From Pectobacterium actinidiae (GTDB taxonomy: Bacteria; Pseudomonadota; Gammaproteobacteria; Enterobacterales; Enterobacteriaceae): 64,000 bases of DNA. Shown piece by piece: positions 1 to 64,000 of the stretch (its first letter is position 1; every line of letters begins with the position of its first letter). Under the pieces are notes generated by a model. That model saw nothing but the letters and a program-made list of their open reading frames with translations, was not told the origin of the DNA and ran no database searches. The position numbers and the translations under genes were made by a program. Location: the NCBI RefSeq assembly GCF_000803315.1, contig NZ_JRMH01000001.1, forward strand, positions 1,612,001 to 1,676,000, in the 5' to 3' direction.

Positions 1-3000
1 GAGGAGAAATATAGGCCTGTAATTGAGTGGCGATATCTTCTGACGATTCTGGTTCGAAGGTGTTCACCGGCAGCGGTGCATGACGCCAGACTACCTGCAC
101 TGGCTGGCTCAGACCTTGCCAGCAGATAGCGGTACGAAGGATATCGTGGCGATCGATAACCTTTTGTAGGGTATTCAGAAAAATGTCGAGACGTTCTCGA
201 GTATCGAAGGCAACTAATAGGTCTAACTGGTACACATCACCCGTTTGCTGATACAGGCGGTGGAAAAAAATGCCTTCCTGTAGCGGAGCAAGTGGATAGA
301 TATCTTGTATATTGGCGACCCCACCCGGCACCGAACTGGTGATAGTGTCTATTTCAAATTGCGAAAGGGTAACCAGTGGTAATTGATCCGGTGTAATAGT
401 GGTGCAATCCTGACGAATGAGATTAGGAGGAATGACTGGCACGGCGTCGTTTTGATGGATCTGTATTGCATGAGCCATTTCATACAGCACAGGGGATGAG
501 AAGGCGCTGCGAACATCGAGCGTTTTTCCTTGATTACGCAACTGTTCAATCAGGCTAACAACCATGAGCGAGTGGCCACCAAGTTCAAAGAAATGGTCAT
601 AGCGGCTAATACGGTCTACGCCTAACAATGCCTGCCAGATAGTGGCCAGCATTGTTTCCATTTCTCCCTGTGGTGCTTCGTAGTGGCGCGTGACCATCGC
701 GGATTGATCGGGCTTAGGTAGCGCTTTGCGGTTGAGTTTACCGTTTGGGGTAAGCGGGAACGTATCCAGCGCGACAAATGCGCTGGGAATCATATACTCC
801 GCCAAACGCTGTGAAAGCTGTAGACGCAGATCGGCTGGGGTTGGCTGAGTATCCTGCTGAGCCTGAAAATAGGCTACCAGACGTTTATCGCCGGGTGTAT
901 CTTCGCGAACAATGACGACAGCTTCCTGAATCCCAGGATGTTGCATAAGGATGGATTCAATTTCACCAAGTTCAAGACGGAAACCGCGCAGTTTGACTTG
1001 AAAGTCATTACGTCCCAGATAGGCGATACTACCGTCGTAATGCCAGCGACCGAGATCGCCGGTTTTGTAGAGTTTGGCATCTTGTTTATCGACAAAAGGA
1101 TTGGCAATAAAACGCTCTGCGGATAGCTCGGGGAGATTGAGGTAGCCGCGCCCTACGCCAGCCCCGCCAATGTAGATCTCTCCACTCACGCCGATAGGCA
1201 CGGGTTGGCCCTGCGCATCCAGAATATAGACTTTTGTATTGGTGAGAGGGCGACCGATAGAGGGAGCGGGCTGTGAGGCGTCGATAAGGCAGGCGGTGGC
1301 ATCAACGGTACATTCTGTCGGCCCATAGACGTTGATAAATCGGGTACCGGTAAGCAACTGCAAACGGGACCAGATACCCTGTGAAATGGCATCTCCACCG
1401 ATGAGAACCTGCTCAGGTTGATAGTCAGGGTCGGTGCCGAGGCCAGCGTCCAGTAGCCATTGCAGTTGGACTGGCGTGCAGTCAAATAGATCAGCAGCAT
1501 GGCGGGAAAAATAGTGCCAGAGCTGTTGTGCATCGGTACGGATTGCGTCCGGGACGATCATCAGCGTGTGGCCTGATAGTATTTGAATCCAGTTTTGCAC
1601 CGAGGCATCGAACACAATGCTGGCATTGAGGGCAATGCGCTTGGGGTGTTCGAACGCGAGTAGCGTTTTCAGACCGGTGGCAAGGTTGAGTACGTTTCTG
1701 TGTGTGACCATTACTCCTTTGGGCTTACCCGTGGAGCCGGAGGTATAAATCACATAGGCCAAATGTGTTGACGTCACTCCCAGCGCCTGAGCATCAGGAT
1801 TCGATGTGTCGTAAGCATCAAAGTTATCGGTATCAAGCATGATCGCCGGAATATCCGCGGTCTGTATTACTATCTGGTTCGCCTGAGTCAGCAATGCCAC
1901 CGGTTTAGCATCATCGATCATGTAGGCCAATCGCTCAGCCGGATAGGTCGGATCGAGCGGTACATAAGCGGCACCCGATTTCAGTATCCCCATCATGCCA
2001 ACGATCATTTCCAGACTGCGTTCTACGCACAGCGCTACCCGATCGTCTGGCTTAATGCCCAAAGTAAGCAGGCGATGCGCTAACTGGTTCGCACGACGGT
2101 TGAGTTCTGCATAACTGAGCGATTGCGTTTCAAAGACCACTGCGATTGCATTAGGCGTGAGTTCGACTTGCTGTTCGAAACGCTGATGTATCAAGGTGTG
2201 TTGCGGGAACTCGGCATCAGTGGAATTGAAATCTACGACGATTTGCTGGCGTTCTGTGGGGGGCAAGATCGGCGCATTCTCAACGGTCATATCCAGAGAA
2301 GCCATCGCTGCATCCACCAGCATGGCCAGACGTGATTGTATGGTCATCACGTCTTCACGATTCAGGTAGCGTGTGTCGAAATTGAATTCTATTGTTACGG
2401 GGCTATTTTTATCTTCAAAGTCATACTGATAAATACTGATGGCGAGAGGGAACTGTGTTGCTCTGTGCGGGGTTTGGAGGGTAGTGTGAGTCCCTTCCAT
2501 ATGCACGTTAATATCAAACCACTCAAGCGATAACGTAATATCAAAAAGCTGAGCACGACCTGTTTTTTGTCTAATTCGTGTGTTCTGGTTAATTTCTGTT
2601 ATGGGTAATCGCTGGTGTTTATAACAATGGCGTAGCTCCATTGCCACGTTACGCATAATATCAAGGAAAGAATCTTCTTTTTTAATGCTCACGCCGATAG
2701 GAATAACGGATGAAAACATCCCTATTGTATTCTTTTGTTTTGCATTTCTACGATTATGAATCGGAATGCCAATAACAATGTCTTCTGTTTCTGTCGTCCG
2801 CGAAAAATAACAGGCGAGAATGGCGTACATAAAATGAAGAACTGAGAGCCCATGTTCCGCCGCAATATTTTCAATCTTATGAAAGTATTCACTTTCTAAT
2901 TGCCAAAGATGAGGAGCAGGGAGTTCGTTCGTCAACTCCTCATCTTGGCTTGAGATTGGAATCAATGCTGGCGGTAGCGTTTTGTAACGATCCAACCAGA

Positions 3001-3640
3001 ATTTCAGATCAGACTGATAATGTTTCGAATCAAGATAAATTAAATCCTCAGCGATGTAATCAAGGTAGGAAGGAGCGACTTCGCCCGCATTATCATCTTT
3101 GTTTTTCAATCGGTTGTAGGTAATAACAAGTTCATTAAGCAGTAATTTCAAGCTCCACCCATCGGCTACCAGATGGTGGCAGCAAAATTGCCAATACCAA
3201 TGTGTATCGCTAACCCTCAAAAGATCGGAAGACCACAGTTTTCCACGGAGATCAAAGGGACGCATCCATGTTGCATGGATATGCTGCTGTGCTCGCTCTT
3301 CCGCATCGTCATATTGCGAAAAGTCATACACGTTTATCGATGAAGAGGATGCATTTACCAGTGTCTGGAAAGGAAGACCGTGAGTGTGGACGAGCTGTAA
3401 ATGCAATACATCATGGCGAGCGACAAGTATTTCAAAAGCCTGGTTAAAAAGCGTTTCATCCAGATATTCATCGATACGAAGTCGTGTACCAATGTTGTAA
3501 TTCGGTGATTCTGGGTTAAGTGTCTGATCGAGCCAGACAACCTGCTGTGTGGAGCTAAGCGGTAATTTGTTAGAGTCAGAGGAATGGTCACTGTTTAAGA
3601 CGGATTGGTTTTTCGAAGAATGATTTTGAATAGATGACAT
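1..3640 (-). CDS. Nonribosomal peptide synthetase, first module and start of second (partial, runs off window)
   Basis: The reading frame opens at an ATG at 3640, with GGAG seven bases upstream, and is still open at base 1, so only about 1,213 N-terminal residues are seen. The domain order is condensation (about residues 20–440, active-site HHLVADG near 160), adenylation (about 465–970, with YTSGSTGKPKG near 635 and YGPTE), carrier protein (FFELGGHSL near 1,020) and the start of a second condensation domain (YPLAPLQEGIFFH near 1,105). A condensation domain at the very N-terminus suggests either a lipo-initiating starter or acceptance of an upstream peptide. Reading the ten adenylation pocket positions against GrsA gives D-A-Q-D-I-G-V-V-D-K, one conservative change from the known glutamine code, so module 1 probably loads Gln. 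It lies outside the att copy at 4,229 and so belongs to a second island. The product is unknown. Confidence 0.93.
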   Translation of the reverse strand, partial: MSSIQNHSSKNQSVLNSDHSSDSNKLPLSSTQQVVWLDQTLNPESPNYNIGTRLRIDEYLDETLFNQAFEILVARHDVLHLQLVHTHGLPFQTLVNASSSSINVYDFSQYDDAEERAQQHIHATWMRPFDLRGKLWSSDLLRVSDTHWYWQFCCHHLVADGWSLKLLLNELVITYNRLKNKDDNAGEVAPSYLDYIAEDLIYLDSKHYQSDLKFWLDRYKTLPPALIPISSQDEELTNELPAPHLWQLESEYFHKIENIAAEHGLSVLHFMYAILACYFSRTTETEDIVIGIPIHNRRNAKQKNTIGMFSSVIPIGVSIKKEDSFLDIMRNVAMELRHCYKHQRLPITEINQNTRIRQKTGRAQLFDITLSLEWFDINVHMEGTHTTLQTPHRATQFPLAISIYQYDFEDKNSPVTIEFNFDTRYLNREDVMTIQSRLAMLVDAAMASLDMTVENAPILPPTERQQIVVDFNSTDAEFPQHTLIHQRFEQQVELTPNAIAVVFETQSLSYAELNRRANQLAHRLLTLGIKPDDRVALCVERSLEMIVGMMGILKSGAAYVPLDPTYPAERLAYMIDDAKPVALLTQANQIVIQTADIPAIMLDTDNFDAYDTSNPDAQALGVTSTHLAYVIYTSGSTGKPKGVMVTHRNVLNLATGLKTLLAFEHPKRIALNASIVFDASVQNWIQILSGHTLMIVPDAIRTDAQQLWHYFSRHAADLFDCTPVQLQWLLDAGLGTDPDYQPEQVLIGGDAISQGIWSRLQLLTGTRFINVYGPTECTVDATACLIDASQPAPSIGRPLTNTKVYILDAQGQPVPIGVSGEIYIGGAGVGRGYLNLPELSAERFIANPFVDKQDAKLYKTGDLGRWHYDGSIAYLGRNDFQVKLRGFRLELGEIESILMQHPGIQEAVVIVREDTPGDKRLVAYFQAQQDTQPTPADLRLQLSQRLAEYMIPSAFVALDTFPLTPNGKLNRKALPKPDQSAMVTRHYEAPQGEMETMLATIWQALLGVDRISRYDHFFELGGHSLMVVSLIEQLRNQGKTLDVRSAFSSPVLYEMAHAIQIHQNDAVPVIPPNLIRQDCTTITPDQLPLVTLSQFEIDTITSSVPGGVANIQDIYPLAPLQEGIFFHRLYQQTGDVYQLDLLVAFDTRERLDIFLNTLQKVIDRHDILRTAICWQGLSQPVQVVWRHAPLPVNTFEPESSEDIATQLQAYISP

Positions 3641-4036
3641 TGAAGGACTCCAATTCTGGTTCACTTAGGCTGTGTTTTTAACTAAGTTCACATTCCTACT
3701 AGATTTTTATGACTTTATTTGCCTGCTATTAATTAATTTAAGTAATGCTTTGTTTTTGGGCATAGCTCAGCGGGCGAAGATAATTTCGCTCAATTTATGC
3801 ATCTAATTGATTAATTAAATTGGTTTTTATGTTATGAAAATAAAATTTAACAGCGTGATTTTTTGAGGTTTGGATTAAATATAGACGTGGATTTTGGTTT
3901 ATCAATTAAAAATATTAATTAATTGTCGGTGGTGAAAAAGTAATACGCAAAATATTAACCGTCACGATGGATGTCATAACTTGCCTGGGACATGGAGAAT
4001 CATGTGAGTCGGAGATAGTAGGGCGTTTATCAAGGG
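3641..4036. other. AT-rich promoter region upstream of the NRPS
   Basis: No gene is visible in this stretch of about 400 bases. It is AT-rich, with several TTAATTAA-type runs around 3,730 and 3,900, and must hold the NRPS promoter. I could not assign a specific operator. Confidence 0.5.
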
Positions 4037-4134
4037 ATTTTTGAGTCGTTAAGAGACATGTGGGGGTCACTTCGTCATCGAACCAACGTGACCCTTAATC
4101 TGATCACCACATTCTTCCGATGCGGAGGGAAAAC
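4037..4134 (-). pseudogene. Relic of a second P4-type integrase: upstream region plus first codons
   Basis: This segment aligns base for base, with roughly 10% differences by eye, to 28,331–28,428, the start and leader of the intact integrase. On the minus strand an ATG at 4060 opens M-S-L-N-D-S-K-I, identical to the intact integrase, then reads Pro and a stop. Everything downstream is missing. It shows that another integrase once stood here at a tandem att site and was lost by deletion. Confidence 0.85.
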
Positions 4135-4137
4135 GGA

Positions 4138-4169
4138 ACGTACACGGGGAACATTTTTCCCGTGTACGT
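4138..4169. repeat. Inverted repeat in the att-proximal leader
   Basis: ACGTACACGGG and its complement CCCGTGTACGT are separated by a short loop that carries T-rich sequence. The corresponding place near the intact integrase (about 28,430–28,460) does not have it. It could be a hairpin or a protein site. Confidence 0.5.
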
Positions 4170-4190
4170 ATTGAATAAACGACTAAAAAC

Positions 4191-4227
4191 AAAAATCCCG
4201 CTTAAGTTTCCTTCAGCGGGATTTTTT
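4191..4227. terminator. Probable bidirectional Rho-independent terminator at the island junction
   Basis: AAAATCCCGCT pairs with AGCGGGATTTT around a loop of about 12 bases, with A-runs on one side and T-runs on the other. It abuts the att copy that begins at 4,229 and would insulate the two tandem islands. Confidence 0.75.
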
Positions 4228-4228
4228 A

Positions 4229-4248
4229 AATTTGGCTCCTCTGACTGG
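4229..4248. other. Island attachment site: direct repeat of the tRNA-Asn 3' end
   Basis: The 20 bases AATTTGGCTCCTCTGACTGG recur exactly at 28,510–28,529, where they form the 3' end of tRNA-Asn and its flank. This is the expected footprint of a P4-type integrase that recombines into a tRNA gene. It delimits an island of about 24.3 kb. Confidence 0.88.
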
Positions 4249-4586
4249 GATCGCCTTTGCCAGTAACTGGCTAATAAATAGGCTAAACATGAATTTCCTT
4301 TCTGTCAAGACCACCAGAGTGACCACCAATAGTTTTTGGTTACTTAAGGCAGGTTTAAACGCTTCGCTTCATGTGTTGGTCGTTCTACTGAGTTCGCGCA
4401 AAGGAAGGGAAATTAGAATGAGCATAAAAAAGTCGGATCGAGGCGAGATTGTGTCCAAAGGCTCTGACAGTCTGTTCTGTGAGTTCAACCGATGGATGCA
4501 ACATACTAATTGAACTCACAGTACAGAGCAGACATACATTCTGATATTCCTATGATGAAAAAATATAGCTATTGACCTGTTCCTCG
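4249..4586. other. Intergenic stretch between att copy and IS element
   Basis: I see no convincing gene. The open frame crossing it begins inside the att copy and resembles nothing. It contains the inverted repeat described at 4,471–4,527. Confidence 0.5.
4471..4527. repeat. 18-bp imperfect inverted repeat
   Basis: The arms 4,471–4,488 (TCTGTTCTGTGAGTTCAA) and 4,510–4,527 match at 17 of 18 positions across a 21-base loop. It looks like a hairpin or a remnant of a mobile-element end, about 60 bases before the IS3-family element. There is no T-run, so a terminator is less likely. Confidence 0.55.
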
Positions 4587-4671
4587 TTGTGTAAGTATCC
4601 CGCTAAACCGAACCATTCACTTTTAGAGATCTTCCGACATACTGAGCATGTTCCGTGAGGAGATCGTCATG

Positions 4672-4935
4672 CGTAAAGCCCGATTCACTGAACACCAGAT
4701 CATTGCCGTTTTGAAGTCTGTCGAAGCTGGACGTACCGTCAAGGATGTCTGCCGCGAAGCCGGCATTTCCGAAGCCAGCTATTACAACTGGAAAGCGAAG
4801 TTTGGCGGTATGGAAGCCTCTGATATCAAAAAGATGAAAGATCTGGAGGACGAAAATCGTCGTCTCAAACAGATGTTTGCCGATCTGAGTCTTGAGTGTC
4901 GTGCTCTGAAAGATGTCATCGAAAAAAAGCTTTAA
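4672..4935 (+). CDS. IS3-family transposase OrfA (helix-turn-helix)
   Basis: An 87-residue DNA-binding subunit. The N-terminal helix-turn-helix (FTEHQIIAVLKSVEAG…VCREAGISEASYYNWK) is typical of IS3 OrfA and is followed by a leucine-rich coiled coil (LEDENRRLKQMFADLSLE). I chose the ATG at 4,672 (MRKARF) because GAGGAG precedes it; an ATG at 4,648 is in frame. The frame ends just after a run of seven A residues, in phase A_AAA_AAG, a classic −1 slippage signal producing the OrfAB fusion transposase. Confidence 0.88.
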   Translation, partial: RKARFTEHQIIAVLKSVEAGRTVKDVCREAGISEASYYNWKAKFGGMEASDIKKMKDLEDENRRLKQMFADLSLECRALKDVIEKKL

Positions 4936-5780
4936 AACCAGCGATAAAGCGTGAGCTCGTCAGTTACCTGACCGCGCAGTTTACGATGAGCATACGCCAG
5001 GCATGCAGGACGTTATCGCTGAGCAGGACGGTGTATTTTTATCAGCCGGACACCTGTCGTGATGAACTGGTGATCCAGGCTCTGTCGGAGGTGGCTGAAC
5101 GCTACCCCCGTTACGGCTTCAAGAAGCTGTTTCAGGTGCTGCGCAGGCAAGGCAATGCCTGGAATCATAAACGCGTTCACAGGATTTACTGCCTGCTTAA
5201 ACTGAATTTTCGTCGTAAGGGAAAGCAACGTCTGCCGGTGCGCAATCCTACTCCGTTGGCGACGCCGGAAGCACTTAACCAGAGCCGGTCGATAGATTTT
5301 ATGCATGATGCGCTGGTCTGCGGCAGACGCTTTCGGACCTTCAATGTAGTAGATGATTTTAACCGCGAGGCTCTCGCAATAGAAATCGATCTGAATATCC
5401 CAGCGCAGCGGATGGTCAGAGTACTGGACAGGATCGTGGCAAACCGTGGTTATCCGCTGAAACTGCGGATGGACAATGGCCCGGAGCTAATCTCGCTGAC
5501 GTTGGCGCAGTGGGCTGAAGAGCATGGCGTGGTGCTGGAATTTATTAAACCGGGAAAACCCACGCAGAATGCCTTTATCGAACGTTTTAACCGAACGTAC
5601 CGGACAGAAATACTGGATTTTTACCTGTTCAGAACACTGAATGAAGCGAGGGAAATCACAGAGCGCTGGCTGACGGAATACAACAGCGAACGGCCTCATG
5701 AATCCCTGAATAACCTGACGCCGGAAGAATACCGGCTGATGACCGAGGAACCGGAAATCTCAAAAAGTGTGTGGAACTAA
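4896..5780 (+). CDS. IS3-family transposase OrfB (DDE integrase core)
   Basis: About 294 residues in the −1 frame relative to OrfA and overlapping its end. An HTH_21-like segment (RYPRYGFKKL) is followed by an rve-type catalytic core. The acidic triad is visible as D in SIDFMHDAL, D in LRMDNGPEL and E in NAFIERFNRTYR. It is probably made only as an OrfAB fusion by frameshifting near 4,926, since no good ribosome binding site precedes its own frame. It appears intact, so the element may still be active. Confidence 0.88.
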   Translation: MSCSERCHRKKALKPAIKRELVSYLTAQFTMSIRQACRTLSLSRTVYFYQPDTCRDELVIQALSEVAERYPRYGFKKLFQVLRRQGNAWNHKRVHRIYCLLKLNFRRKGKQRLPVRNPTPLATPEALNQSRSIDFMHDALVCGRRFRTFNVVDDFNREALAIEIDLNIPAQRMVRVLDRIVANRGYPLKLRMDNGPELISLTLAQWAEEHGVVLEFIKPGKPTQNAFIERFNRTYRTEILDFYLFRTLNEAREITERWLTEYNSERPHESLNNLTPEEYRLMTEEPEISKSVWN

Positions 5781-5787
5781 AAGCGGT

Positions 5788-6195
5788 CTACTTACACAAG
5801 GATTCGGCTAGTAATATTTTAACAATCGAGTGCTCATGACCAACTAACCAAGTGTCTATGATTTGTTGATTTGGGCAAATATACTTACCCTCTGTACATA
5901 CTGAATAATATTCAGAGCTGAAATGGAAACTTTCACTGATAAATTCATTTTTGTCTTCTACAGTAGTATTTATAACCTTGAGTTTTAACTTATCCTCTAT
6001 TTTCTGTACCTTACGTACTATAACTGGAGATTGGAAATAAATTGAGAGAATAATATCTCCGCAAAGCGCATTGCGATATATATCACTATCAGTGATTGGT
6101 GAGTTATAAATCTGTTTCGAAATATAAATGGCCTCCGATATTGTTATCCACTTTGGCATGATTTCTGATTTTGAGTTTGTTTGTATTTGAGGCAT
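5788..6195 (-). pseudogene. Unknown ORF truncated at its 3' end by the IS element
   Basis: A 135-residue frame starting at ATG 6,195 (GGAG seven bases upstream). Its last residues, Leu-Cys-Lys, and its stop are read from the IS terminal repeat, so the original C-terminus was cut off. The N-terminal part (MPKWITISEAIYISKQI) looks like a helical or helix-turn-helix-like segment seen at the start of some phage and island hypothetical proteins, but I do not recognise the family. It is strongly AT-rich, like the bases to its right. Confidence 0.6.
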
Positions 6196-6712
6196 GGTAA
6201 CATCTCCATTTTTACATGACAAATAGTCCTAAACCTGGTTTTGTGATGTAATAGGAAGAAGTTATTTATAAATTAAGTGGTCAAGAGTATGGTTTTTTTG
6301 TGGGTTTAGAAAATGGTTGTAGTATCTAGGTTATTTAAATTTATATTTTCCTTTCGTATTTTTTAAATTTCTTGGTTTTATTTTTATGTATTTTGCTTCA
6401 ACCCAGAGATTCTTTAAGGAGGTTTTGAGAGGTGAGGTTTTGTTTTTGTTAAGTGTTTTGTATGGATGTTTTTATGAAATAACTTATAGGGGCTTGCTAT
6501 ATGGAAAATATTTTTTGTAATAATGATTTTTTTGTTTTTATTCAGAGTGCAAATAAAAAACTTATTTAAGTCGTATAATCTTATTTTGACTGAAATTATC
6601 CAAGGATGTCTTTAAGCACCGTTCTATAAAAAATTTTATCACGATGAGGTTTTATGCTATGGTTCTGCTAATAACTAAACACATCGGTTTACTTATGCGA
6701 GGTAAAGATAAG
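6196..6712. other. AT-rich intergenic stretch
   Basis: About 500 bases of very AT-rich DNA with no coding frame I can support. It must contain the promoter of the TetR gene and that of the truncated ORF on the other strand. I see no copy of the GTAC palindrome found elsewhere in the island. Confidence 0.5.
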
Positions 6713-7336
6713 ATGAGAACGCTTACCGAAGAGCGGAGAAAATCCATCATAGATGCAGCATCCAGTATTTTTCAGGAGATGGGGTACGAGCGGGCCTCTA
6801 TGAACGAAGTAGCAAAGCGAGTCGGGGGCTCGAAGGCTACTTTGTATAACTACTTCAATTCTAAAGAAGAACTATTTGAAACAGTTGTTCGTACTTACAG
6901 CACACGCTTTCTAAGCGAGGCAGCAAACGAATTACTTGATGCCAAAAATGCCAGTTTAACGCTGGAGCAAAAGCTCAATCGATTTGGAGAGCGTATGCTT
7001 CAGGTGCTTGCTGGTGATGATCAGGCTTTACAGATTTATCGGGTTGTCATTGGTGAAGCCGGGCATTCTGATATTGGCTCACTTTTCATTGAATCAGGTA
7101 TTAGTGAAAGTATGGGAACACTATCTATGGTTATGGCAGAAGCGATGAGCAAAGGAGAATTGATAGAAGGCGACCCTGTAATGAGAGCTGCTCAATTTAC
7201 CGCGTTGGTAAAAGCAGAGGCCGATGCAATGATTCTAAGACGTGATCTTCCTCGCTATACAACTGCGCAGATCAATCAGATGGCCCAAAAAGGTGTACAT
7301 TTATTTCTTTATGGAGCCCTTCCCCGTAATAGCTAA
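6713..7336 (+). CDS. TetR/AcrR-family transcriptional regulator
   Basis: A 207-residue protein of normal TetR length. The N-terminal helix-turn-helix (residues about 12–55: FQEMGYERASMNEVAKRVGG…SKATLYNYFNSKEELF) is canonical. The C-terminal part resembles the AefR/TetR_C ligand domain. I prefer the start MRTLTEERRK at 6,713; in-frame ATGs exist at 6,695 and 6,644. It stands directly upstream of two tiny lipoprotein genes whose promoter carries a perfect palindrome. Related palindromes precede three other island transcription units, so it is the best candidate for their common repressor. That is an inference from position and from the usual role of TetR proteins next to RND pumps. Confidence 0.9.
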   Translation: MRTLTEERRKSIIDAASSIFQEMGYERASMNEVAKRVGGSKATLYNYFNSKEELFETVVRTYSTRFLSEAANELLDAKNASLTLEQKLNRFGERMLQVLAGDDQALQIYRVVIGEAGHSDIGSLFIESGISESMGTLSMVMAEAMSKGELIEGDPVMRAAQFTALVKAEADAMILRRDLPRYTTAQINQMAQKGVHLFLYGALPRNS

Positions 7337-7470
7337 GATAAACATGCATTTTTACCTTACAGGAATCGACATATTTACATTTCGATTCCGTAAGATCTCG
7401 CTGAGTTTTAATCATTGCCATTCTGCTACATTCTCAGTTTTCTTAGCTACATCATCTGCAGTTCTTCAGG

Positions 7471-7517
7471 TTGACAATTACATTAAGGTAAGGTTAAACT
7501 AAACCGTACAGTTTAAC
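7471..7517 (+). promoter_or_regulatory. Promoter with perfect palindromic operator (site 1)
   Basis: TTGACA (7,471–7,476) is followed at 18 bases by TAAACT. Overlapping that −10 lies GTTAAACT–AAACCGTAC–AGTTTAAC (7,493–7,517), a perfect 8-bp inverted repeat. An operator on the −10 fits repression. The same half-sites recur at 13,038, 26,269 and 26,934. Confidence 0.72.
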
Positions 7518-7530
7518 TAAGGGGTGAATC

Positions 7531-7602
7531 ATGAAGAAATTAGCGATGATTGCAATGTTGTCGTCAGTCGTTCTTTTGTCAGGTTGCGTGTCTCTTTTCT
7601 GA
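7531..7602 (+). CDS. Micro-lipoprotein 1 (23-residue precursor)
   Basis: ATG at 7,531 with AGGGG seven bases upstream encodes MKKLAMIAMLSSVVLLSGC followed by four residues (VSLF). The sequence is a complete lipoprotein signal peptide: two lysines, a hydrophobic core, and the lipobox LSGC. After signal peptidase II cleavage only Cys-Val-Ser-Leu-Phe would remain, a lipidated pentapeptide. Strong Shine-Dalgarno, promoter and operator argue that it is a real gene. It resembles entericidin or bacteriocin-release lipoproteins in style but is much shorter. Function unknown. Confidence 0.65.
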   Translation: MKKLAMIAMLSSVVLLSGCVSLF

Positions 7603-7635
7603 TAAAGAGATCTTTCAAATACATCGGGAGAAGAT

Positions 7636-7716
7636 ATGAAGCTGCTTGCGCTAAGTTCTGTTATCGTGACTGTAATGTTAATAAGTGGTTGCTTATCTAT
7701 TGGAAGCCATCTTTAA
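7636..7716 (+). CDS. Micro-lipoprotein 2 (26-residue precursor)
   Basis: Thirty-three bases after the first micro-lipoprotein, ATG at 7,636 (GGGAGAAG upstream) opens a 26-residue frame. It has a lipoprotein signal and lipobox ISGC, leaving Cys-Leu-Ser-Ile-Gly-Ser-His-Leu, eight residues, after processing. The two peptides share the lysine start, hydrophobic core and SGC-hydrophobic-Ser pattern, so they look like a tandem pair from one transcript. A hairpin follows at 7,727. Function unknown; a membrane-acting or signalling lipopeptide pair is possible. Confidence 0.62.
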   Translation: MKLLALSSVIVTVMLISGCLSIGSHL

Positions 7717-7726
7717 GTAAAAATCA

Positions 7727-7772
7727 ATCCAGTATCAGTCACAAGTTTCTTTTTCATAGACTGATACTGGAT
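7727..7772. terminator. Hairpin between the convergent lipoprotein and pqi transcripts
   Basis: A perfect 14-bp inverted repeat, ATCCAGTATCAGTC (7,727–7,740) and its complement (7,759–7,772). On the minus strand it is followed after four bases by a short T-run, so it fits best as the terminator of the pqi operon. It may also end the plus-strand transcript. Confidence 0.7.
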
Positions 7773-7821
7773 AGAAAACATTATTCCTGTCGCCTATTTA
7801 GGACGAATTTTATATACAGTT

Positions 7822-8433
7822 TCAGTAACTTACTTCGCAATATGACGATCCAGCCTCTATCCATTTTTTTGCCGTTTCTGAAATATTGATTGCAAGTCGA
7901 TTAACCAACTGCTGGGCTACAGGTACCACTTGCAGATAGTTTCCAGGTGCATTCTGGGTTAGCTGGCTCTGGCAAAGGATAAATTGTCTTTTGTCACCTT
8001 TTCTTGTTGAAAGGCTCCAGTCTGCCTCAAGACGTACTTGGTCCCCAGGCCAGAGGTCAAAACGCCGTATCTGTATCAGTATCCTCACCACTTGTTTTTC
8101 ATCAGCCTTCGATAAACCTGACACATCCTGAGTGCCTAAGCGCTGTGCGATCTCAGTTGAGAGGGCTGAATGCATTTCGTCCCCCAGAGTACTCAGCCAC
8201 CGGTCATTATTGAGCACCTGAATAGTGCTTTCACCCTGGCGCACCACTACTTGTTTCATATCCAGTTGAACCGGCACACCTACGGGCAGAAGTTCTATGG
8301 CAAAAGAAACTTTTTTTGCTTGGCTGGCTGAGGGAGCTGGTAGCACTAAAGTGTGGTACCTGATTTGTGGGGAAGAACAGCCACTTATCGCGAACAGCAG
8401 CACCAGCACCGAAACATACGACAGCAATTTCAT
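7822..8433 (-). CDS. pqiC: PqiC-like outer-membrane lipoprotein
   Basis: 203 residues with a lipoprotein signal (lipobox AISGC, Cys19), followed by the ABC-type transport auxiliary (DUF330/PqiC) domain: IRYHTLVLPAP, then VGVPVQLDMKQVVVR and WLSTLGDEMHSAL. In E. coli PqiC tethers the PqiB tunnel to the outer membrane. The start codon shares its A with the stop of pqiB (TAATG), so translation is coupled. It is the last gene of the operon and is followed by the hairpin at 7,727. Confidence 0.88.
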   Translation of the reverse strand: MKLLSYVSVLVLLFAISGCSSPQIRYHTLVLPAPSASQAKKVSFAIELLPVGVPVQLDMKQVVVRQGESTIQVLNNDRWLSTLGDEMHSALSTEIAQRLGTQDVSGLSKADEKQVVRILIQIRRFDLWPGDQVRLEADWSLSTRKGDKRQFILCQSQLTQNAPGNYLQVVPVAQQLVNRLAINISETAKKWIEAGSSYCEVSY

Positions 8434-10079
8434 TAGCGTTTACCTTGGTATGAATTAGCGGGGTTCACCGTGCTCTCAGGTACGGGGTCCACGGGTGTAC
8501 CCTGTAATAAGGATTCCGGATGACGGTCTAACTGATCTGAAAGACCGCGTAATGATTTGAGTGTTCTGCTGGTTTCCTGAAGTGTCTGCATGATATTGAT
8601 AATGAGGGGTGAGTCTTCAGCTATCAGGTCCTGAACACCTTCAGTAGTTTTTTGTGTCTGGCTCATCAGTCGGTTTGCCTCAGGCAGTGTCTGGCGGTTA
8701 ACCATCCGAAGAGTTTTACTGAGTTCTGCCAGTGTGGTGTCCAGATTGTTGCCGATTGACTCCAGGGGGAGTTTGTTGATTTTTGTGACGATCCCGGCTA
8801 CCTGCTCCTGAATTTTATCCAGTCCACCGCTGACGGTAGGCACCAGCAGAGGACGAGCAGTCAGGTCAAAAGGGACCTTAGGGGCGTCGGGTACAAAATC
8901 GAAAGTAATAAAAAGCTGACCTGTCAATAAACTGCTAGGAACCGCCTGCGCTCGTAAACCATGAGAGACAAGATCACGCACGAAAAGCGCAGCGATATGT
9001 TCAATGTCTTCCGATTCTGCCGGTTGGGGTAATTTTTTCAAAACTTGGCCAATGCGGGACGGATATACGTCAATCCCTACTATAGTGGGAAAACGATAGC
9101 CTGTCGGATTGTAATCGAGATCAATCGATGTCACACGTCCAATTACCACACTCGAGAATTGTACCGGAGCACCGACAGAAAGGCCGCGAAGAGAGCGCTC
9201 GAATCGCAATCTGAATGGAATGGCAGGACCATCTGGATGAGCCAGTGCGGTAGCCTCATCGGGGGCAAGTGAGTAACGGACGTTTTTATTATGAGGGTGA
9301 GGATCGCTGGTTGTGGCTGATGCAAATGCAACACCTCCGGCCAGCATGGCGGCAACCGTCTGCGTTTTCAGGCGGAATCCTTCAGTTCCCACAGAGAGGT
9401 CAATACCACTGACATTCCAGAAGCGTGTCTCGGACGTTACCAACCGGTCATAGGGCGCGTCTATGAAGACTTTAAGAATGACACCGACACCATCCTCCCT
9501 CAGATGGTAAGAGGCGACCCTGCCAACCTGAATCCGCCTGTAATAAACAGGTGAGCCGATATCAAGCGATCCCAAGTCTGCGGCTTCAATAATGAACTGG
9601 CTGCCTTGTACATCACTGATAATTGATGGAGGGATTTCAAGCCCAACGAATTCACGCCTACTTTCGGCTGATTTACCTCTGTCCATGCCAATATATGGCC
9701 CTGAAAGAATAGTATCGATGCCACTAACACCGCTTATTCCAACACGAGGCCTGACTACCCAAAAGCGTGTATCTTCCCGGATAAGACTTTCTGCACTCTT
9801 TGCTAATTGGACTCTCACAAGCACCGCCGAATTATCTGTGCTGAGAATAATTTCTTTAACTGTACCCACGGTGACGTCTTTATATTTAACTGTAGTTTTA
9901 CCTGCCTCAAGCCCTGCGGCACTACGAAAAGATATAGAGATCTCCGGTCCTTCAGCCAGTTTAGTCTGCAGCAACATAGAAAGGCCCGACAGCAGGGCAA
10001 TTACCGGCACAATCCATATAAGAACATTACGCCAGTTTTTTCGGGCAAACACAGGTTCACCACGTAGCGTTTGCTTCAT
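8433..10079 (-). CDS. pqiB: PqiB-like intermembrane transport protein with three MCE domains
   Basis: 548 residues, close to E. coli PqiB. One N-terminal membrane helix (about 17–37) is followed by three MCE repeats, starting near residues 47 (ISFRSAAGLEAGKTTVKYKD), 165 (GSPVYYRRIQVGRVASY) and 290 (RFERSLRGLSVGAPVQF). A long helical C-terminus would form the needle-like channel. Such proteins span the periplasm and move lipids or hydrophobic compounds between membranes. The start overlaps the preceding PqiA stop by four bases (ATGA). The island setting is unusual for pqi genes. Confidence 0.92.
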   Translation of the reverse strand: MKQTLRGEPVFARKNWRNVLIWIVPVIALLSGLSMLLQTKLAEGPEISISFRSAAGLEAGKTTVKYKDVTVGTVKEIILSTDNSAVLVRVQLAKSAESLIREDTRFWVVRPRVGISGVSGIDTILSGPYIGMDRGKSAESRREFVGLEIPPSIISDVQGSQFIIEAADLGSLDIGSPVYYRRIQVGRVASYHLREDGVGVILKVFIDAPYDRLVTSETRFWNVSGIDLSVGTEGFRLKTQTVAAMLAGGVAFASATTSDPHPHNKNVRYSLAPDEATALAHPDGPAIPFRLRFERSLRGLSVGAPVQFSSVVIGRVTSIDLDYNPTGYRFPTIVGIDVYPSRIGQVLKKLPQPAESEDIEHIAALFVRDLVSHGLRAQAVPSSLLTGQLFITFDFVPDAPKVPFDLTARPLLVPTVSGGLDKIQEQVAGIVTKINKLPLESIGNNLDTTLAELSKTLRMVNRQTLPEANRLMSQTQKTTEGVQDLIAEDSPLIINIMQTLQETSRTLKSLRGLSDQLDRHPESLLQGTPVDPVPESTVNPANSYQGKR

Positions 10080-10690
10080 TTATCACCTGCCCAGATTAGT
10101 CTAGGGTCAAAACTCAAGGCGGATAACATCGTCAGAAATACGACCAGTCCAAAAAAAAGAATCCCGGCGCGAGGCTCTGCTTCTCCCAGTGAATGGAACT
10201 GAATCAGCCCGCTGACTACAGCCACGACAATGACGTCCAGCATTGACCAGCAGCCAATCCATTCCGTAATGTGATAAAGCCGTGTTCTTTCACTTTGCGC
10301 CCACTGACTGCGGATCGCTGAACTTATCAGGAGTACAGCCATGGATAGAAATTTCATACAAGGAATTACCACACTTGCAATAAAAATAATTACGGCAATG
10401 CCGTATGAACCCGCATGCCAGAAATCCACGACTCCCTCCATAATCGTGCTTTCTTTTCCGCGGCCAAACAGACTGGTAAACATTACCGGCAAAACGTTGG
10501 CCGGGACGTAAACAATCACAGCGGCAATCAGCAGGGCCCAGGAGCGTCCGAGACTTTTTCTGTCAGGGAGACGTTGCCGAGTGTGGCAGCGGGGGCAACT
10601 TTGCATAGAGTCAGTTGCTGGCTGAAATACCAGGTGACAAAAATGGCAGCCAGTAACGCCAGCCTTACGAGCAGACAGAAGCCTACACAT
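10076..10690 (-). CDS. pqiA: PqiA-like membrane protein, second half (separate ORF)
   Basis: A 204-residue single PqiA domain. A zinc ribbon (CHFC…CPRC) is followed by about four membrane helices (SWALLIAAVIVYVPANVLPV, IAVIIFIASVVIP, and others) and the ending SFDPRLIWAGDK, which matches the E. coli PqiA terminus. I chose the ATG at 10,690 because it overlaps the previous stop (ATGTGTAG), a coupling arrangement. A longer frame from 10,747 is open. E. coli PqiA is one chain with two such domains; here they are two genes, either naturally split or separated by an old frameshift at the junction. Confidence 0.8.
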   Translation of the reverse strand: MCRLLSARKAGVTGCHFCHLVFQPATDSMQSCPRCHTRQRLPDRKSLGRSWALLIAAVIVYVPANVLPVMFTSLFGRGKESTIMEGVVDFWHAGSYGIAVIIFIASVVIPCMKFLSMAVLLISSAIRSQWAQSERTRLYHITEWIGCWSMLDVIVVAVVSGLIQFHSLGEAEPRAGILFFGLVVFLTMLSALSFDPRLIWAGDK

Positions 10691-11381
10691 GTTCGCTCTC
10701 TGCAAAAGGAACAATCGGGCAAAGAGTCCACAAGGACTGCAGGTCATGACTGGTCACTATAATGATGAGCACTACGGAAACTGCCAGTGCCCAACCACCG
10801 ATGCCGGGAGCCACTTCCAGCAGTGAAGATAGCTTAATCGCAGCAACCAGAAAGCCCAGCACACCTACTTCCACCATACTCCAGGGGCGTAGCCATACCA
10901 GCGTTTTCATCATGGCAATAAAACCCGGTGCCCGCTGTTTGAAATGAGCAAACACGAGTAGCCAGAGCATAAGTAAGATTTGCAAAAGAGGGGCGATAAT
11001 AAGCAGAAAGGTTGTCAACATTGCCATAAGTGGAAAGCTCTCCCCCTTTGCTAGCGCCCACACCGCCTGCCATAGGGTGATTTCATTTCTGACGCCATGG
11101 AAATTAACCATGATGACCGGATAGATGGACGCAAGTGAAAAAGTGATGAGTGCTGCCACGGTAAGAGGCAACACCAGATATATCCCCGCGCCACCGTTCT
11201 GCCAGAGTACTGAATGGCAGCGTTCACAACACGCTGTGCGGCCCAGTTGGTCTGAGCGATAACGGTACAGTGTGTTGCAAATCGGGCACACGATAAGATG
11301 ATGGTATATTTTCATGGATTTCATCAGCAGCGTTAAATTATATGGCGGCGCTGATGTGTTCAGTCCGCCGCCTTTTTTCAT
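10683..11381 (-). CDS. pqiA: PqiA-like membrane protein, first half (separate ORF)
   Basis: Up to 232 residues. It has a zinc ribbon (CPICNTLY…CCERC) and four membrane helices (IYLVLPLTVAALITFSLASI; LMAMLTTFLLIIAPLLQILL; and two more), with the motif EVGVLGFLVAAIKL typical of the PqiA N-terminal domain. The true start may be one of the downstream ATGs (MKSMKIYHH near 11,324 or MKIYHH near 11,315), which would bring the length near other PqiA halves. It ends at the overlap with the second half and works with PqiB and PqiC. It follows the MipA-like gene by 84 bases on the same strand. Confidence 0.8.
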   Translation of the reverse strand: MKKGGGLNTSAPPYNLTLLMKSMKIYHHLIVCPICNTLYRYRSDQLGRTACCERCHSVLWQNGGAGIYLVLPLTVAALITFSLASIYPVIMVNFHGVRNEITLWQAVWALAKGESFPLMAMLTTFLLIIAPLLQILLMLWLLVFAHFKQRAPGFIAMMKTLVWLRPWSMVEVGVLGFLVAAIKLSSLLEVAPGIGGWALAVSVVLIIIVTSHDLQSLWTLCPIVPFAESEHV

Positions 11382-11465
11382 TGTAACTTTCGTTACGTTA
11401 TCCCTGGTGTTGACTACCTTTAAACGTTGACCTTTCCTGTGTTTTAATACGCTTATCGTCCATCA

Positions 11466-12218
11466 TCAGAAGGTATAGCTAATGCCGGTGGATACTATGC
11501 CCACACCGTTTTTATCTATCATTGGACTTTTCTTCACTTCATCAGCAGTTATGTCATAACGGGCTGAGAAAAATGCTTTCCAGTCGTTGCTCATATGATA
11601 GTTAGCTGAAAGTACAATATAAGGCGTGAAGCTATCGTCAGGCGTATAAGACGGTAACCCACTGCGGCGTGATTCATCTATGCTTATGCCAGCGTAGTAA
11701 TTATTTTGGTCCTTATTGTCCCAGCGAACGCCTATTTCAGGTGTCAACTCCCAGTCCGTTAAGGCGAAAGGATACATATAGGAAGTGTTTGCAAACACTC
11801 CGTCGCTATTATTCAGCGCATCATGGGCTACAGAAGCGGTAAAATGGCCGAAATAAGTTCGCAAAGAATATTCAAGTCCGGTTGTAACTGTTGACCGTCG
11901 TTTGTCTAATCGTTGTATCTTCGAATCATTACTATCCTGCGGTCGGAATTGTCGGGGATCGTAGGCGGCGAAGACATCAAACTGATTTACTCTGTCTTTC
12001 AAGAGGTGAATACCTCCCTGCCCGCCATGGAAGAATAGAAAGTCACCTTCATAATCTACAAAGGGAAACGGAAACACCCGAGGGGGCGTTTCCTTGTAAG
12101 GGCTTTCTGCCACGCCAGCCATTAACCCAAGTGCTAGGTCATCTGAAACTGCCGGAGGAGACACAATAAGCGTGAGCCCTAAGGCCAGCCTCTGTTTGTT
12201 AGCAAATCCTGATGTCAT
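11466..12218 (-). CDS. MipA/OmpV-family outer-membrane protein
   Basis: 250 residues with a signal-like N-terminus, then alternating beta-strand sequence ending in an aromatic residue (GIVSTGISYTF), as outer-membrane barrels do. Motifs such as PFPFVDYEGDFLFF, EYSLRTYFGHF and SFTPYIVLSANYHMSNDWKAFFSARYDI are typical of the MipA/OmpV family. The start at 12,218 is fixed by GGGGGAG eight bases upstream; a longer frame exists. It sits 40 bases after the DUF3313 gene and before the pqi genes. A role as an outer-membrane scaffold or pore for the Pqi system is an inference. Confidence 0.85.
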   Translation of the reverse strand: MTSGFANKQRLALGLTLIVSPPAVSDDLALGLMAGVAESPYKETPPRVFPFPFVDYEGDFLFFHGGQGGIHLLKDRVNQFDVFAAYDPRQFRPQDSNDSKIQRLDKRRSTVTTGLEYSLRTYFGHFTASVAHDALNNSDGVFANTSYMYPFALTDWELTPEIGVRWDNKDQNNYYAGISIDESRRSGLPSYTPDDSFTPYIVLSANYHMSNDWKAFFSARYDITADEVKKSPMIDKNGVGIVSTGISYTF

Positions 12219-12258
12219 GTTTTTGTCTCCCCCGAAGATACCTTTGAGCGTATGGCTG

Positions 12259-12921
12259 CTATTGAAGTATTTCCGCCAGCTCATCTGCACCCTTATCAAT
12301 GCCTACTTCTGCTGCACTGAGGGAGCCGATAGTGGCGGAGATATTCATGGCGTTCGGGTACTGTTTTGCTACATAGGCATGCAACAGCTTGTTTGTTGAG
12401 GTGTCATAAATTTCGACCGCATAGTTTACATAACCACTCAGCATGCCCTGTCCTCCTCGGATGGACTGAACGATATTGTACGGCCCCCCGGCAAGATCAA
12501 ATTTAGTAAAAGTTCCCACGAACTGAGTCGTTGTATCTGCCCCTGTTAGTGTCAGCTTCAGGCGTAAAGTTGATGGTGAAGGAGATCCTCCTTCACGAAA
12601 ACGCGGGCGTAACTTCTCTGCAAATTTCTCCTGCATGTAACTGGCCAGTTTCTGACGATCTGATTGCTCCATATCACCAAACTGATTGTCTGGACCCTGA
12701 TAAATAATTACCGGGTCAATAATGAGGCTGTTATATTTTTTCCAGTCGATCTGAGGTCCATAACGGAAGGGGATACGATCAGACTCGGCTCCAGTGTTGG
12801 GGGTCAATTGTGAGGATGAGTCGAGGCCAGAATAACGGACGGGATCATCACTCGCGCAACCAGCGAGCAAAGCTACCGCAGCCAAAAGTGTCAGGCGTAT
12901 TGCCCGTGAGAATGTAATCAT
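12259..12921 (-). CDS. DUF3313-family lipoprotein
   Basis: 220 residues. A lipoprotein signal (lipobox LLAGC, Cys22) is followed by a DUF3313-type domain: WKKYNSLIIDPVIIYQGPDN, FGDMEQSDRQKLASYMQEKF, TLRLKLTLTGADTTT and a glycine-rich C-terminal part. The start ATG has AAGGAA upstream. It is the first gene of the six-gene operon leading to pqiC, and a palindrome related to site 1 lies about 120 bases upstream. The molecular function of DUF3313 proteins is not established. Confidence 0.82.
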   Translation of the reverse strand: MITFSRAIRLTLLAAVALLAGCASDDPVRYSGLDSSSQLTPNTGAESDRIPFRYGPQIDWKKYNSLIIDPVIIYQGPDNQFGDMEQSDRQKLASYMQEKFAEKLRPRFREGGSPSPSTLRLKLTLTGADTTTQFVGTFTKFDLAGGPYNIVQSIRGGQGMLSGYVNYAVEIYDTSTNKLLHAYVAKQYPNAMNISATIGSLSAAEVGIDKGADELAEILQ

Positions 12922-14274
12922 CTGAAGTTCCTTTAGTTAAATGCGTCTATAAATCAGTCTGTTATCTGGGCCGTCAGTAGCAAGGAAAGCTAGACTCATT
13001 TCAAAATCTCATTGAAGAAATGATTTAACCTATGACTAAACTGTACAGGCTAGTTTTGATCCACTACGATTGCTATGTCAAGGAAATGTTTCGTGATCTA
13101 AATTTTTGTTTAGGGTTGTAATTTATGGGGGGAAAGGAATTCTTGGTCGTGAAATGTGCACGGCTTCTCGATGATGCGGCTAGATTTTCTATCCATCAGG
13201 ATGTGATGCATTGTATTTACGGTTGCTTGCCAGTCTTATGAACTGCCCGCAGAAATTAATCAGCTATTATCTTTCGAGATCATTAAGCGCATCATGATGG
13301 AAATTATCTGAATTTATGGTTATAAGCATCTCTGAAGAGCAGTAACCTTTAAGTGCTCGCCTAGAACGAAGTTGATGCGTTTTGCAGATACCATTGCAGT
13401 TGTTTTTGAGAGAAGATGAAAAGTTGATTGTATTTTTCGGGGTAAATTAAGGGATATCGCCCAGTACCGGCAGAAGTGCGGATTGCGGTTGGCTTAGGAA
13501 AGACTCACAGATGCTATTGATAAGCCGATACAAAAAAGGGATATACTTACCTTTTATCAATATATTTTTATGTAACTGTGAATGATTTCATTGGGAAACA
13601 TCTGATTATACAGGAAAATAAAAGTTTAGTTTCTATCAGACTAGATAATCTGCAGGCTTTTTTTTCATGCACAACAGCATGAAAGTAAGAAATTATATTT
13701 AACATATAATTAACCATCCATCAATCAAATTGGTTTAGTAACTATTGTTATTTAATGATGGAGAGGTTTTGGGGATTGAAAATATTATCAGCGACAGTGG
13801 TAGTGGAACCTTTCGACTGATATGCATCTGTTAAAAAGAAAAATCAATGACAGGCGCACTGCATGAGTTTGTTTTTTTACCCCTGATTTCTTTCTGTAAG
13901 TATTAGCTGAAGCTTAAAGTATAAATCTTTACATAATCATATCTCTCGAGTGAGCTTTGCTTTATTTTAATTTGAGCTTACGTCATAGGCTCAAAGCACG
14001 CAAACGTAATAGTTAAGAATGATTTGATCCTGTTTGGAAGGGTAATAATAAAACAGATGTGGCATTATTTTTAGAACAAAGCGGGCAAGTACACTGTAGA
14101 AGCTTGCACTTTTCATTAAGTAGTTATATTTTACCAATGAATAGATGTGCCTCTGAATGCATATCTATTTACTGGGTGGTTTCAACGTTGCAAGTGCGAA
14201 AATGTTGCACCAGTGAAATTTTATTATTCCAATTTCAGCTACTGTATTTTTACATAGCCACCCATTATTTAATG
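12922..14274. other. Long AT-rich gene-poor stretch
   Basis: Apart from the site-2 promoter at its left end I see no supportable gene in about 1.35 kb. An open frame at 14,059–14,400 overlaps the end of the SDR gene and has no family resemblance or ribosome binding site. The stretch may hold eroded DNA or untranslated RNA; neither can be shown from the sequence alone. Confidence 0.5.
13038..13081 (-). promoter_or_regulatory. Promoter with palindromic operator (site 2) for the DUF3313–mipA–pqi operon
   Basis: On the minus strand TTGACA (13,081–13,076) precedes AAACTAGCCTGTACAGTTTA with the same spacing (19 bases to AAACTA) as at site 1. The operator arms AAACT and AGTTT enclose nine bases that include TGTAC. 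Shared spacing and half-sites suggest the same regulator acts here. Confidence 0.65.
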
Positions 14275-15030
14275 CTAATGCATATTTCTCGTAATTCTGG
14301 CGAGATCTTGCTTTGCATTTTCAGGCTCGTCTGCAAGTGGCATGTTCAGGGAGTCCATCGCACCATCAATCCCGTTATCAGCAACCAGTTTCTTAAATAG
14401 TGCGCCCCATTCATCGGGAGCGTTGCCTTGACCAGCCACTAGCTCGAATGTTTTACTCAAGGCAGTGTTATTTAACAAGCTTTGTACCAGTACATCTGCA
14501 ATTTGTCTACGTCCAACCCCGCCATCTAATTTGTCCCCCTGGCCCAAAATGAGACAATCATCCCCTGGTTTGATGAGATCAAAATAACCCGGACGAACAA
14601 TTGTATATTCCAGACCGCTCGCACGGAGAAGACGCTCAGAACGTCGTTTCCAATCTTTTAATTCCATCAAAGTTCCAGAACGTTGGGTCACATAAATTGA
14701 TGTCATAAGCACGATTCGAGGCCGATGACATTCCAAGGCATGCAAAACGTTTGCGACCCCTGCATAATCCAACTCCATCGCCCCTGCATTACTGGATGAA
14801 CCATGTGTGAAGATTATTGCATCTATATTTGCTCCGATATTTTTAAGCGAATGAATATTTTGAAGATCACAAATAAAAAGCTCTGTATTCCCTAACATTT
14901 CCTTTCCCCGAAGGGCATCCCGTACCATAGCCACAGGAATAAGATTGTTTCGAACTAAGATATTGACGACTTCCCTGCCAACGCTGCCAGTTGCACCGGT
15001 TACTAAAACACGTTTGATATTGTTATTCAT
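14275..15030 (-). CDS. NAD(P)-binding SDR/NmrA-like oxidoreductase
   Basis: 251 residues. The N-terminal Rossmann motif (RVLVTGATGSVGREVV) is followed by features of atypical short-chain dehydrogenases that act on or sense NAD(P)H: VRDALRGKEM, DAIIFTHGSS and LEYTIVRPGYFD. The start at 15,030 is chosen from AAAGGAG just upstream; a second ATG lies immediately before it. It follows the hydrolase gene by about 80 bases on the same strand, so the two are probably co-transcribed and controlled by the divergent LysR regulator. Substrate unknown. Confidence 0.85.
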   Translation of the reverse strand: MNNNIKRVLVTGATGSVGREVVNILVRNNLIPVAMVRDALRGKEMLGNTELFICDLQNIHSLKNIGANIDAIIFTHGSSSNAGAMELDYAGVANVLHALECHRPRIVLMTSIYVTQRSGTLMELKDWKRRSERLLRASGLEYTIVRPGYFDLIKPGDDCLILGQGDKLDGGVGRRQIADVLVQSLLNNTALSKTFELVAGQGNAPDEWGALFKKLVADNGIDGAMDSLNMPLADEPENAKQDLARITRNMH

Positions 15031-15112
15031 CATAGCTCCTTTCGTATGAACCCGACATTCGTCACTTTTGCTCTTAATGGAATGCCGGGCACTGTTGATC
15101 TGTACTAATCCC

Positions 15113-16033
15113 TCAGAGATGTTCTTTGAAGAACGGCACAATTTTCTTCAGGGCAAGCTCAGTCGGTTCGGGTTTATCATAAAGGTCATAATGTGACCAG
15201 CCTGCAATCTCCACGATTTCTTTTTTCCTAGATGCTGCTTTTCCAAAAATTTCATAACCGTCGCGGTAAGCACCAAAAGCACCAACCTTGTTACCGACAA
15301 CAACCATAAGAGGCTGTGTAAGAAGTACTTCAGCTAAATGGAATGCGTCCCAGCCAACTGCTGCAGACTGGTGTGAAAATAACCAGCTATTAACTCCATT
15401 GGGTTTTTGTCCTCGCGGTGTACGGTAGTATTCTGTGGCCTCAAAGACATCGATTTCGGTTAAACCAAGGCGTGTGGCCTCTTCCGGGCTTGAAGGTAAT
15501 ACATCGTCAACTCGAGCAGTGCTACCAAGTATCTCTGCAGTGCGTTGATTGCTTATCGCCTCCAGTAAAGGCAGTGGGTCATTGCTGCTGAATGCTTCCC
15601 GCATCAGTCGGCCAATATTAACCCCGGTCACTGAAACAACTGCCTTGATCCGCCGTTCAGTCATTGCCGCATTAATTGCATACCCACCACCACCACATAT
15701 TCCAAGTACGCCAATCCGTTCCTGCTCAACGTAAGGAAGAGTTATTAGATGGTCGACAACAGCTTTAAAATCCTCAACACGTAGTGCCGGGTTTTCAAGA
15801 TGGCGTGGCTCACCAGTACTATCACCTTGGAATGAAGCATCAAAAGCGATGACAACATAACCTGCGAGAGCAAGACCAGTGCCGTAAATGTTACCTGAAG
15901 TTTGTTCCTTACAGCTTCCAATCGGATGTGCACTGATAATGGCTGGGTATTTTTTAGTTTCGTCAAAGTCAGGAGGGTAATAAAGGTTTGCCGAAATGGT
16001 GCTGTAGAAATTCTTGATATTGATGGAATCCAT
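15113..16033 (-). CDS. Alpha/beta hydrolase of the dienelactone-hydrolase/YcjY type
   Basis: 306 residues. Visible are the oxyanion region (YPAIISAHPIGSCKEQ), the nucleophile elbow G-I-C-G-G-G-G with cysteine in place of the usual serine, as in dienelactone hydrolases, an acid-bearing segment near VVGNKVGAFGAY and the catalytic histidine in GWSHYDLYD. The start at 16,033 (MDSINIK) has AAGGTG eight bases upstream; a GTG nine bases earlier is in frame. It is divergent from a LysR regulator. The substrate is probably a small ester or lactone, but that is not known. Confidence 0.85.
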   Translation of the reverse strand: MDSINIKNFYSTISANLYYPPDFDETKKYPAIISAHPIGSCKEQTSGNIYGTGLALAGYVVIAFDASFQGDSTGEPRHLENPALRVEDFKAVVDHLITLPYVEQERIGVLGICGGGGYAINAAMTERRIKAVVSVTGVNIGRLMREAFSSNDPLPLLEAISNQRTAEILGSTARVDDVLPSSPEEATRLGLTEIDVFEATEYYRTPRGQKPNGVNSWLFSHQSAAVGWDAFHLAEVLLTQPLMVVVGNKVGAFGAYRDGYEIFGKAASRKKEIVEIAGWSHYDLYDKPEPTELALKKIVPFFKEHL

Positions 16034-16143
16034 AAAGTTCACCTTCTTGAATAATTACCTGTTTGATAGAAATGTTGCTCAAAACAACAATTAAGTGTAG
16101 GTAGGTAGTAACGCTGGAACAAGACAACAATATCAACTATAGT

Positions 16144-16160
16144 GTCAATTTGAATTTGAC
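16144..16160. promoter_or_regulatory. Palindrome between hydrolase and LysR genes
   Basis: GTCAA–N7–TTGAC lies 15 bases before the LysR start. It is a plausible LysR binding or autoregulation site in the 140-base divergent promoter region. The assignment rests only on symmetry and position. Confidence 0.4.
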
Positions 16161-16174
16161 AATAGGATGAGGTT

Positions 16175-17092
16175 ATGGAGCCATATCTACTCCCCCAACT
16201 CGCACTTTTTGCAGAGATAGCACGTCATAAAAGCTTTACCCGAGCTGCCGCAGAGTTAAAAGTATCAAGGGCAGCTATATCTCATAGTTTAAAGACACTT
16301 GAGCAGCGTCTTAACGTGCGTTTACTCAACCGTACTACCCGAGATATGTCATTGACTGATGAGGGGTTACATCTACTCCGTGCCCTTGAGCCTGCACTTG
16401 GCTCCATTGAGCGCGCGATTCGTGAGATAGGCAATTCCCGTAATCATCCCTCAGGTCTTTTACGTGTGAATACTTCGAGGTCGGCCGCCAAAATGCTCAT
16501 AGAGCCGCATTTGGCAGAGTTTCTTGTGAGATATCCCGATTTACAGTTGGAGCTGGTAATGGACGATGGTCTGGCGAATATTATTGCAGATGGTTGTGAT
16601 GCGGGTATACGACTGGGCGAAAGTCTGGCTGAGCATGTTGTTGCAGTGCCTGTTACCCAAATGCTGGAGATGGTGGTGGCGGGTTCCCCCTCCTACTTCG
16701 CCAAAAATGCTATTCCAAAGACGCTGGCAGATCTTGCGGAGCACAATTGTATTTCTTACCGCAGGCTGACAAGTGGCGCAGTATACGATTGGGAATTTAG
16801 TGCTGAAGGCGATGCGCACCATCAAATCACGGTAGAACCCAAAGGCACTTTTATTACTAATGATGACGAAGGAATGATTAATGCAGCCCTCCAAGGAGTC
16901 GGGCTTATACAACATATCAACCTTTGCCTGCATCGTCATCTTGAAGAGGGATCGTTAGTACGAGTGCTTGACGAATGGTGTCCACCATTCCCAGGCTTTT
17001 ATCTCTATGTTCCTACAAGGGAAAATATGCCAGCAAGGGTGCGTGCATTCATGGATTTTTTAATTGAGAAACGGGATGCATTTCAAGGTTAA
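16175..17092 (+). CDS. LysR-family transcriptional regulator
   Basis: 305 residues. The N-terminal winged helix (residues about 6–65: LALFAEIARHKSFTRAAAEL, then SRAAISHSLKTLEQRLNVRL) is followed by a substrate-binding domain starting near residue 90 (GLLRVNTSRSAAKMLIEPHL). It resembles the CrgA/DmlR-like subgroup. It is divergent from the hydrolase–SDR pair, the standard layout for a LysR regulator and its target. Confidence 0.9.
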   Translation: MEPYLLPQLALFAEIARHKSFTRAAAELKVSRAAISHSLKTLEQRLNVRLLNRTTRDMSLTDEGLHLLRALEPALGSIERAIREIGNSRNHPSGLLRVNTSRSAAKMLIEPHLAEFLVRYPDLQLELVMDDGLANIIADGCDAGIRLGESLAEHVVAVPVTQMLEMVVAGSPSYFAKNAIPKTLADLAEHNCISYRRLTSGAVYDWEFSAEGDAHHQITVEPKGTFITNDDEGMINAALQGVGLIQHINLCLHRHLEEGSLVRVLDEWCPPFPGFYLYVPTRENMPARVRAFMDFLIEKRDAFQG

Positions 17093-17200
17093 TGAGTCGT
17101 GGAGAGTTCGTTAAAATAATATTTATCAGGATTTAATAATATTGTATGTCTTACTATATTTATATCATTTGATGAAATAAAAAAGCTGTCATTGTAATTA

Positions 17201-17225
17201 TTTCAGGTATGAACCATACCTGAAA
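17201..17225. terminator. Perfect short hairpin downstream of the LysR gene
   Basis: TTTCAGGTATG–AAC–CATACCTGAAA, an 11-bp stem with a 3-base loop, 110 bases after the LysR stop. There is no T-run, so it may be an operator or an RNA-stabilising hairpin rather than an intrinsic terminator. Confidence 0.45.
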
Positions 17226-17435
17226 CTCGCACGTCAAAATAAATACTTTTTTGTGATTTTATGTTAAAGCGAAGAGGCTATATAATCAGACAGGATTTGC
17301 TGTTTTGTGAGATTATAAAATATAATCTTTCTAACTTTTATTGTAAGGTCAATATATTCTTTATGTTTTATTTGTCATTTATACTTAATTTTAATCTTGG
17401 TAATTAGGTGCCAATTTAAGCTGTTTGTCGGATTG

Positions 17436-17451
17436 TGTGAAGTAGCTCACG
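17436..17451 (+). promoter_or_regulatory. Probable CRP (cAMP receptor protein) site
   Basis: TGTGA–AGTAGC–TCACG matches the CRP consensus TGTGA–N6–TCACA in nine of ten core positions. It lies about 125 bases before the symporter start, consistent with catabolite control of the sugar genes. Confidence 0.72.
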
Positions 17452-17574
17452 TCCGTTCTGCTATAGCAGATTCTTACTGATCGATAGCGATATATTTATG
17501 ATCACTCTTTTTGTGGGGCGCTAACTTAATTGCGTTTCTACAAATATATTCCCTTGCGAGGAAAAGAGGGTGTC

Positions 17575-18795
17575 ATGAATAAAAACTATTCTAGAAGTTG
17601 CTTATTTTTCTTTTTCTTTTTTATCGGGTGGGGTTGTTGTTACCCTTACCTTTCTCTTTGGTTGACAGAAACAATTGGCATCAACTATAGAGATGTCGGT
17701 ATGGTTTATTCGTTCACCGCCATTATCTCTGTGTGCGTGCAGCCGCTCTTTGGTTATATATCCGATAAACTTATCTACCGCAAACATCTTATGTGGATGC
17801 TGGCCATCATTATTACGCTGTTTGCCCCCTACTGGATCTACGTGTTTGCACCTTTGTTAAAGTTCAGCGTGCTTCTTGGCGCGCTGGCTGGCGGTGTTTA
17901 TATCGGTCTTGCGTATGGGGCTGGTTGTGGTGTCTGCGAAGCATATATTGACAAAGTAAGCCGGGCTTCTAGTTTTGAGTTTGGTAGAGCACGTATGTTT
18001 GGAGGAATTGGGGCTGCGATTGGGACATTTGCTGCTGGAAAACTTTATGGCTTCGACCAGACCATGATTTTCTGGTTGGCTAGCGCAGCTGGTGTCTGTC
18101 TGTTGCTCATCGTCTGGAAAACACAGGTAGATACAACAAAAGATGCAGGTAACCATGTCAAAGCCAAAGCAGTTACTATTAACGATGCAGTTGCGTTGCT
18201 GAAAAAGAAAAAATTCTGGTTTTTCGCCTTCTATATGATTGGAGTCGGAGCAGTATATGAAACTTACGATCAGCAGTTCGCTATTTACTATAGTCATTTT
18301 TTTGAGAGCAAAGCTCGAGGCGCAGAAGTTTTCGGTTACCTCACAACCGGACAGATAATTCTCGATGCTGTAGTAATGTTTTTTGCCCCTTGGTTTGTTA
18401 ACAAAATCGGGCCCAAAAATGCCCTGCTGTACTGCGGTATGATTATGAGTCTTCGCATCATTGGCTCCGCATGGGCGATAGGTCCAATATCAATCAGTCT
18501 GATTAAGCTATTGCATGGCTTCGAAAGCTCAGTGCTGCTAGTCGCAGCATTGAAGTATATCTGCACTAACTTCAATCCAATGCTTTCCGCTACGGTGTAT
18601 TTAATTGGTTTCCAGTTTTCCAAAAGTTTCAGCTCTATCTTTCTCTCTACCGGAATCGGCTACATGTACCAAAGTATGGGGTTCACTAGTAGCTACATTG
18701 TTCTCGGAAGCATAGCTCTTTGCTTTACACTTCTCTCTATTATCACACTTGAAAAGGCGCGGCTTATCAATCATCAGCCCGCACTTTCTAATTAA
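17575..18795 (+). CDS. LacY-type oligosaccharide:H+ symporter (MFS)
   Basis: 406 residues with about 12 membrane helices, the length of LacY. It belongs to the LacY/RafB/CscB family: the N-terminus SCLFFFFFFIGWGCCYPYLSLWL, then the loop motif GYISDKL between helices 2 and 3, and the conserved FEFGRARMFGGIGAAIG, where E and R correspond to substrate-binding residues of LacY helix 4/5. I took the ATG at 17,575 (AAGAGGG upstream). The beta-galactosidase follows after 17 bases, so the pair probably imports and cleaves a galactoside, perhaps galactan-derived oligosaccharides from plant pectin. Confidence 0.88.
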   Translation: MNKNYSRSCLFFFFFFIGWGCCYPYLSLWLTETIGINYRDVGMVYSFTAIISVCVQPLFGYISDKLIYRKHLMWMLAIIITLFAPYWIYVFAPLLKFSVLLGALAGGVYIGLAYGAGCGVCEAYIDKVSRASSFEFGRARMFGGIGAAIGTFAAGKLYGFDQTMIFWLASAAGVCLLLIVWKTQVDTTKDAGNHVKAKAVTINDAVALLKKKKFWFFAFYMIGVGAVYETYDQQFAIYYSHFFESKARGAEVFGYLTTGQIILDAVVMFFAPWFVNKIGPKNALLYCGMIMSLRIIGSAWAIGPISISLIKLLHGFESSVLLVAALKYICTNFNPMLSATVYLIGFQFSKSFSSIFLSTGIGYMYQSMGFTSSYIVLGSIALCFTLLSIITLEKARLINHQPALSN

Positions 18796-18812
18796 TTCAC
18801 GAGGTAACCTGA

Positions 18813-20822
18813 ATGTCTTATCTATATTACGGAGTCGCTTATTACGATGAATATATGCCGGAAGACCGCCTTGCAAAGGATATCTCACTGATGATTGAAA
18901 CTGGCATTAATGTGGTTCGCATTGCAGAATCTACCTGGAGTACCCTAGAACCTAAGGAAGGTGAATTCAACTTTTACCATATCGACCGTGTTCTTGACGC
19001 TATGCATGGTGCTGGGATTTCCGTAATCATTGGTACACCCACTTATGCAGTTCCAGCTTGGCTCGCAGCTAAGCATCCGGATATTCTGGTGACCACTATA
19101 GAAGGACATCAGAAATATGGCCCGCGACAGATTATGGATATTGTTAACCCCACTTTCCGCCTTTATGCGGAAAGGATTATTCGTGCGCTACTGGAGCACG
19201 TACAGCATCATCCGGCAATTATTGGTTGGCAGTTGGATAACGAAACAAAGCATTATGGCAACGTAGGGCACCATATGCAGAAGGGTTTCATATATAGCCT
19301 GAAGGAAAAATACGCAAGCCTTGATAGGCTAAATTACGATTTTGGCCTCGACTATTGGAGCAACCGTATTGACAACTGGGATGATTTCCCGTCAGTTGAG
19401 AAGACTATTAACGCCAGCCTTGCTTGCGCGTTTTCCCGCTATCAGCGCCAGCAAGTAACGGATTATCTTGCATGGCAGGCCGGGCTCGTTAGGGAGTACG
19501 CGAAACCGCATCAGTTCGTTACCCATAACTTCGACTTTGAATGGCGTGGTTATTCTTTCGGCCTGCAACCGAGTGTTGATCATTTTACGGCCTCGCAGGT
19601 ACTGGATATCGCCGGAGTTGATATTTATCACCCTAGCCAAAAAAATTTGACAGGTCGAGAGATAGCATTTGGAGGCGCCATTTCTCGCGCACTTAAAATG
19701 GGGAAAAATTATTTCGTGCTTGAAACACAAGCTCAGGGCTTTGCGCAGTGGACACCTTTCCCTGGCCAGCTACGACTTCAGGCTTTCAGTCACATTGCTT
19801 CCGGTGCCGCAATGGTTTCATACTGGCATTGGCACTCCATTCATAATTCCTATGAAACGTACTGGAAAGGTCTGCTGAGCCATGACTTCTCGCGTAATGC
19901 AACTTGGCAGGAGGCCACGACGATAGGTGCAGATTTTGCACGATTATCACCAAAACTTATCGGGCTGAGGGCAGTTAATGATGTCGCCATTCTCATTAGC
20001 AATGAAGCCATGGATGCACTCAATCAATTCCGGCCGGGGGATGAGCAAGGAAATGTTTATAATGATATTTTTCGTCGCTTCCATGATGCCATGTACGACC
20101 ACAACATTGGTCTAGATATCATTAACGATGTGAACGAAGGAACAATGCGATATAAGGCGATAATTATACCCGGCCTCTATGCCGCTGATGACGGTCTCCT
20201 TACGCGCATTAATCACTATATTGAACAGGGGGGACGAGCCTTAATTGGCTTTAAATCCGGATTTAGCAACGAGCACGTTAAAGTGCGCAGTAGTACGCAG
20301 CCAGGCATTCTGTATCAGGCCTGTGGGGTAAGTTATAACCAATTTACCTTACCGAATGATGTTCAAGTTACTGCTTGCATCCCGACACTTAACTGCCGTG
20401 AGCACAATAAAGTGGAATTGTGGATGGAATTACTGACCCCGGCACCAGAGACTCGCATGTTACTACGCTATCAACACCCTGAATGGAATTCATATGCGGC
20501 GGCAACTGAGGCAGACTATGGAAAAGGCCGTGCGTTATACGTCGGGTTTCTTCCGCATAAAAAGCTGATTAGTCAGTTGTTTAACAAGCTTACTAATGGG
20601 TTAAAATTGACATCACACACCTCGAGTAATACCTATCCACTAATTACCAGAACGATGAGCAACAGTGATGGCAACCTTATCCATTTCTTGTTTAACTATA
20701 GCGGCGACGCGTGTGACACCACAGCGGAAACAGAGGGCATTGATCTTTTGAGCGGTGAAAAAGTATTCTGTGGCGAACCATTGCGCCTCAATAGTTGGGG
20801 TCTTCGTATCATAGAGAGCTAA
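18813..20822 (+). CDS. Glycoside hydrolase family 42 beta-galactosidase
   Basis: 669 residues, normal for GH42. The N-terminal TIM barrel starts at YYGVAYYDEYMPEDRLAKDI. The general acid/base glutamate lies in IIGWQLDNETKHYG (near residue 143) and the nucleophile in YFVLETQAQGFAQW (near residue 308). A trimerisation domain (about 390–590) and a short C-terminal beta domain follow. There is no signal peptide, so it acts in the cytoplasm on sugars brought in by the upstream symporter. An AraC regulator follows 29 bases later. Natural substrates in soft-rot bacteria would be plant galactosides; this is an inference. Confidence 0.92.
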   Translation: MSYLYYGVAYYDEYMPEDRLAKDISLMIETGINVVRIAESTWSTLEPKEGEFNFYHIDRVLDAMHGAGISVIIGTPTYAVPAWLAAKHPDILVTTIEGHQKYGPRQIMDIVNPTFRLYAERIIRALLEHVQHHPAIIGWQLDNETKHYGNVGHHMQKGFIYSLKEKYASLDRLNYDFGLDYWSNRIDNWDDFPSVEKTINASLACAFSRYQRQQVTDYLAWQAGLVREYAKPHQFVTHNFDFEWRGYSFGLQPSVDHFTASQVLDIAGVDIYHPSQKNLTGREIAFGGAISRALKMGKNYFVLETQAQGFAQWTPFPGQLRLQAFSHIASGAAMVSYWHWHSIHNSYETYWKGLLSHDFSRNATWQEATTIGADFARLSPKLIGLRAVNDVAILISNEAMDALNQFRPGDEQGNVYNDIFRRFHDAMYDHNIGLDIINDVNEGTMRYKAIIIPGLYAADDGLLTRINHYIEQGGRALIGFKSGFSNEHVKVRSSTQPGILYQACGVSYNQFTLPNDVQVTACIPTLNCREHNKVELWMELLTPAPETRMLLRYQHPEWNSYAAATEADYGKGRALYVGFLPHKKLISQLFNKLTNGLKLTSHTSSNTYPLITRTMSNSDGNLIHFLFNYSGDACDTTAETEGIDLLSGEKVFCGEPLRLNSWGLRIIES

Positions 20823-20851
20823 AGGCAACAACTTATCCTAGCGGAGGGTAT

Positions 20852-21724
20852 ATGGAACTGGATATTCACGAACTTTTACATTCTTCACCATTGTTCAAGA
20901 CCTTTACCTTCAACGCCTGGATGGTGGCGGGCTTTACGCCGATTACTCGGGGTTCAAAACTAGACTACTACATTAACCGACCGCAAGGAATGAAAGGCTA
21001 TATCATCAACCTAACGCAGCGTGGTCAGGCTAGGGCAAGAGCTGGAACGGGGTCGCTGCTATTTCGTGAAAACGATCTGCTGCTTTTCCCACCCGGTGTG
21101 CCTCACCACTACGGGCGTGATGAAAATAGCGAGCACTGGGATCATCTATGGATTTACTTTATTCCACGCCCTTATTGGGTTAACTGGTTAAAGTGGGATA
21201 ACACCACTTATGGCATCGGTAAAACCACAGTGATGGATCAGCAGCAACTTAAAATTCTTCAAGATCTCTTTTACGCTGTGATTCTCGAACATAATGCTAC
21301 GGCACCACTCTCCGAAGCACTAGCTATGAATGCACTGGAACGGCTTATTTTAAACTGTTTCCAGTTGCAGCCAATTGGCAACCAACACATACACGATCCG
21401 CGAATAAAAGTTATCTGCGAGTATCTGGATGAAAATATAGCTCAGGAAATTAAAATTGAAACGCTTGCATCAATGGTTTTCCTTTCTCCCTCGCGTCTTG
21501 CGCATCTATTCAAACATGAAGTGGGGCAAACTATTTATGCTTGGAGAGAGATGCAGAGGATTAATCGGGCAAAGTGGCTGGTGCAAACTACTACATTGCC
21601 CTTCAACAAAGTGGCGCTGTCAGTAGGATACAGCGATCCGGTCTATTTTACACGAATCTTTCGTAAACATAATGGCATCGCACCGGGAGCATATCGTAAG
21701 CACTATTCGACAATGAGAGGATAA
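20852..21724 (+). CDS. AraC-family transcriptional regulator
   Basis: 290 residues. The N-terminal cupin-like sugar-sensing domain (GYIINLTQRGQARARAG, then LLLFPPGVPHHYGR) precedes two C-terminal helix-turn-helix motifs (IETLASMVFLSPSRLAHLFK and NKVALSVGYSDPVYFTRIFRK). The start at 20,852 has GGAGG seven bases upstream. It is the third gene of the symporter–GH42 unit and presumably activates it in response to the sugar. Overall layout resembles E. coli AraC, including the DPVYFTRIF ending. Confidence 0.9.
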   Translation: MELDIHELLHSSPLFKTFTFNAWMVAGFTPITRGSKLDYYINRPQGMKGYIINLTQRGQARARAGTGSLLFRENDLLLFPPGVPHHYGRDENSEHWDHLWIYFIPRPYWVNWLKWDNTTYGIGKTTVMDQQQLKILQDLFYAVILEHNATAPLSEALAMNALERLILNCFQLQPIGNQHIHDPRIKVICEYLDENIAQEIKIETLASMVFLSPSRLAHLFKHEVGQTIYAWREMQRINRAKWLVQTTTLPFNKVALSVGYSDPVYFTRIFRKHNGIAPGAYRKHYSTMRG

Positions 21725-21761
21725 AATAATAAAAACAAGATTATTAAACGTTTTAACTGGC

Positions 21762-21787
21762 CTAGCCTCATCACTCGATGAGGCTAG
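21762..21787. terminator. Hairpin between convergent AraC and RND genes
   Basis: CTAGCCTCATC–ACTC–GATGAGGCTAG, a perfect 11-bp stem, about 40 bases after the AraC stop and 45 bases beyond the RND stop. No clear T-run follows on either strand. Confidence 0.6.
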
Positions 21788-21831
21788 CGCTTGGACTATA
21801 GTGAAGTTTGAAAATAATGATTTTTTAATTG

Positions 21832-24800
21832 CTAATAATTGTTATGGGTATTTCCGAAAGCGCGGGCTACGCTTCTGACAATCACGAAAAACAAAGGCAC
21901 AAAAAATATCGCAAGCAACGTAGCAGCAAGGGTGCCACCGATTATACCGGTCCCAATTGCGATACGGCTATTAGCTCCAGCACCAGTGGCTATAGCCAGT
22001 GGTACCACACCAGCGATAAAGGCAAGTGATGTCATCAAAATGGGACGCAGGCGAGTACGGGCCGCCTCAACAGTCGCAGCAGCAAGGGGACGACCATTTC
22101 TGACAGATGCTTCAGCAAATTCAACTATCAAAATGGCATTCTTGGATGAGAGACCTATGGTGGTGAGTAGTGCAACCTGAAAATAAATATCGTTGTTCAG
22201 ACCCCTCAGCGATGCGGCGATAATCGCTCCCAGAAGTCCAAGCGGGATCACCATGATGACAGAGAAGGGCACCGACCAGCTTTCATAGAGTGCCGCAAGA
22301 CAGAGAAAGACAACCAGTATGGACAGAGCATACAGGCTGAATGCCTGTCCGCTGGCCAGTTTTTCCTGAAGGGAAAGTGCACTCCAGGCCCAGGTTGTAC
22401 CCGGAGGAAGGTTATTGGCGAGTGCCTCCATTTTCTGCATTGCATCTCCTGAGCTGAATCCTTCAGCACTGTCTCCCTGTATTTCGAAGGCGGCCGAACC
22501 ATTGTATCGTGCAAGACTCTCCGGTCCCCAGGTCCAGCGGGCAGTGGCAATAGAGGCAAAAGGCGTCATTGCTCCATCCTCTCCCCGTACGAACCATTTG
22601 TCTAAGTCCGATGGCTTTGACCGGAATTCACCATCACCTTGAATGTATACCCGCTTCACGCGTCCCCGATCGATGAAATCGTTAACATAACTCCCTCCCC
22701 ATGCAGCGGAGAGCGTGGTGGTAACATCACTAATCGGCAGGCCCAGCGCGACCGCTTTATCGTTATCTATGTCGATCTGTAACTGTGATGTTTCCGGCAA
22801 GACATTGGCCCGGATTGAGCGAAGTTCCTGACTCTGGTTTGCATCATCTATCAACTGGTCACGAAGTGACATCAAGGTACTGCGGTCTGTTGAACCGCTG
22901 GCCATCAGCTCAAAAGTGAACCCGCTGCTTTGACCAAGTCCCTGAACAGAGGGGGGGATGAGTGCAAAAATACGGGCATCGCGGATAGGAAATAACTGCT
23001 GTGTTGCCCGAAGTGAGACGGCTTCGGCAGAGTTTTCTCTGCCTTCACGCTGATCCCAGTGTTTAAGTTTGACGAACGCCATCCCGGCATTCTGAGCACT
23101 TCCGGTGTAATTAAATCCTGTGATGGTAAAAATGACTTCAGTATTGTCCTTTTCCTTGTCAAGGAACCAGGAGGTGATCTGGTCATTGACAGCATTTGTC
23201 CGGCTGGCGGTTGCGCCTGACGGGAGTGATACCTGCAGCATAACTTCCCCCTGGTCTTCGTTAGGGAGGAAACTGCCGGGAAGGCGCCACATCAGCAGAC
23301 CCATAACAACTCCCATTGCGCCATAGACCAGCATTAACGTGAGGGGGCGACGAATAACCTGGAGTACTTTGTGGCAGTAGCGACGCTCTGTATTGCCATA
23401 GAAACGATTGAAAGCACCAAAAAATCCTTTATCACGGGGGGGACTGTGATGAAGCAGCGTGCCGCATAATGCAGGGGTGAGCGTCAATGCAACGACGACA
23501 GATAGTGTCATTGCAGAAATAATCGTGACTGAGAATTGTCGGTAAATGACGCCTGTGGCACCACCAAAAAATGCCATCGGCAGAAATACTGCGGACAGTA
23601 CGAGAGCAATGGCTATCAGCGCACCGGAAATTTCGCTCATCGATTTTTCGGTCGCTTCTTTAGCAGATAGCCCCTCATCACGCATTATGCGCTCTACGTT
23701 CTCCACGACCACAATAGCATCGTCGACAAGTAGTCCAATAGCCAGCACCATCGCAAACAGCGTCAGCGTATTGATGGAGTAGCCAAACAAGGACAACACG
23801 GCAAATGTTCCAAGCAGTACCACTGGGACGGCCAGTGCAGGTATGAGTGTCGCGCGCAGGTTTTGCAAAAACAGGTACATCACAGCCACGACCAGCACGA
23901 TGGCTTCGACCAATGTTTTGACGACATCCTGAACGGACAGTCTGATAAACTCAGTACTATCCTTTGGATAGGCCACATCATATCCTGCAGGCATACTGCG
24001 CTGAAATTCGGCAATCTTTTCCTTTACTCTCAGAGATGTATCGAGCGCATTCGCTCCCGGTGCCAGCATCACAGCAATACCAGCAGAAGGATGCCCGTTC
24101 AATTTTGCGGACATACTGTAAGATTCACTCCCCAGTTCTATACGGGCTACGTCGCCAAGCCTAACAATGGCACCTGTGCTGTCATGTTTGAGGATAATGT
24201 TGCTGAACTGTTCGGGGGTCTGCAGACGGGATTGTGCCCTCACAGTAGCCGTAAGTTGTTGCCTGTCAGAAGAGGGGAGTCCGCCAATTTTACCGGCGGA
24301 AATCTGAATGTTTTGCGCCCGAATTGCATTGGCCACATCTCCGGGCATCAGGGAAAAAGATGCCAGTTTTATAGGGTCAAGCCAGATCCGCATTGCATAT
24401 TCACCCCCGAAAATTAGCAGATCACCCACACCATCCACTCTGGCTAAAGGATCTCGCAAGTTGCTGACGAGCCAATCGCCAATATCTGCACTGGTCGATG
24501 CATCGGTTTTGTCGTACAGCGCCATGATAAGTAAATAGTTTGACTGAGCTTTAGTGACAGTAACACCAGCCTGCTGGACTTCGGTGGGAAGACGGGATTC
24601 TGCTTGCTGAATTTTATTCTGCACCTGTACCTGTGCTGTGTCAGGATCGGTTCCCTGTGCAAATGTGACAGTAATGCTCACTGTCCCTTCAGATGAACTG
24701 CTGGAATTAAAATAAAGCAGGTTATCGAGTCCGGTTAGCTGTTGCTCAATTACCTGTGTCACACTGTTTTCCAGTGTCTGGGCTGATGCGCCGGAGTAAT

Positions 24801-24945
24801 TTGCTGTTATTCTCACTGAAGGCGGAGCAACATCAGGATATTGCGCCACTGGTAGTGTGCGAAGTGCCAGTAATCCAGTCAGCATGATAAGAATTGATAT
24901 TACCCAGGCAAAGACTGGTCGTCTTACAAAGAAACGAGAGAACAT
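21832..24945 (-). CDS. RND multidrug efflux transporter, AcrB/HAE1 family
   Basis: 1,037 residues, the full length for the family. N-terminal MFSRFFVRRPVFAWVISILI and the paired aspartates of helix 4 (AIGLLVDDAIVVVENVERIM) are diagnostic of proton-driven hydrophobe/amphiphile exporters. The large porter loops lie at about 40–330 and 560–870. The start ATG shares an A with the stop of the adaptor gene (TGATG). No outer-membrane channel gene is present, so it probably uses the chromosomal TolC. Substrates cannot be read from the sequence. Confidence 0.93.
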   Translation of the reverse strand: MFSRFFVRRPVFAWVISILIMLTGLLALRTLPVAQYPDVAPPSVRITANYSGASAQTLENSVTQVIEQQLTGLDNLLYFNSSSSSEGTVSITVTFAQGTDPDTAQVQVQNKIQQAESRLPTEVQQAGVTVTKAQSNYLLIMALYDKTDASTSADIGDWLVSNLRDPLARVDGVGDLLIFGGEYAMRIWLDPIKLASFSLMPGDVANAIRAQNIQISAGKIGGLPSSDRQQLTATVRAQSRLQTPEQFSNIILKHDSTGAIVRLGDVARIELGSESYSMSAKLNGHPSAGIAVMLAPGANALDTSLRVKEKIAEFQRSMPAGYDVAYPKDSTEFIRLSVQDVVKTLVEAIVLVVAVMYLFLQNLRATLIPALAVPVVLLGTFAVLSLFGYSINTLTLFAMVLAIGLLVDDAIVVVENVERIMRDEGLSAKEATEKSMSEISGALIAIALVLSAVFLPMAFFGGATGVIYRQFSVTIISAMTLSVVVALTLTPALCGTLLHHSPPRDKGFFGAFNRFYGNTERRYCHKVLQVIRRPLTLMLVYGAMGVVMGLLMWRLPGSFLPNEDQGEVMLQVSLPSGATASRTNAVNDQITSWFLDKEKDNTEVIFTITGFNYTGSAQNAGMAFVKLKHWDQREGRENSAEAVSLRATQQLFPIRDARIFALIPPSVQGLGQSSGFTFELMASGSTDRSTLMSLRDQLIDDANQSQELRSIRANVLPETSQLQIDIDNDKAVALGLPISDVTTTLSAAWGGSYVNDFIDRGRVKRVYIQGDGEFRSKPSDLDKWFVRGEDGAMTPFASIATARWTWGPESLARYNGSAAFEIQGDSAEGFSSGDAMQKMEALANNLPPGTTWAWSALSLQEKLASGQAFSLYALSILVVFLCLAALYESWSVPFSVIMVIPLGLLGAIIAASLRGLNNDIYFQVALLTTIGLSSKNAILIVEFAEASVRNGRPLAAATVEAARTRLRPILMTSLAFIAGVVPLAIATGAGANSRIAIGTGIIGGTLAATLLAIFFVPLFFVIVRSVARAFGNTHNNY

Positions 24946-26066
24946 CAGGAGTTACCTCCCGGTTGCTTAACTTCAACAGGCCGAACGCTTTGTCCTGGGC
25001 TCGCTTTATCCGTTCCCTCAATAATCAACCGATCGCCGTGCTTAAGCCCTTTAAGTACAAGCCAGTTGTCACCTTCGGCATTGCCCGTTTCCACTTGCCG
25101 TCTTTCAACACTATTATCCTCAGTAACGACCAGTGCTGAAGCATTACCTTTTACATCCCGGGCAATACCCTGCTGTGGCGCAAGTATGGCATTTTCAAGG
25201 ATACCTTCATTGATTCTGGCACGGACATACATACCCGGAAGCAGCAGATGCTGCGGGTTAGGGAAAATAGCCCGCAGAATAACAGAACCTGTTGACTCGT
25301 TAACTGCAAGTTCAGTTAGTTGGAGATGACCTTTTTCCGGATATACACTGCCATCTTCCAGAATCAGTGAAACGCTAAGGCTTTCTCCATTCGAAGATAG
25401 CGCTTGTTGACGAAGACGTAATAAGTCGCGGCTTGAACGTGTAACATCAACATATATGATATCGATCGCTCGAATGGTTGTCAGTGCTGTTTCCTGTTGC
25501 GCAGTAACTAGTGCACCAGGTGTTACAGAGGAAATTCCAATCCGTCCATTAATGGGTGCAGATACAGTGGTCCATTCCAGCTGTATGCGAGCACTTTCCA
25601 GCAACGCTGTTTTTTCTGACACACTAGCCCGTGCTTGCTCACAGGTTGCACGGGCATTATCTAGATCCTGACGGGCGATGTTATGTGTGTTTGCCAGTTC
25701 TGTATAGCGACGGGCTTTGGCGCAGTCAGCCAGCATAAGTGCCTGCACATTCTTAAGGGATGCAGTTGCCTGATTAAAAGATGCGCGGTAACTGGCGGAA
25801 TCAATTTGATACAAGGGCTGTCCGGCTTTGACATCGTCACCTTCATTGAAAAGGCGCTTTTGGATTATCCCCCCCACCTGTGGACGAACCTCGGCGGTTG
25901 TGGAGGAAACAGTTCGTCCGGGCAATTCGCTGATGACAGAATAAATTTGAGCATTGAGGGTTGTCACTCCCACTTCAATTGGTGGACTACTTTGTGTTTG
26001 CGGTTGCTTATTGTCGCATCCGTAAAGTCCCGCGATTGCCATGATGGAAATGATTTTCAGATACAT
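24945..26066 (-). CDS. RND periplasmic adaptor (AcrA family) lipoprotein
   Basis: 373 residues with a lipoprotein signal (lipobox GLYGC, Cys16), as in AcrA. Order of parts: barrel-sandwich half (VRPQVGGIIQKRLFNEGDDV), a helical hairpin around residues 90–165, the second lipoyl half (TVSAPINGRIGISSVTPGAL), beta-barrel and membrane-proximal domain (IEGTDKASPGQSVRPVEV). It is translationally coupled to the RND pump. Its 5' region contains a palindrome related to the island operators about 200 bases upstream. Confidence 0.92.
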   Translation of the reverse strand: MYLKIISIMAIAGLYGCDNKQPQTQSSPPIEVGVTTLNAQIYSVISELPGRTVSSTTAEVRPQVGGIIQKRLFNEGDDVKAGQPLYQIDSASYRASFNQATASLKNVQALMLADCAKARRYTELANTHNIARQDLDNARATCEQARASVSEKTALLESARIQLEWTTVSAPINGRIGISSVTPGALVTAQQETALTTIRAIDIIYVDVTRSSRDLLRLRQQALSSNGESLSVSLILEDGSVYPEKGHLQLTELAVNESTGSVILRAIFPNPQHLLLPGMYVRARINEGILENAILAPQQGIARDVKGNASALVVTEDNSVERRQVETGNAEGDNWLVLKGLKHGDRLIIEGTDKASPGQSVRPVEVKQPGGNS

Positions 26067-26537
26067 AATATTATCCAGAAGTTGAATTAACTAAACTTCC
26101 TCATTTTTCATGAGGTTAAGTGATGTTCAGTTTCGAAAACTGGTTGATAGACAGTTAAAGCAGCTAAGCGCATCTGATTCTTTTCATCAACTGCAGCTTA
26201 AGAAACGTATGATGAATCGGGATAATTCGTTCATTTTGATTACGAAACTAGGGTGCCATACCTTTCTTATACAGTACGGTTTAGTTTTGTGGAAGTCTCG
26301 GTATTGGTTAATGATTCATTCTTTCAAAGGGGGAAGGTCGTGTATCAAAATTTCGTCTATCACCAACATATGAGCCTAAAACCTGACGAAAACTATACTT
26401 ATCAAGGTATTAACTTCTTTATTTTTAAAGGAACCATAGTTTGGTTCTGAAACTTCTGTAGCATTGCTGCCAGATCTCATTGTTTTGACTTTGTTTTAGA
26501 AACCGAGTTCAATCCCATCCATGGGAAATGGTAGTTT
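26067..26537. other. Promoter region of the RND operon
   Basis: No supportable gene. An 87-codon plus-strand frame (26,110–26,373) has no recognisable family and overlaps the likely promoter. Contains operator site 3. Confidence 0.5.
26269..26288 (-). promoter_or_regulatory. Operator-like site 3 upstream of the RND operon
   Basis: On the minus strand the bases read AAAACTAAACCGTACTGTAT. The first 15 (AAAACTAAACCGTAC) match site 1 at 14 positions, starting from its AAACT. The right arm is weaker. A TTAACC-like −35 lies about 18 bases before AAACTA, the same geometry as sites 1 and 2. A leader of about 200 bases separates it from the adaptor gene. Confidence 0.55.
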
Positions 26538-26783
26538 CTACCAAGCTCGTCTTTCCCGAGCCCTATCCTTTTCCATCTGCTGAACTCTCTCCACATCGCG
26601 GGCACGTTCTATCTCACGATTTCGTTCCCGGTTGCGTATACGATCGATTTCACGTTGCCGATCCGCTTCAAGAACCTGAGACTCATATCGTCGTTCCCCT
26701 CGACGATCATAATCATCATGAGGCACGCAACCGCTTATTGAGCATACTGATAGGAAAAATGATAACGGTAAAAATTTTTTCAT
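26538..26783 (-). CDS. Small charged lipoprotein
   Basis: 81 residues from ATG 26,783 (GAAGGCG upstream). A lipoprotein signal (lipobox SISGC, Cys19) is followed by a highly charged tail dominated by Arg, Glu and Asp in near-repeats such as REIDRIRNRERNREIERARD, predicted to be one long polar helix. I do not recognise a family. It sits just upstream of the RND operon on the same strand, with its own operator-like palindrome at 26,934, so a role in envelope stress or pump assembly is possible. Confidence 0.7.
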   Translation of the reverse strand: MKKFLPLSFFLSVCSISGCVPHDDYDRRGERRYESQVLEADRQREIDRIRNRERNREIERARDVERVQQMEKDRARERRAW

Positions 26784-27095
26784 GATTTCGCCTTCATTCA
26801 TCAAACGTTCTCGTTGGAAGCAAATTGATGCTTACCTAAACCGACACAAAAACTCACCATTAAGAAACTCCACTTGCTAAAAATTTAAAGCTTGGCAGCT
26901 GCTTAGTGTGTTGGAGCCCAATGCAATTCAAATAACTGTACCGTACGGTTATGCTGAGGGCAATGTTATTTTTCCGTATTCATCTATAACGCACAAAGCG
27001 AATTACGATTAGAGATTTATTTTTGTAAAAAAGATCAACACTTTCAGCAAAAAGTAGTTATGCAGTTTTGACTTTTGTTAAAGGTGTATGCTTAA
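26784..27095. other. Intergenic region with operator site 4
   Basis: About 310 bases between the charged lipoprotein and the integrase stop. Beyond the palindrome at 26,934 I see no gene or RNA signature. Confidence 0.5.
26934..26950 (-). promoter_or_regulatory. Operator-like site 4 upstream of the charged lipoprotein
   Basis: AACCGTACGGTACAGTT on the minus strand. It combines the ACCGTAC and GTACAGTT pieces of site 1 in compressed form, centred on the palindrome ACCGTACGGT. TTGCCC and TACAGT at 17-base spacing could be its −35 and −10. Confidence 0.5.
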
Positions 27096-28352
27096 TCATT
27101 TCGTTTTTTTGCCGCACACATAGGGTGGAATATAGGACTTATGGCAAATACCCAAATAATCGGACCACCATTGCATCATCTCTTTTCGGGCATCAAGGTA
27201 TACAGCTTTGTGCATGTATGCTGCACGTACTTTATTGCGCTCCTGGTGACTCATCTGACGCTCAACCGCATCCTGCGCCCACAGTCCGGATTCCATCAGG
27301 GCACTACAGGCCATTGCGCGGAATCCGTGGCCACAGATTTCATCTTTCGTGTCATAACCCATCAAGCGCAACGCCTTGTTGACCGTGTTTTCGCACATGG
27401 GCTTATACGGATTATGGTCACCGGGAAATATCAGTTCCTGATGCCCGGAGATTTCCCTTATCTGTTTCAGAATAGTGATGGACTGACTGGATAGAGGAAC
27501 GATATGCGGGGTACGCATTTTCGCGCCACGCCCTGAATAGCGGACTCCGGGGATGGACTCACGAGTGGCAGGAATGGTCCAGATTTTGTTTCTGAAATCA
27601 ATCTCAGACCAACGGGCGAAACGCAGTTCGCTGGAACGGATAAACAGGTGCAGAGTGAGTGATACTGCCAGGCGGGTTAACTCTCGTCCTTGCTGGTAAC
27701 CCTCAATGCGAGTCAAAAGTTCCGGGAGTTTTTCCAGCGGAAGGGCAGGGTAGTGGCGTTTGATGGGAGGGGCGATTATGCCATCCAGATTTGCCGCCGG
27801 ATTGTGCTCTATCAACTCCTGATGCACAGCATGACGCATAATGTTGCACATATGCTGTCGGGTACGTGCCGCCACTTCCAGCAGACCTCTTTTTTCAATC
27901 CCTTTCAGCAGGTCGATGAAATGACGGGTTTTCAGTTCGGTGACCGGCAGGTGTCCAATTATTGGGAAGATATGATTGTTCATGCTGGCGAGCAGACGGG
28001 CGGCATGGTTCTCTGACCATGTTCGGTTGCTTTTATGCCAGCTCAATGCCACGGTCTTGAAGGTTTTTTCTGGTGAGGAAGTGGTTCGTTCAGCGGATCG
28101 CTGTTGTGCTGGGTTGATATTCTGCGCCAGCAATTTTCGAATACCGTCACGTTGCTGACGAGCGTCGGCCAGAGATACATCAGGGTAGGCACCTAAGCCG
28201 AGGCGGGATTCTTTTCTATTGATGCGATATTTGAGATACCAGAGACGTGAACCGCCGGGATTAACTAAAAGGTACAGACCATGAGAATCGGAAACTTTGA
28301 AGGGTTTTGCTGATGATTTTAAGTTGCGGATTTTTGAGTCGTTAAGAGACAT
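27096..28352 (-). CDS. P4-type tyrosine integrase of the tRNA-Asn island
   Basis: 418 residues. The N-terminal P4-integrase domain (KPFKVSDSHGLYLLVNPGG) is followed by a core-binding region (about 100–190) and the catalytic domain with Arg in SSELRFARW, the HxxR box HGFRAMACS and the C-terminal tyrosine in RAAYMH. It starts 160 bases from the tRNA-Asn 3' end, the standard position for an integrase that uses a tRNA gene. Related integrases mobilise the Yersinia high-pathogenicity island at asn tRNA genes. Apparently intact. Confidence 0.93.
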   Translation of the reverse strand: MSLNDSKIRNLKSSAKPFKVSDSHGLYLLVNPGGSRLWYLKYRINRKESRLGLGAYPDVSLADARQQRDGIRKLLAQNINPAQQRSAERTTSSPEKTFKTVALSWHKSNRTWSENHAARLLASMNNHIFPIIGHLPVTELKTRHFIDLLKGIEKRGLLEVAARTRQHMCNIMRHAVHQELIEHNPAANLDGIIAPPIKRHYPALPLEKLPELLTRIEGYQQGRELTRLAVSLTLHLFIRSSELRFARWSEIDFRNKIWTIPATRESIPGVRYSGRGAKMRTPHIVPLSSQSITILKQIREISGHQELIFPGDHNPYKPMCENTVNKALRLMGYDTKDEICGHGFRAMACSALMESGLWAQDAVERQMSHQERNKVRAAYMHKAVYLDARKEMMQWWSDYLGICHKSYIPPYVCGKKTK

Positions 28353-28509
28353 TTGGGGGTCACTCCGTCATCGAACCAACTTGACCCCAAATCTGACCAC
28401 CAAATTCTCCCGATGCGGAGGGTAAACTGAAAATCCATCGGGAAGACTTTTCACGCTAACCTATTGAATCTGAATCACATAAGGATTCGCAAAGCGGCAT
28501 GAAAACAAG

Positions 28510-28529
28510 AATTTGGCTCCTCTGACTGG
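28510..28529. other. Island attachment site at the tRNA-Asn 3' end
   Basis: Identical over 20 bases to 4,229–4,248. It overlaps the last 16 bases of the tRNA gene, so integration restores the tRNA. Confidence 0.88.
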
Positions 28530-28589
28530 ACTCGAACCAGTGACATACGGATTAACAGTCCGCCGTTCTACCGACTGAACTACAGAGGA
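28514..28589 (-). tRNA. tRNA-Asn (anticodon GTT)
   Basis: 76 bases on the minus strand with encoded CCA. The acceptor stem TCCTCTG pairs with CAGAGGA, the T arm is GGTTCGAGTCC, and the anticodon loop CTGTTAATC carries GTT. The neighbouring mtfA is also next to an asn tRNA in E. coli. Confidence 0.97.
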
Positions 28590-28699
28590 ATCGTGTGAAC
28601 GGGGCGCATGATATCCGCCACCTGCGGTACTGTCAACGGCAAAATCAGCTTTATCGTCTGACTGTTTAGGCTGTGTACAATTCGCTGTTTTTTTATGAG

Positions 28700-29497
28700 C
28701 TAGTAAATGGATGGCGCACGGTAGTTGGTGCTGCTTTGCCAGTTTTTTAGACGGGCGAGCGGATCCTGTCGATAAAATTTTTGGAAGCAGCGGTAGAGGT
28801 CGGGGAAACGCTCTTCGAGAAGTTCGGGGGCGCTGAAAAAGTATTCTGACAGTACCGCAAAGCACTCTGCCGGATCGTGGACGGCGTAGGGATCCATGCT
28901 GGCCGCCTCTTCACCCACCAGATCGATCTCTTCCTGCATGGTATCCATCGCACCGTGCAGATGCTGTTCCCAGGCGGTAATCTCACGCAGCGGAATCAAG
29001 GGAACGCCGGTTGCTTCACCGCTGCTGCGAATATCCAGCTTGTGCGCGACTTCATGAATGACGAGGTTGAAACCGGAGAGGTCGAAGGAGTCCTGCACCT
29101 CCTGCCAGTTGAGAATAATCGGCCCCTGATCCCAGCTTTGGCCGGATTGCACCATTTTCCCTTTATGCACGAGCCCGATGTCGTCCTGCCACTCTTCCTC
29201 GACAATAAACGGGCCGGGATAAATCAGAACTTCATGAAAGCCATCCAGCGCATCCATTCCCAGCGACAACACCGGCAGAGAAAACAGCAGGGCGATGCGC
29301 TGCTGCATGATGTCCGTTAACACCAGCTCCTGCAACGGAATCAGGCGTTTTTGCTTCAGAAACTGATCGGCCAGGGCGACCAGTTTCTGGCGCTCTTCGT
29401 CGCTTAACGGCGCGAGGAGCGGGATGGAAATCGCAGCTTGCCAGTGTTCAAGCGTCTGCACCTGAGGTTGAGTGTTTTTCCACGGCCATTTAATCAT
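28700..29497 (-). CDS. mtfA: MtfA peptidase (Mlc titration factor A)
   Basis: 265 residues, the same length as the E. coli protein. The zinc-binding motif HEVAHKLD (near residue 149) and a downstream glutamate-rich helix match the MtfA family, metallopeptidases that bind the glucose repressor Mlc and so affect ptsG expression. The start [10 protein letters not shown] at 29,497 fits the family N-terminus; the longer frame from 29,521 is unlikely. Next to tRNA-Asn as in E. coli, so it marks the backbone side of the island. Confidence 0.93.
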
Positions 29498-29638
29498 TGT
29501 TATTGCTCGTTCAGTCGTCACTTGAATTTAAAGGCGAGGGCGGGTGCAGTTAACATGCCGTAAAAGTAGGCATCATGGCAACTGCTAAACGGAGAGATGC
29601 CGCAGCGGCTTAACGGATCAGTCTTGGAAACTGGAGTA

Positions 29639-29696
29639 GGGGCAACGCTACCGGGGGAAAACCTCCTCTCTCAGCCACTATTCAAACACTTGCCCC
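29639..29696. ncRNA. Possible structured RNA segment (weak)
   Basis: GGGGCAA (29,639–29,645) is complementary to TTGCCCC (29,690–29,696). A G-rich/C-rich pair (GGGGGAAAACCTCC) lies between them. It lies in the 240-base gap between mtfA and the DUF1311 gene. I know no family with this exact form, so it is only a candidate. Confidence 0.25.
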
Positions 29697-29734
29697 ACGT
29701 TTAGTCTGTGACGCTTTCCACACTTGGCGGTGGC

Positions 29735-30121
29735 TTAAAGCGGGCAGCTCAAATCCCCCTCTTCACAACGTAGCATGGTTTTGAACTCTTTTACGCGCTC
29801 GGCGGTTTTCTGCGTCAGGCACTGGGAATACACCATGCCATGAACCGATCCTCCGGTTGTTGGGAAGGTCTGAAATTCACAGTCAGCGTCGCGGTACGCT
29901 ATCCATTTTCTCTGTGCGGACTTGAGCAATGCCTTGTGTTCTTCATTAACGACCCGTTTTACGACATCCTGATAAAGCGTATTAAGCTCACCATCCACTT
30001 TTTTATATTCCTGAGATGCGCACTGATTCATATCGAGTTGTGTATTGGCGTTATTGCAATCTAAAGCAGCTGCTTGCGCTGTGGGCAATATAAAAAACAA
30101 TGCAATGGCTAATTTTTTCAT
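29735..30121 (-). CDS. DUF1311/LprI-like secreted protein
   Basis: 128 residues with a signal peptide (MKKLAIALFFILPTAQA). The mature part has the LprI/DUF1311 pattern: CNNANTQLDMNQCASQEYKK, KLL-type helices, KWIAYRDADCEF and CLTQKTAERVKEF. Paired cysteines fit disulphides in the periplasm. LprI homologues inhibit lysozyme in some bacteria; for this protein that is only a possibility. GAGGA lies just before the start. Confidence 0.82.
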   Translation of the reverse strand: MKKLAIALFFILPTAQAAALDCNNANTQLDMNQCASQEYKKVDGELNTLYQDVVKRVVNEEHKALLKSAQRKWIAYRDADCEFQTFPTTGGSVHGMVYSQCLTQKTAERVKEFKTMLRCEEGDLSCPL

Positions 30122-30518
30122 TATTTATCCTCTGTAAATAAACACTACGTATGACATTTATTATATCCGCCATAAGGCTAGCTGCACATAAACGGAATGA
30201 CGGCATGCCGTTTTGCGAGTTTCTTGGTTAATGCGGCGTATCGCGTTAACCAATACGTCGTACTGAGTTCGGGGGCGATAACCTGTTCAATACCACCGAC
30301 AGTGAGCCTCTCAACCTCGCTGGTCATAGCAGCTTCGGTGACTCAGCCAAAACGCCATAAACGGGGCGGGTCGAACCTACCGGGCGAAGGGATACGCCGC
30401 GTGAAACATGTAATGGCATGTTTTCTGCGAAGATTAGTCTCAATTATTCCGATGAATGCTGACAAATCCCGAACGCTGAACTATTTTCATAAGTAATTAT
30501 CACGTTACGGAGGTTGAC
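30122..30518. other. Intergenic stretch before the Pmp3-like gene
   Basis: About 400 bases. A 99-codon frame on the plus strand (30,197–30,496) has no family resemblance and is unconvincing. A short inverted repeat GGTTAA…TTAACC lies near 30,225–30,250. Confidence 0.45.
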
Positions 30519-30686
30519 ATGGGGTTTTGGCGCATTGTACTGACTATTCTTCTGCCACCGTTGGGCGTGTTATTGGGGAAAGGGATTGGTGGAGCATTCA
30601 TTCTGAATATTATTCTGACGCTATTAGGCTATTTTCCCGGTTTGGTGCATGCGTTTTGGGTGCAGTCAAAAGATGATGGAATTTAA
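30519..30686 (+). CDS. YqaE/Pmp3-family small membrane protein
   Basis: 55 residues. Two hydrophobic segments joined by a short turn, with the family pattern LPPLGVLLGKGIGGAFILNI and LLGYFPGLVHAFWV. Pmp3/YqaE proteins are stress-induced inner-membrane peptides that affect membrane potential. GGAGG precedes the ATG by six bases, and a strong terminator follows at 30,724. Confidence 0.88.
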   Translation: MGFWRIVLTILLPPLGVLLGKGIGGAFILNIILTLLGYFPGLVHAFWVQSKDDGI

Positions 30687-30723
30687 TGGCTGAAAAGCTG
30701 AATGAATAATGGTCATGACGAAA

Positions 30724-30757
30724 CAACGGGAGGCAAAGGGCCTCCCGTTATTTTTTG
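30724..30757 (+). terminator. Rho-independent terminator after the Pmp3-like gene
   Basis: AACGGGAGGC and GCCTCCCGTT pair around a small AAAG-type loop, followed by ATTTTTT. It ends the plus-strand transcript and lies just past the stop of the convergent transporter gene. Confidence 0.9.
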
Positions 30758-30777
30758 CGGACGTATAAGACCGACGA

Positions 30778-32199
30778 TCAATAATAGCCAATGAGTTTCC
30801 ACCACGCCAAACCGACGATAAAAATCAGGGCGACGTTAAATGTGACGATGCAGAAATTGATTTTATAGAAACGGTGCCGTTCAAAATATCCCTGAGCAAA
30901 ATAGATCGGGCCAGGGCCACCGCCGTATTCGGTATTTCCCCACATCAGGTTGCTAAAAATCCCAAAACAGATGGCGACCATCATGGGCGGCGCGCCTGCG
31001 GCTATTGCGGTGGCGGCGAAGGGAGCATAGAGCGCGGCTACGTGACCAGAGGCGGTTGCAAACAGATAATGCACATAGATATAGAGGATGCCGAGAATAA
31101 CGAAGGTTTCCATCGCGCCAAAACCCTGTATGGAATTACCTAGCTTAACGGTCATCCACTTGATGAAGCCGAGGTCAGACAATCCTGCGGCGAGGCTGAT
31201 AATGACGCTGAACCAGATGACCGTATCCCAGGCTGCGCGATCGCTAAGTACGTCTTTCCACTGGATAGCCTGAGTGACGAACAGATAGGCAACTAATGCC
31301 AACCCGACGGACGTGGCGGAAAAACCGGTGATCAGGCTCGTGCCCCAGCCAAGCAGCGCGAGAATAAAGCCAAACGCGACTTTCTTCTCTGCCGATTTCA
31401 TGCTGCCCAATTCCGCCAGCGACCGGCGTCCCATCTCTTTGGCTTCTGGCGTTTTTTTCAGTTCCGGGTTCAGTATTTTGTACACCAGCAACGGCATCAG
31501 GCAGAAGCAGCACATGGCGGGTACGACAGCGGCAATAAACCAGCCGCCCCAGGTAATCTCTACGCCTAGTGAGGTTTTTGCCAGGCTGCCGACGAGCGGG
31601 TTGGCGGCCATTCCGGTGAGGAAGATTGCACCGGTGATCGGAGTAAACTGAAAGCAGACCATGATCAGGAAGTCCCCGATCTTTTTACCGCTAACGCCGG
31701 GTGTTGAGCCTAATACTTCATTAATGGAACGCGCGATAGGAAAGATAATTCCCCCCGAACGCGCCGTGACGGATGGCATGGCAGGTGCCATGATGAGATC
31801 GGAAACGCCCAGTGAATACGCGATCCCCAGGCTACTTCCGCCGAATAGCGACAGCATTTTGTAGGCGATGCGTTTTCCTAATCCGGATGTCACAAAACCC
31901 AGAGAAAGAATATAGGCACAAAAGATGAGCCAGACGGTGCCGCTGGAAAAACCGGCTAGTGCTTTCGCTTCTGTTAATGTTCCAGTGAAAATAGTGATGC
32001 AAAGGACAAGCAGCATAATCGCGCCCGACGGCAAAGGCTGCGTCAATATTGCTGCGATGGTGGCGGCAAAAATCGCGAACATATGCCATGCCTGCGGCGT
32101 AAGGCCATCGGGAACCGGAGAAAACCAGATAATCAGGCCCAGCAGGAGAGGAATAATAACCGCGACTATTTTTTTCTTGGTGGATGATTCGGATGACAT
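30778..32199 (-). CDS. DASS-family (SLC13) carboxylate transporter
   Basis: 473 residues with 11–13 membrane helices. It belongs to the divalent anion:sodium/antiporter family (CitT, TtdT, YbhI): WHMFAIFAATIAAILTQPLP near the start, GFSSGTVWLIFCAYILSLGF and the end WGNTEYGGGPGPIYFAQGYF. It lies 147 bases after the lyase gene on the same strand. The pair suggests uptake of a di- or tricarboxylate that the lyase then processes. Substrate unknown. Confidence 0.88.
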   Translation of the reverse strand: MSSESSTKKKIVAVIIPLLLGLIIWFSPVPDGLTPQAWHMFAIFAATIAAILTQPLPSGAIMLLVLCITIFTGTLTEAKALAGFSSGTVWLIFCAYILSLGFVTSGLGKRIAYKMLSLFGGSSLGIAYSLGVSDLIMAPAMPSVTARSGGIIFPIARSINEVLGSTPGVSGKKIGDFLIMVCFQFTPITGAIFLTGMAANPLVGSLAKTSLGVEITWGGWFIAAVVPAMCCFCLMPLLVYKILNPELKKTPEAKEMGRRSLAELGSMKSAEKKVAFGFILALLGWGTSLITGFSATSVGLALVAYLFVTQAIQWKDVLSDRAAWDTVIWFSVIISLAAGLSDLGFIKWMTVKLGNSIQGFGAMETFVILGILYIYVHYLFATASGHVAALYAPFAATAIAAGAPPMMVAICFGIFSNLMWGNTEYGGGPGPIYFAQGYFERHRFYKINFCIVTFNVALIFIVGLAWWKLIGYY

Positions 32200-32345
32200 A
32201 ACGTCTCCTTAATCGTGCAAGCCATTATTATCCGCTATCATTCCCGGCAACAGAGAGCCTGCCCAGACGCGTGATTATTTTGCGTCTGGGACGTATCTCT
32301 CTCAGTCTGTTAATTAGGGTGATACCGGATAATCGCCGGTGATGA

Positions 32346-33695
32346 CTATTTTCTTTCCGTTTTATTTAATACCTGATCAACCATTTCAGGCGCGCTACCC
32401 AAATAATTGACGGGATTAGTCAGGTCTTCGATTAATTTGGGATCGAGTCGGCTGGAGACGCCAGGCATGGCATTGAGAACATCGGCCAGCGTGCCGCCTT
32501 TTTCATTCACGATACGGCAGGCATCGTAAACGATGTCATGGGCTTCCTGACGCCCTATATACGGTGCCAGCCCCATCATAACGGCTTCTGCCACAATCAG
32601 GCCGTTGGTCATATTGAGGTTTTTCAGCATCATTTTCTCATCAACAATAAGACCGTTTAGCATGAACTTGGCCTGATGAAGTGCGCCCGCAGAAAGAATG
32701 AAACTTTCCGGAATAGCGATCCATTCTGCGTGCCATGGGCCTGTGGCGCGTTCCAGATCTTGCACCATCGCATCCAGCATTAACCCTGCCTGTTGGCGAA
32801 CGCCCTTGGAACAGGCCAGCATCAGTTCGCTGGAAATAGGGTTACGTTTTTGCGGCATGGTGCTGCTGGCTCCACGGCCTTTGACAAACGGTTCATACAG
32901 TTCGCCGAATTCGTTTGAGGCCATCAGCATGACGTCATAGCCAATTTTCCCCAACGAACCCGTGATTACTGCCAGCAGGTTGACGGCTTCGGCAAATCCA
33001 TCACGAGCAACATGCCAGGTTGAGGTCGGTACGCCCAGGCCAAGCTCGGTCATCAGCGCTTTTTGTACCGCGAGTCCTTTGTCGCCCAACGACGCCAATG
33101 TCCCCGCAGCCCCCGCGAACTCGCCGACCAGTACGCGAGGGCGCATCTGGGCTAGGCGCTCGGCATGACGGTCGAACATATCCAGCCAGATGGCGGCTTT
33201 GTAGCCGAATGTAATCGGTAATGCCTGTTGTAGATGGGTGCGTCCAGCCATTGGCGTATTACGGTAACGCGCGGCCAGTCCGGCCAAAATAGAACGCAGG
33301 GCGTCGATATCCGCTTCAATTAACGCGAAGGCATCACGGATTTGCAGCACCACGGCGGTATCCATAATGTCCTGTGTTGTTGCGCCCCAGTGTACATAAC
33401 CGCCAGATTGACCGGCCTGTTTGGAAATCTGGTGTACCAGCGGGAGGATAGGGTAGCCCACAATTTCTGTTTCGTGGCGCAGTAGCTCAAAATCGAGCGT
33501 GTCGGCGTTACAGCTGGCCGTAATTTCTGCGGCAGCGTCTTCTGGAATTACACCACAGCGCGCCTGCGCGTTGGCCAGAGCGATCTCTACTTCTACATAC
33601 TTACGGATGAGTTCCCGATCATCGAAGATCGCCCGCATTTCCGGGGTACCAAATGAATCACGGAATAGGACTGAATCAAGCACATTCGAAGCCAT
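32346..33695 (-). CDS. Fumarase/aspartase-superfamily lyase (adenylosuccinate lyase / PcaB-like)
   Basis: 449 residues. The superfamily signature appears as GASSTMPQKRNPISSE (near 275–290), with the other active-site regions GGYVHWGATTQDIMDT (near 100) and AGRTHLQQALPITFG (near 150). These resemble 3-carboxymuconate cycloisomerase and adenylosuccinate lyase relatives rather than PurB itself. It may cleave a fumarate-releasing substrate supplied by the neighbouring carboxylate carrier. It is divergent from a GntR regulator across a long palindrome. Function is inferred. Confidence 0.85.
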   Translation of the reverse strand: MASNVLDSVLFRDSFGTPEMRAIFDDRELIRKYVEVEIALANAQARCGVIPEDAAAEITASCNADTLDFELLRHETEIVGYPILPLVHQISKQAGQSGGYVHWGATTQDIMDTAVVLQIRDAFALIEADIDALRSILAGLAARYRNTPMAGRTHLQQALPITFGYKAAIWLDMFDRHAERLAQMRPRVLVGEFAGAAGTLASLGDKGLAVQKALMTELGLGVPTSTWHVARDGFAEAVNLLAVITGSLGKIGYDVMLMASNEFGELYEPFVKGRGASSTMPQKRNPISSELMLACSKGVRQQAGLMLDAMVQDLERATGPWHAEWIAIPESFILSAGALHQAKFMLNGLIVDEKMMLKNLNMTNGLIVAEAVMMGLAPYIGRQEAHDIVYDACRIVNEKGGTLADVLNAMPGVSSRLDPKLIEDLTNPVNYLGSAPEMVDQVLNKTERK

Positions 33696-33815
33696 AACGC
33701 CTCCTGAAGCGAGTGTATTAGTGATAAGATGCGGGCCATATCCGCAATAAAATGAAGCGTGTTTCCGTTGATAATTGATATGGCCTGAAAGAATTAATAT
33801 ACGGACAGGTTTAAA

Positions 33816-33854
33816 TGTCCGTACATGTTGCGCTTATGACAACATGTACGGACA
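33816..33854. promoter_or_regulatory. Long perfect palindrome, probable GntR operator
   Basis: TGTCCGTACATGTTG (33,816–33,830) and its exact complement (33,840–33,854) flank nine bases. A further ACGGACA copy lies at 33,801–33,807. It sits in the 226-base divergent region between lyase and GntR genes, ideal for joint control. Confidence 0.75.
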
Positions 33855-33921
33855 AGTTAGGGAAGCAGCTGATTGTCATTTTGTGATGCAGGGCATCAAT
33901 ATTGATTAAGAGCGTGAGCCG

Positions 33922-34662
33922 ATGAAAGAACCCTTGTATAAGCGTATTGCCCGTGAACTCAGCCAAAATATTACGCTAGGCCAGTATCCGGCGGGGTCGT
34001 TAATCCCCTCCGAGCTGGAGCTCTGTGAGCAGTATCAGGTCAGTCGGCATACCGTCAGGGAGGCGCTGCGCGATCTAACGGAGGCGGGGTTGTTATCCCG
34101 TCGCAAGGGCGTGGGCTCCGTTGTTGTCGATAATGATGAAAAGCGCGAACGCAACCATCCTCTGGCTAGCCTTGAGGATCTGTTCGTGCTGGCAAAAACC
34201 AATCTGCGCGTCGTGAAGAAGATTGATGAAATCGTGGCGGATGTTGAACTGGCGCAGATCATCGGCGGCAAGCCGGGCGATCGCTGGCTGCATATTGCCA
34301 GCATTCGTGAAGACAGCGAGAAAAAGGATTCCCCGATCTGCTGGACTGATAGCTACGTTAGCCCGGATTATGCCAAGGTCAAAAGTCTGGTGCGCAGCGA
34401 TCCGTTTGCTTTAATTAGCGATTTGATTGAAAAGCACTACGGCGTGCAGGGGGAAGAAGTGCGCCAGACGATTTCTGCCGTAGGTGTTCCGGCCAAAATA
34501 GCGAAAACGCTGGGCGTTGACGTCGGTTATCCGGCATTAAAAATCATCCGCCATTATCTGGACCGCTCGGGAAATGTCTTTGAAACCACGGTGTCGATCC
34601 ATCCGGCAGACCGATACACCTGTTCTATTACGCTGAAACGACAAACGGGAAACCGAACGTAA
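33922..34662 (+). CDS. GntR-family regulator, HutC/UTRA subfamily
   Basis: 246 residues. The N-terminal winged helix (GQYPAGSLIPSELELCEQYQ, then VSRHTVREALRDLTEAGLL, about residues 8–75) precedes a UTRA ligand domain (about 95–240, with VSIHPADRYT near the end). HutC-type regulators bind small effectors related to the regulated pathway. The divergent lyase–transporter pair is the likely target. Confidence 0.9.
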   Translation: MKEPLYKRIARELSQNITLGQYPAGSLIPSELELCEQYQVSRHTVREALRDLTEAGLLSRRKGVGSVVVDNDEKRERNHPLASLEDLFVLAKTNLRVVKKIDEIVADVELAQIIGGKPGDRWLHIASIREDSEKKDSPICWTDSYVSPDYAKVKSLVRSDPFALISDLIEKHYGVQGEEVRQTISAVGVPAKIAKTLGVDVGYPALKIIRHYLDRSGNVFETTVSIHPADRYTCSITLKRQTGNRT

Positions 34663-34697
34663 TCCGTTTGATACCTTCGCTGGTTTTCTATCGATAT

Positions 34698-34721
34698 GTG
34701 CCTGCGTATTCATGCAGGCAC
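34698..34721. terminator. Hairpin between convergent gntR and diguanylate cyclase genes
   Basis: GTGCCTGC–8 bases–GCAGGCAC. It lies between two converging genes but has no T-run, so an intrinsic terminator is uncertain. Confidence 0.5.
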
Positions 34722-34750
34722 GATTCCTGTTGCGATTGCCCTGACGGCTA

Positions 34751-36223
34751 TTACGCCGAACTTACCACCCGATTACGCCCCTGCTGTTTGGCCTGATAAA
34801 GCGCGATATCGGCGCGGTTAATCAGCATACTCAGTGTCTCGCCCGCCCGATATTCAGCGACACCGCAGCTGGCCGTTACCTTAATGGTTCCTTCACTGTA
34901 GGGAATCTGGGCTATCTCAATACTGTGTCGTAAGGCTTCGGCACGCTGCTGCGCGGCGTTGATATCGCAATCGTCGAGTAGAATAACGAATTCCTCGCCT
35001 CCCCAGCGGCAGGATTGATCGCTGGAGCGGGTTTTAGTCGACAAGATGGCGGAAACCTCTTTTAAAACTAGATCTCCGACGTTGTGGCCGTACTTGTCAT
35101 TAATTTTCTTAAAGTGGTCAATATCAATAAGAATCAGGGAGAGTGATTTGTGCTGGAAGGCACTTTTCGTACCGAGACGGTGGAATAAATAATCAAATGC
35201 CTGACGGTTCATCAGACCCGTTAATTTATCGGTGGTCGCCATCTGTTCCAGACGACGTTGATAGCCGCCAATAGTCAACCACAGCAGGAACAGAAAGAGG
35301 ACGCTGACGAACGTGCTGATACCCAGATTTTTAAGCAGCGTGGTGAACAGGCGTTTTTCACTGGGGTGACTGGTTTGCTCAACCATCAAATACCAGCCGA
35401 ATTCAGGGATTAGCCGGGTGTTGAGGAAGATATGTTTCTCGTTGGACTGATATTCATAAGCACCGCCGGGGGAAGTCAAAATCGTGGTCGCGATCCGGTT
35501 CAATCCCTGCTGTTGTTGAATTTGCAGTGGGCGGGAATAACTTTCTCCATGTAGTGTAATGTTGCCTTCTTTATCAATGAAATAGATTGTCCGGTTATAG
35601 CGCTGTTCGTATTTTTCAATGAGATGTTTAACGCGCTCAACCGGGATGCCTACGCCAGTAATGCCAATAAAATTATCTTCATAATCCATGACTTTGTGGT
35701 TGATGAAAATATCCAGACGCGTGCGGTCTTCAGGGTCGAGGCGGAGATCGATGGCATAAGGCATATTGTCCGATAAGGTTTTGTACTGAAAATACCATTG
35801 GTCGTCTGGGGAATCTTCCGAGACGGTTTTGATAATACGCTGAGGATCGTAGTAGCGTTTGGTTTTATCAGAAATGAAAAACGAAAATACAGTATCGAAA
35901 CGGCGATCGATTTCCCTTAGATAACGGAACATGGCCTGTGGATCGCTTTCGTCTTTCAGTACCCAGTCGCGTAAAAAAGTATCGTGCGCCATCAGCGACG
36001 AAATAAAGATAGGTTTTAACAAATCCTGCTGGATTTCCGAATAAACGTTATCGCTGGTCAGTGGCAGGGTATTTTCTTCGATCTCTTCTTCCAGAGCTTC
36101 TTTAGCCACTTCATAACTGGTCCAGCTAATCACCAGAAAGGCGGCGAGCAGCATGGAGCCGAATATTATGATTGCGCGTGTTTTGTCCAGCCAGCGTGAG
36201 TGATTGATGAATCCAGTCTGCAA
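34751..36223 (-). CDS. Membrane-bound sensor diguanylate cyclase
   Basis: 490 residues. A first membrane helix (about 14–35), a large periplasmic sensor of dCACHE type (about 40–295, with YFQYKTLSDNMPYAIDLRLD and ITGVGIPVERV), a second helix (about 300–320) and a C-terminal GGDEF domain (about 335–490). The catalytic signature GGEEF is intact, and an RxxD inhibitory site (RSSD) lies five residues before it, so product feedback is expected. It makes cyclic di-GMP, which in soft-rot bacteria controls motility and secreted enzymes. Confidence 0.92.
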   Translation of the reverse strand: MQTGFINHSRWLDKTRAIIIFGSMLLAAFLVISWTSYEVAKEALEEEIEENTLPLTSDNVYSEIQQDLLKPIFISSLMAHDTFLRDWVLKDESDPQAMFRYLREIDRRFDTVFSFFISDKTKRYYDPQRIIKTVSEDSPDDQWYFQYKTLSDNMPYAIDLRLDPEDRTRLDIFINHKVMDYEDNFIGITGVGIPVERVKHLIEKYEQRYNRTIYFIDKEGNITLHGESYSRPLQIQQQQGLNRIATTILTSPGGAYEYQSNEKHIFLNTRLIPEFGWYLMVEQTSHPSEKRLFTTLLKNLGISTFVSVLFLFLLWLTIGGYQRRLEQMATTDKLTGLMNRQAFDYLFHRLGTKSAFQHKSLSLILIDIDHFKKINDKYGHNVGDLVLKEVSAILSTKTRSSDQSCRWGGEEFVILLDDCDINAAQQRAEALRHSIEIAQIPYSEGTIKVTASCGVAEYRAGETLSMLINRADIALYQAKQQGRNRVVSSA

Positions 36224-36497
36224 AATAATCTCCCCAGAGAATCATTGATGAGATAACTGAGTAAATCCCTGTGTTCACATAGAAATGGTGATGCAACGTT
36301 TTACTGGAATGACGTTATGGAACAGTGGGTATAGGAATCGCTGACTCGTAGAATTCAGTATAGTGGTTCCCGTGTGGAAGTATTAGCCACAGATTGCCGG
36401 AACGTAATGTTTTGTATTTTATTGTGGGCTTGTTAAAGCTCCCTTGCCGGTTTGATTATCCCTATGGTTAGATTTAATCAATCAATGATGTTGGTGG

Positions 36498-37412
36498 ATG
36501 ACGATGAGCCATTATTCAGCAGCGAAGGAATCAGGCCCAACAGCGCTTTTATTTATTAATAAACATGCGCGTAACGGTGATTCCTCCGCTCGCTATGTGA
36601 AAGAATTATTACAACAAAGCCAGATCAGCATCGTCGAACCGGATGAAAAAGACACGGGGTCGTGCAGCGATATCATACGTGCGTATGCGGATCGGGTGGA
36701 TTTTGTGATTATCGGCGGTGGCGATGGCACGCTGAATGCAGCCGCCCCTGGCCTGGTGGATACGGGATTGCCGTTGGGCGTGCTGCCATTAGGGACGGCG
36801 AATGACTTTGCCCGTACGGTGGGGATCCCCAGAGAAATTCGGCAGGCCGTGCAGGTTATCGCTAACGGGCAGCGGCGCGCCGTTGATTTGGGGGAGGTCA
36901 ACGGGCATCTATTTTTTAACGTTTCCAGTATTGGGTTTTCTGCTGCATTGGCGCGCGGGCTGTCGGCGAAATCCAAGAAACGATGGGGAACATTAGGCTA
37001 TGCGCTGGCGGCCTTTAAGCTCTTGAAACAAAGTCGTCCTTTTCGCGTGGAAATTGAGCATGACGGTATCAAAGAGCGCGTGAGAACGGTACAGGTGTCG
37101 GTGGGAAACGGGCGTTTCTACGGCGGTGGCATGGCGGTAGCGGACAGTGCTGCGCCTGATGATGGTCGACTGGATGTCTATAGCCTGGAGGTTTCTCATT
37201 GGTGGGAAATGGTGGCACTGATTCCTTTTATCCGCAAGGGAACGCATGGTCGCTGGCGCAAAGTCCGCGCTTTTTCCGCCAGAGAACTGACGTTGAGTAC
37301 CTCAAAGCCGCACGACATCAATGCCGACGGCGAGCTGATTGGCAAAACGCCAGCGGTATTCGGGATCAGAGAAAAGGCGATTCAGGTTTTTGCGCCACCG
37401 GTGCCTGATTAA
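36498..37412 (+). CDS. YegS-like lipid (diacylglycerol-type) kinase
   Basis: 304 residues. The kinase core shows the nucleotide motif GGGDGTLN (near 74), LPLGTANDFART (near 96) and later the conserved NGRFYGGGMAVA and APDDGRLDVY. These are typical of YegS/DgkB family lipid kinases. The likely substrate is a membrane lipid, not defined here. A strong bidirectional terminator follows. Confidence 0.88.
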   Translation: MTMSHYSAAKESGPTALLFINKHARNGDSSARYVKELLQQSQISIVEPDEKDTGSCSDIIRAYADRVDFVIIGGGDGTLNAAAPGLVDTGLPLGVLPLGTANDFARTVGIPREIRQAVQVIANGQRRAVDLGEVNGHLFFNVSSIGFSAALARGLSAKSKKRWGTLGYALAAFKLLKQSRPFRVEIEHDGIKERVRTVQVSVGNGRFYGGGMAVADSAAPDDGRLDVYSLEVSHWWEMVALIPFIRKGTHGRWRKVRAFSARELTLSTSKPHDINADGELIGKTPAVFGIREKAIQVFAPPVPD

Positions 37413-37424
37413 AGTTTGAACGCA

Positions 37425-37462
37425 AAACAAACAGGGACACCGCATGGTGTCCCTGTTTGTTT
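37425..37462. terminator. Bidirectional Rho-independent terminator
   Basis: A perfect 17-bp stem (AAACAAACAGGGACACC and complement) around GCAT. A-rich on one side and T-rich on the other, it serves both the lipid kinase and the convergent nitroreductase gene. Confidence 0.9.
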
Positions 37463-37482
37463 ATCAAGAATGAATCAGCGGA

Positions 37483-38082
37483 TTATTTAAATACGCGGAA
37501 ACGCTCTTCAAAGGAAATATAAGTTTTCTCACCAGCGGGTTGCTCGATTGAGCCAAATGGCATTTGAGCACGCAGCTTCCAACTGGCTGGCAGATTCCAC
37601 TGTGCTTTAACATCATCGTCGATCAGGGGATTGTAGTGCTGGAGCGAGGCACCAATTTTTTCCTGCGCCAGCGTAGACCACACGGCAAACTGAGCAATTC
37701 CGGTTGAATGTTCAGACCAGACTGGGAAGTTATCGGCATAAAGCGCGAATTTTTCCTGTAGTGCCTCAATCACGGCGGTGTCTTCAAAGAACAGGACGGT
37801 ACCCGCGCCAGCGGCAAAGGACGCCAGTTTGCTTTCTGTTGGGGCGAAAGCGTCCGCCGGTACAATTTTCTTCAGTTGCTGTTTAACAATATCCCACAGT
37901 TTGTGATGCTGCTCGCCGAACAGAATCACAACGCGTGAGCTTTGTGAATTAAAAGAGGAGGGGCTTTCATTAACGGCTTCGGTAATGAGGGCGGTAACCT
38001 GATCTTCTGATATCGGTAATTTATCGCCGATGGCATAGATTGAACGACGGGCCTTGATTGACTGCAAAAAAGCATTACTCAT
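37483..38082 (-). CDS. Nitroreductase-family protein
   Basis: 199 residues. The N-terminal FMN/phosphate segment IKARRSIYAIGDKLPIS, SPSSFNSQSSRVVILFGEQH and the C-terminal PFGSIEQPAGEKTY match the Frm2/YdgI-like nitroreductase group. Such enzymes reduce nitro or quinone compounds with NAD(P)H in the cytoplasm. Single-gene unit. Confidence 0.88.
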   Translation of the reverse strand: MSNAFLQSIKARRSIYAIGDKLPISEDQVTALITEAVNESPSSFNSQSSRVVILFGEQHHKLWDIVKQQLKKIVPADAFAPTESKLASFAAGAGTVLFFEDTAVIEALQEKFALYADNFPVWSEHSTGIAQFAVWSTLAQEKIGASLQHYNPLIDDDVKAQWNLPASWKLRAQMPFGSIEQPAGEKTYISFEERFRVFK

Positions 38083-38188
38083 GGTGTGTTCCTCAGTTTA
38101 CGTTATAACTTACCTTGATACTGTGTCACTGATGTTCGCCGTATTCAATGGCTTATCGTGCCGGATGCCAATCTTCCCACTTTCTGCT

Positions 38189-38941
38189 TTATCCGCCACA
38201 GATTTCGCAGTGCGGATTTTTCGGCAGCATTATTTCGCGAAATTGCAGCGTCATCGCATCGAACATCAGCAGCCTTCCTGTGGTCAGCCTGCCGTAACCG
38301 GTCAACAGCTTAATGGCTTCCATCGCCTGCAAGCTTCCGATGGTACCTACCAGCGGCGACATCACGCCTGCTTCGACGCAGGTCAGCGCATTGGCACCGA
38401 ACAGACGGCTGAGACAATGATAGCAAGGTTCATCAGACTGATAAGTAAAGACGCTGAGTTGACCTTCCATCCGAATCGCCGCCCCGGAGATCAACGGTTT
38501 CTTGAGCTGAAAGCCAATACGGTTTAGGCGGTTGCGAATGGCAACATTGTCGGTACAGTCCAGCACGGCATCGTGTTGGCTGACCAGCTCGCTCAACGCC
38601 TCGTCATCGAGATCGCCGTCAATCGTATCGAGCGAAAGATGCGGATTCATGTCGGTTAGCGTCAGACGCGCCGATTCAACCTTCGCCATCCCGATACGGG
38701 TATTGCGGTGCAGAACCTGACGTTGCAGGTTAGATAGAGAAACGGTATCAAAATCCAGCAGTGTTAAATGGCCGACGCCCGCCGCGGCAAGATACTGCGC
38801 GGCAGCACAGCCTAGCCCACCGAGCCCGACAATCAGCAGGCGTGAAGCCTTCAGCTTTTCCTGTCCGTCAAAATCAAATCCGCGTAGCACAATCTGTCGA
38901 TTGTAGCGCAGCATCTCTTCATCACTCAGCTCCGGCAGCAT
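38189..38941 (-). CDS. moeB: Molybdopterin-synthase adenylyltransferase MoeB
   Basis: 250 residues, close to E. coli MoeB. The N-terminus ELSDEEMLRYNRQIVLRGFD and nucleotide motif LLIVGLGGLGCAAAQYLAAA are clear. Zinc is held by two CxxC pairs (CYHC and CEIC). It adenylates the C-terminus of MoaD so that sulphur can be transferred for molybdenum-cofactor synthesis. Start at 38,941, two bases after the moeA stop, so the two are an operon; a longer upstream frame overlaps moeA and is unlikely. Confidence 0.95.
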   Translation of the reverse strand: MLPELSDEEMLRYNRQIVLRGFDFDGQEKLKASRLLIVGLGGLGCAAAQYLAAAGVGHLTLLDFDTVSLSNLQRQVLHRNTRIGMAKVESARLTLTDMNPHLSLDTIDGDLDDEALSELVSQHDAVLDCTDNVAIRNRLNRIGFQLKKPLISGAAIRMEGQLSVFTYQSDEPCYHCLSRLFGANALTCVEAGVMSPLVGTIGSLQAMEAIKLLTGYGRLTTGRLLMFDAMTLQFREIMLPKNPHCEICGG

Positions 38942-38943
38942 AC

Positions 38944-40179
38944 TTAGTGTCCCAGCAACGCGTTGAAGGGCTCGATGTCGACCCATTCGCCAGCGGCGAC
39001 GCGACCGCGGTCTTGCTCCAGTACGATGAAGCAGTTACCGAGGCTGAACGAGCTGAAAACGTGTGACCCCTGATGTCCAGTGGTTCTCACTTCCAGTTCA
39101 CCCTGCGCGTTACGGCTGAAAATGCCGCGCTGGAAATCGGTACGCCCCGGTGTCTTTTTCAGTGTGCTGGTAGTTTTGACGCGAACACGCGGCGGCAGTC
39201 GCCATTGTGTATAGCCAGACAGACGGGCCAACAGTGGCTGAACCAGTTGATAGAACGTCAGCGCAGCAGAAACCGGATTCCCCGGCAGGCCGCAGAACCA
39301 GGCGTGTTGCAACTTGCCAAAGGCGAAGGGTTTACCGGGTTTAATCGCCAGCTTCCAGAAATGGATATCACCCAACTCATCCAGCATTTGCTTGGTGTAA
39401 TCCGCTTCACCAACGGAAACGCCACCGCTGCTAATCACCAAATCGGCAAGCCGGTCAGCCTCGTGGAATACAGCGCGCAGCGCGGCCGGATCGTCACGGA
39501 CAATCCCCAGGTCGTGCACCTCGCAGCCCAGCTGTTCCAGCATCAAACGGACGGCGAAACGGTTGGTGTCATAAATCTGACCGTCTGCCAGCGGTTCGCC
39601 GACGGGTTGCAGCTCATCACCGGTTGAAAACACCACAACTTTCAGGCGGCGCACCACGTCAATCTGCGCAATTCCCAGTGACGCCAGCAGCGGCAGCTCG
39701 GCTACGCCCAGCTTGGTGCCTGCGGGTAGCACGCTGGCTCCCGCCTGAATATCTTCTCCCGCCAGACGAATATTCTGGCCGGGTTTTACCTCATGGGGAA
39801 AGCGAATACCGTCCTCGCTGACGTCAGCTTCTTCCTGCATGATCACCGCATCAGCGCCAGTGGGAATCGGCGCGCCGGTCATGATGCGAATGCAGGTTCC
39901 GGCAGGCCATTCGCCGGTAAAGGGGGCGCCAGCGAAGGCTTTTCCAGCCAGCGGGAGCGGTGAGGCAGCGGATAAATCGGCGCAGCGTACGGCATAGCCA
40001 TCCATCGCGGAATTGGCGAAAGGCGGGACGTTAATCGGAGAGGCAATCGCATGGGCGCTGATCCGTCCTGCGGCGTCGAACAGGGATACGCGCTCTGTCT
40101 CGGTAAGGGAAGGAACCTGAGAAAACATGTTTTCCAGAGCGTGTTCAAGAGTCAGTAAACCTGCGTTAACGCTTTCCAT
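38944..40179 (-). CDS. moeA: Molybdopterin molybdenumtransferase MoeA
   Basis: 411 residues, the E. coli length. Key motifs: [14 protein letters not shown] (near 53), [20 protein letters not shown] (near 105), FSTGDEL and [14 protein letters not shown], then KPGKPFAFG and [14 protein letters not shown]. It inserts molybdate into adenylated molybdopterin. Start [12 protein letters not shown] at 40,179, preceded by GGAG; the frame extends further upstream without a ribosome site. First gene of moeA-moeB. Confidence 0.95.
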
Positions 40180-40761
40180 CTTCACTCCACAGTGTGTTTC
40201 ATCAATACGACTAATTTTATTAATATGACTTATTTCATCAGTAAGCATCGTGTTCCGGCAATGCGTCATTCATGGGCGAAAACCCGTTTCCTATGCCAAT
40301 ATTAATTATGTCAGAGTTCGTCACGGGGGTGAATGTATGCAGGTCAAGGAACACGGCTTTTATACCCGTCATACTTGCGCTCACGCACCCGAATCATTTA
40401 CCTGAGTAAGATCATCGGGACGCCTTCTCTTGCCGCCTGCCTGAAACTCGGATTATTTAGGGTATAGCGCATGAATTCTTGTTAGGCACGGAGCGGCAGG
40501 GTCATGGCGTAAAACCGCGGCCTTCTGCCCACACGTTGAACCATTTCGGGCAAACGTGAGCGGATTTGCAGGACATATTGCCCCTGATTACGTGTCTTTA
40601 TGGCAATTAACTTAATGTTATAAAAGAAATTTTTCACCGTGCCGATTTCAGTTTCCGCTTTACATCATACTTTGCGCTAAATATAGTCGAAAATCGCTGA
40701 TAATTTGTCCCTGACCGCGTTGCGCTGATTCCAGCCGCATTTATATGGAGATTCGCCGTTC
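40180..40761. other. Divergent intergenic region between moeA and gsiA
   Basis: About 580 bases without a gene. It contains a dispersed repeat (40,361–40,466) and the promoters of moeA and gsiA. In E. coli the isoaspartyl peptidase gene iaaA lies here, before gsiA; no trace of it is visible. Confidence 0.6.
40361..40466. repeat. Dispersed structured repeat, copy 1
   Basis: Begins ATACCCGTCATACTT and ends ATTATTTAGGGTAT, so its tips are inverted (ATACCC/GGGTAT). Inside, CCCGAATCA…CTGAGTAAG…TCATCGGG forms a hairpin. A longer copy lies at 51,504–51,628; this one lacks about 19 bases of the left arm. Confidence 0.78.
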
Positions 40762-42663
40762 ATGTCGCCCAAACAGGATCATTTTGCCTCGCTGTCTTCC
40801 CCTGTTCCGGGGCTGGTTTTGCCTGAAAAACGGGTGGTAGAGGTGCGCAACCTGAGTGTCTATTTCGAGCAGCAGGGGCAGCGCACCGACGCGGTGCGTA
40901 ATTTGACGTTCTCTGTCGATCGGGGAGAAACGCTGGCTATCGTCGGGGAGTCGGGATCGGGCAAGTCGGTCACGTCGCTGGCGCTGATGCGTTTGGTTGA
41001 GCATGCGGGCGGTGTGATTCGCCAAGGAGACCTGCTATTCCGTCGCCGTGATGGGCATGTGCTGGATCTTCGCGGTGCCCGTCAACGGGTGATGCGCACG
41101 TTACGTGGTGCGGATCTGGCGATGATTTTCCAGGAGCCGATGACGTCGCTGAATCCGGTTTTTCCCGTCGGCGAACAGATCGCCGAGTCGATTCGTTTGC
41201 ATCAGGGGATGGACAGGCGCGCTGCGCGGGCAGAAACCTTGCGCATGCTGGATTTGGTAAGAATACCGGAAGCACGCAACGTGCTGGATCGTTATCCTCA
41301 CCAGCTTTCTGGCGGCATGCGCCAGCGGGTGATGATTGCGATGGCGCTCTCCTGCAAGCCCTCGCTGCTGATTGCCGATGAGCCGACCACCGCGCTGGAT
41401 GTCACCATTCAGGCGCAAATTCTGCAACTTATCCGCGTGCTGCAACGTGAAATGGACATGGCCGTCATTTTCATTACCCATGACATGGGGGTAGTGGCGG
41501 AAATGGCCGATCGCGTATTGGTGATGCACCGTGGAGAGTGCGTTGAAGCGGGGAGCGTTGGGCAGATCTACACGGCACCCCAGCACTCGTATACGCAGGG
41601 GCTGCTGGCCGCGGTACCGGCGTTAGGGTCTATGCGCGGCCAACCTTTCCCAGAGAAATTTCCACTGCTGGATCAAAACGCGCGGCGTATTGCGGACAAC
41701 GTACCGCAGGATACCGTTCCCGCACACGCGGATCCGATCTTGCGGGTGAGTAATTTGGTTACACGTTTTCCTATTCGCAGCGGTTTATTGAACCGCGTAA
41801 CCAGACAGGTGCATGCGGTGGAAAACGTCAGCTTCGATCTCTGGCCGGGTGAAACGCTTTCACTGGTTGGCGAATCGGGATGCGGCAAGTCCACCACCAG
41901 CCGTGCATTGCTCCAGTTGGTTGAAAGTCAGCGGGGCGAGATTACCTTTAACGGTCAGCGAATTCATCAACTGAAAGGTGTCGCATTACAGCACCTGCGG
42001 CGTGATATCCAACTGATTTTTCAGGATCCCTATGCATCGCTGGATCCTCGTCTGACCGTTGGGTTCTCGATTATGGAACCGTTGCTAGTGCACAACATTT
42101 GTCGCCGACAGGAGGCAGAAAAGCGTGTTGAGTGGCTGTTGTCGCGCGTAGGGCTGGAGCCCGAGCACGCCAGGCGCTACCCGCATGAGTTTTCCGGCGG
42201 CCAGCGGCAGCGCGTTTGCATCGCCAGAGCCCTGGCGCTAAATCCTAAAGTGGTGATTGCGGATGAAGCCGTATCTGCGTTGGACGTGTCGATTCAGGCA
42301 CAAATCATCAACCTGATGCTGGAATTGCAACGTGAATTCGGCATCGCGTTTTTGTTTATTTCACATGATATGGCGGTGGTTGAGCGTATTAGCCATCGTG
42401 TGGCGGTGATGTACATGGGGCAGATTGTCGAGATTGGTTCACGGCAAGATGTATTCGAACGACCTCGGCACCCTTATACCCGCAAGCTGATGTCGGCAGT
42501 ACCGGTTGCCGATCCCTCACGCCGCCAGCGTGAGCAGGTACTGCTGGTTGATGAAATACCCAGCCCGATTCGGGCGCTTGGCGACGAGCCGACCACGGCG
42601 CCTCTGGTTCAGGTCGGTGAGCGGCACTTTGTTGCTCACCATCCAATAGCCGGCGCGTATTGA
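40762..42663 (+). CDS. gsiA: Glutathione ABC importer, ATP-binding protein GsiA
   Basis: 633 residues with two complete ABC domains. Walker A motifs GESGSGKS (near 66) and GESGCGKS (near 373), signatures LSGGMRQRV and FSGGQRQRV, and oligopeptide-binding C-terminal extensions. It powers uptake of glutathione and similar peptides through GsiC and GsiD. First gene of gsiABCD, with 25–90 base gaps. Confidence 0.93.
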
Positions 42664-42688
42664 CAGGGATTCACAAGGAGAACGTAGC

Positions 42689-44233
42689 ATGAGCGTAATG
42701 ACGATAAAGCGGCGCTGGTTAGTGGCCGCAGGGGTAACCGCAGCGATGGCGGCGTCACCCGTCTGGGCAGCCAAAGATGCGGTGATCGCCGTGGGGTCCA
42801 CGTTTACCAGCCTGGATCCGTATGATGCCAACGATTCGCTATCGCAGACGGTGGCGAAGTCATTCTATCAGGGACTCTTTGGCTTCGATAAAGACATGAA
42901 GCTGGTGAACGTACTGGCGGACAGCTATGACACCAGCCCAGATGGCCTGACGTATACCGTCAAGCTGCACCCCGGTGTCAAATTTCACGATGGCTCGGCG
43001 TTTAACGCCGCCGCAGTGAAAGTGAATCTGGATCGCGCCAGTAATCCTGACAATCGCCTGAAGCGATATAACCTGTTCAAGATGATCGACAAAACCGAGG
43101 CGGTTGACGATCTGACGGTGAAAATCACGCTGAAGACGCCGTTTTCAGCCTTCGTTAATAATCTGGCGCATCCAGCGGCGGTGATGATCTCTCCGGCGGC
43201 ATTAAAGCAGTACGGTAAGGACATTGGTTTTCATCCGGTAGGCACCGGCCCGTATCGCTTTGTGGCCTGGAATCAGACCGACTTTGTCAAAGTCGAGAAA
43301 TTCAGCGGCTACTGGAAGGCGGGATTGCCGAAACTGGACAGCATTACCTGGCGGCCGGTGGTGGATAACAATACGCGTGCGGCGCTGTTGCAAACGGGTG
43401 AAGCGCAGTTTGCTTACCCGATACCGTTCGAGCAGGCCAAGGTACTGGAGAAGAATGACAAGCTGGCGCTGGTGGCGTCGCCCTCGATTCTGCATCGCTA
43501 CATCAGCATGAATGTCACGCAGAAACCGTTTGATAACCCGAAAGTACGCGAGGCGTTGAACTACGCGATCAACAAAGAAGCGCTGATTAAAGTGGCGTTC
43601 TCCGGCTATGCGACGCCAGCCGAAGGGCCACTGCCGAGCAGCATTGATTACTCGGTAAAATATCACCCGTGGCCTTACGATCCGGCCAAAGCGCGTGAGT
43701 TGCTGAAAGAAGCAGGCTACCCGAACGGCTTCACTACCACGCTCTGGTCGTCACATAATCACAGTACGGCACAGAAAGTCTTGCAGTTCACGCAGCAACA
43801 GTTGGCACAGGTTGGCGTGAAGGTGCAGGTGACCGCGATGGATGCGGGGCAACGTGCCGCTGAAGTAGAAGGTAAGGGCGTGAAGGAAACGGGCGTTCGC
43901 CTGTTCTACACCGGCTGGTCAGCCTCGACGGGGGAAGCGGACTGGGCACTGTCGCCGCTGTTTGCCACGGCTTCCTGGCCACCGGCGCAATTCAACACGG
44001 CCTTTTACAGTAATCCACAGGTGGATGCGGATCTGGCGAATGCGCTGAAAACGACGGATCGGACGGAAAAACAGAAACTGTACAAAGATGCGCAGGACAA
44101 AATCTGGGCGGATGCGCCGTGGATCTTCCTGGCGACAGAGCGTTTGGTGTCGGCGAATAGCAAAAAACTGACCGGATTCTACGTGATGCCGGATACCTTG
44201 TTCAGTTTTGAAGAAGCCGACCTGAAGGAATAA
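42689..44233 (+). CDS. gsiB: Glutathione-binding periplasmic protein GsiB
   Basis: 514 residues. Signal peptide ([17 protein letters not shown]) followed by an SBP_bac_5 fold: [63 protein letters not shown] and the C-terminal [20 protein letters not shown]. It delivers peptide to the GsiCD permease. GGAG precedes the start. Confidence 0.93.
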
Positions 44234-44322
44234 CTCACCGTAAAAGCATGACCAGGGAGTCGGCTGTGGTCAACACACGTTCACTCATTGGGAGTCCGAC
44301 GCATGTCTGTGGAAAACCGTTC

Positions 44323-45243
44323 ATGCTGAATTATTTTATTAAACGACTACTGGGACTGATCCCCACGCTGCTGATTGTGATGGTGCTGGTGTTCCTGTTC
44401 GTTCATCTGCTACCCGGCGATCCGGCGCGTTTAGCCGCCGGGCGGGAAGCGGATGCTGCCGTTATCGAGATGGTTCGGCAGGATTTGGGGTTGGATAAAC
44501 CGCTACCACACCAGTTCTGGCATTTCTTTACCAATATCCTGCAAGGGGATTTTGGTACGTCGATCGTATCGAAACGCCCCGTCACTGAAGAGATCGCCAT
44601 GCGCTTTATGCCGACGTTTTGGCTGACGGTGTGCAGCATGGTGTGGGCTGTGATGTTTGGCATGGCGATAGGCATCGTGTCCGCCGTGTGGCGCAACGGC
44701 TGGCCGGACAGAATCGGGATGACGCTGGCGGTCTCCGGTCTCTCTTTCCCTGCGTTTGCACTCGGCATGCTGTTAATGCAGGTTTTTTCCGTCGAACTGG
44801 GGTGGCTGCCGACGGTGGGGGCGGACACCTGGCTGCACTACATTTTGCCCTCTCTGACGCTGGGGGCGGCGGTGGCGGCGGTGATGGCGCGTTTTACTCG
44901 TGCGTCGTTTGTCGATGTCTTGCAGGAAGATTATATGCGTACGGCGCGAGCAAAAGGCGTACGCGAATCGCTGGTGGTGGTGAAGCACGGGCTGCGCAAT
45001 GCGCTGATTCCGGTGGTTACAATGATGGGGCTGCAATTTGGTTTCTTGCTCGGTGGCTCCATCGTTGTGGAGAAGGTCTTCAACTGGCCGGGGCTAGGTC
45101 GGCTGCTGGTGGATGCGGTGGAGATGCGCGACTATCCGGTGATTCAGGCGGAGGTACTGCTGTTCTCACTGGAGTTTATTCTGATCAATCTTTTGGTGGA
45201 TATGCTGTATGCCGCGATTAATCCAGCCATTCGTTATAAATAA
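44323..45243 (+). CDS. gsiC: Glutathione ABC importer, permease GsiC
   Basis: 306 residues, as in E. coli. Six membrane helices, the dipeptide-permease N-terminus [20 protein letters not shown] and the coupling (EAA) loop [20 protein letters not shown]. The start at 44,323 matches the family; a longer frame begins at 44,248. Confidence 0.93.
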
Positions 45244-45252
45244 GGAAAGGGA

Positions 45253-46158
45253 ATGAGACACTGGCGACGTAAAGCTATGCTGGCGACGCTCCCTGTCATT
45301 AGGGATAAACCTGTTCGCACGCCGTGGCGTGAATTCTGGCGGCGTTTTCTTCGGCAGCACGTTGCAGTCGCCGCTGGCATGTTTGTACTGCTGCTGATTG
45401 TGGTCGCGTTTCTGGCACCGTATCTGATGCCTTATGATGCCGAGAACTACTTCGATTATGAACGCCTGAATGAAGGCCCGTCGGCGGCACACTGGCTGGG
45501 CGTGGATTCATTAGGACGTGATATTTTCAGCCGGATCCTGATGGGAACGCGCATTTCTCTGGCGGCGGGGATTCTCTCAGTGCTGGTCGGGATGATTATC
45601 GGCACGACACTCGGTCTGGTGGCGGGCTACTACGGAGGGTGGGCGGACAGAATCATCATGCGCCTATCCGATGTGCTGTTTGCCTTCCCTGGTATTCTGC
45701 TGGCGATTGCTGTTGTGGCGATTATGGGGAGTGGGATGGCGAACGTGATTGTCGCTGTCGCAATCTTCAGCATCCCGGCTTTCGCCCGTCTGGTGCGGGG
45801 GAATACGCTGGTGCTGAAGCAGCTTACCTACATCGAATCGGCTCGCAGCATTGGTGCCAGTGACGGGACAATCCTTTTTCGACATATCCTGCCGGGCTCG
45901 GTATCTTCCATCGTGGTGTTTTTCTCGATGCGTATTGGCATGTCGATCATCACCGCAGCCAGCCTGTCATTCTTAGGGCTTGGCGCACAGCCGCCGATGC
46001 CGGAGTGGGGAGCGATGCTGAACGAAGCGCGGTCGGATATGGTGATTGCCCCGCACGTCGCGATCTTCCCCAGTTTGGCGATCTTTCTGACGGTTTTGGC
46101 GTTTAATTTATTAGGTGACGGCCTGCGCGATGCACTCGACCCGAAATTGAAAAGCTGA
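45253..46158 (+). CDS. gsiD: Glutathione ABC importer, permease GsiD
   Basis: 301 residues. N-terminal OppC-type extension ([20 protein letters not shown]), [20 protein letters not shown] and the coupling loop [19 protein letters not shown]. Partner of GsiC, nine bases after its stop. A terminator follows. Confidence 0.93.
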
Positions 46159-46160
46159 AT

Positions 46161-46192
46161 AAAAAAAGCGCGACACAAGTGCCGCGCTTTTT
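46161..46192. terminator. Bidirectional terminator between gsiD and maeA
   Basis: AAAAAGCGCG and CGCGCTTTTT pair across a ten-base loop, with A- and T-runs outside. It ends both convergent transcripts. Confidence 0.88.
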
Positions 46193-46205
46193 AGCAGTAA
46201 GGCAG

Positions 46206-47903
46206 TTAGAACGAGGTACGTTTGTAGCTGCGGTACTGCGGTTGCCAGAAGTTGTGCTCAATCGCTTTCTGCAATGCATCAGCAGACGTTACGACGGCGA
46301 CACCTTGCAACTGTGCGGCTTTACCTACGTCCAGTGCGATACGTTTGGACACCTGCTGGATATCGGACAGATCCGGCAGCAGTGCGCCTTCACCGTTATT
46401 CGCCAGCGGTGAGCAGTCAGCCAGAGCGCGGCTGGCGGCCATCAACATACCGTCAGTGATACGTTTGGCACCCGACGCCAGTACACCTAACCCGATACCA
46501 GGGAAAATGTAGGAGTTGTTGCACTGTGCGATAGGGAAGACTTTGCCCTGATAGTTAACCGGAGAGAACGGACTACCGGTTGCGACTAGCGCTGAGCCTT
46601 CTGTCCAGCGAATGATATCTTCTGGACGGGCTTCCACGCGGGATGTCGGGTTAGACAGCGGCATCACGATAGGACGCGCGCAGTGCTTGTGCATTTCACG
46701 GATGATTTCTTCCGTGAACAGACCCGGCTGGCCGGATACCCCGATCAGGATGGTTGGCTTGGCATTGCGTACCACTTCCAGCAGTGAAATCGCGTCGCTG
46801 TTGCAATCCCAATCAGCCAGCAGTTCACTTTTTTGCACCAGCTTGCTCTGGAAATCGAGCAGGTTCGGCAGTTTGTCTGTCAGCAAACCGAAGCGGTCAA
46901 CCATGAAGACGCGTGCGCGCGCTTCTTCTTCGCTCAGACCTTCAGATTTCATCTGCGCGATGATTTGCTCGGCAATACCACAACCTGCGGAGCCTGCGCC
47001 CAGGAAGGTCACGGTTTGATCGCGTAACTGAGTGCCTGCTGCACGGCTGGCGGCAATCAGGCTGCCGATAGCCACGGCGGCAGTGCCCTGAATGTCATCG
47101 TTAAAACTACAGATTTCATCACGATAGCGGTTCAGCAGCGGCGTCGCGTTCTTCTGTGCGAAGTCTTCAAACTGCAACAGCACATTCGGCCAACGACGCT
47201 TAACGGCCTGGATGAATTCATCAACAAACTCATAGTATTCGTCATCAGTGATACGCGGATGACGCCAGCCCATGTACAGCGGATCGTTCAGACGCTGTGG
47301 GTTGTTCGTACCGACATCCAGAACCACTGGCAGGGTGTAGGCTGGGCTGATACCGCCACAGGCGGTGTACAGTGACAGCTTACCGATTGGAATCCCCATC
47401 CCGCCGATACCCTGGTCACCCAGACCCAGAATACGCTCACCGTCGGTCACAACGATGACTTTCACGTTCTGCTTGGTGGCGTTTTGCAGCATATCGTCGA
47501 TATGTGCGCGGTTAGGGTAGGAGATAAACAGGCCACGAGCGCGACGATAGATATCGGAGAAATGTTCACAGGCTTCGCCAACGGTCGGGGTGTAGATGAT
47601 CGGCATCATCTCACTGAGGTGACCGTCCAACAGGCGATAGAACAGCGTCTCGTTGGTATCCTGAATGTTGCGTAGGTAAACGTGTTTTTCAATATCGTGT
47701 TTGAATTCCTGATACTGACGCCAGGCGCGTTCTGCCTGTTCTTCGATGGTTTCGACGGCTTCAGGCAGCAGACCATGCAGGTTAAAGTTAGCGCGTTCTT
47801 CTTCGGTAAACGCACTGCCTTTATTCAGCAGGGGAAATTCAAGCAATATTGGGCCAGCGTAGGGAATATGGAGAGGTCGTTTGCTTTCGTATTCTAATTC
47901 CAT
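46206..47903 (-). CDS. maeA: NAD-dependent malic enzyme MaeA
   Basis: 565 residues, identical in length to E. coli MaeA. Motifs include [20 protein letters not shown] at the start, [35 protein letters not shown], the metal/substrate region [14 protein letters not shown] and the NAD fold [13 protein letters not shown]. It converts malate to pyruvate, CO2 and NADH in the cytoplasm. Single gene. Confidence 0.96.
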
Positions 47904-48111
47904 GACTTTTTACTCTTCGGATAACAGAAAAAAACTCAGGTGTTGTCGATAAAAACTGTTGCGGATCTTAAATTACCCAGAAAATATGTACAGAAATTGT
48001 TAATTAAAATAGTTACAGATGGCTTGCATCTTAGTGGAAATGCAGGCTTTATCGATTCACCTCTCGTTTTTCACGCTTCCCTGTGCTGAAATCGTGCGCT
48101 CACCTCTGCCG

Positions 48112-49002
48112 TTATTCCCCAATAAAGTGATGTTCAATGTCGGTGCAGCCTAATTCGGCCAGCATAATTTGCGAAATAGCCCAGTGGCTGACAACCGCAT
48201 TGCGACGCTCAACGACGGCCGCGTGTTTAATGGTGCACGGATCGTCGCCGGCAAGGTTCATCAGATTCAGTGCGATTTGCAAAGGCGGCAGGCTAGGATT
48301 AAATGCCGCATTTTCTGCGTAGCGTCCGGTATAAATGTTGCCGCTTACGGTTTCCAGCGCAATGCCGCTGATCGCCTTGCTATAGGGCGCGTGGCTACGG
48401 TTGGCGGCATCCAGTCCCAGACGTGCCAGCACGCCCACATTGTGTAAGGTCGCACCGTGGTTGACGGCATCCATTAATAAGGTATCAATTTGTAGATCGA
48501 CAGGGCCAAAAGCATCCGGCAGATAGTGGCTGAGCAGTGCAGGCTGGCGACCCGGCAACTGAATGCGTAGCGACGCCGCATTGCGCAACTCATTCATAAA
48601 CTGGCGACAGTGGCCGCACGGCGTGTAGTTCACGGTCACGGTTCGCAAGCCATGCTCATTGCGTAGCCACGCATGGCTGATGGCGCTTTGTTCGGCATGC
48701 ACCGTTTGCTGTAGCTGAACGGCACTGAACTCCATGTTGGCACCAAAGTAGAAATTGCCGCTAAGCCCTTGTGCAATCGCGCCAACCTGAAAATTCGAGA
48801 TCGGCGCTTTGGCGTAGGTGGCCGCCAGCGGTAATAGCGCAAAGGCCAACGCGTCGGCGTCTAACTGGCTGGCTTCACAGACGGCATTCACGTCGTCAGC
48901 GGTTAGCATGGCGGCGAAATCCGGTTTATCGATCAAGGGACCGATCGCAGCTTGCAGACTGTCAGGGAGTTGCTGGAAGGCGTTTTCAAATCGTGGGTGC
49001 AT
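48112..49002 (-). CDS. cdd: Cytidine deaminase
   Basis: 296 residues, the long enterobacterial form with two deaminase-fold domains. The catalytic [11 protein letters not shown] and zinc-binding [12 protein letters not shown] are intact in the N-terminal half; the C-terminal half is the degenerate copy. It converts cytidine to uridine for pyrimidine salvage. It is followed on the same strand-side by yohK, as cdd and yohJK are neighbours in E. coli. Confidence 0.95.
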
Positions 49003-49172
49003 GTTGGCGTACTCTTTTTACCCGTCAATGACATCATGTTAGTAGCAGAGTAGCAATAATTTGTGATCAAAATCTCTTTGTTGAATGAAAGGAATGCAAA
49101 TTAACTGCTAAATGCGAGATGAATCTCAATTTTATAGCGGACGATGCAAGGTACGCACCGTCCCCGCGAGAT

Positions 49173-49868
49173 TCAGCCAACGACATGCAAGAGTAGAGGG
49201 AAGACTAACGGCGCAATCAGCGACGTGATGATTCCGCAGATGACCAGCGCCAGCGAACTGAATGCGCCTTCCTGATAATCAACTTCTGCACAGCGTGCCG
49301 TACCGAGCGCGTGCGAAGCGGTGCCCATCGACAGCCCACGTGCGGCTTTGGTTTTGATTCCGACGCGGTTGAACAGGCTGTGGCCTAAGACCGCGCCGAG
49401 AATACCGACAAAAATCACGCAGACGGCGCTGATAGCTGGGATCCCGCCAATAGAACTGGCAACGGCCATCGCAATCGGTGTGGTGACGGATTTAGGCAGC
49501 ACCGAGGCGGCTATTTCTGGCGATGCGCCCATCCACAGCGCTACCAGCGTGCCGGAGATAATGGCGGTTAGGCTACCGATGAAGCATACGCTGATGATTG
49601 ACTTCCAGCGCGCGCGAATTTGATGCAACTGTTCGTAAAGCGGGAATGCCAGCGCGACCACCGCGGGTTGCAGCAGGTCGTTAAGGACTTTGCTGCCCTG
49701 AAAATAGTGCTCGTAGGGAATCTTCAATACCAACAGCAGCGGAATAATAATCGCCATCGACACCAGCAGTGGGTTCAACAGTGAAATTCTGGTCAGTACG
49801 GCCAGTTTGCGCGCGGCGAAAAAGACTATCAGAGTGAGGGGCAGTGACCACCACAAATAGCTGAACAT
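49173..49868 (-). CDS. yohK: YohK, LrgB-family inner-membrane protein
   Basis: 231 residues with about six membrane helices. LrgB family features: VLPKSVTTPIAMAVASSIGG, LGHSLFNRVGIKTKAARGLS and MGTASHALGT. Start shares an A with the yohJ stop (TAATG). The LrgAB/CidAB-type pair exports small metabolites or influences murein hydrolase activity. Confidence 0.93.
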   Translation of the reverse strand: MFSYLWWSLPLTLIVFFAARKLAVLTRISLLNPLLVSMAIIIPLLLVLKIPYEHYFQGSKVLNDLLQPAVVALAFPLYEQLHQIRARWKSIISVCFIGSLTAIISGTLVALWMGASPEIAASVLPKSVTTPIAMAVASSIGGIPAISAVCVIFVGILGAVLGHSLFNRVGIKTKAARGLSMGTASHALGTARCAEVDYQEGAFSSLALVICGIITSLIAPLVFPLLLHVVG

Positions 49869-50275
49869 TATTCGTTATCCTTCGGCGGCGTGCGATCGCC
49901 AGCCACGGCTCGTTCACGCTGCATTATCTGGGTACTGAAACCCACAACCAACATCACAATAAAGGTACTGATCAGGCAGGAAACCACGATGGGGCCAAAC
50001 TGTTGGCTGACCAGCTCGTAATAATTCATCACCCCGACGCCGATAGGGACGAACAGCAGCGCCATGTGACGAATAAGCAGATGGCAGCCCGGTTTGACCC
50101 ACTGTGCGGGCAGAATTTGCGAGGTAAGCAGGGTGAACAAGACCAGCATGCCGATGATACTGCCGGGGATAGTGAACGGAAGTAACGCGGATACCGCATT
50201 GCCTGCCAGCAGGCAGAGATAAATCAATGCGAAAGCGCGTAAATACTGCCAGCAAACGATGAACGTATTACGCAT
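49868..50275 (-). CDS. yohJ: YohJ, LrgA/CidA-family inner-membrane protein
   Basis: 135 residues with four membrane helices. Typical LrgA core: [20 protein letters not shown], then [20 protein letters not shown]. The start at 50,275 (AGGAA upstream) gives the family length; the longer frame to 50,365 has no support. First gene of yohJK. Confidence 0.92.
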
Positions 50276-50431
50276 GGGAAATTCCTGATTAGCATAGAGC
50301 ATTATCATAACGCTAATGGAATTGACGTGCCATAGATCACGAATTTTGTTGGGAAGGGAAGGCAAATCCGTCTAAAAGATGAGCGATAGTTGTCCGGTCC
50401 GACAGAAATCGAGAAGCCGATGGAATAAATT

Positions 50432-50472
50432 CGGTTCAACCCCGCGCCAGTGTGGGCGTCGGCGTTGAACCG
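50432..50472. terminator. Hairpin between yohJ and celS
   Basis: CGGTTCAAC and GTTGAACCG form the base of a GC-rich hairpin. It lies 25 bases beyond the celS stop on the minus strand; no T-run. Confidence 0.5.
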
Positions 50473-50496
50473 GAAATGATCGAGACGACAGGCGTG

Positions 50497-51291
50497 TTAT
50501 TTTACGTCTACGCTCCACTTGGTGATGTCAATCTGCCCATCACCACCAAAGATCTCAGTGCCAAACTCAACGCTGCTGATATATTTTGCATTACTCATCC
50601 ATTTCTTGGTTCCCACCAAATAGTTGGTGAAATGGCGAATATTGAGTGACGCACTATTGGTATTGGAAGTACGCACAAAGGAAAAGACATTCCACCCTTT
50701 ACCGTTACCGGCGTTGATCCAGCCTTTGAATACGTTCCAACTGCTGCCACCGAGGAAAACGGTTTCAATATAATCACCCGCCGGGCCTGCATTAGTATTA
50801 TTTAGCCAGATCATTAATTCATCCGTAGGGGTAGAATCCCAACTGGCTTTGTCTGTGGTGTGGAACCAAATGTCATAAGCCGCGTTGTAAGTCCCGGTGG
50901 ATTTGATGGAATAGGTGACGTTACTGGTAATACTTTTATTGCTGGATAATTTTATCGGCAAGCCACTATTTGCTGTATAACCCGCCGTCCAGTGCCAACC
51001 GCTCACCAGCGACGGATAGGCTTTAACGCTGGGGGAGCTACTTGGCCAGTGCCAGTTCCACCCCATGCTGGTTGGGCTATTATAGAAAACCGTTTGTTGC
51101 CATCCTTTTACTTCATCCTTTCCCCAAACGTTATTGAATACATAATATTTATTATTCTCAAAATAGAGTTTGTCCGCGTCTTTGGACGAACTGACCGCAG
51201 AAGCAGCGAGTGGAGAAAGCAACAAGGCAGAAAAGAATACGGGAAATAATGTGCGGAAGATACGGAACGGCTTCTTATTTTCTGTAAGCAT
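50497..51291 (-). CDS. celS: Secreted GH12 endoglucanase (CelS-type)
   Basis: 264 residues, the length reported for Pectobacterium CelS. Signal peptide ending LLSPLAASA; the mature domain has GH12 features: FNNVWG, GWNWHWP, YDIWFHTTD, the nucleophile region DELMIWLNN and the acid/base region SSVEFGTEIFGG near the C-terminus. It hydrolyses plant cell-wall beta-glucan and is a recognised soft-rot enzyme. AAGGAG lies just before the ATG at 51,291. Located between yohJ and bioA. Confidence 0.9.
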   Translation of the reverse strand: MLTENKKPFRIFRTLFPVFFSALLLSPLAASAVSSSKDADKLYFENNKYYVFNNVWGKDEVKGWQQTVFYNSPTSMGWNWHWPSSSPSVKAYPSLVSGWHWTAGYTANSGLPIKLSSNKSITSNVTYSIKSTGTYNAAYDIWFHTTDKASWDSTPTDELMIWLNNTNAGPAGDYIETVFLGGSSWNVFKGWINAGNGKGWNVFSFVRTSNTNSASLNIRHFTNYLVGTKKWMSNAKYISSVEFGTEIFGGDGQIDITKWSVDVK

Positions 51292-51503
51292 AATAAATCT
51301 CCTTTTAAATATATGCTTGAGGTGTTTCACGTTAAAATCTAACACGTATTCATCACGTGTCTATGGTCGGTTGAATATAAATTGTGGTGTGCTTAACATT
51401 TTATATTTATTTTACCGCTATCAGAGTAATTCAATACGTTAACCATGAATAAAATGAAAAACTTATTCGTGTGTATAATTATAAGAGCGGTAATAAATAG
51501 CTG

Positions 51504-51628
<125 letters not shown>

Positions 51629-51692
51629 TCATTTGAGATGAAATAGGGGACATGTTTTGCGGCGCACGAATGCGTGCGCCTTAGCTGACTGA

Positions 51693-52997
51693 TTAGTCAA
51701 ATAGCTGTTCATCACGTATGGCGGCACAGACGGCGTCGGTCAACTGACGTAGCTCATCAGGCTGAATGATAAACGGCGGCATCAGATAAATGAGTCGACC
51801 AAAGGGGCGAATCCAGACGCCACGCTCGACAAAGAAACGCTGTAGCCGCGCCATATTGACCGGACGCTGCGTTTCTACCACGCCGATAGCACCCAGCACG
51901 CGGACATTCGCCACCAGCGGAGAATCCGCGCAGGGTTGCAGCGCTTCTCGCAACTGCCGCTCAATATTTTGCACTTGCTGCTGCCAACGGTTCTCGGCGA
52001 GCAGCGACAAACTGGCATTGGCTGCCGCGCAGGCGAGCGGATTGCCCATAAATGTGGGGCCGTGCATAAAACAGCCTGCTGCGCCGTTACTGATGGTTTC
52101 AGCGACTCGCCGGGTGGTCAGCGTGGCGGAGAGCGTCATATAGCCGCCGGTAAGCGCTTTTCCCAGACACATAATATCGGGAGAAATTCCCGCATGTTCG
52201 CAGGCAAACAGCTTGCCGGTGCGGCCAAATCCGGTGGCGATCTCATCAGCAATCAGCAAGATGCCCCACTGGTCGCACAGTTCCCGCACCCGACGCAGGT
52301 AGGCCGGATGGTAAAAACGCATTCCGCCCGCGCCCTGCACGATAGGTTCCAGAATGACGGCCGCGATCTCATGCGCGTGCGCCGACAGCATTGCCTCTAA
52401 CGGCGCGATATCAGCTTCCTGCCAGTCATTGGTAAAACCGCCTGCGTTGATCGCGGCGCATGGCGGTGAATCGACAAACAGATGGGTAGGCAGATAGCCC
52501 TGATACAGGCTATGCATCGAATTCTGTGGGTCGCACACGGACATCGCACCGAAGGTATCACCGTGATAACCGTGACGTAGGGTGAGAAAACGTTGACGGG
52601 TTTCACCGCGTGCCTGCCAGTATTGCAGCGCCATTTTCATCGCCACTTCGACGGCCACTGAACCGGAATCCGCCAGAAAAACGCATTCCAGCGTGTCTGG
52701 CGTGATGTCCACCAGTTGGCGGCACAGCGCCACCGCCGACGGATGGGTGATCCCGCCAAACATCACATGCGACATCTGGCTGAGCTGATCCTGCACCGCC
52801 TGATTGATCGCCGGATGATTGTAGCCGTGAATCGCTGCCCACCACGATGACATGCCGTCAATCAGGCGACGTCCGTCATCCAGATGAAGCGCGACGCCGC
52901 TGGCTGCTATCACAGGATAGCAGGGCAGTGGTTCGGTCATCGAAGTGTAGGGGTGCCAAATGTGGCGCTGGTCAAAAGCAATGTCTTCCGGGCTCAT
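51693..52997 (-). CDS. bioA: Adenosylmethionine-8-amino-7-oxononanoate aminotransferase BioA
   Basis: 434 residues. Family motifs: [20 protein letters not shown] at the start, [55 protein letters not shown] and the PLP lysine in [11 protein letters not shown]. It makes diaminopelargonic acid in biotin synthesis. Divergent from bioB across the BirA operator. Confidence 0.96.
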
Positions 52998-53006
52998 GAT
53001 GATCTT

Positions 53007-53039
53007 TCGTAAACCAAAATGGATTCTATTTGGTTGACA
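53007..53039. promoter_or_regulatory. BirA (biotin repressor) operator
   Basis: TCGTAAACC–16 bases–GGTTGACAG, close to the E. coli bio operator (TTGTAAACC…GGTTTACAA) with the same 16-base spacing. Lies between divergent bioA and bioB, so both directions are repressed by biotinyl-AMP-bound BirA. Confidence 0.9.
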
Positions 53040-53092
53040 GTATATCGGGTTAATTTACACTGGCGAAACGTTTTTAGTTTGGAGATGCCGAC

Positions 53093-54130
53093 ATGGCTGA
53101 CCGCATGTACTGGACGCTTGAGCAAGCGCAAGACTTATTTAATAAACCATTTCTGGAACTGATGTTTGAAGCGCAGCAGATCCACCGTCAGCATTTTGAT
53201 CCCCGCCAGGTGCAGGTCAGTACGTTACTGTCGATTAAGACCGGTTCCTGTCCCGAGGACTGTAAGTATTGCCCGCAGAGCTCCCGCTATCGCACCGGGA
53301 TTGATACTGAACGCCTGATGCAGGTTGAACAGGTGCTGGAATCGGCCCGCCAGGCGAAAGCCGCAGGATCGACGCGCTTTTGTATGGGCGCGGCGTGGAA
53401 AAACCCGCACGAGCGCGATATGCCATATCTGGAACAGATGGTGCAAGGTGTCAAAGCGATGGGGATGGAAACCTGTATGACGCTGGGAACGTTGCACAAC
53501 GATCAAGCCGAGCGTCTGGCGTCTGCTGGGTTGGATTTCTATAACCATAACCTCGATACCTCGCCAGAATTTTACGGCAGCATTATTACTACCCGCACGT
53601 ATCAGGAGCGTCTGGATACGCTGGATAAAGTGCGCGGTGCGGGCATTAAGGTCTGCTCGGGCGGTATCGTCGGGCTGGGGGAAACGGTGCGTGACCGTGC
53701 CGGGCTGCTGGTGCAGTTAGCTAACCTACCGACGCCGCCGGAAAGCGTACCGATCAATATGCTGGTTAAGGTGAAAGGCACGCCGTTGGCGGATAATGAT
53801 GATGTCGATCCGTTTGATTTCATTCGTACTATTGCCGTTGCGCGTATCATGATGCCGGCGTCCTATGTGCGTCTGTCCGCCGGACGCGAGCAGATGAGCG
53901 AACAAACACAGGCGATGTGCTTTATGGCGGGGGCGAACTCCATTTTCTACGGCTGCAAACTGCTCACGACGCCAAACCCGAAAGAAGACAAGGATCTGGC
54001 GCTGTTCCTCAAGCTGGGTCTGAATCCGCAGCAGACGGCGACCGAATACGGCGATAACCAACAGCAGCAGCGGTTGGCCGAACAGTTGATTAATGCCGAT
54101 AGCGAGCAGTTTTATAATGCCGCGGTATAA
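53093..54130 (+). CDS. bioB: Biotin synthase BioB
   Basis: 345 residues, radical SAM enzyme. The SAM cluster motif is C53-x3-C57-x2-C60 ([13 protein letters not shown]). [13 protein letters not shown] and RLSAGREQM are typical. It inserts sulphur into dethiobiotin. First of bioBFCD. Confidence 0.97.
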
Positions 54131-54169
54131 CGCCCTGTACGCAAACTGCTGGATGGGGCATGTGCAATC

Positions 54170-55327
54170 ATGAGCTGGCAGCAACGTATCGAAGCCGCGC
54201 TGATGCAGCGTCAGCGCGATGATGCCTACCGCGTACGGCAGGTTAATCAAGGCGGCAGCGGGCGCTGGCTGATGCAGGGCGATCGCTGCTATCTGAATTT
54301 TTCCAGCAACGATTATCTGGGGCTGAGCCACCACCCTGAGATTGTGCGTGCCTGGCAGCAGGGCGCTGAACAATATGGGATTGGCAGTGGCGGTTCCGGG
54401 CATGTGACAGGCTATACCGATGCCCATGCCGCGCTGGAAAGTCAGCTTGCCGACTGGCTGGGCTATCCGCGTGCGCTGCTGTTTATTTCCGGCTATGCCG
54501 CGAATCAGGCTGTGGTGGCGGCGCTGGCACAGTCAGAAGACCGTATTTTCGCCGATAAACTCAGCCATGCTTCACTGCTGGAGGCCGCCGCACAGTCACC
54601 TGCGAGCCTGAGGCGCTTTAAACACAATCAGGTCGATAGCCTGCAAGCGCTGCTGAAGAAACCCACAGACGGCCAGACGCTGGTGGTGACCGAGGGCGTT
54701 TTCAGCATGGATGGCGATACCGCGCCGCTATCGGCACTACAGGCTCAGTGCAGGGCGCATAATGCCTGGCTGATGGTGGACGATGCACACGGAATTGGCG
54801 TGCTGGGTGATGAAGGGCGCGGGAGTTGCTGGCAGCAAGGCATCAAACCCGAGTTGCTGATTGTCACGTTCGGCAAAGCGTTTGGCGTGAGCGGCGCGGC
54901 GGTACTGTGCGCCGAACCGCTGGCCGAGTATTTCCTGCAATTCGCCCGCCATTTGATTTACAGCACCTCAATGCCAGCAGCACAGGCCTGTGCGCTGAGT
55001 GCGGCAATCAACGGTGTCCGGCAGGGCGAAGCACGGCGTGATGCGCTACGACGTAATATTGCGCTGTTCCGTGCGGGTTTTTCCAACTCCACCTATCAAT
55101 TGATGGATTCACAGAGTGCGATTCAACCGCTGATTGTTGGTGAGAATGCGCGGGCAATGGCACTGATGAGCCATCTGCGTGAACAGGGCGTGTGGGTTAG
55201 TGCGATGCGGCCACCAACGGTGCCTGTCGGTAGCGCGCGTCTACGCATTACGCTGACGGCGGAGCATCAGCCGGAAGATATCCATCGCTTGCTGACGGTA
55301 TTGCACCATGCTGACAGAAAACTATAA
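54170..55327 (+). CDS. bioF: 8-amino-7-oxononanoate synthase BioF
   Basis: 385 residues, PLP enzyme. Motifs [35 protein letters not shown] and the lysine-bearing [12 protein letters not shown]. Condenses pimeloyl-ACP with alanine. Its end overlaps bioC by 20 bases. Confidence 0.97.
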
Positions 55328-56069
55328 CAAGCAGGCGATTGCGCAGGCGTTTGGGCGTGCAGCAGGGTGCTACGACCGCTTTGCCGAACTGCAACGCACC
55401 AGCGGAGAACGTCTGCTGGCGCTGATGCCGTCGCACAGCGGTCTACAAGTGCTGGATGCGGGCTGCGGAACCGGGCATTTTAGTCGCCGCTGGCGCCAGG
55501 CTGGTAAAAATGTGACTGCGCTGGATTTGTCGGTGGACATGCTGGCGCATGCCCGTGAGCAGCACGTTGCCGATCGTTATCTGGAAGGCGATATCGAAAA
55601 TCTGCCGTTGGTGGATTGCTGTGTGGATATCAGCTATAGCAATCTGGCAGTGCAGTGGTGCGACTCGTTACCGCGTGCGCTGGCCGAGCTGTATCGGGTC
55701 ACGCGGCCGGGCGGCGTTATTGCGTTTGCGACGCTGGCTGATGGCTCCTTAAGTGAACTGTCACAGGCGTGGCAGCATCTGGACGGCACGCAGCGGACGA
55801 ATCGTTTTCTGCCACTCTCCGCTATCGAAGCAGCCTGTCAGCCCTATCGTCATCATGTGGTACAAGAGCGTGAGATCTGCCTGTTCCCAGATGTATTGGC
55901 GTTGATGAAATCGCTGAAAGGGATTGGTGCGACCTGGTTGCACGAAGGACGTGCGCCGGGGCTATTGAGCCGGGCGCGTCTGGCGGCGCTGTCTGCCCAT
56001 TATCCGCAAGAACAGGGCGGCTACCCGCTCAGCTATCAACTGGTTTATGGAGTGATTTATCGTGATTGA
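55308..56069 (+). CDS. bioC: Malonyl-ACP O-methyltransferase BioC
   Basis: 253 residues. SAM-binding motif [16 protein letters not shown]-terminus [20 protein letters not shown] as in E. coli BioC. Methylates malonyl-ACP to start pimelate synthesis. Overlaps bioF and bioD. Confidence 0.95.
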
Positions 56070-56742
56070 GCGCTGGTTTGTAACGGGCACGGATACCGAA
56101 GTCGGGAAAACGGTCGCCAGCACGGCGCTACTCCAGGCTGCGAATCAGGCCGGAAACCGCACCGCAGGCTATAAACCCGTGGCGTCCGGCTGTGAAATGA
56201 CGGCTGACGGCATTCGCAACAGCGATGCGCTGGCGCTTCAGGCCAATAGCAGCGTCCGGTTGGATTATCAGGCGGTGAACCCGCTGGCGTTTATGGAACC
56301 GACTTCGCCGCATATTATCAGTGCGGTGGAACAGCGGCCTATCCCTCTCTCCAGCCTGTCCGCAGGGCTGCGGGCATTAGAAACAGAGGCAGATTGGCTG
56401 TTGGTCGAAGGTGCTGGTGGGTGGTTTACGCCGCTGTCGGAGCAAGAAACGTTTGCCGACTGGGTCGTTCAGGAACAACTCCCCGTGATTTTGGTCGTCG
56501 GCATCAAGCTGGGTTGTATCAATCACGCGATGCTAACTGCCCACGCGATTCAACACGCTGGCTTGCACCTGGCTGGCTGGATCGCAAACGACATCACGCC
56601 GCCCGGAAAATGGCATCAGCCGTATCTGCAAACGCTGCAACAGCGCCTACCTGCGCCGATGCTGGGCGAAATTCCCTATTTATCGGATCATCAGCAGCAT
56701 AACTTGGGGCAGTATATTGATATTACATTATTAGTGAAATAA
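56062..56742 (+). CDS. bioD: Dethiobiotin synthetase BioD
   Basis: 226 residues from a GTG start at 56,062, overlapping bioC by eight bases. P-loop GTDTEVGKT, KPVASGCE and VEGAGGWFTPLSEQETFADW. Closes the ureido ring of dethiobiotin with ATP and CO2. Confidence 0.95.
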   Translation: MIERWFVTGTDTEVGKTVASTALLQAANQAGNRTAGYKPVASGCEMTADGIRNSDALALQANSSVRLDYQAVNPLAFMEPTSPHIISAVEQRPIPLSSLSAGLRALETEADWLLVEGAGGWFTPLSEQETFADWVVQEQLPVILVVGIKLGCINHAMLTAHAIQHAGLHLAGWIANDITPPGKWHQPYLQTLQQRLPAPMLGEIPYLSDHQQHNLGQYIDITLLVK

Positions 56743-57009
56743 GTAACGTCACTAAAAATAGTGGGATATGTTTTATTATTGGCTAACTATTTTATGCCAA
56801 ATAATAATAGTGTTATTTATTGGTTCTTCACTCAATGGATTTGCGTGTTTTTTTAATAAAAACGCTAATCCATTTTTTAAAGAATACATTCATTAATGTC
56901 TGGTTGTTCGTGAAATAATAGTGATAGAATAAATGTTGTGACATTTTTTATTGTATGTTTTTTATTAAAAAACTTACGCAAACAACTAACATGATTCAAG
57001 GAATGTATC

Positions 57010-57489
57010 ATGGCAAACATTATTTATCTTTCACTTAATGGCGAGAAACAAGGGTTGATATCCGCAGGGTGTTCCACGATTGCATCGATAGGCAACCTGC
57101 ATCAGTCTGGACACGAAGATGAGATTTTTGTTTACGAATTAAATACCAGTGTTATGCGGGAAGACAACGTCTCATTCTATCCCCTCCAAATCAGAAAGCC
57201 TATCGATAAATCTACGCCGCTATTATCCCAAGCTCTGGGCGATAAAGAAAAATTAACCTGTGAACTGTCTCTTTATCGGACCGCCATGGCAGGCGGTAAT
57301 GAGCTGTATTTCAAAATAAGGTTATTAGGCGGAATTATTTCTGGTATTAATGCTATGTACCCTAATTCTTTAACACATAACGATTTACAGCCGAGCGAAA
57401 GCGTGTCTTTTAAATTTAACACCATTGAATGGGAACATGTGGCTGCACGCACCAGTTCCTATCTGTTCTGGCAAGATGCCGTTATGTGA
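57010..57489 (+). CDS. hcp: Hcp-family type VI secretion tube protein (orphan)
   Basis: 159 residues matching the Hcp/TssD pattern: an N-terminal strand with SLNGEKQG, the conserved GHEDEIFVYELN, PLQIRKPIDKSTPLLSQAL and the C-terminal FNTIEWEHVAA. Hcp hexamers form the expelled tube of the type VI system and can carry effectors. No other tss genes are here, so this is an orphan hcp whose product would use a main cluster elsewhere. AAGGA precedes the ATG. It is followed by a putative effector and two immunity-like genes. Upstream DNA (56,743–57,009) is AT-rich, unlike the bio genes. Confidence 0.88.
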   Translation: MANIIYLSLNGEKQGLISAGCSTIASIGNLHQSGHEDEIFVYELNTSVMREDNVSFYPLQIRKPIDKSTPLLSQALGDKEKLTCELSLYRTAMAGGNELYFKIRLLGGIISGINAMYPNSLTHNDLQPSESVSFKFNTIEWEHVAARTSSYLFWQDAVM

Positions 57490-57570
57490 AATGATGACTG
57501 ATTCATTTCATTCTGGCTGAAGCTATCTTCCGGCGCTATTGCCTGTAAATAAGAAGGCGTTGAGAATTTT

Positions 57571-58263
57571 ATGAGTAAACGATCGGATATCGTGGATGGT
57601 CCAACGGCAACGACGAATAAGAGCGGTTTAATTTACAGTGAGGTACTTGGCTGGGTTGATTTGGGCCATGCTCAGGGCGACGATATCAGAAAGTTGTTAC
57701 TGCAATTTGAGGCAGGCGAGAGTGGGGATAAACCGTATTACGATGTGAAATATTTCCAGGATATGCGGAAATTTAGGAAGAGGGTCGGTACATCTAAATA
57801 TTCCGTCTGGCGCATCAAGAAAGGTGTATCACGTAGCGAACAGTTCAGCATCGCGTTAGCGATGATGATGGCAGTCGCTCCCCGTTTTGAGGGGTTCCAA
57901 GATGGTTTTCCGTTTAATTTTTTCACCGACAGTGGGTTTAGCGGCGAAGATCTTGTCTCTGATTTATTGGGTTTTTATCGTGTCGTTGATGGCATCCATT
58001 ACTTCTCAGAACTCAAACCGATTAGCAGGGATGAGGCATTAAAACGCTGGGATTTTTACGGCTCGATCGGTGGGTTCAAGAATAAATCATTCAGGCCGTT
58101 ACTCTTCCCCGATCCAGAGCAGAACCCGAATGCGCGGCCCTATTTTGGCGTGTTACCTGCATTTATGACGAGAATAAAACCCTACGCTTCCGTTCCGTCT
58201 GAACGGGTTGATATTGTGATTGATGATGGAACCGGGTGGCACCTGAAGTTTTCAGGAGGGTAA
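57571..58263 (+). CDS. Putative type VI effector (unrecognised family)
   Basis: 230 residues without a signal peptide, 81 bases after hcp. Visible motifs: LIYSEVLGWVDLGHAQGDDI near residue 20, with a His that could be catalytic or metal-binding; WRIKKGVSRSEQFSIALAMM; FNFFTDSGFSGEDLVSDLLG; a C-terminal domain ending VDIVIDDGTGWHLKF. The GWVDLGHA start recalls DUF4056-like proteins, but I am not certain. Position between an orphan hcp and membrane-anchored small proteins, with coupled translation to the first of these, is the usual layout of an Hcp-delivered toxin. A periplasmic target is inferred from the anchored partners. Confidence 0.6.
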   Translation: MSKRSDIVDGPTATTNKSGLIYSEVLGWVDLGHAQGDDIRKLLLQFEAGESGDKPYYDVKYFQDMRKFRKRVGTSKYSVWRIKKGVSRSEQFSIALAMMMAVAPRFEGFQDGFPFNFFTDSGFSGEDLVSDLLGFYRVVDGIHYFSELKPISRDEALKRWDFYGSIGGFKNKSFRPLLFPDPEQNPNARPYFGVLPAFMTRIKPYASVPSERVDIVIDDGTGWHLKFSGG

Positions 58264-58704
58264 ATGGCGACGCTATATCGTTTGCTGCAAAATCTACTTA
58301 TGGGGTGTCTCATCGCTGTGGGGTTGTTGTGGTGGTTTTCGACTGGTTCTGATTCTGGTTTTGATTCTGGTTTTGAATTTTACACAGTGGAGGACCAAGC
58401 CCTGTACGAAACGCTCACTGACGATATTGTCAAAGGCGCGCCACGCATCTCGGCGGTTTATCGGTTTGTTTACTATCCACCACAGAGATCGGCATCGGAA
58501 GTGAGCGCAGTATATTTTGAAAACACTGCGGATATTGCCTTATTGAGAGACTACCTTATTTCCATCGGTTGTACCCTTGAGAGGACGGAAGTAAATATCG
58601 AAAACTGGCTAAGTAAGGATAAAACCAAAGCAATAACGATTTTTGTCGACCCAAAGGGAAAAACAGTGGGTTTGGAAATTCGATTGCCGCCACCGTCGTG
58701 GTGA
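58264..58704 (+). CDS. Candidate immunity protein 1, membrane-anchored
   Basis: 146 residues. One N-terminal helix (about 8–27) and a periplasmic domain of about 115 residues. The ATG follows directly on the effector stop (TAAATG), with GGAGGG inside the effector's last codons, so the two are translationally coupled. Closely similar to the next gene; the core from SEVSAVYFENTADIA to LRDYLISIGCTLE is almost identical. Family not recognised. Confidence 0.65.
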   Translation: MATLYRLLQNLLMGCLIAVGLLWWFSTGSDSGFDSGFEFYTVEDQALYETLTDDIVKGAPRISAVYRFVYYPPQRSASEVSAVYFENTADIALLRDYLISIGCTLERTEVNIENWLSKDKTKAITIFVDPKGKTVGLEIRLPPPSW

Positions 58705-58746
58705 TGATGAGGAACTGGGGGACATGGGGGCTTTTGGGGAGGATAA

Positions 58747-59172
58747 ATGGCGACGCTATATCGATTTCTGTGTGACCTGGTTATGGCTTGTATCATAGCG
58801 GCGGGGTTGCTGTGGTGGTTGTTTTCAGGCTTCGATCTTGAAAGTAAACACTATACCATGGAAGACAAAGCCCTCTATGAAGAGCTTACTGACGATATCG
58901 TCAAAGGTGTACCTCGTATATCGGCAGTTTATCAGTTTGTGAACGCACCTCAAGAGGGGTCAGCATCGGAAGTGAGCGCAGTATATTTTGAAAACACCGC
59001 GGATATTGCCTCATTGAGAGACTACCTTATTTCCATCGGCTGTACCCTTGAGAAGGTGGAGGGAAATGGCGAAGAATGGCTGAACAAGGATAAAACAAAA
59101 ACGGTAGTGATTTTTGTCGACGCTAAGGGAAAAAGGGTTGGTATGGAAGTTGTACTGTCAAGACAACTGTGA
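58747..59172 (+). CDS. Candidate immunity protein 2, paralogue of the preceding gene
   Basis: 141 residues, with the same architecture: membrane helix (about 8–27), then a soluble domain with YTMEDKALYEELTDDIVKGV. GGGGAGG lies before its ATG. The DNA of the central 90 bases is nearly identical to 58,491–58,580, so this is a recent tandem duplication with divergence at the N-terminal third and the C-terminus. Confidence 0.65.
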   Translation: MATLYRFLCDLVMACIIAAGLLWWLFSGFDLESKHYTMEDKALYEELTDDIVKGVPRISAVYQFVNAPQEGSASEVSAVYFENTADIASLRDYLISIGCTLEKVEGNGEEWLNKDKTKTVVIFVDAKGKRVGMEVVLSRQL

Positions 59173-59484
59173 TGGTGACTGTTGGCAAACCCTTCGCCTG
59201 CGTTTAATCAAGCGACGGTTTTTGTTGCTTTTTACTAACATTCCTTTTGTGAGTGGAAAACCTGCGTTTTCACGCAGATCAATAGATAAAATCTTCTTGA
59301 ATTTTTCTCCAATCCCCCGCCATACCTGAATTGTTGCCATTTAGCTCCCTGCTGTTTTTAGTCTTTTTCCGTCTAATACTTATGCGATAAATCACAGAAA
59401 GAGTGTGAAGAAAATCCATATCAGAGGGAATCGTGAATGAAGCGGGTATTTCTCTAACTCAGTGCTGATGCGGGGTTGTGGGAG

Positions 59485-59507
59485 TTATCCACCATTTCTG
59501 TGGATAA
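59485..59507. promoter_or_regulatory. Inverted pair of DnaA boxes
   Basis: TTATCCACC on the plus strand (59,485–59,493) and the perfect consensus TTATCCACA on the minus strand (59,499–59,507), five bases apart. E. coli uvrB also has DnaA boxes in its promoter region. Confidence 0.7.
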
Positions 59508-59809
59508 CTATGTGTATTATGGATAGACAACACGCCCTAACCGAGAGCTGGCGCGGGTTCTCGCCGGGTTGGCGCTATTCTCCACGGTTTTGCTAATCTA
59601 TTTGTTATCATATGCTTAAGTAAAATCAAGCGTCTTGAACATCAATGGAGCGTAGTTGCATAAATTAACGTCACCGGTCATCCCCGCATGTTATATTTTA
59701 CCAAATCTGGGGATAAATCACGATGATTTTATCTGGTAGATTGCAGATGGATGTGCTAGCAAATTCATTTGTCGATTAATCATCCAATCCAGCGATAATT
59801 TCCTTGATG

Positions 59810-59825
59810 CTGTTTTTATATCCAG
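59810..59825 (+). promoter_or_regulatory. LexA (SOS) box of uvrB
   Basis: CTG–TTTTTATATC–CAG matches CTG–N10–CAG and the AT-rich spacer of LexA sites; E. coli uvrB has a similar box. It lies about 110 bases before the start codon, so uvrB is SOS-inducible. Confidence 0.85.
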
Positions 59826-59936
59826 TATCATTGCGGTGGCGAATTTCATCATTGGCATTCAGAATAAAGTTCCGATCACCCATCCACGAACGTCGCATTG
59901 AGCGATGGTTAATAACGATAAGTAGCGTGCTTAACG

Positions 59937-61949
59937 ATGAGTAAAGTATTTACACTGAATTCCGACTTTAAACCGGCAGGCGATCAGCCTGAGGCCATTC
60001 GTCGTTTAAAAGAAGGTCTGGAAGACGGGTTAGCGCATCAAACGCTGCTCGGGGTAACGGGCTCAGGTAAGACGTTCACGATCGCCAATGTGATTGCCGA
60101 CCTCAATCGGCCGACGATGATGCTGGCGCCAAACAAAACGCTCGCAGCCCAGCTGTACGGCGAAATGAAAGAATTCTTTCCCGATAATGCCGTCGAGTAC
60201 TTCGTTTCGTATTACGACTATTATCAGCCAGAGGCCTACGTTCCCAGCTCGGACACCTTTATTGAAAAAGATGCGTCGGTTAACGAACATATCGAACAGA
60301 TGCGTCTTTCCGCGACAAAAGCGCTGCTGGAGCGTCGCGATGTCATCGTCGTGGCCTCGGTATCCGCGATCTACGGTCTGGGCGATCCCGATCTCTACCT
60401 GAAAATGATGCTGCACCTGACGCAAGGGATGCTGATTGACCAGCGTGCGATTTTGCGGCGTCTGGCCGAATTACAGTATGCCCGTAACGATCAGGCGTTT
60501 CAGCGTGGTACGTTCCGCGTGCGCGGTGAAGTGATCGATATTTTCCCTGCGGAATCTGACGAAATCGCGCTGCGCGTTGAATTGTTCGATGAGGAGGTGG
60601 AACGGCTGTCGCTATTTGACCCGCTGACGGGCCACGTTCTCCAAACGGTGCCGCGCTACACCATCTATCCAAAAACGCACTACGTCACGCCACGTGAGCG
60701 TATTTTGCAGGCGATGGAAGACATCAAGGTTGAACTGGCCGACCGTAAAAAGGTGCTGCTGGCCAATGACAAACTGGTGGAAGAGCAGCGGCTGAGTCAA
60801 CGCACGCAGTTTGATCTGGAGATGATGAACGAACTGGGTTACTGCTCCGGCATCGAAAACTACTCACGCTACCTTTCCGGTCGTGGCCCCGGTGAGCCGC
60901 CGCCGACGCTGTTTGATTATTTGCCTGCGGACGGGCTGCTGGTCATTGATGAATCCCACGTTACCGTTCCCCAGATTGGCGGTATGTATCGCGGTGACCG
61001 TGCGCGTAAAGAGACGCTGGTCGAATACGGTTTCCGGCTGCCTTCAGCGCTGGATAACCGACCGATGAAATTTGAAGAATTTGAAGCGTTAGCTCCACAG
61101 ACGATCTACGTATCTGCGACGCCGGGTAACTATGAACTGGAAAAATCGGGCGGTGAAGTGATCGATCAGGTGGTGCGCCCCACTGGGCTACTCGATCCGA
61201 TTATTGAAGTACGGCCTGTTGCGACACAGGTGGACGATCTGCTTTCCGAAATTCGTCTGCGTGCGGCGATTAATGAGCGGGTACTGGTGACCACGCTGAC
61301 CAAGCGAATGGCGGAAGATCTGACGGAATATCTGGAAGAACACGGCGAGCGTGTACGTTATCTGCACTCGGATATTGATACCGTCGAACGCGTGGAAATC
61401 ATCCGTGATTTACGTCTTGGCGAGTTCGACGTGTTGGTTGGCATCAACCTGCTGCGTGAAGGGCTGGATATGCCAGAAGTGTCGCTGGTGGCGATTCTGG
61501 ATGCCGATAAAGAGGGGTTCCTGCGTTCTGAACGTTCCCTGATCCAGACGATTGGCCGCGCCGCGCGTAATCTGCGTGGTAAAGCCATTCTGTACGGTGA
61601 CCGGATTACGGCATCGATGGCGAAAGCGATTGGTGAAACGGAGCGCCGTCGCGAGAAGCAGGAAGCCTACAACACCGAGCACGGCATTGTGCCACAGGGC
61701 ATCAATAAGAAAATTTCCGATATCCTGCAACTGGGACAGCCGACGAACAAAGGCAAAGGGCGTGGCAATCGTAAAGCGGCAGAACCCACAACACGTTATG
61801 AACTCATGACGCCGAAGGCGCTGGAGCTGAAAATTCGCGAGCTGGAAAGCAAGATGTTGACGCACGCGCAGAACCTTGAATTTGAAGAGGCTGCTGCTCT
61901 GCGCGATGAGGTACAGGCACTGCGTGCACAATTTATCGCAGTATCCTAA
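59937..61949 (+). CDS. uvrB: Excinuclease ABC subunit B
   Basis: 670 residues, E. coli length 673. Walker A GVTGSGKT (near residue 39), the beta-hairpin region [18 protein letters not shown] (near 338), helicase motif [10 protein letters not shown] and a C-terminal UVR domain ([15 protein letters not shown]). It verifies DNA lesions after loading by UvrA in nucleotide excision repair. Confidence 0.97.
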
Positions 61950-61974
61950 CGATGCAAGCGTTCACTGAGGATCA

Positions 61975-62421
61975 ATGATGGATCACTCTATACCGGGTGT
62001 TGAGGTGTTGTTTGTGGCAGGTTTCGGGCCGATTGTGAAATCACGTTCTGCCAGCCATGCGCTCTATGTTGATACGCTGAGGTTGCCGCTGAAGCCCGTT
62101 GCGGAAGGGAGCGATTATCTGGTGACCGATGTGATGGATGGTGTGAAGCATTTCGCGCTGTGGCCGCTGTCACAGGCTAGTGAATCCTGTTTCGGGCAGG
62201 AAAATTGGCCAGCACAACACCCTGAGCCACAAAGCTGGCTGGAGTTCGAAGTGGCTGACATGGTGGAAGCGACCAGCACGCTGAAAGCGCAAGGCTATGT
62301 GTTGCTGGTGGAAAACCGTCTTGAACCTTGGGGACAGCAGGTCACACGTTTCCTGAGTCCCGAAGGTATTCTGGTTGGCGTGACTTATACGCCGTGGTTA
62401 CGAGATGGACGGGATGTGTAA
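61975..62421 (+). CDS. VOC/glyoxalase-fold protein
   Basis: 148 residues with two beta-alpha repeats of the vicinal-oxygen-chelate type: VEVLFVAGFGPIVKSRSASH… HALYVDTLRLPL and LEFEVADMVEATSTLKAQGY, ending TRFLSPEGILVGVTYTP. Such proteins range from glyoxalases to antibiotic-binding proteins; the function is not assigned. Two ATGs are adjacent; GAGGA lies upstream. Confidence 0.75.
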   Translation: MMDHSIPGVEVLFVAGFGPIVKSRSASHALYVDTLRLPLKPVAEGSDYLVTDVMDGVKHFALWPLSQASESCFGQENWPAQHPEPQSWLEFEVADMVEATSTLKAQGYVLLVENRLEPWGQQVTRFLSPEGILVGVTYTPWLRDGRDV

Positions 62422-62528
62422 TAACGTCACCTTTTCTCTATGAAAAAAGGTGTTAGGGAAAACACGGCAGTTACGAATGAAATTTGTGAACGACTGGTTT
62501 TTGCAGCAGAACGAGGTTTTTTTGTCGG

Positions 62529-63104
62529 ATGATTGATCGGGAATTCATCAAAAATAACGCTAAAACATTCATTATTGTGGTGGTGGCGCTGTCTGGTTGG
62601 ACGCTGTACAACTATCAGCAAAAATTACAGTTTGAAGATTATCGTAATGAACAACTCAATCAGATTCGCGAAAGAGAGCTGGTGCTCGTGAAGCAAACGT
62701 CGATTACGGACTTTCGCGAACAGCAGTTGGCCGCACGCGAAGAGGGAGTAAACCAGCAAATTCAACGACTCACCGAGCGTGAAAGATTGCTCGATCAGCG
62801 CGCGGAAGGTATTGAGCTTTCGGTAAAATCACTGGATCCTGAGGTGAGAATCAACAAGGTGCGCGATGAACTTTCTGCATTGATGAGTAAATTTTCCGAT
62901 TTGGGTGTAAATCTCTCATACCTTCCACCGTGCAACGACGTCGATATGTTGAAACGTCATTTTCAGGCTAAAGCCATTCTCAATGAGATTGGCAGCCGTG
63001 CTCAGGCTGCGAAGATATACGAAGAATACCGTCCGTTTATCAGTATGAATACCCCAACTCTGGTAAGTAGTGAACGCTGCCAAAGCCCACCCCTGCCACG
63101 TTAG
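62529..63104 (+). CDS. Unknown membrane-anchored coiled-coil protein
   Basis: 191 residues. One N-terminal membrane helix (about 13–28), then a long charged coiled coil (about 35–105, many Glu/Arg/Gln heptads such as QQLAAREEGVNQQIQRLTER) and a C-terminal globular part with two cysteines. The C-terminus probably faces the periplasm. I do not recognise the family. It lies between uvrB and the convergent ybhK. Confidence 0.65.
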   Translation: MIDREFIKNNAKTFIIVVVALSGWTLYNYQQKLQFEDYRNEQLNQIRERELVLVKQTSITDFREQQLAAREEGVNQQIQRLTERERLLDQRAEGIELSVKSLDPEVRINKVRDELSALMSKFSDLGVNLSYLPPCNDVDMLKRHFQAKAILNEIGSRAQAAKIYEEYRPFISMNTPTLVSSERCQSPPLPR

Positions 63105-63108
63105 ATCG

Positions 63109-64000
63109 TTAGCCCAGCAGCTGTAGCGCCCGATCGATGGCCTGACGCAGTAACTCACGGTCATGATGGTGAGGAACATCTTCTGCTGCCAGTGCCTGCT
63201 GTACGATCAGACGGTCGCCGATCTGGCTGATATCGACTTTTGGACCGACAACCGCGGCATCAACCACGGGTTTCCCTACCTTGTGTTCAATCCAGGATAG
63301 TTTCTCCGCCAGCGTCAGGCGGGCGGCGGGATTACTCTGCTCATTGCCCAGGTTGCCGATGTACACCATGGGTGCGGGTGTGCGGCGGATCGCCTGTGTC
63401 AGATCTTTCAGCAGCAACAACGGCATCAGACTGGTCAGAAAGCTGCCGGGACCAATCAAAATCAGGTCGGCTTTTGCAATGGCATCAATCGCCTCGCGCG
63501 TGGCTTTTACAGCCGGGTACAGCATCAAATCCTGCGGCAAGGTTGCCAGCTGATCGATCTCGACTTCACCATAAACGGGGTTGCCCTGTTCATCAATCGC
63601 CATTAAATCGACAGGATGCTCGGACATCGGAATTAAAAAAGCGTCCACCTTGAGCAGGTTGCGAATCAGATTGATGGCTTCCAGCGGACGCACGCTCAGG
63701 TGGTCGAGCGCTTTTAGCATCAGGTTACCCAGATTGTGTCCGGCAAGTTCACCGTTACCGTTAAACCGGTACTCAAACATTGCGGATGCCACGCTGGGCG
63801 TTGTAATCAGTTGATTCAGACAGTTGCGGGTATCGCCCCAGGCAATGCCGCCTTCAGAACGACGGATGCGGCCAGTTGAGCCGCCGTTATCTGTCGTCGT
63901 GACAATGCCGGTTAGCCGTGAACCCAGGGAAGAGAGCGAAGACATCACACGACCTAAACCGTGCCCGCCTCCGAGTGCGACAACCCTATCGAGGTCGGCC
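63109..64000 (-). CDS. ybhK: YbhK/YvcK-family protein (5' end outside window)
   Basis: About 297 C-terminal residues are seen; the frame is open at base 64,000 and the first few residues are outside. The visible N-terminus reads [20 protein letters not shown], the nucleotide-sugar-binding loop, followed by [23 protein letters not shown] and [20 protein letters not shown]. YvcK relatives bind UDP-sugars and are required for growth on gluconeogenic carbon sources. The uvrB–ybhK neighbourhood is the same in E. coli. Confidence 0.92.

What the first reader, a model, noticed from the sequence alone, without database searches (positions are those of the whole stretch)
6713..26950. A common operator links four transcription units across the island: a candidate envelope-defence regulon
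Palindromes of the form AAACTA–N–GTAC–AGTTTA occur before the micro-lipoproteins (7,493), the DUF3313–MipA–Pqi operon (13,038), the RND pump (26,269) and the charged lipoprotein (26,934). At sites 1 and 2 a perfect TTGACA stands at the same distance from the motif, and at site 3 a weaker hexamer does. The units are scattered over 20 kb yet all concern the envelope. The TetR gene next to site 1 is the natural regulator. Lipid-transport machinery, an efflux pump, a porin-like protein and lipoproteins under one switch would be a coordinated response to a membrane-active compound.
Basis: partly seen in the sequence, partly recalled or inferred. Interest (0 to 1): 0.82.

Follow-up and report, generated by a model that had tools for sequence, protein, structure and literature searches.

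The report
Envelope regulon with five-residue lipopeptides
One TetR-type repressor appears to switch a lipid-transport system, an efflux pump and a pair of extremely small membrane lipoproteins through one shared DNA site, and the finished ends of those tiny lipoproteins are nearly unchanged across many bacteria, which points to an undescribed kind of membrane peptide.

Summary
The shared operator is real, but only when its full 24-bp context is scored. The bare 16-bp palindrome at up to 3 mismatches is no commoner in this genome than a reversed control (20 vs 23). A 24-bp profile built only from other genomes ranks the four reported sites 1-4 in the window and a new one, in tetR's own promoter, fifth. 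Conversely, a profile from five sites of this genome finds a strong site upstream of tetR in 75 of 79 homologous loci. Elsewhere on the chromosome the operator precedes a second DUF3313-PqiA-PqiA-PqiB-PqiC operon with its own TetR (51% identical) and a second pair of micro-lipoproteins.

That pair is the surprise. At the 13 distinct loci where I found it, the first peptide ends in exactly C-V-S-L-F, in 12 different codings with only synonymous differences; the second is C-L-S-I-G-S-H-L/I or close to it. Signal peptides diverge. Selection seems to act on mature lipopeptides of about 5 and 8 residues.

The regulon is well supported by comparison, not by experiment. The inducer and the lipopeptides' function are unknown, and site 4's target is uncertain.

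The parts
4229..4248 (.). left 20-bp repeat of the tRNA-Asn 3' end (att-like)
   Evidence: exact match to 28510-28529, none expected in shuffles
6676..6691 (.). operator site 0, in the tetR promoter, 21 nt before the start codon (new)
   Evidence: profile score 17.2, fifth best in the window; 4 mismatches to the ideal palindrome, centre degenerate
6713..7336 (+). TetR-family regulator with an AefR-like C-terminal domain (TetR_C_7)
   Evidence: Pfam TetR_N 61 bits and TetR_C_7 57.2 bits, both above cut-off; start chosen from the alignment of homologues
7471..7476 (+). TTGACA, -35-like hexamer of the micro-lipoprotein promoter
   Evidence: hexamer TTGACA or TTGACT 17-23 nt before the operator core at 13 of 13 loci
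7500..7515 (.). operator site 1
   Evidence: best profile score in the window, 29.9
7531..7602 (+). micro-lipoprotein A, 23 codons, predicted mature end CVSLF
7636..7716 (+). micro-lipoprotein B, 26 codons, predicted mature end CLSIGSHL
7822..8433 (-). PqiC-like lipoprotein (ABC_trans_aux)
   Evidence: Pfam 110.5 bits; below the NCBIfam pqiC cut-off
8433..10079 (-). PqiB-like MCE protein, three MCE stretches
   Evidence: Pfam MlaD, 3 stretches; NCBIfam PqiB 380 bits, cut-off 525
10076..10747 (-). PqiA half, second
   Evidence: Pfam PqiA 163.4 bits
10683..11381 (-). PqiA half, first
   Evidence: Pfam PqiA 118.4 bits
11466..12299 (-). MipA/OmpV-like outer-membrane barrel protein (start uncertain)
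   Evidence: Pfam MipA 146.7 bits
12259..12921 (-). DUF3313 lipoprotein
   Evidence: Pfam DUF3313 185.4 bits; model resembles ring-forming outer-membrane lipoproteins
13037..13052 (.). operator site 2
   Evidence: profile score 21.2
13076..13081 (-). TTGACA, -35-like hexamer of the DUF3313-Pqi operon
21832..24945 (-). RND efflux permease
   Evidence: Pfam ACR_tran 1200.7 bits; two NCBIfam subfamily models above cut-off
24945..26066 (-). RND periplasmic adaptor
   Evidence: NCBIfam RND_mfp 255.7 bits, cut-off 94.9
26268..26283 (.). operator site 3, upstream of the adaptor gene
   Evidence: profile score 21.7
26538..26783 (-). short charged lipoprotein; membership uncertain
   Evidence: translation; no Pfam or PHROG match
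26937..26952 (.). operator site 4; target uncertain
   Evidence: profile score 20.5
27096..28352 (-). tyrosine-type integrase of the island
   Evidence: Pfam; 88.7-89.3% DNA identity to E. coli integrase genes, two of the listed ones with tRNA-Asn
28510..28529 (.). right 20-bp repeat, overlapping the 3' end of tRNA-Asn (28514-28589)

Best explanation
A 24-kb tRNA-Asn genomic island carries a one-component stress regulon. The TetR repressor (6713-7336) binds a 16-24 bp operator around TAAACCGTACGGTTTA in its own promoter and in the promoters of (1) two micro-lipoproteins, (2) DUF3313-MipA-PqiA-PqiA-PqiB-PqiC and (3) an RND adaptor-permease pair. At units 1 and 2 the operator abuts or overlaps the expected -10 region 17 nt after a TTGACA, so binding should block RNA polymerase; a small amphipathic or aromatic ligand would release it. 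The same operator precedes paralogous targets on the chromosome (second DUF3313-Pqi operon beside a second TetR, second micro-lipoprotein pair), and the two TetRs have nearly the same DNA-reading helix (17 of 19 residues), so they probably cross-regulate. Induced, the cell exports the compound (RND), moves or repairs envelope lipids (Pqi, DUF3313, MipA) and loads the envelope with two lipopeptides of about 5 and 8 residues. Shown by sequence: sites, their positions, conservation, paralogy. Inferred: binding, repression, ligand class, lipidation, and every function.
For: Profile from other genomes ranks the sites 1-5 in the window. Profile from this genome's five sites: 75 of 79 tetR homologue loci carry a site above the 99th percentile of 2678 random 300-bp segments. 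Paralogous targets with the same operator elsewhere on the chromosome. Micro-lipoprotein pair with operator and TTGACA/TTGACT at 13 of 13 loci where the pair was found. Gibbsiella-like genome G370 holds DUF3313-MipA-PqiA-PqiA-PqiB-PqiC, both micro-lipoproteins, TetR and adaptor-RND as one block, with an operator and TTGACA before the adaptor (L172). Operator between TetR and adaptor-RND in three betaproteobacterial loci, L113, L116, L119. HTH 17/19 identical between the two TetRs.
Against: No binding or expression data. The loose 16-mer is not enriched genome-wide (20 vs 23 reversed), and a whole-genome profile scan was not possible, so further or stray sites are not counted. Site 4 has no clear promoter or conserved target; site 3 has no good -35; site 0 has a degenerate centre and one of 60 shuffle sets reached up to 19.6. 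Many TetR relatives lack the Pqi or lipoprotein genes: DUF3313 was seen in 12 of 20 and 19 of 38 printed loci. Loci are not independent (several species of one genus).
Confidence: 0.85

Rival explanations
1. The operator belongs mainly to the chromosomal TetR (L008:2020-2640), and the island is a set of extra targets that plug into an existing circuit; the island TetR is a partner or a decaying copy.
For: Both TetRs are 51% identical with near-identical HTH; both target sets carry the same operator; the island tetR promoter site is degenerate.
Against: The island TetR type (TetRw) travels with the micro-lipoproteins, Pqi and RND in other genomes and plasmids; its HTH is intact.
Confidence: 0.2
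2. The palindromes are chance AT-rich sequence and the clustering is a reader's pattern.
For: The 16-mer at up to 3 mismatches is as frequent as its reversed control in this genome (20 vs 23).
Against:: the longer motif separates the sites from the rest and recurs at orthologous places.
Confidence: 0.03
3. The micro-lipoprotein reading frames are not made into lipopeptides: the segment is a leader or small RNA, or the signal peptide is the product.
For: No peptide has been seen; the ORFs are 23-26 codons, too short for the protein search used. At L053 the second ORF has no lipobox Cys.
Against: Differences within the CVSLF codons are all synonymous among 13 loci with 12 codings; signal peptides average 37-38% identity while the mature ends average 100% and 88% (9 loci). 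An RNA or a signal-peptide product would not give that pattern.
Confidence: 0.1
4. Only the tetR, micro-lipoprotein, DUF3313-Pqi and RND units form the regulon; site 4 is a by-standing or relic operator near the island end.
For: No conserved gene or promoter at site 4.
Against: Site 4 scores 20.5, close to sites 2 and 3, and resembles variants before tetR elsewhere such as L046:9195.
Confidence: 0.5

Closest known systems
AefR of Pseudomonas (TetR_C_7 regulators; PMC11915855, abstract and two results sections seen)
   Same: TetR repressor of the same Pfam C-terminal family; represses an RND pump; released by flavonoids
   Different: Sequence only distantly related (PDB AefR 3cdl E 1.8e-14); AefR's operator was not given in the sections I saw; no Pqi, DUF3313 or micro-lipoprotein targets are mentioned in those sections
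PmeR of P. syringae (PMC12421961, passages seen)
   Same: TetR repressor of its own gene and an RND operon; two overlapping palindromic sites, as the 5-bp shifted double matches seen here suggest
   Different: Relationship of PmeR to this TetR not tested
E. coli PqiABC (PMC10897342, passages seen)
   Same: PqiA, MCE protein PqiB and lipoprotein PqiC in one operon
   Different: PqiA in two half-length genes, plus DUF3313 and MipA, under TetR; scores below the NCBIfam PqiA, PqiB and PqiC cut-offs
MipA-MipB of P. aeruginosa (PMC10936184, passages seen)
   Same: MipA barrel with a lipoprotein partner, tied to RND pump output during polymyxin stress
   Different: Controlled by ParRS, and MipB has a beta-lactamase fold, not DUF3313
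Entericidin-like small lipoprotein Atu8019 (PMC7296081, passages seen)
   Same: Very small envelope lipoprotein
   Different: Mature part 32 residues against about 5 and 8 here

Membership tests
TetR family, AefR-like C-terminal domain | TetR_N and TetR_C_7 above Pfam cut-offs | tested here: met
   61 bits (cut-off 24) and 57.2 bits (cut-off 22)
TetR family, AefR-like C-terminal domain | palindromic operator in own promoter | tested here: met
   site 0 here; 75 of 79 homologous loci. Binding itself not tested
TetR family, named equivalogs (AcrR, BetI, FadR and others) | score above an NCBIfam equivalog cut-off | tested here: not met
   21 models matched, none reached its cut-off
Pqi (MCE) transport system | PqiA, MCE protein and PqiC-type lipoprotein encoded together | tested here: met
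   Pfam matches above cut-off for all
Pqi (MCE) transport system | NCBIfam equivalog/exception cut-offs for E. coli-type PqiA, PqiB, PqiC | tested here: not met
   PqiB 380 of 525, PqiC 29.8 of 200, first PqiA half 59 of 562 bits
RND multidrug efflux pump | HAE1-type permease and adaptor | tested here: met
   TIGR00915 1506.9 bits (cut-off 940.35), RND_mfp 255.7 (94.9); no outer-membrane channel gene was identified among the ORFs submitted
tRNA-borne genomic island | integrase next to a tRNA and a repeat of the tRNA end at the far side | tested here: met
tRNA-borne genomic island | clean empty site in a relative | tested here: inconclusive
   in 2 of 4 same-genus genomes the tRNA-Asn flank continues into sequence like window 4035-4248, but another integrase-like stretch aligns there too
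Bacterial lipoprotein (micro-lipoproteins) | positively charged start, hydrophobic stretch, lipobox ending in Cys | tested here: met
   by sequence, 13 of 13 first ORFs and 12 of 13 second ORFs; lipidation not tested
Entericidin / bacteriocin-release small lipoproteins | family profile match or a mature part of some 20-50 residues | tested here: not met
   mature parts of about 5 and 8 residues by sequence; no profile search of the micro-ORFs was run; the length range is recalled apart from Atu8019's 32

The most novel reading that the evidence does not exclude
The micro-lipoprotein pair is a new class of ribosomally made, conserved Gram-negative lipopeptides: signal peptidase II leaves acylated CVSLF and CLSIGSHL/I in the envelope, made only on TetR induction, where their fixed sequences are recognised by a partner (most likely the co-regulated DUF3313/PqiC ring lipoproteins, MipA or the Pqi channel), acting as a signal, a cargo tag or a channel plug in envelope repair.
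Probability: 0.4. Interest if true: 0.88.

Novelty: new variant of a known kind. Interest (0 to 1): 0.72.

Why it matters
The inducer and control of Pqi-type lipid transporters are open questions: the PqiC paper says of the E. coli system that transport mechanism, regulation and directionality remain enigmatic (PMC10897342, passage). Here a ready-made repressor-operator pair, found on islands, chromosomes and plasmids, ties a Pqi system to an efflux pump and offers a handle on its natural signal. The lipopeptides would be among the smallest conserved gene products known to me; gene finders skip ORFs of this length, so they would be missed in ordinary annotation.

Tried and rejected
Loose 16-mer enrichment: rejected, no excess over the reversed control in this genome (20 vs 23); in 17 related genomes at up to 2 mismatches the sum is 25 places against 16 for the control. 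Further own-genome targets: of the 20 places, 15 had loci and were scored; the four regulon places score 21.7-31.1, the others 15.9 or less. The 15.9 one (L062) lies at the 3' end of a coding frame and was dropped; 14.9 (L064) lies inside a 488-aa frame. Micro-lipoproteins outside the family: 3 extra hits among 369 class genomes, each without a signal peptide in frame, treated as chance. Protein search for micro-lipoproteins: query too short. DUF3313 by sequence against solved structures: no match up to E 0.01. Literature: eight searches gave no paper recognised as describing this regulon or these peptides; the library holds open-licence papers only. Searching the peptide strings CVSLF and CLSIGSHL gave one unrelated paper. 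Naming the host: not achieved; a plasmid-collection search of the flank gave only 73-78% matches in its listed rows.
Full report
What was checked. The 26538-26783 frame is a short lipoprotein with a very charged tail and no Pfam or PHROG match.

Is the motif more than chance? It depends on how it is asked. The 16-bp palindrome with up to 3 mismatches occurs at 20 places in the genome and its reversed control at 23: no excess. The longer 19-mer with up to 3 mismatches gives 6 rows at 5 places, control 0, and all five places lie before regulon genes. A 24-bp profile trained on 14 sites from other genomes ranks the window's sites 1, 3, 2, 4 first (29.9, 21.7, 21.2, 20.5) and a site at 6676-6691, 21 nt before the tetR start codon, fifth (17.2); shuffles average a best score of 10.9 but one reached 19.6, so site 0 leans on its position as well as its score.

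Assigning the motif to the TetR. A profile made only from five sites of this genome (three of the window, two of the chromosome) was tried on 79 of the 80 loci of TetR homologues found in named genomes (L140 left out). Within 300 bp upstream of tetR, 75 of 79 exceed the 99th percentile of 2678 random segments of the same loci. The homologues are 33-73% identical and come from Enterobacterales, Pseudomonas, Vibrio, betaproteobacteria and others; several are close relatives of one another. In many loci the best match appears twice, 5 bp apart, as GTACNGTAC repeats, which recalls the two overlapping palindromes reported for PmeR (PMC12421961, passages).

A second copy in the same genome. The 1.546-Mb place lies before DUF3313-PqiA-PqiA-PqiB-PqiC, with a second TetR convergent at the far end (L008), 51% identical to the island TetR and 17 of 19 identical over the HTH. 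The 3.705-Mb place lies 23 nt after a TTGACA and before two tiny ORFs (L003). These are the same two micro-lipoproteins as on the island.

The micro-lipoproteins. On the island they read MKKLAMIAMLSSVVLLSG-CVSLF and MKLLALSSVIVTVMLISG-CLSIGSHL. The first ends in CVSLF at all 13; one search located it by that end, but allowed other residues at three of the positions and all 28 rows (overlapping loci included) were CVSLF, and the six places were found through the second peptide alone. Its 15 mature nucleotides occur in 12 versions differing only at synonymous positions. The second reads CLSIGSH[L/I], sometimes with a few residues more, at 8 of 13, with variants CLTIGSHI, CLSIGGHL, CLSIGSNI and CLSINSHI at four, and no Cys at one (L053). 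Among nine loci, the 14 residues before the Cys average 37% and 38% identity while the mature ends average 100% and 88%. In 392 family genomes the second peptide's pattern hits six places in five genomes, reversed control 0; all five also hold this TetR. Four other genomes of the window's genus lack it. None of the four plasmid gene tables lists either ORF, though those tables are incomplete.

The other targets. DUF3313 was seen within the 20-kb loci at 12 of 20 and 19 of the 38 printed named loci; the two sets overlap in species. G370 holds all parts in one block, with adaptor 71% and permease 83% identical to the island's and an operator plus TTGACA before the adaptor. In Rhodoferax, Variovorax and Curvibacter loci the TetR and an adaptor-RND pair are divergent with the operator between. 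A K. pneumoniae conjugative plasmid carries TetR, both micro-lipoproteins, PqiC-PqiB-PqiA-PqiA-DUF3313 and, as in the window, an alpha/beta hydrolase and SDR genes with a LysR regulator nearby.

DUF3313. AlphaFold2 on 32 sequences gives mean pLDDT 77.3, with residues 134-155 poorly modelled. The best solved matches are PelC (E 7.3e-6, TM 0.54 on the target), then HpaA, TraT, a DUF330 (PqiC-type) protein and CsgG at weaker scores: small outer-membrane lipoproteins, several of which form rings. I infer that DUF3313 is a second ring-type lipoprotein beside PqiC; TM-scores are low, so this is a lead.

Island. A 20-bp exact repeat of the tRNA-Asn end lies at 4229-4248 and 28510-28529, beside the integrase. 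An empty site was not shown cleanly. GC falls from 0.59 in the 20 kb before the window to 0.43-0.48 across the island.

Mechanism. The operator covers or abuts the -10 region expected 17 nt after TTGACA, so simple repression by TetR is the natural reading (inferred). AefR, of the same C-terminal family, represses mexEF-oprN and is released by flavonoids (PMC11915855, abstract and sections 5 and 9); I therefore think a plant phenolic or similar amphipathic compound the likeliest inducer, at perhaps one in three. The relatives named by the searches include many plant-associated genera, which fits but does not prove it. What the lipopeptides do is open; their fixed mature sequences argue for a specific partner.

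Verdict. It is a new combination of known parts (TetR, Pqi, RND) with one component, the micro-lipoprotein pair, that I could match to nothing in the searches run here.

Noticed in passing
window 17530-21724: A LacY-type symporter, a GH42 beta-galactosidase and an AraC regulator sit inside the island between the Pqi block and the RND genes, which are adjacent in G370.
   Followed up: no
window 14275-17092: SDR, alpha/beta hydrolase and divergent LysR next to the DUF3313 unit; alpha/beta hydrolases 42-62% identical and a LysR 32% identical lie beside the same module on a K. pneumoniae plasmid.
   Followed up: partly
L182 (Pantoea sp. At-9b plasmid): The closest plasmid TetR relative (70.6%) stands near a pagP gene rather than Pqi genes, with an operator before tetR only.
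   Followed up: no
L053:10022-10627 and its micro-ORFs: In genome G337 the tetR copy holds one stop codon and the second micro-ORF lacks the lipobox Cys, while the first keeps CVSLF and its operator.
   Followed up: no
window 1-4200: No ORF of 120 aa or more starts before 4896, and the stretch 4035-4248 resembles integrase-side sequence of relatives: perhaps a remnant of another island.
   Followed up: no
window 4604-4619: A 3-mismatch match to the palindrome (profile 9.8) with no evident target.
   Followed up: no
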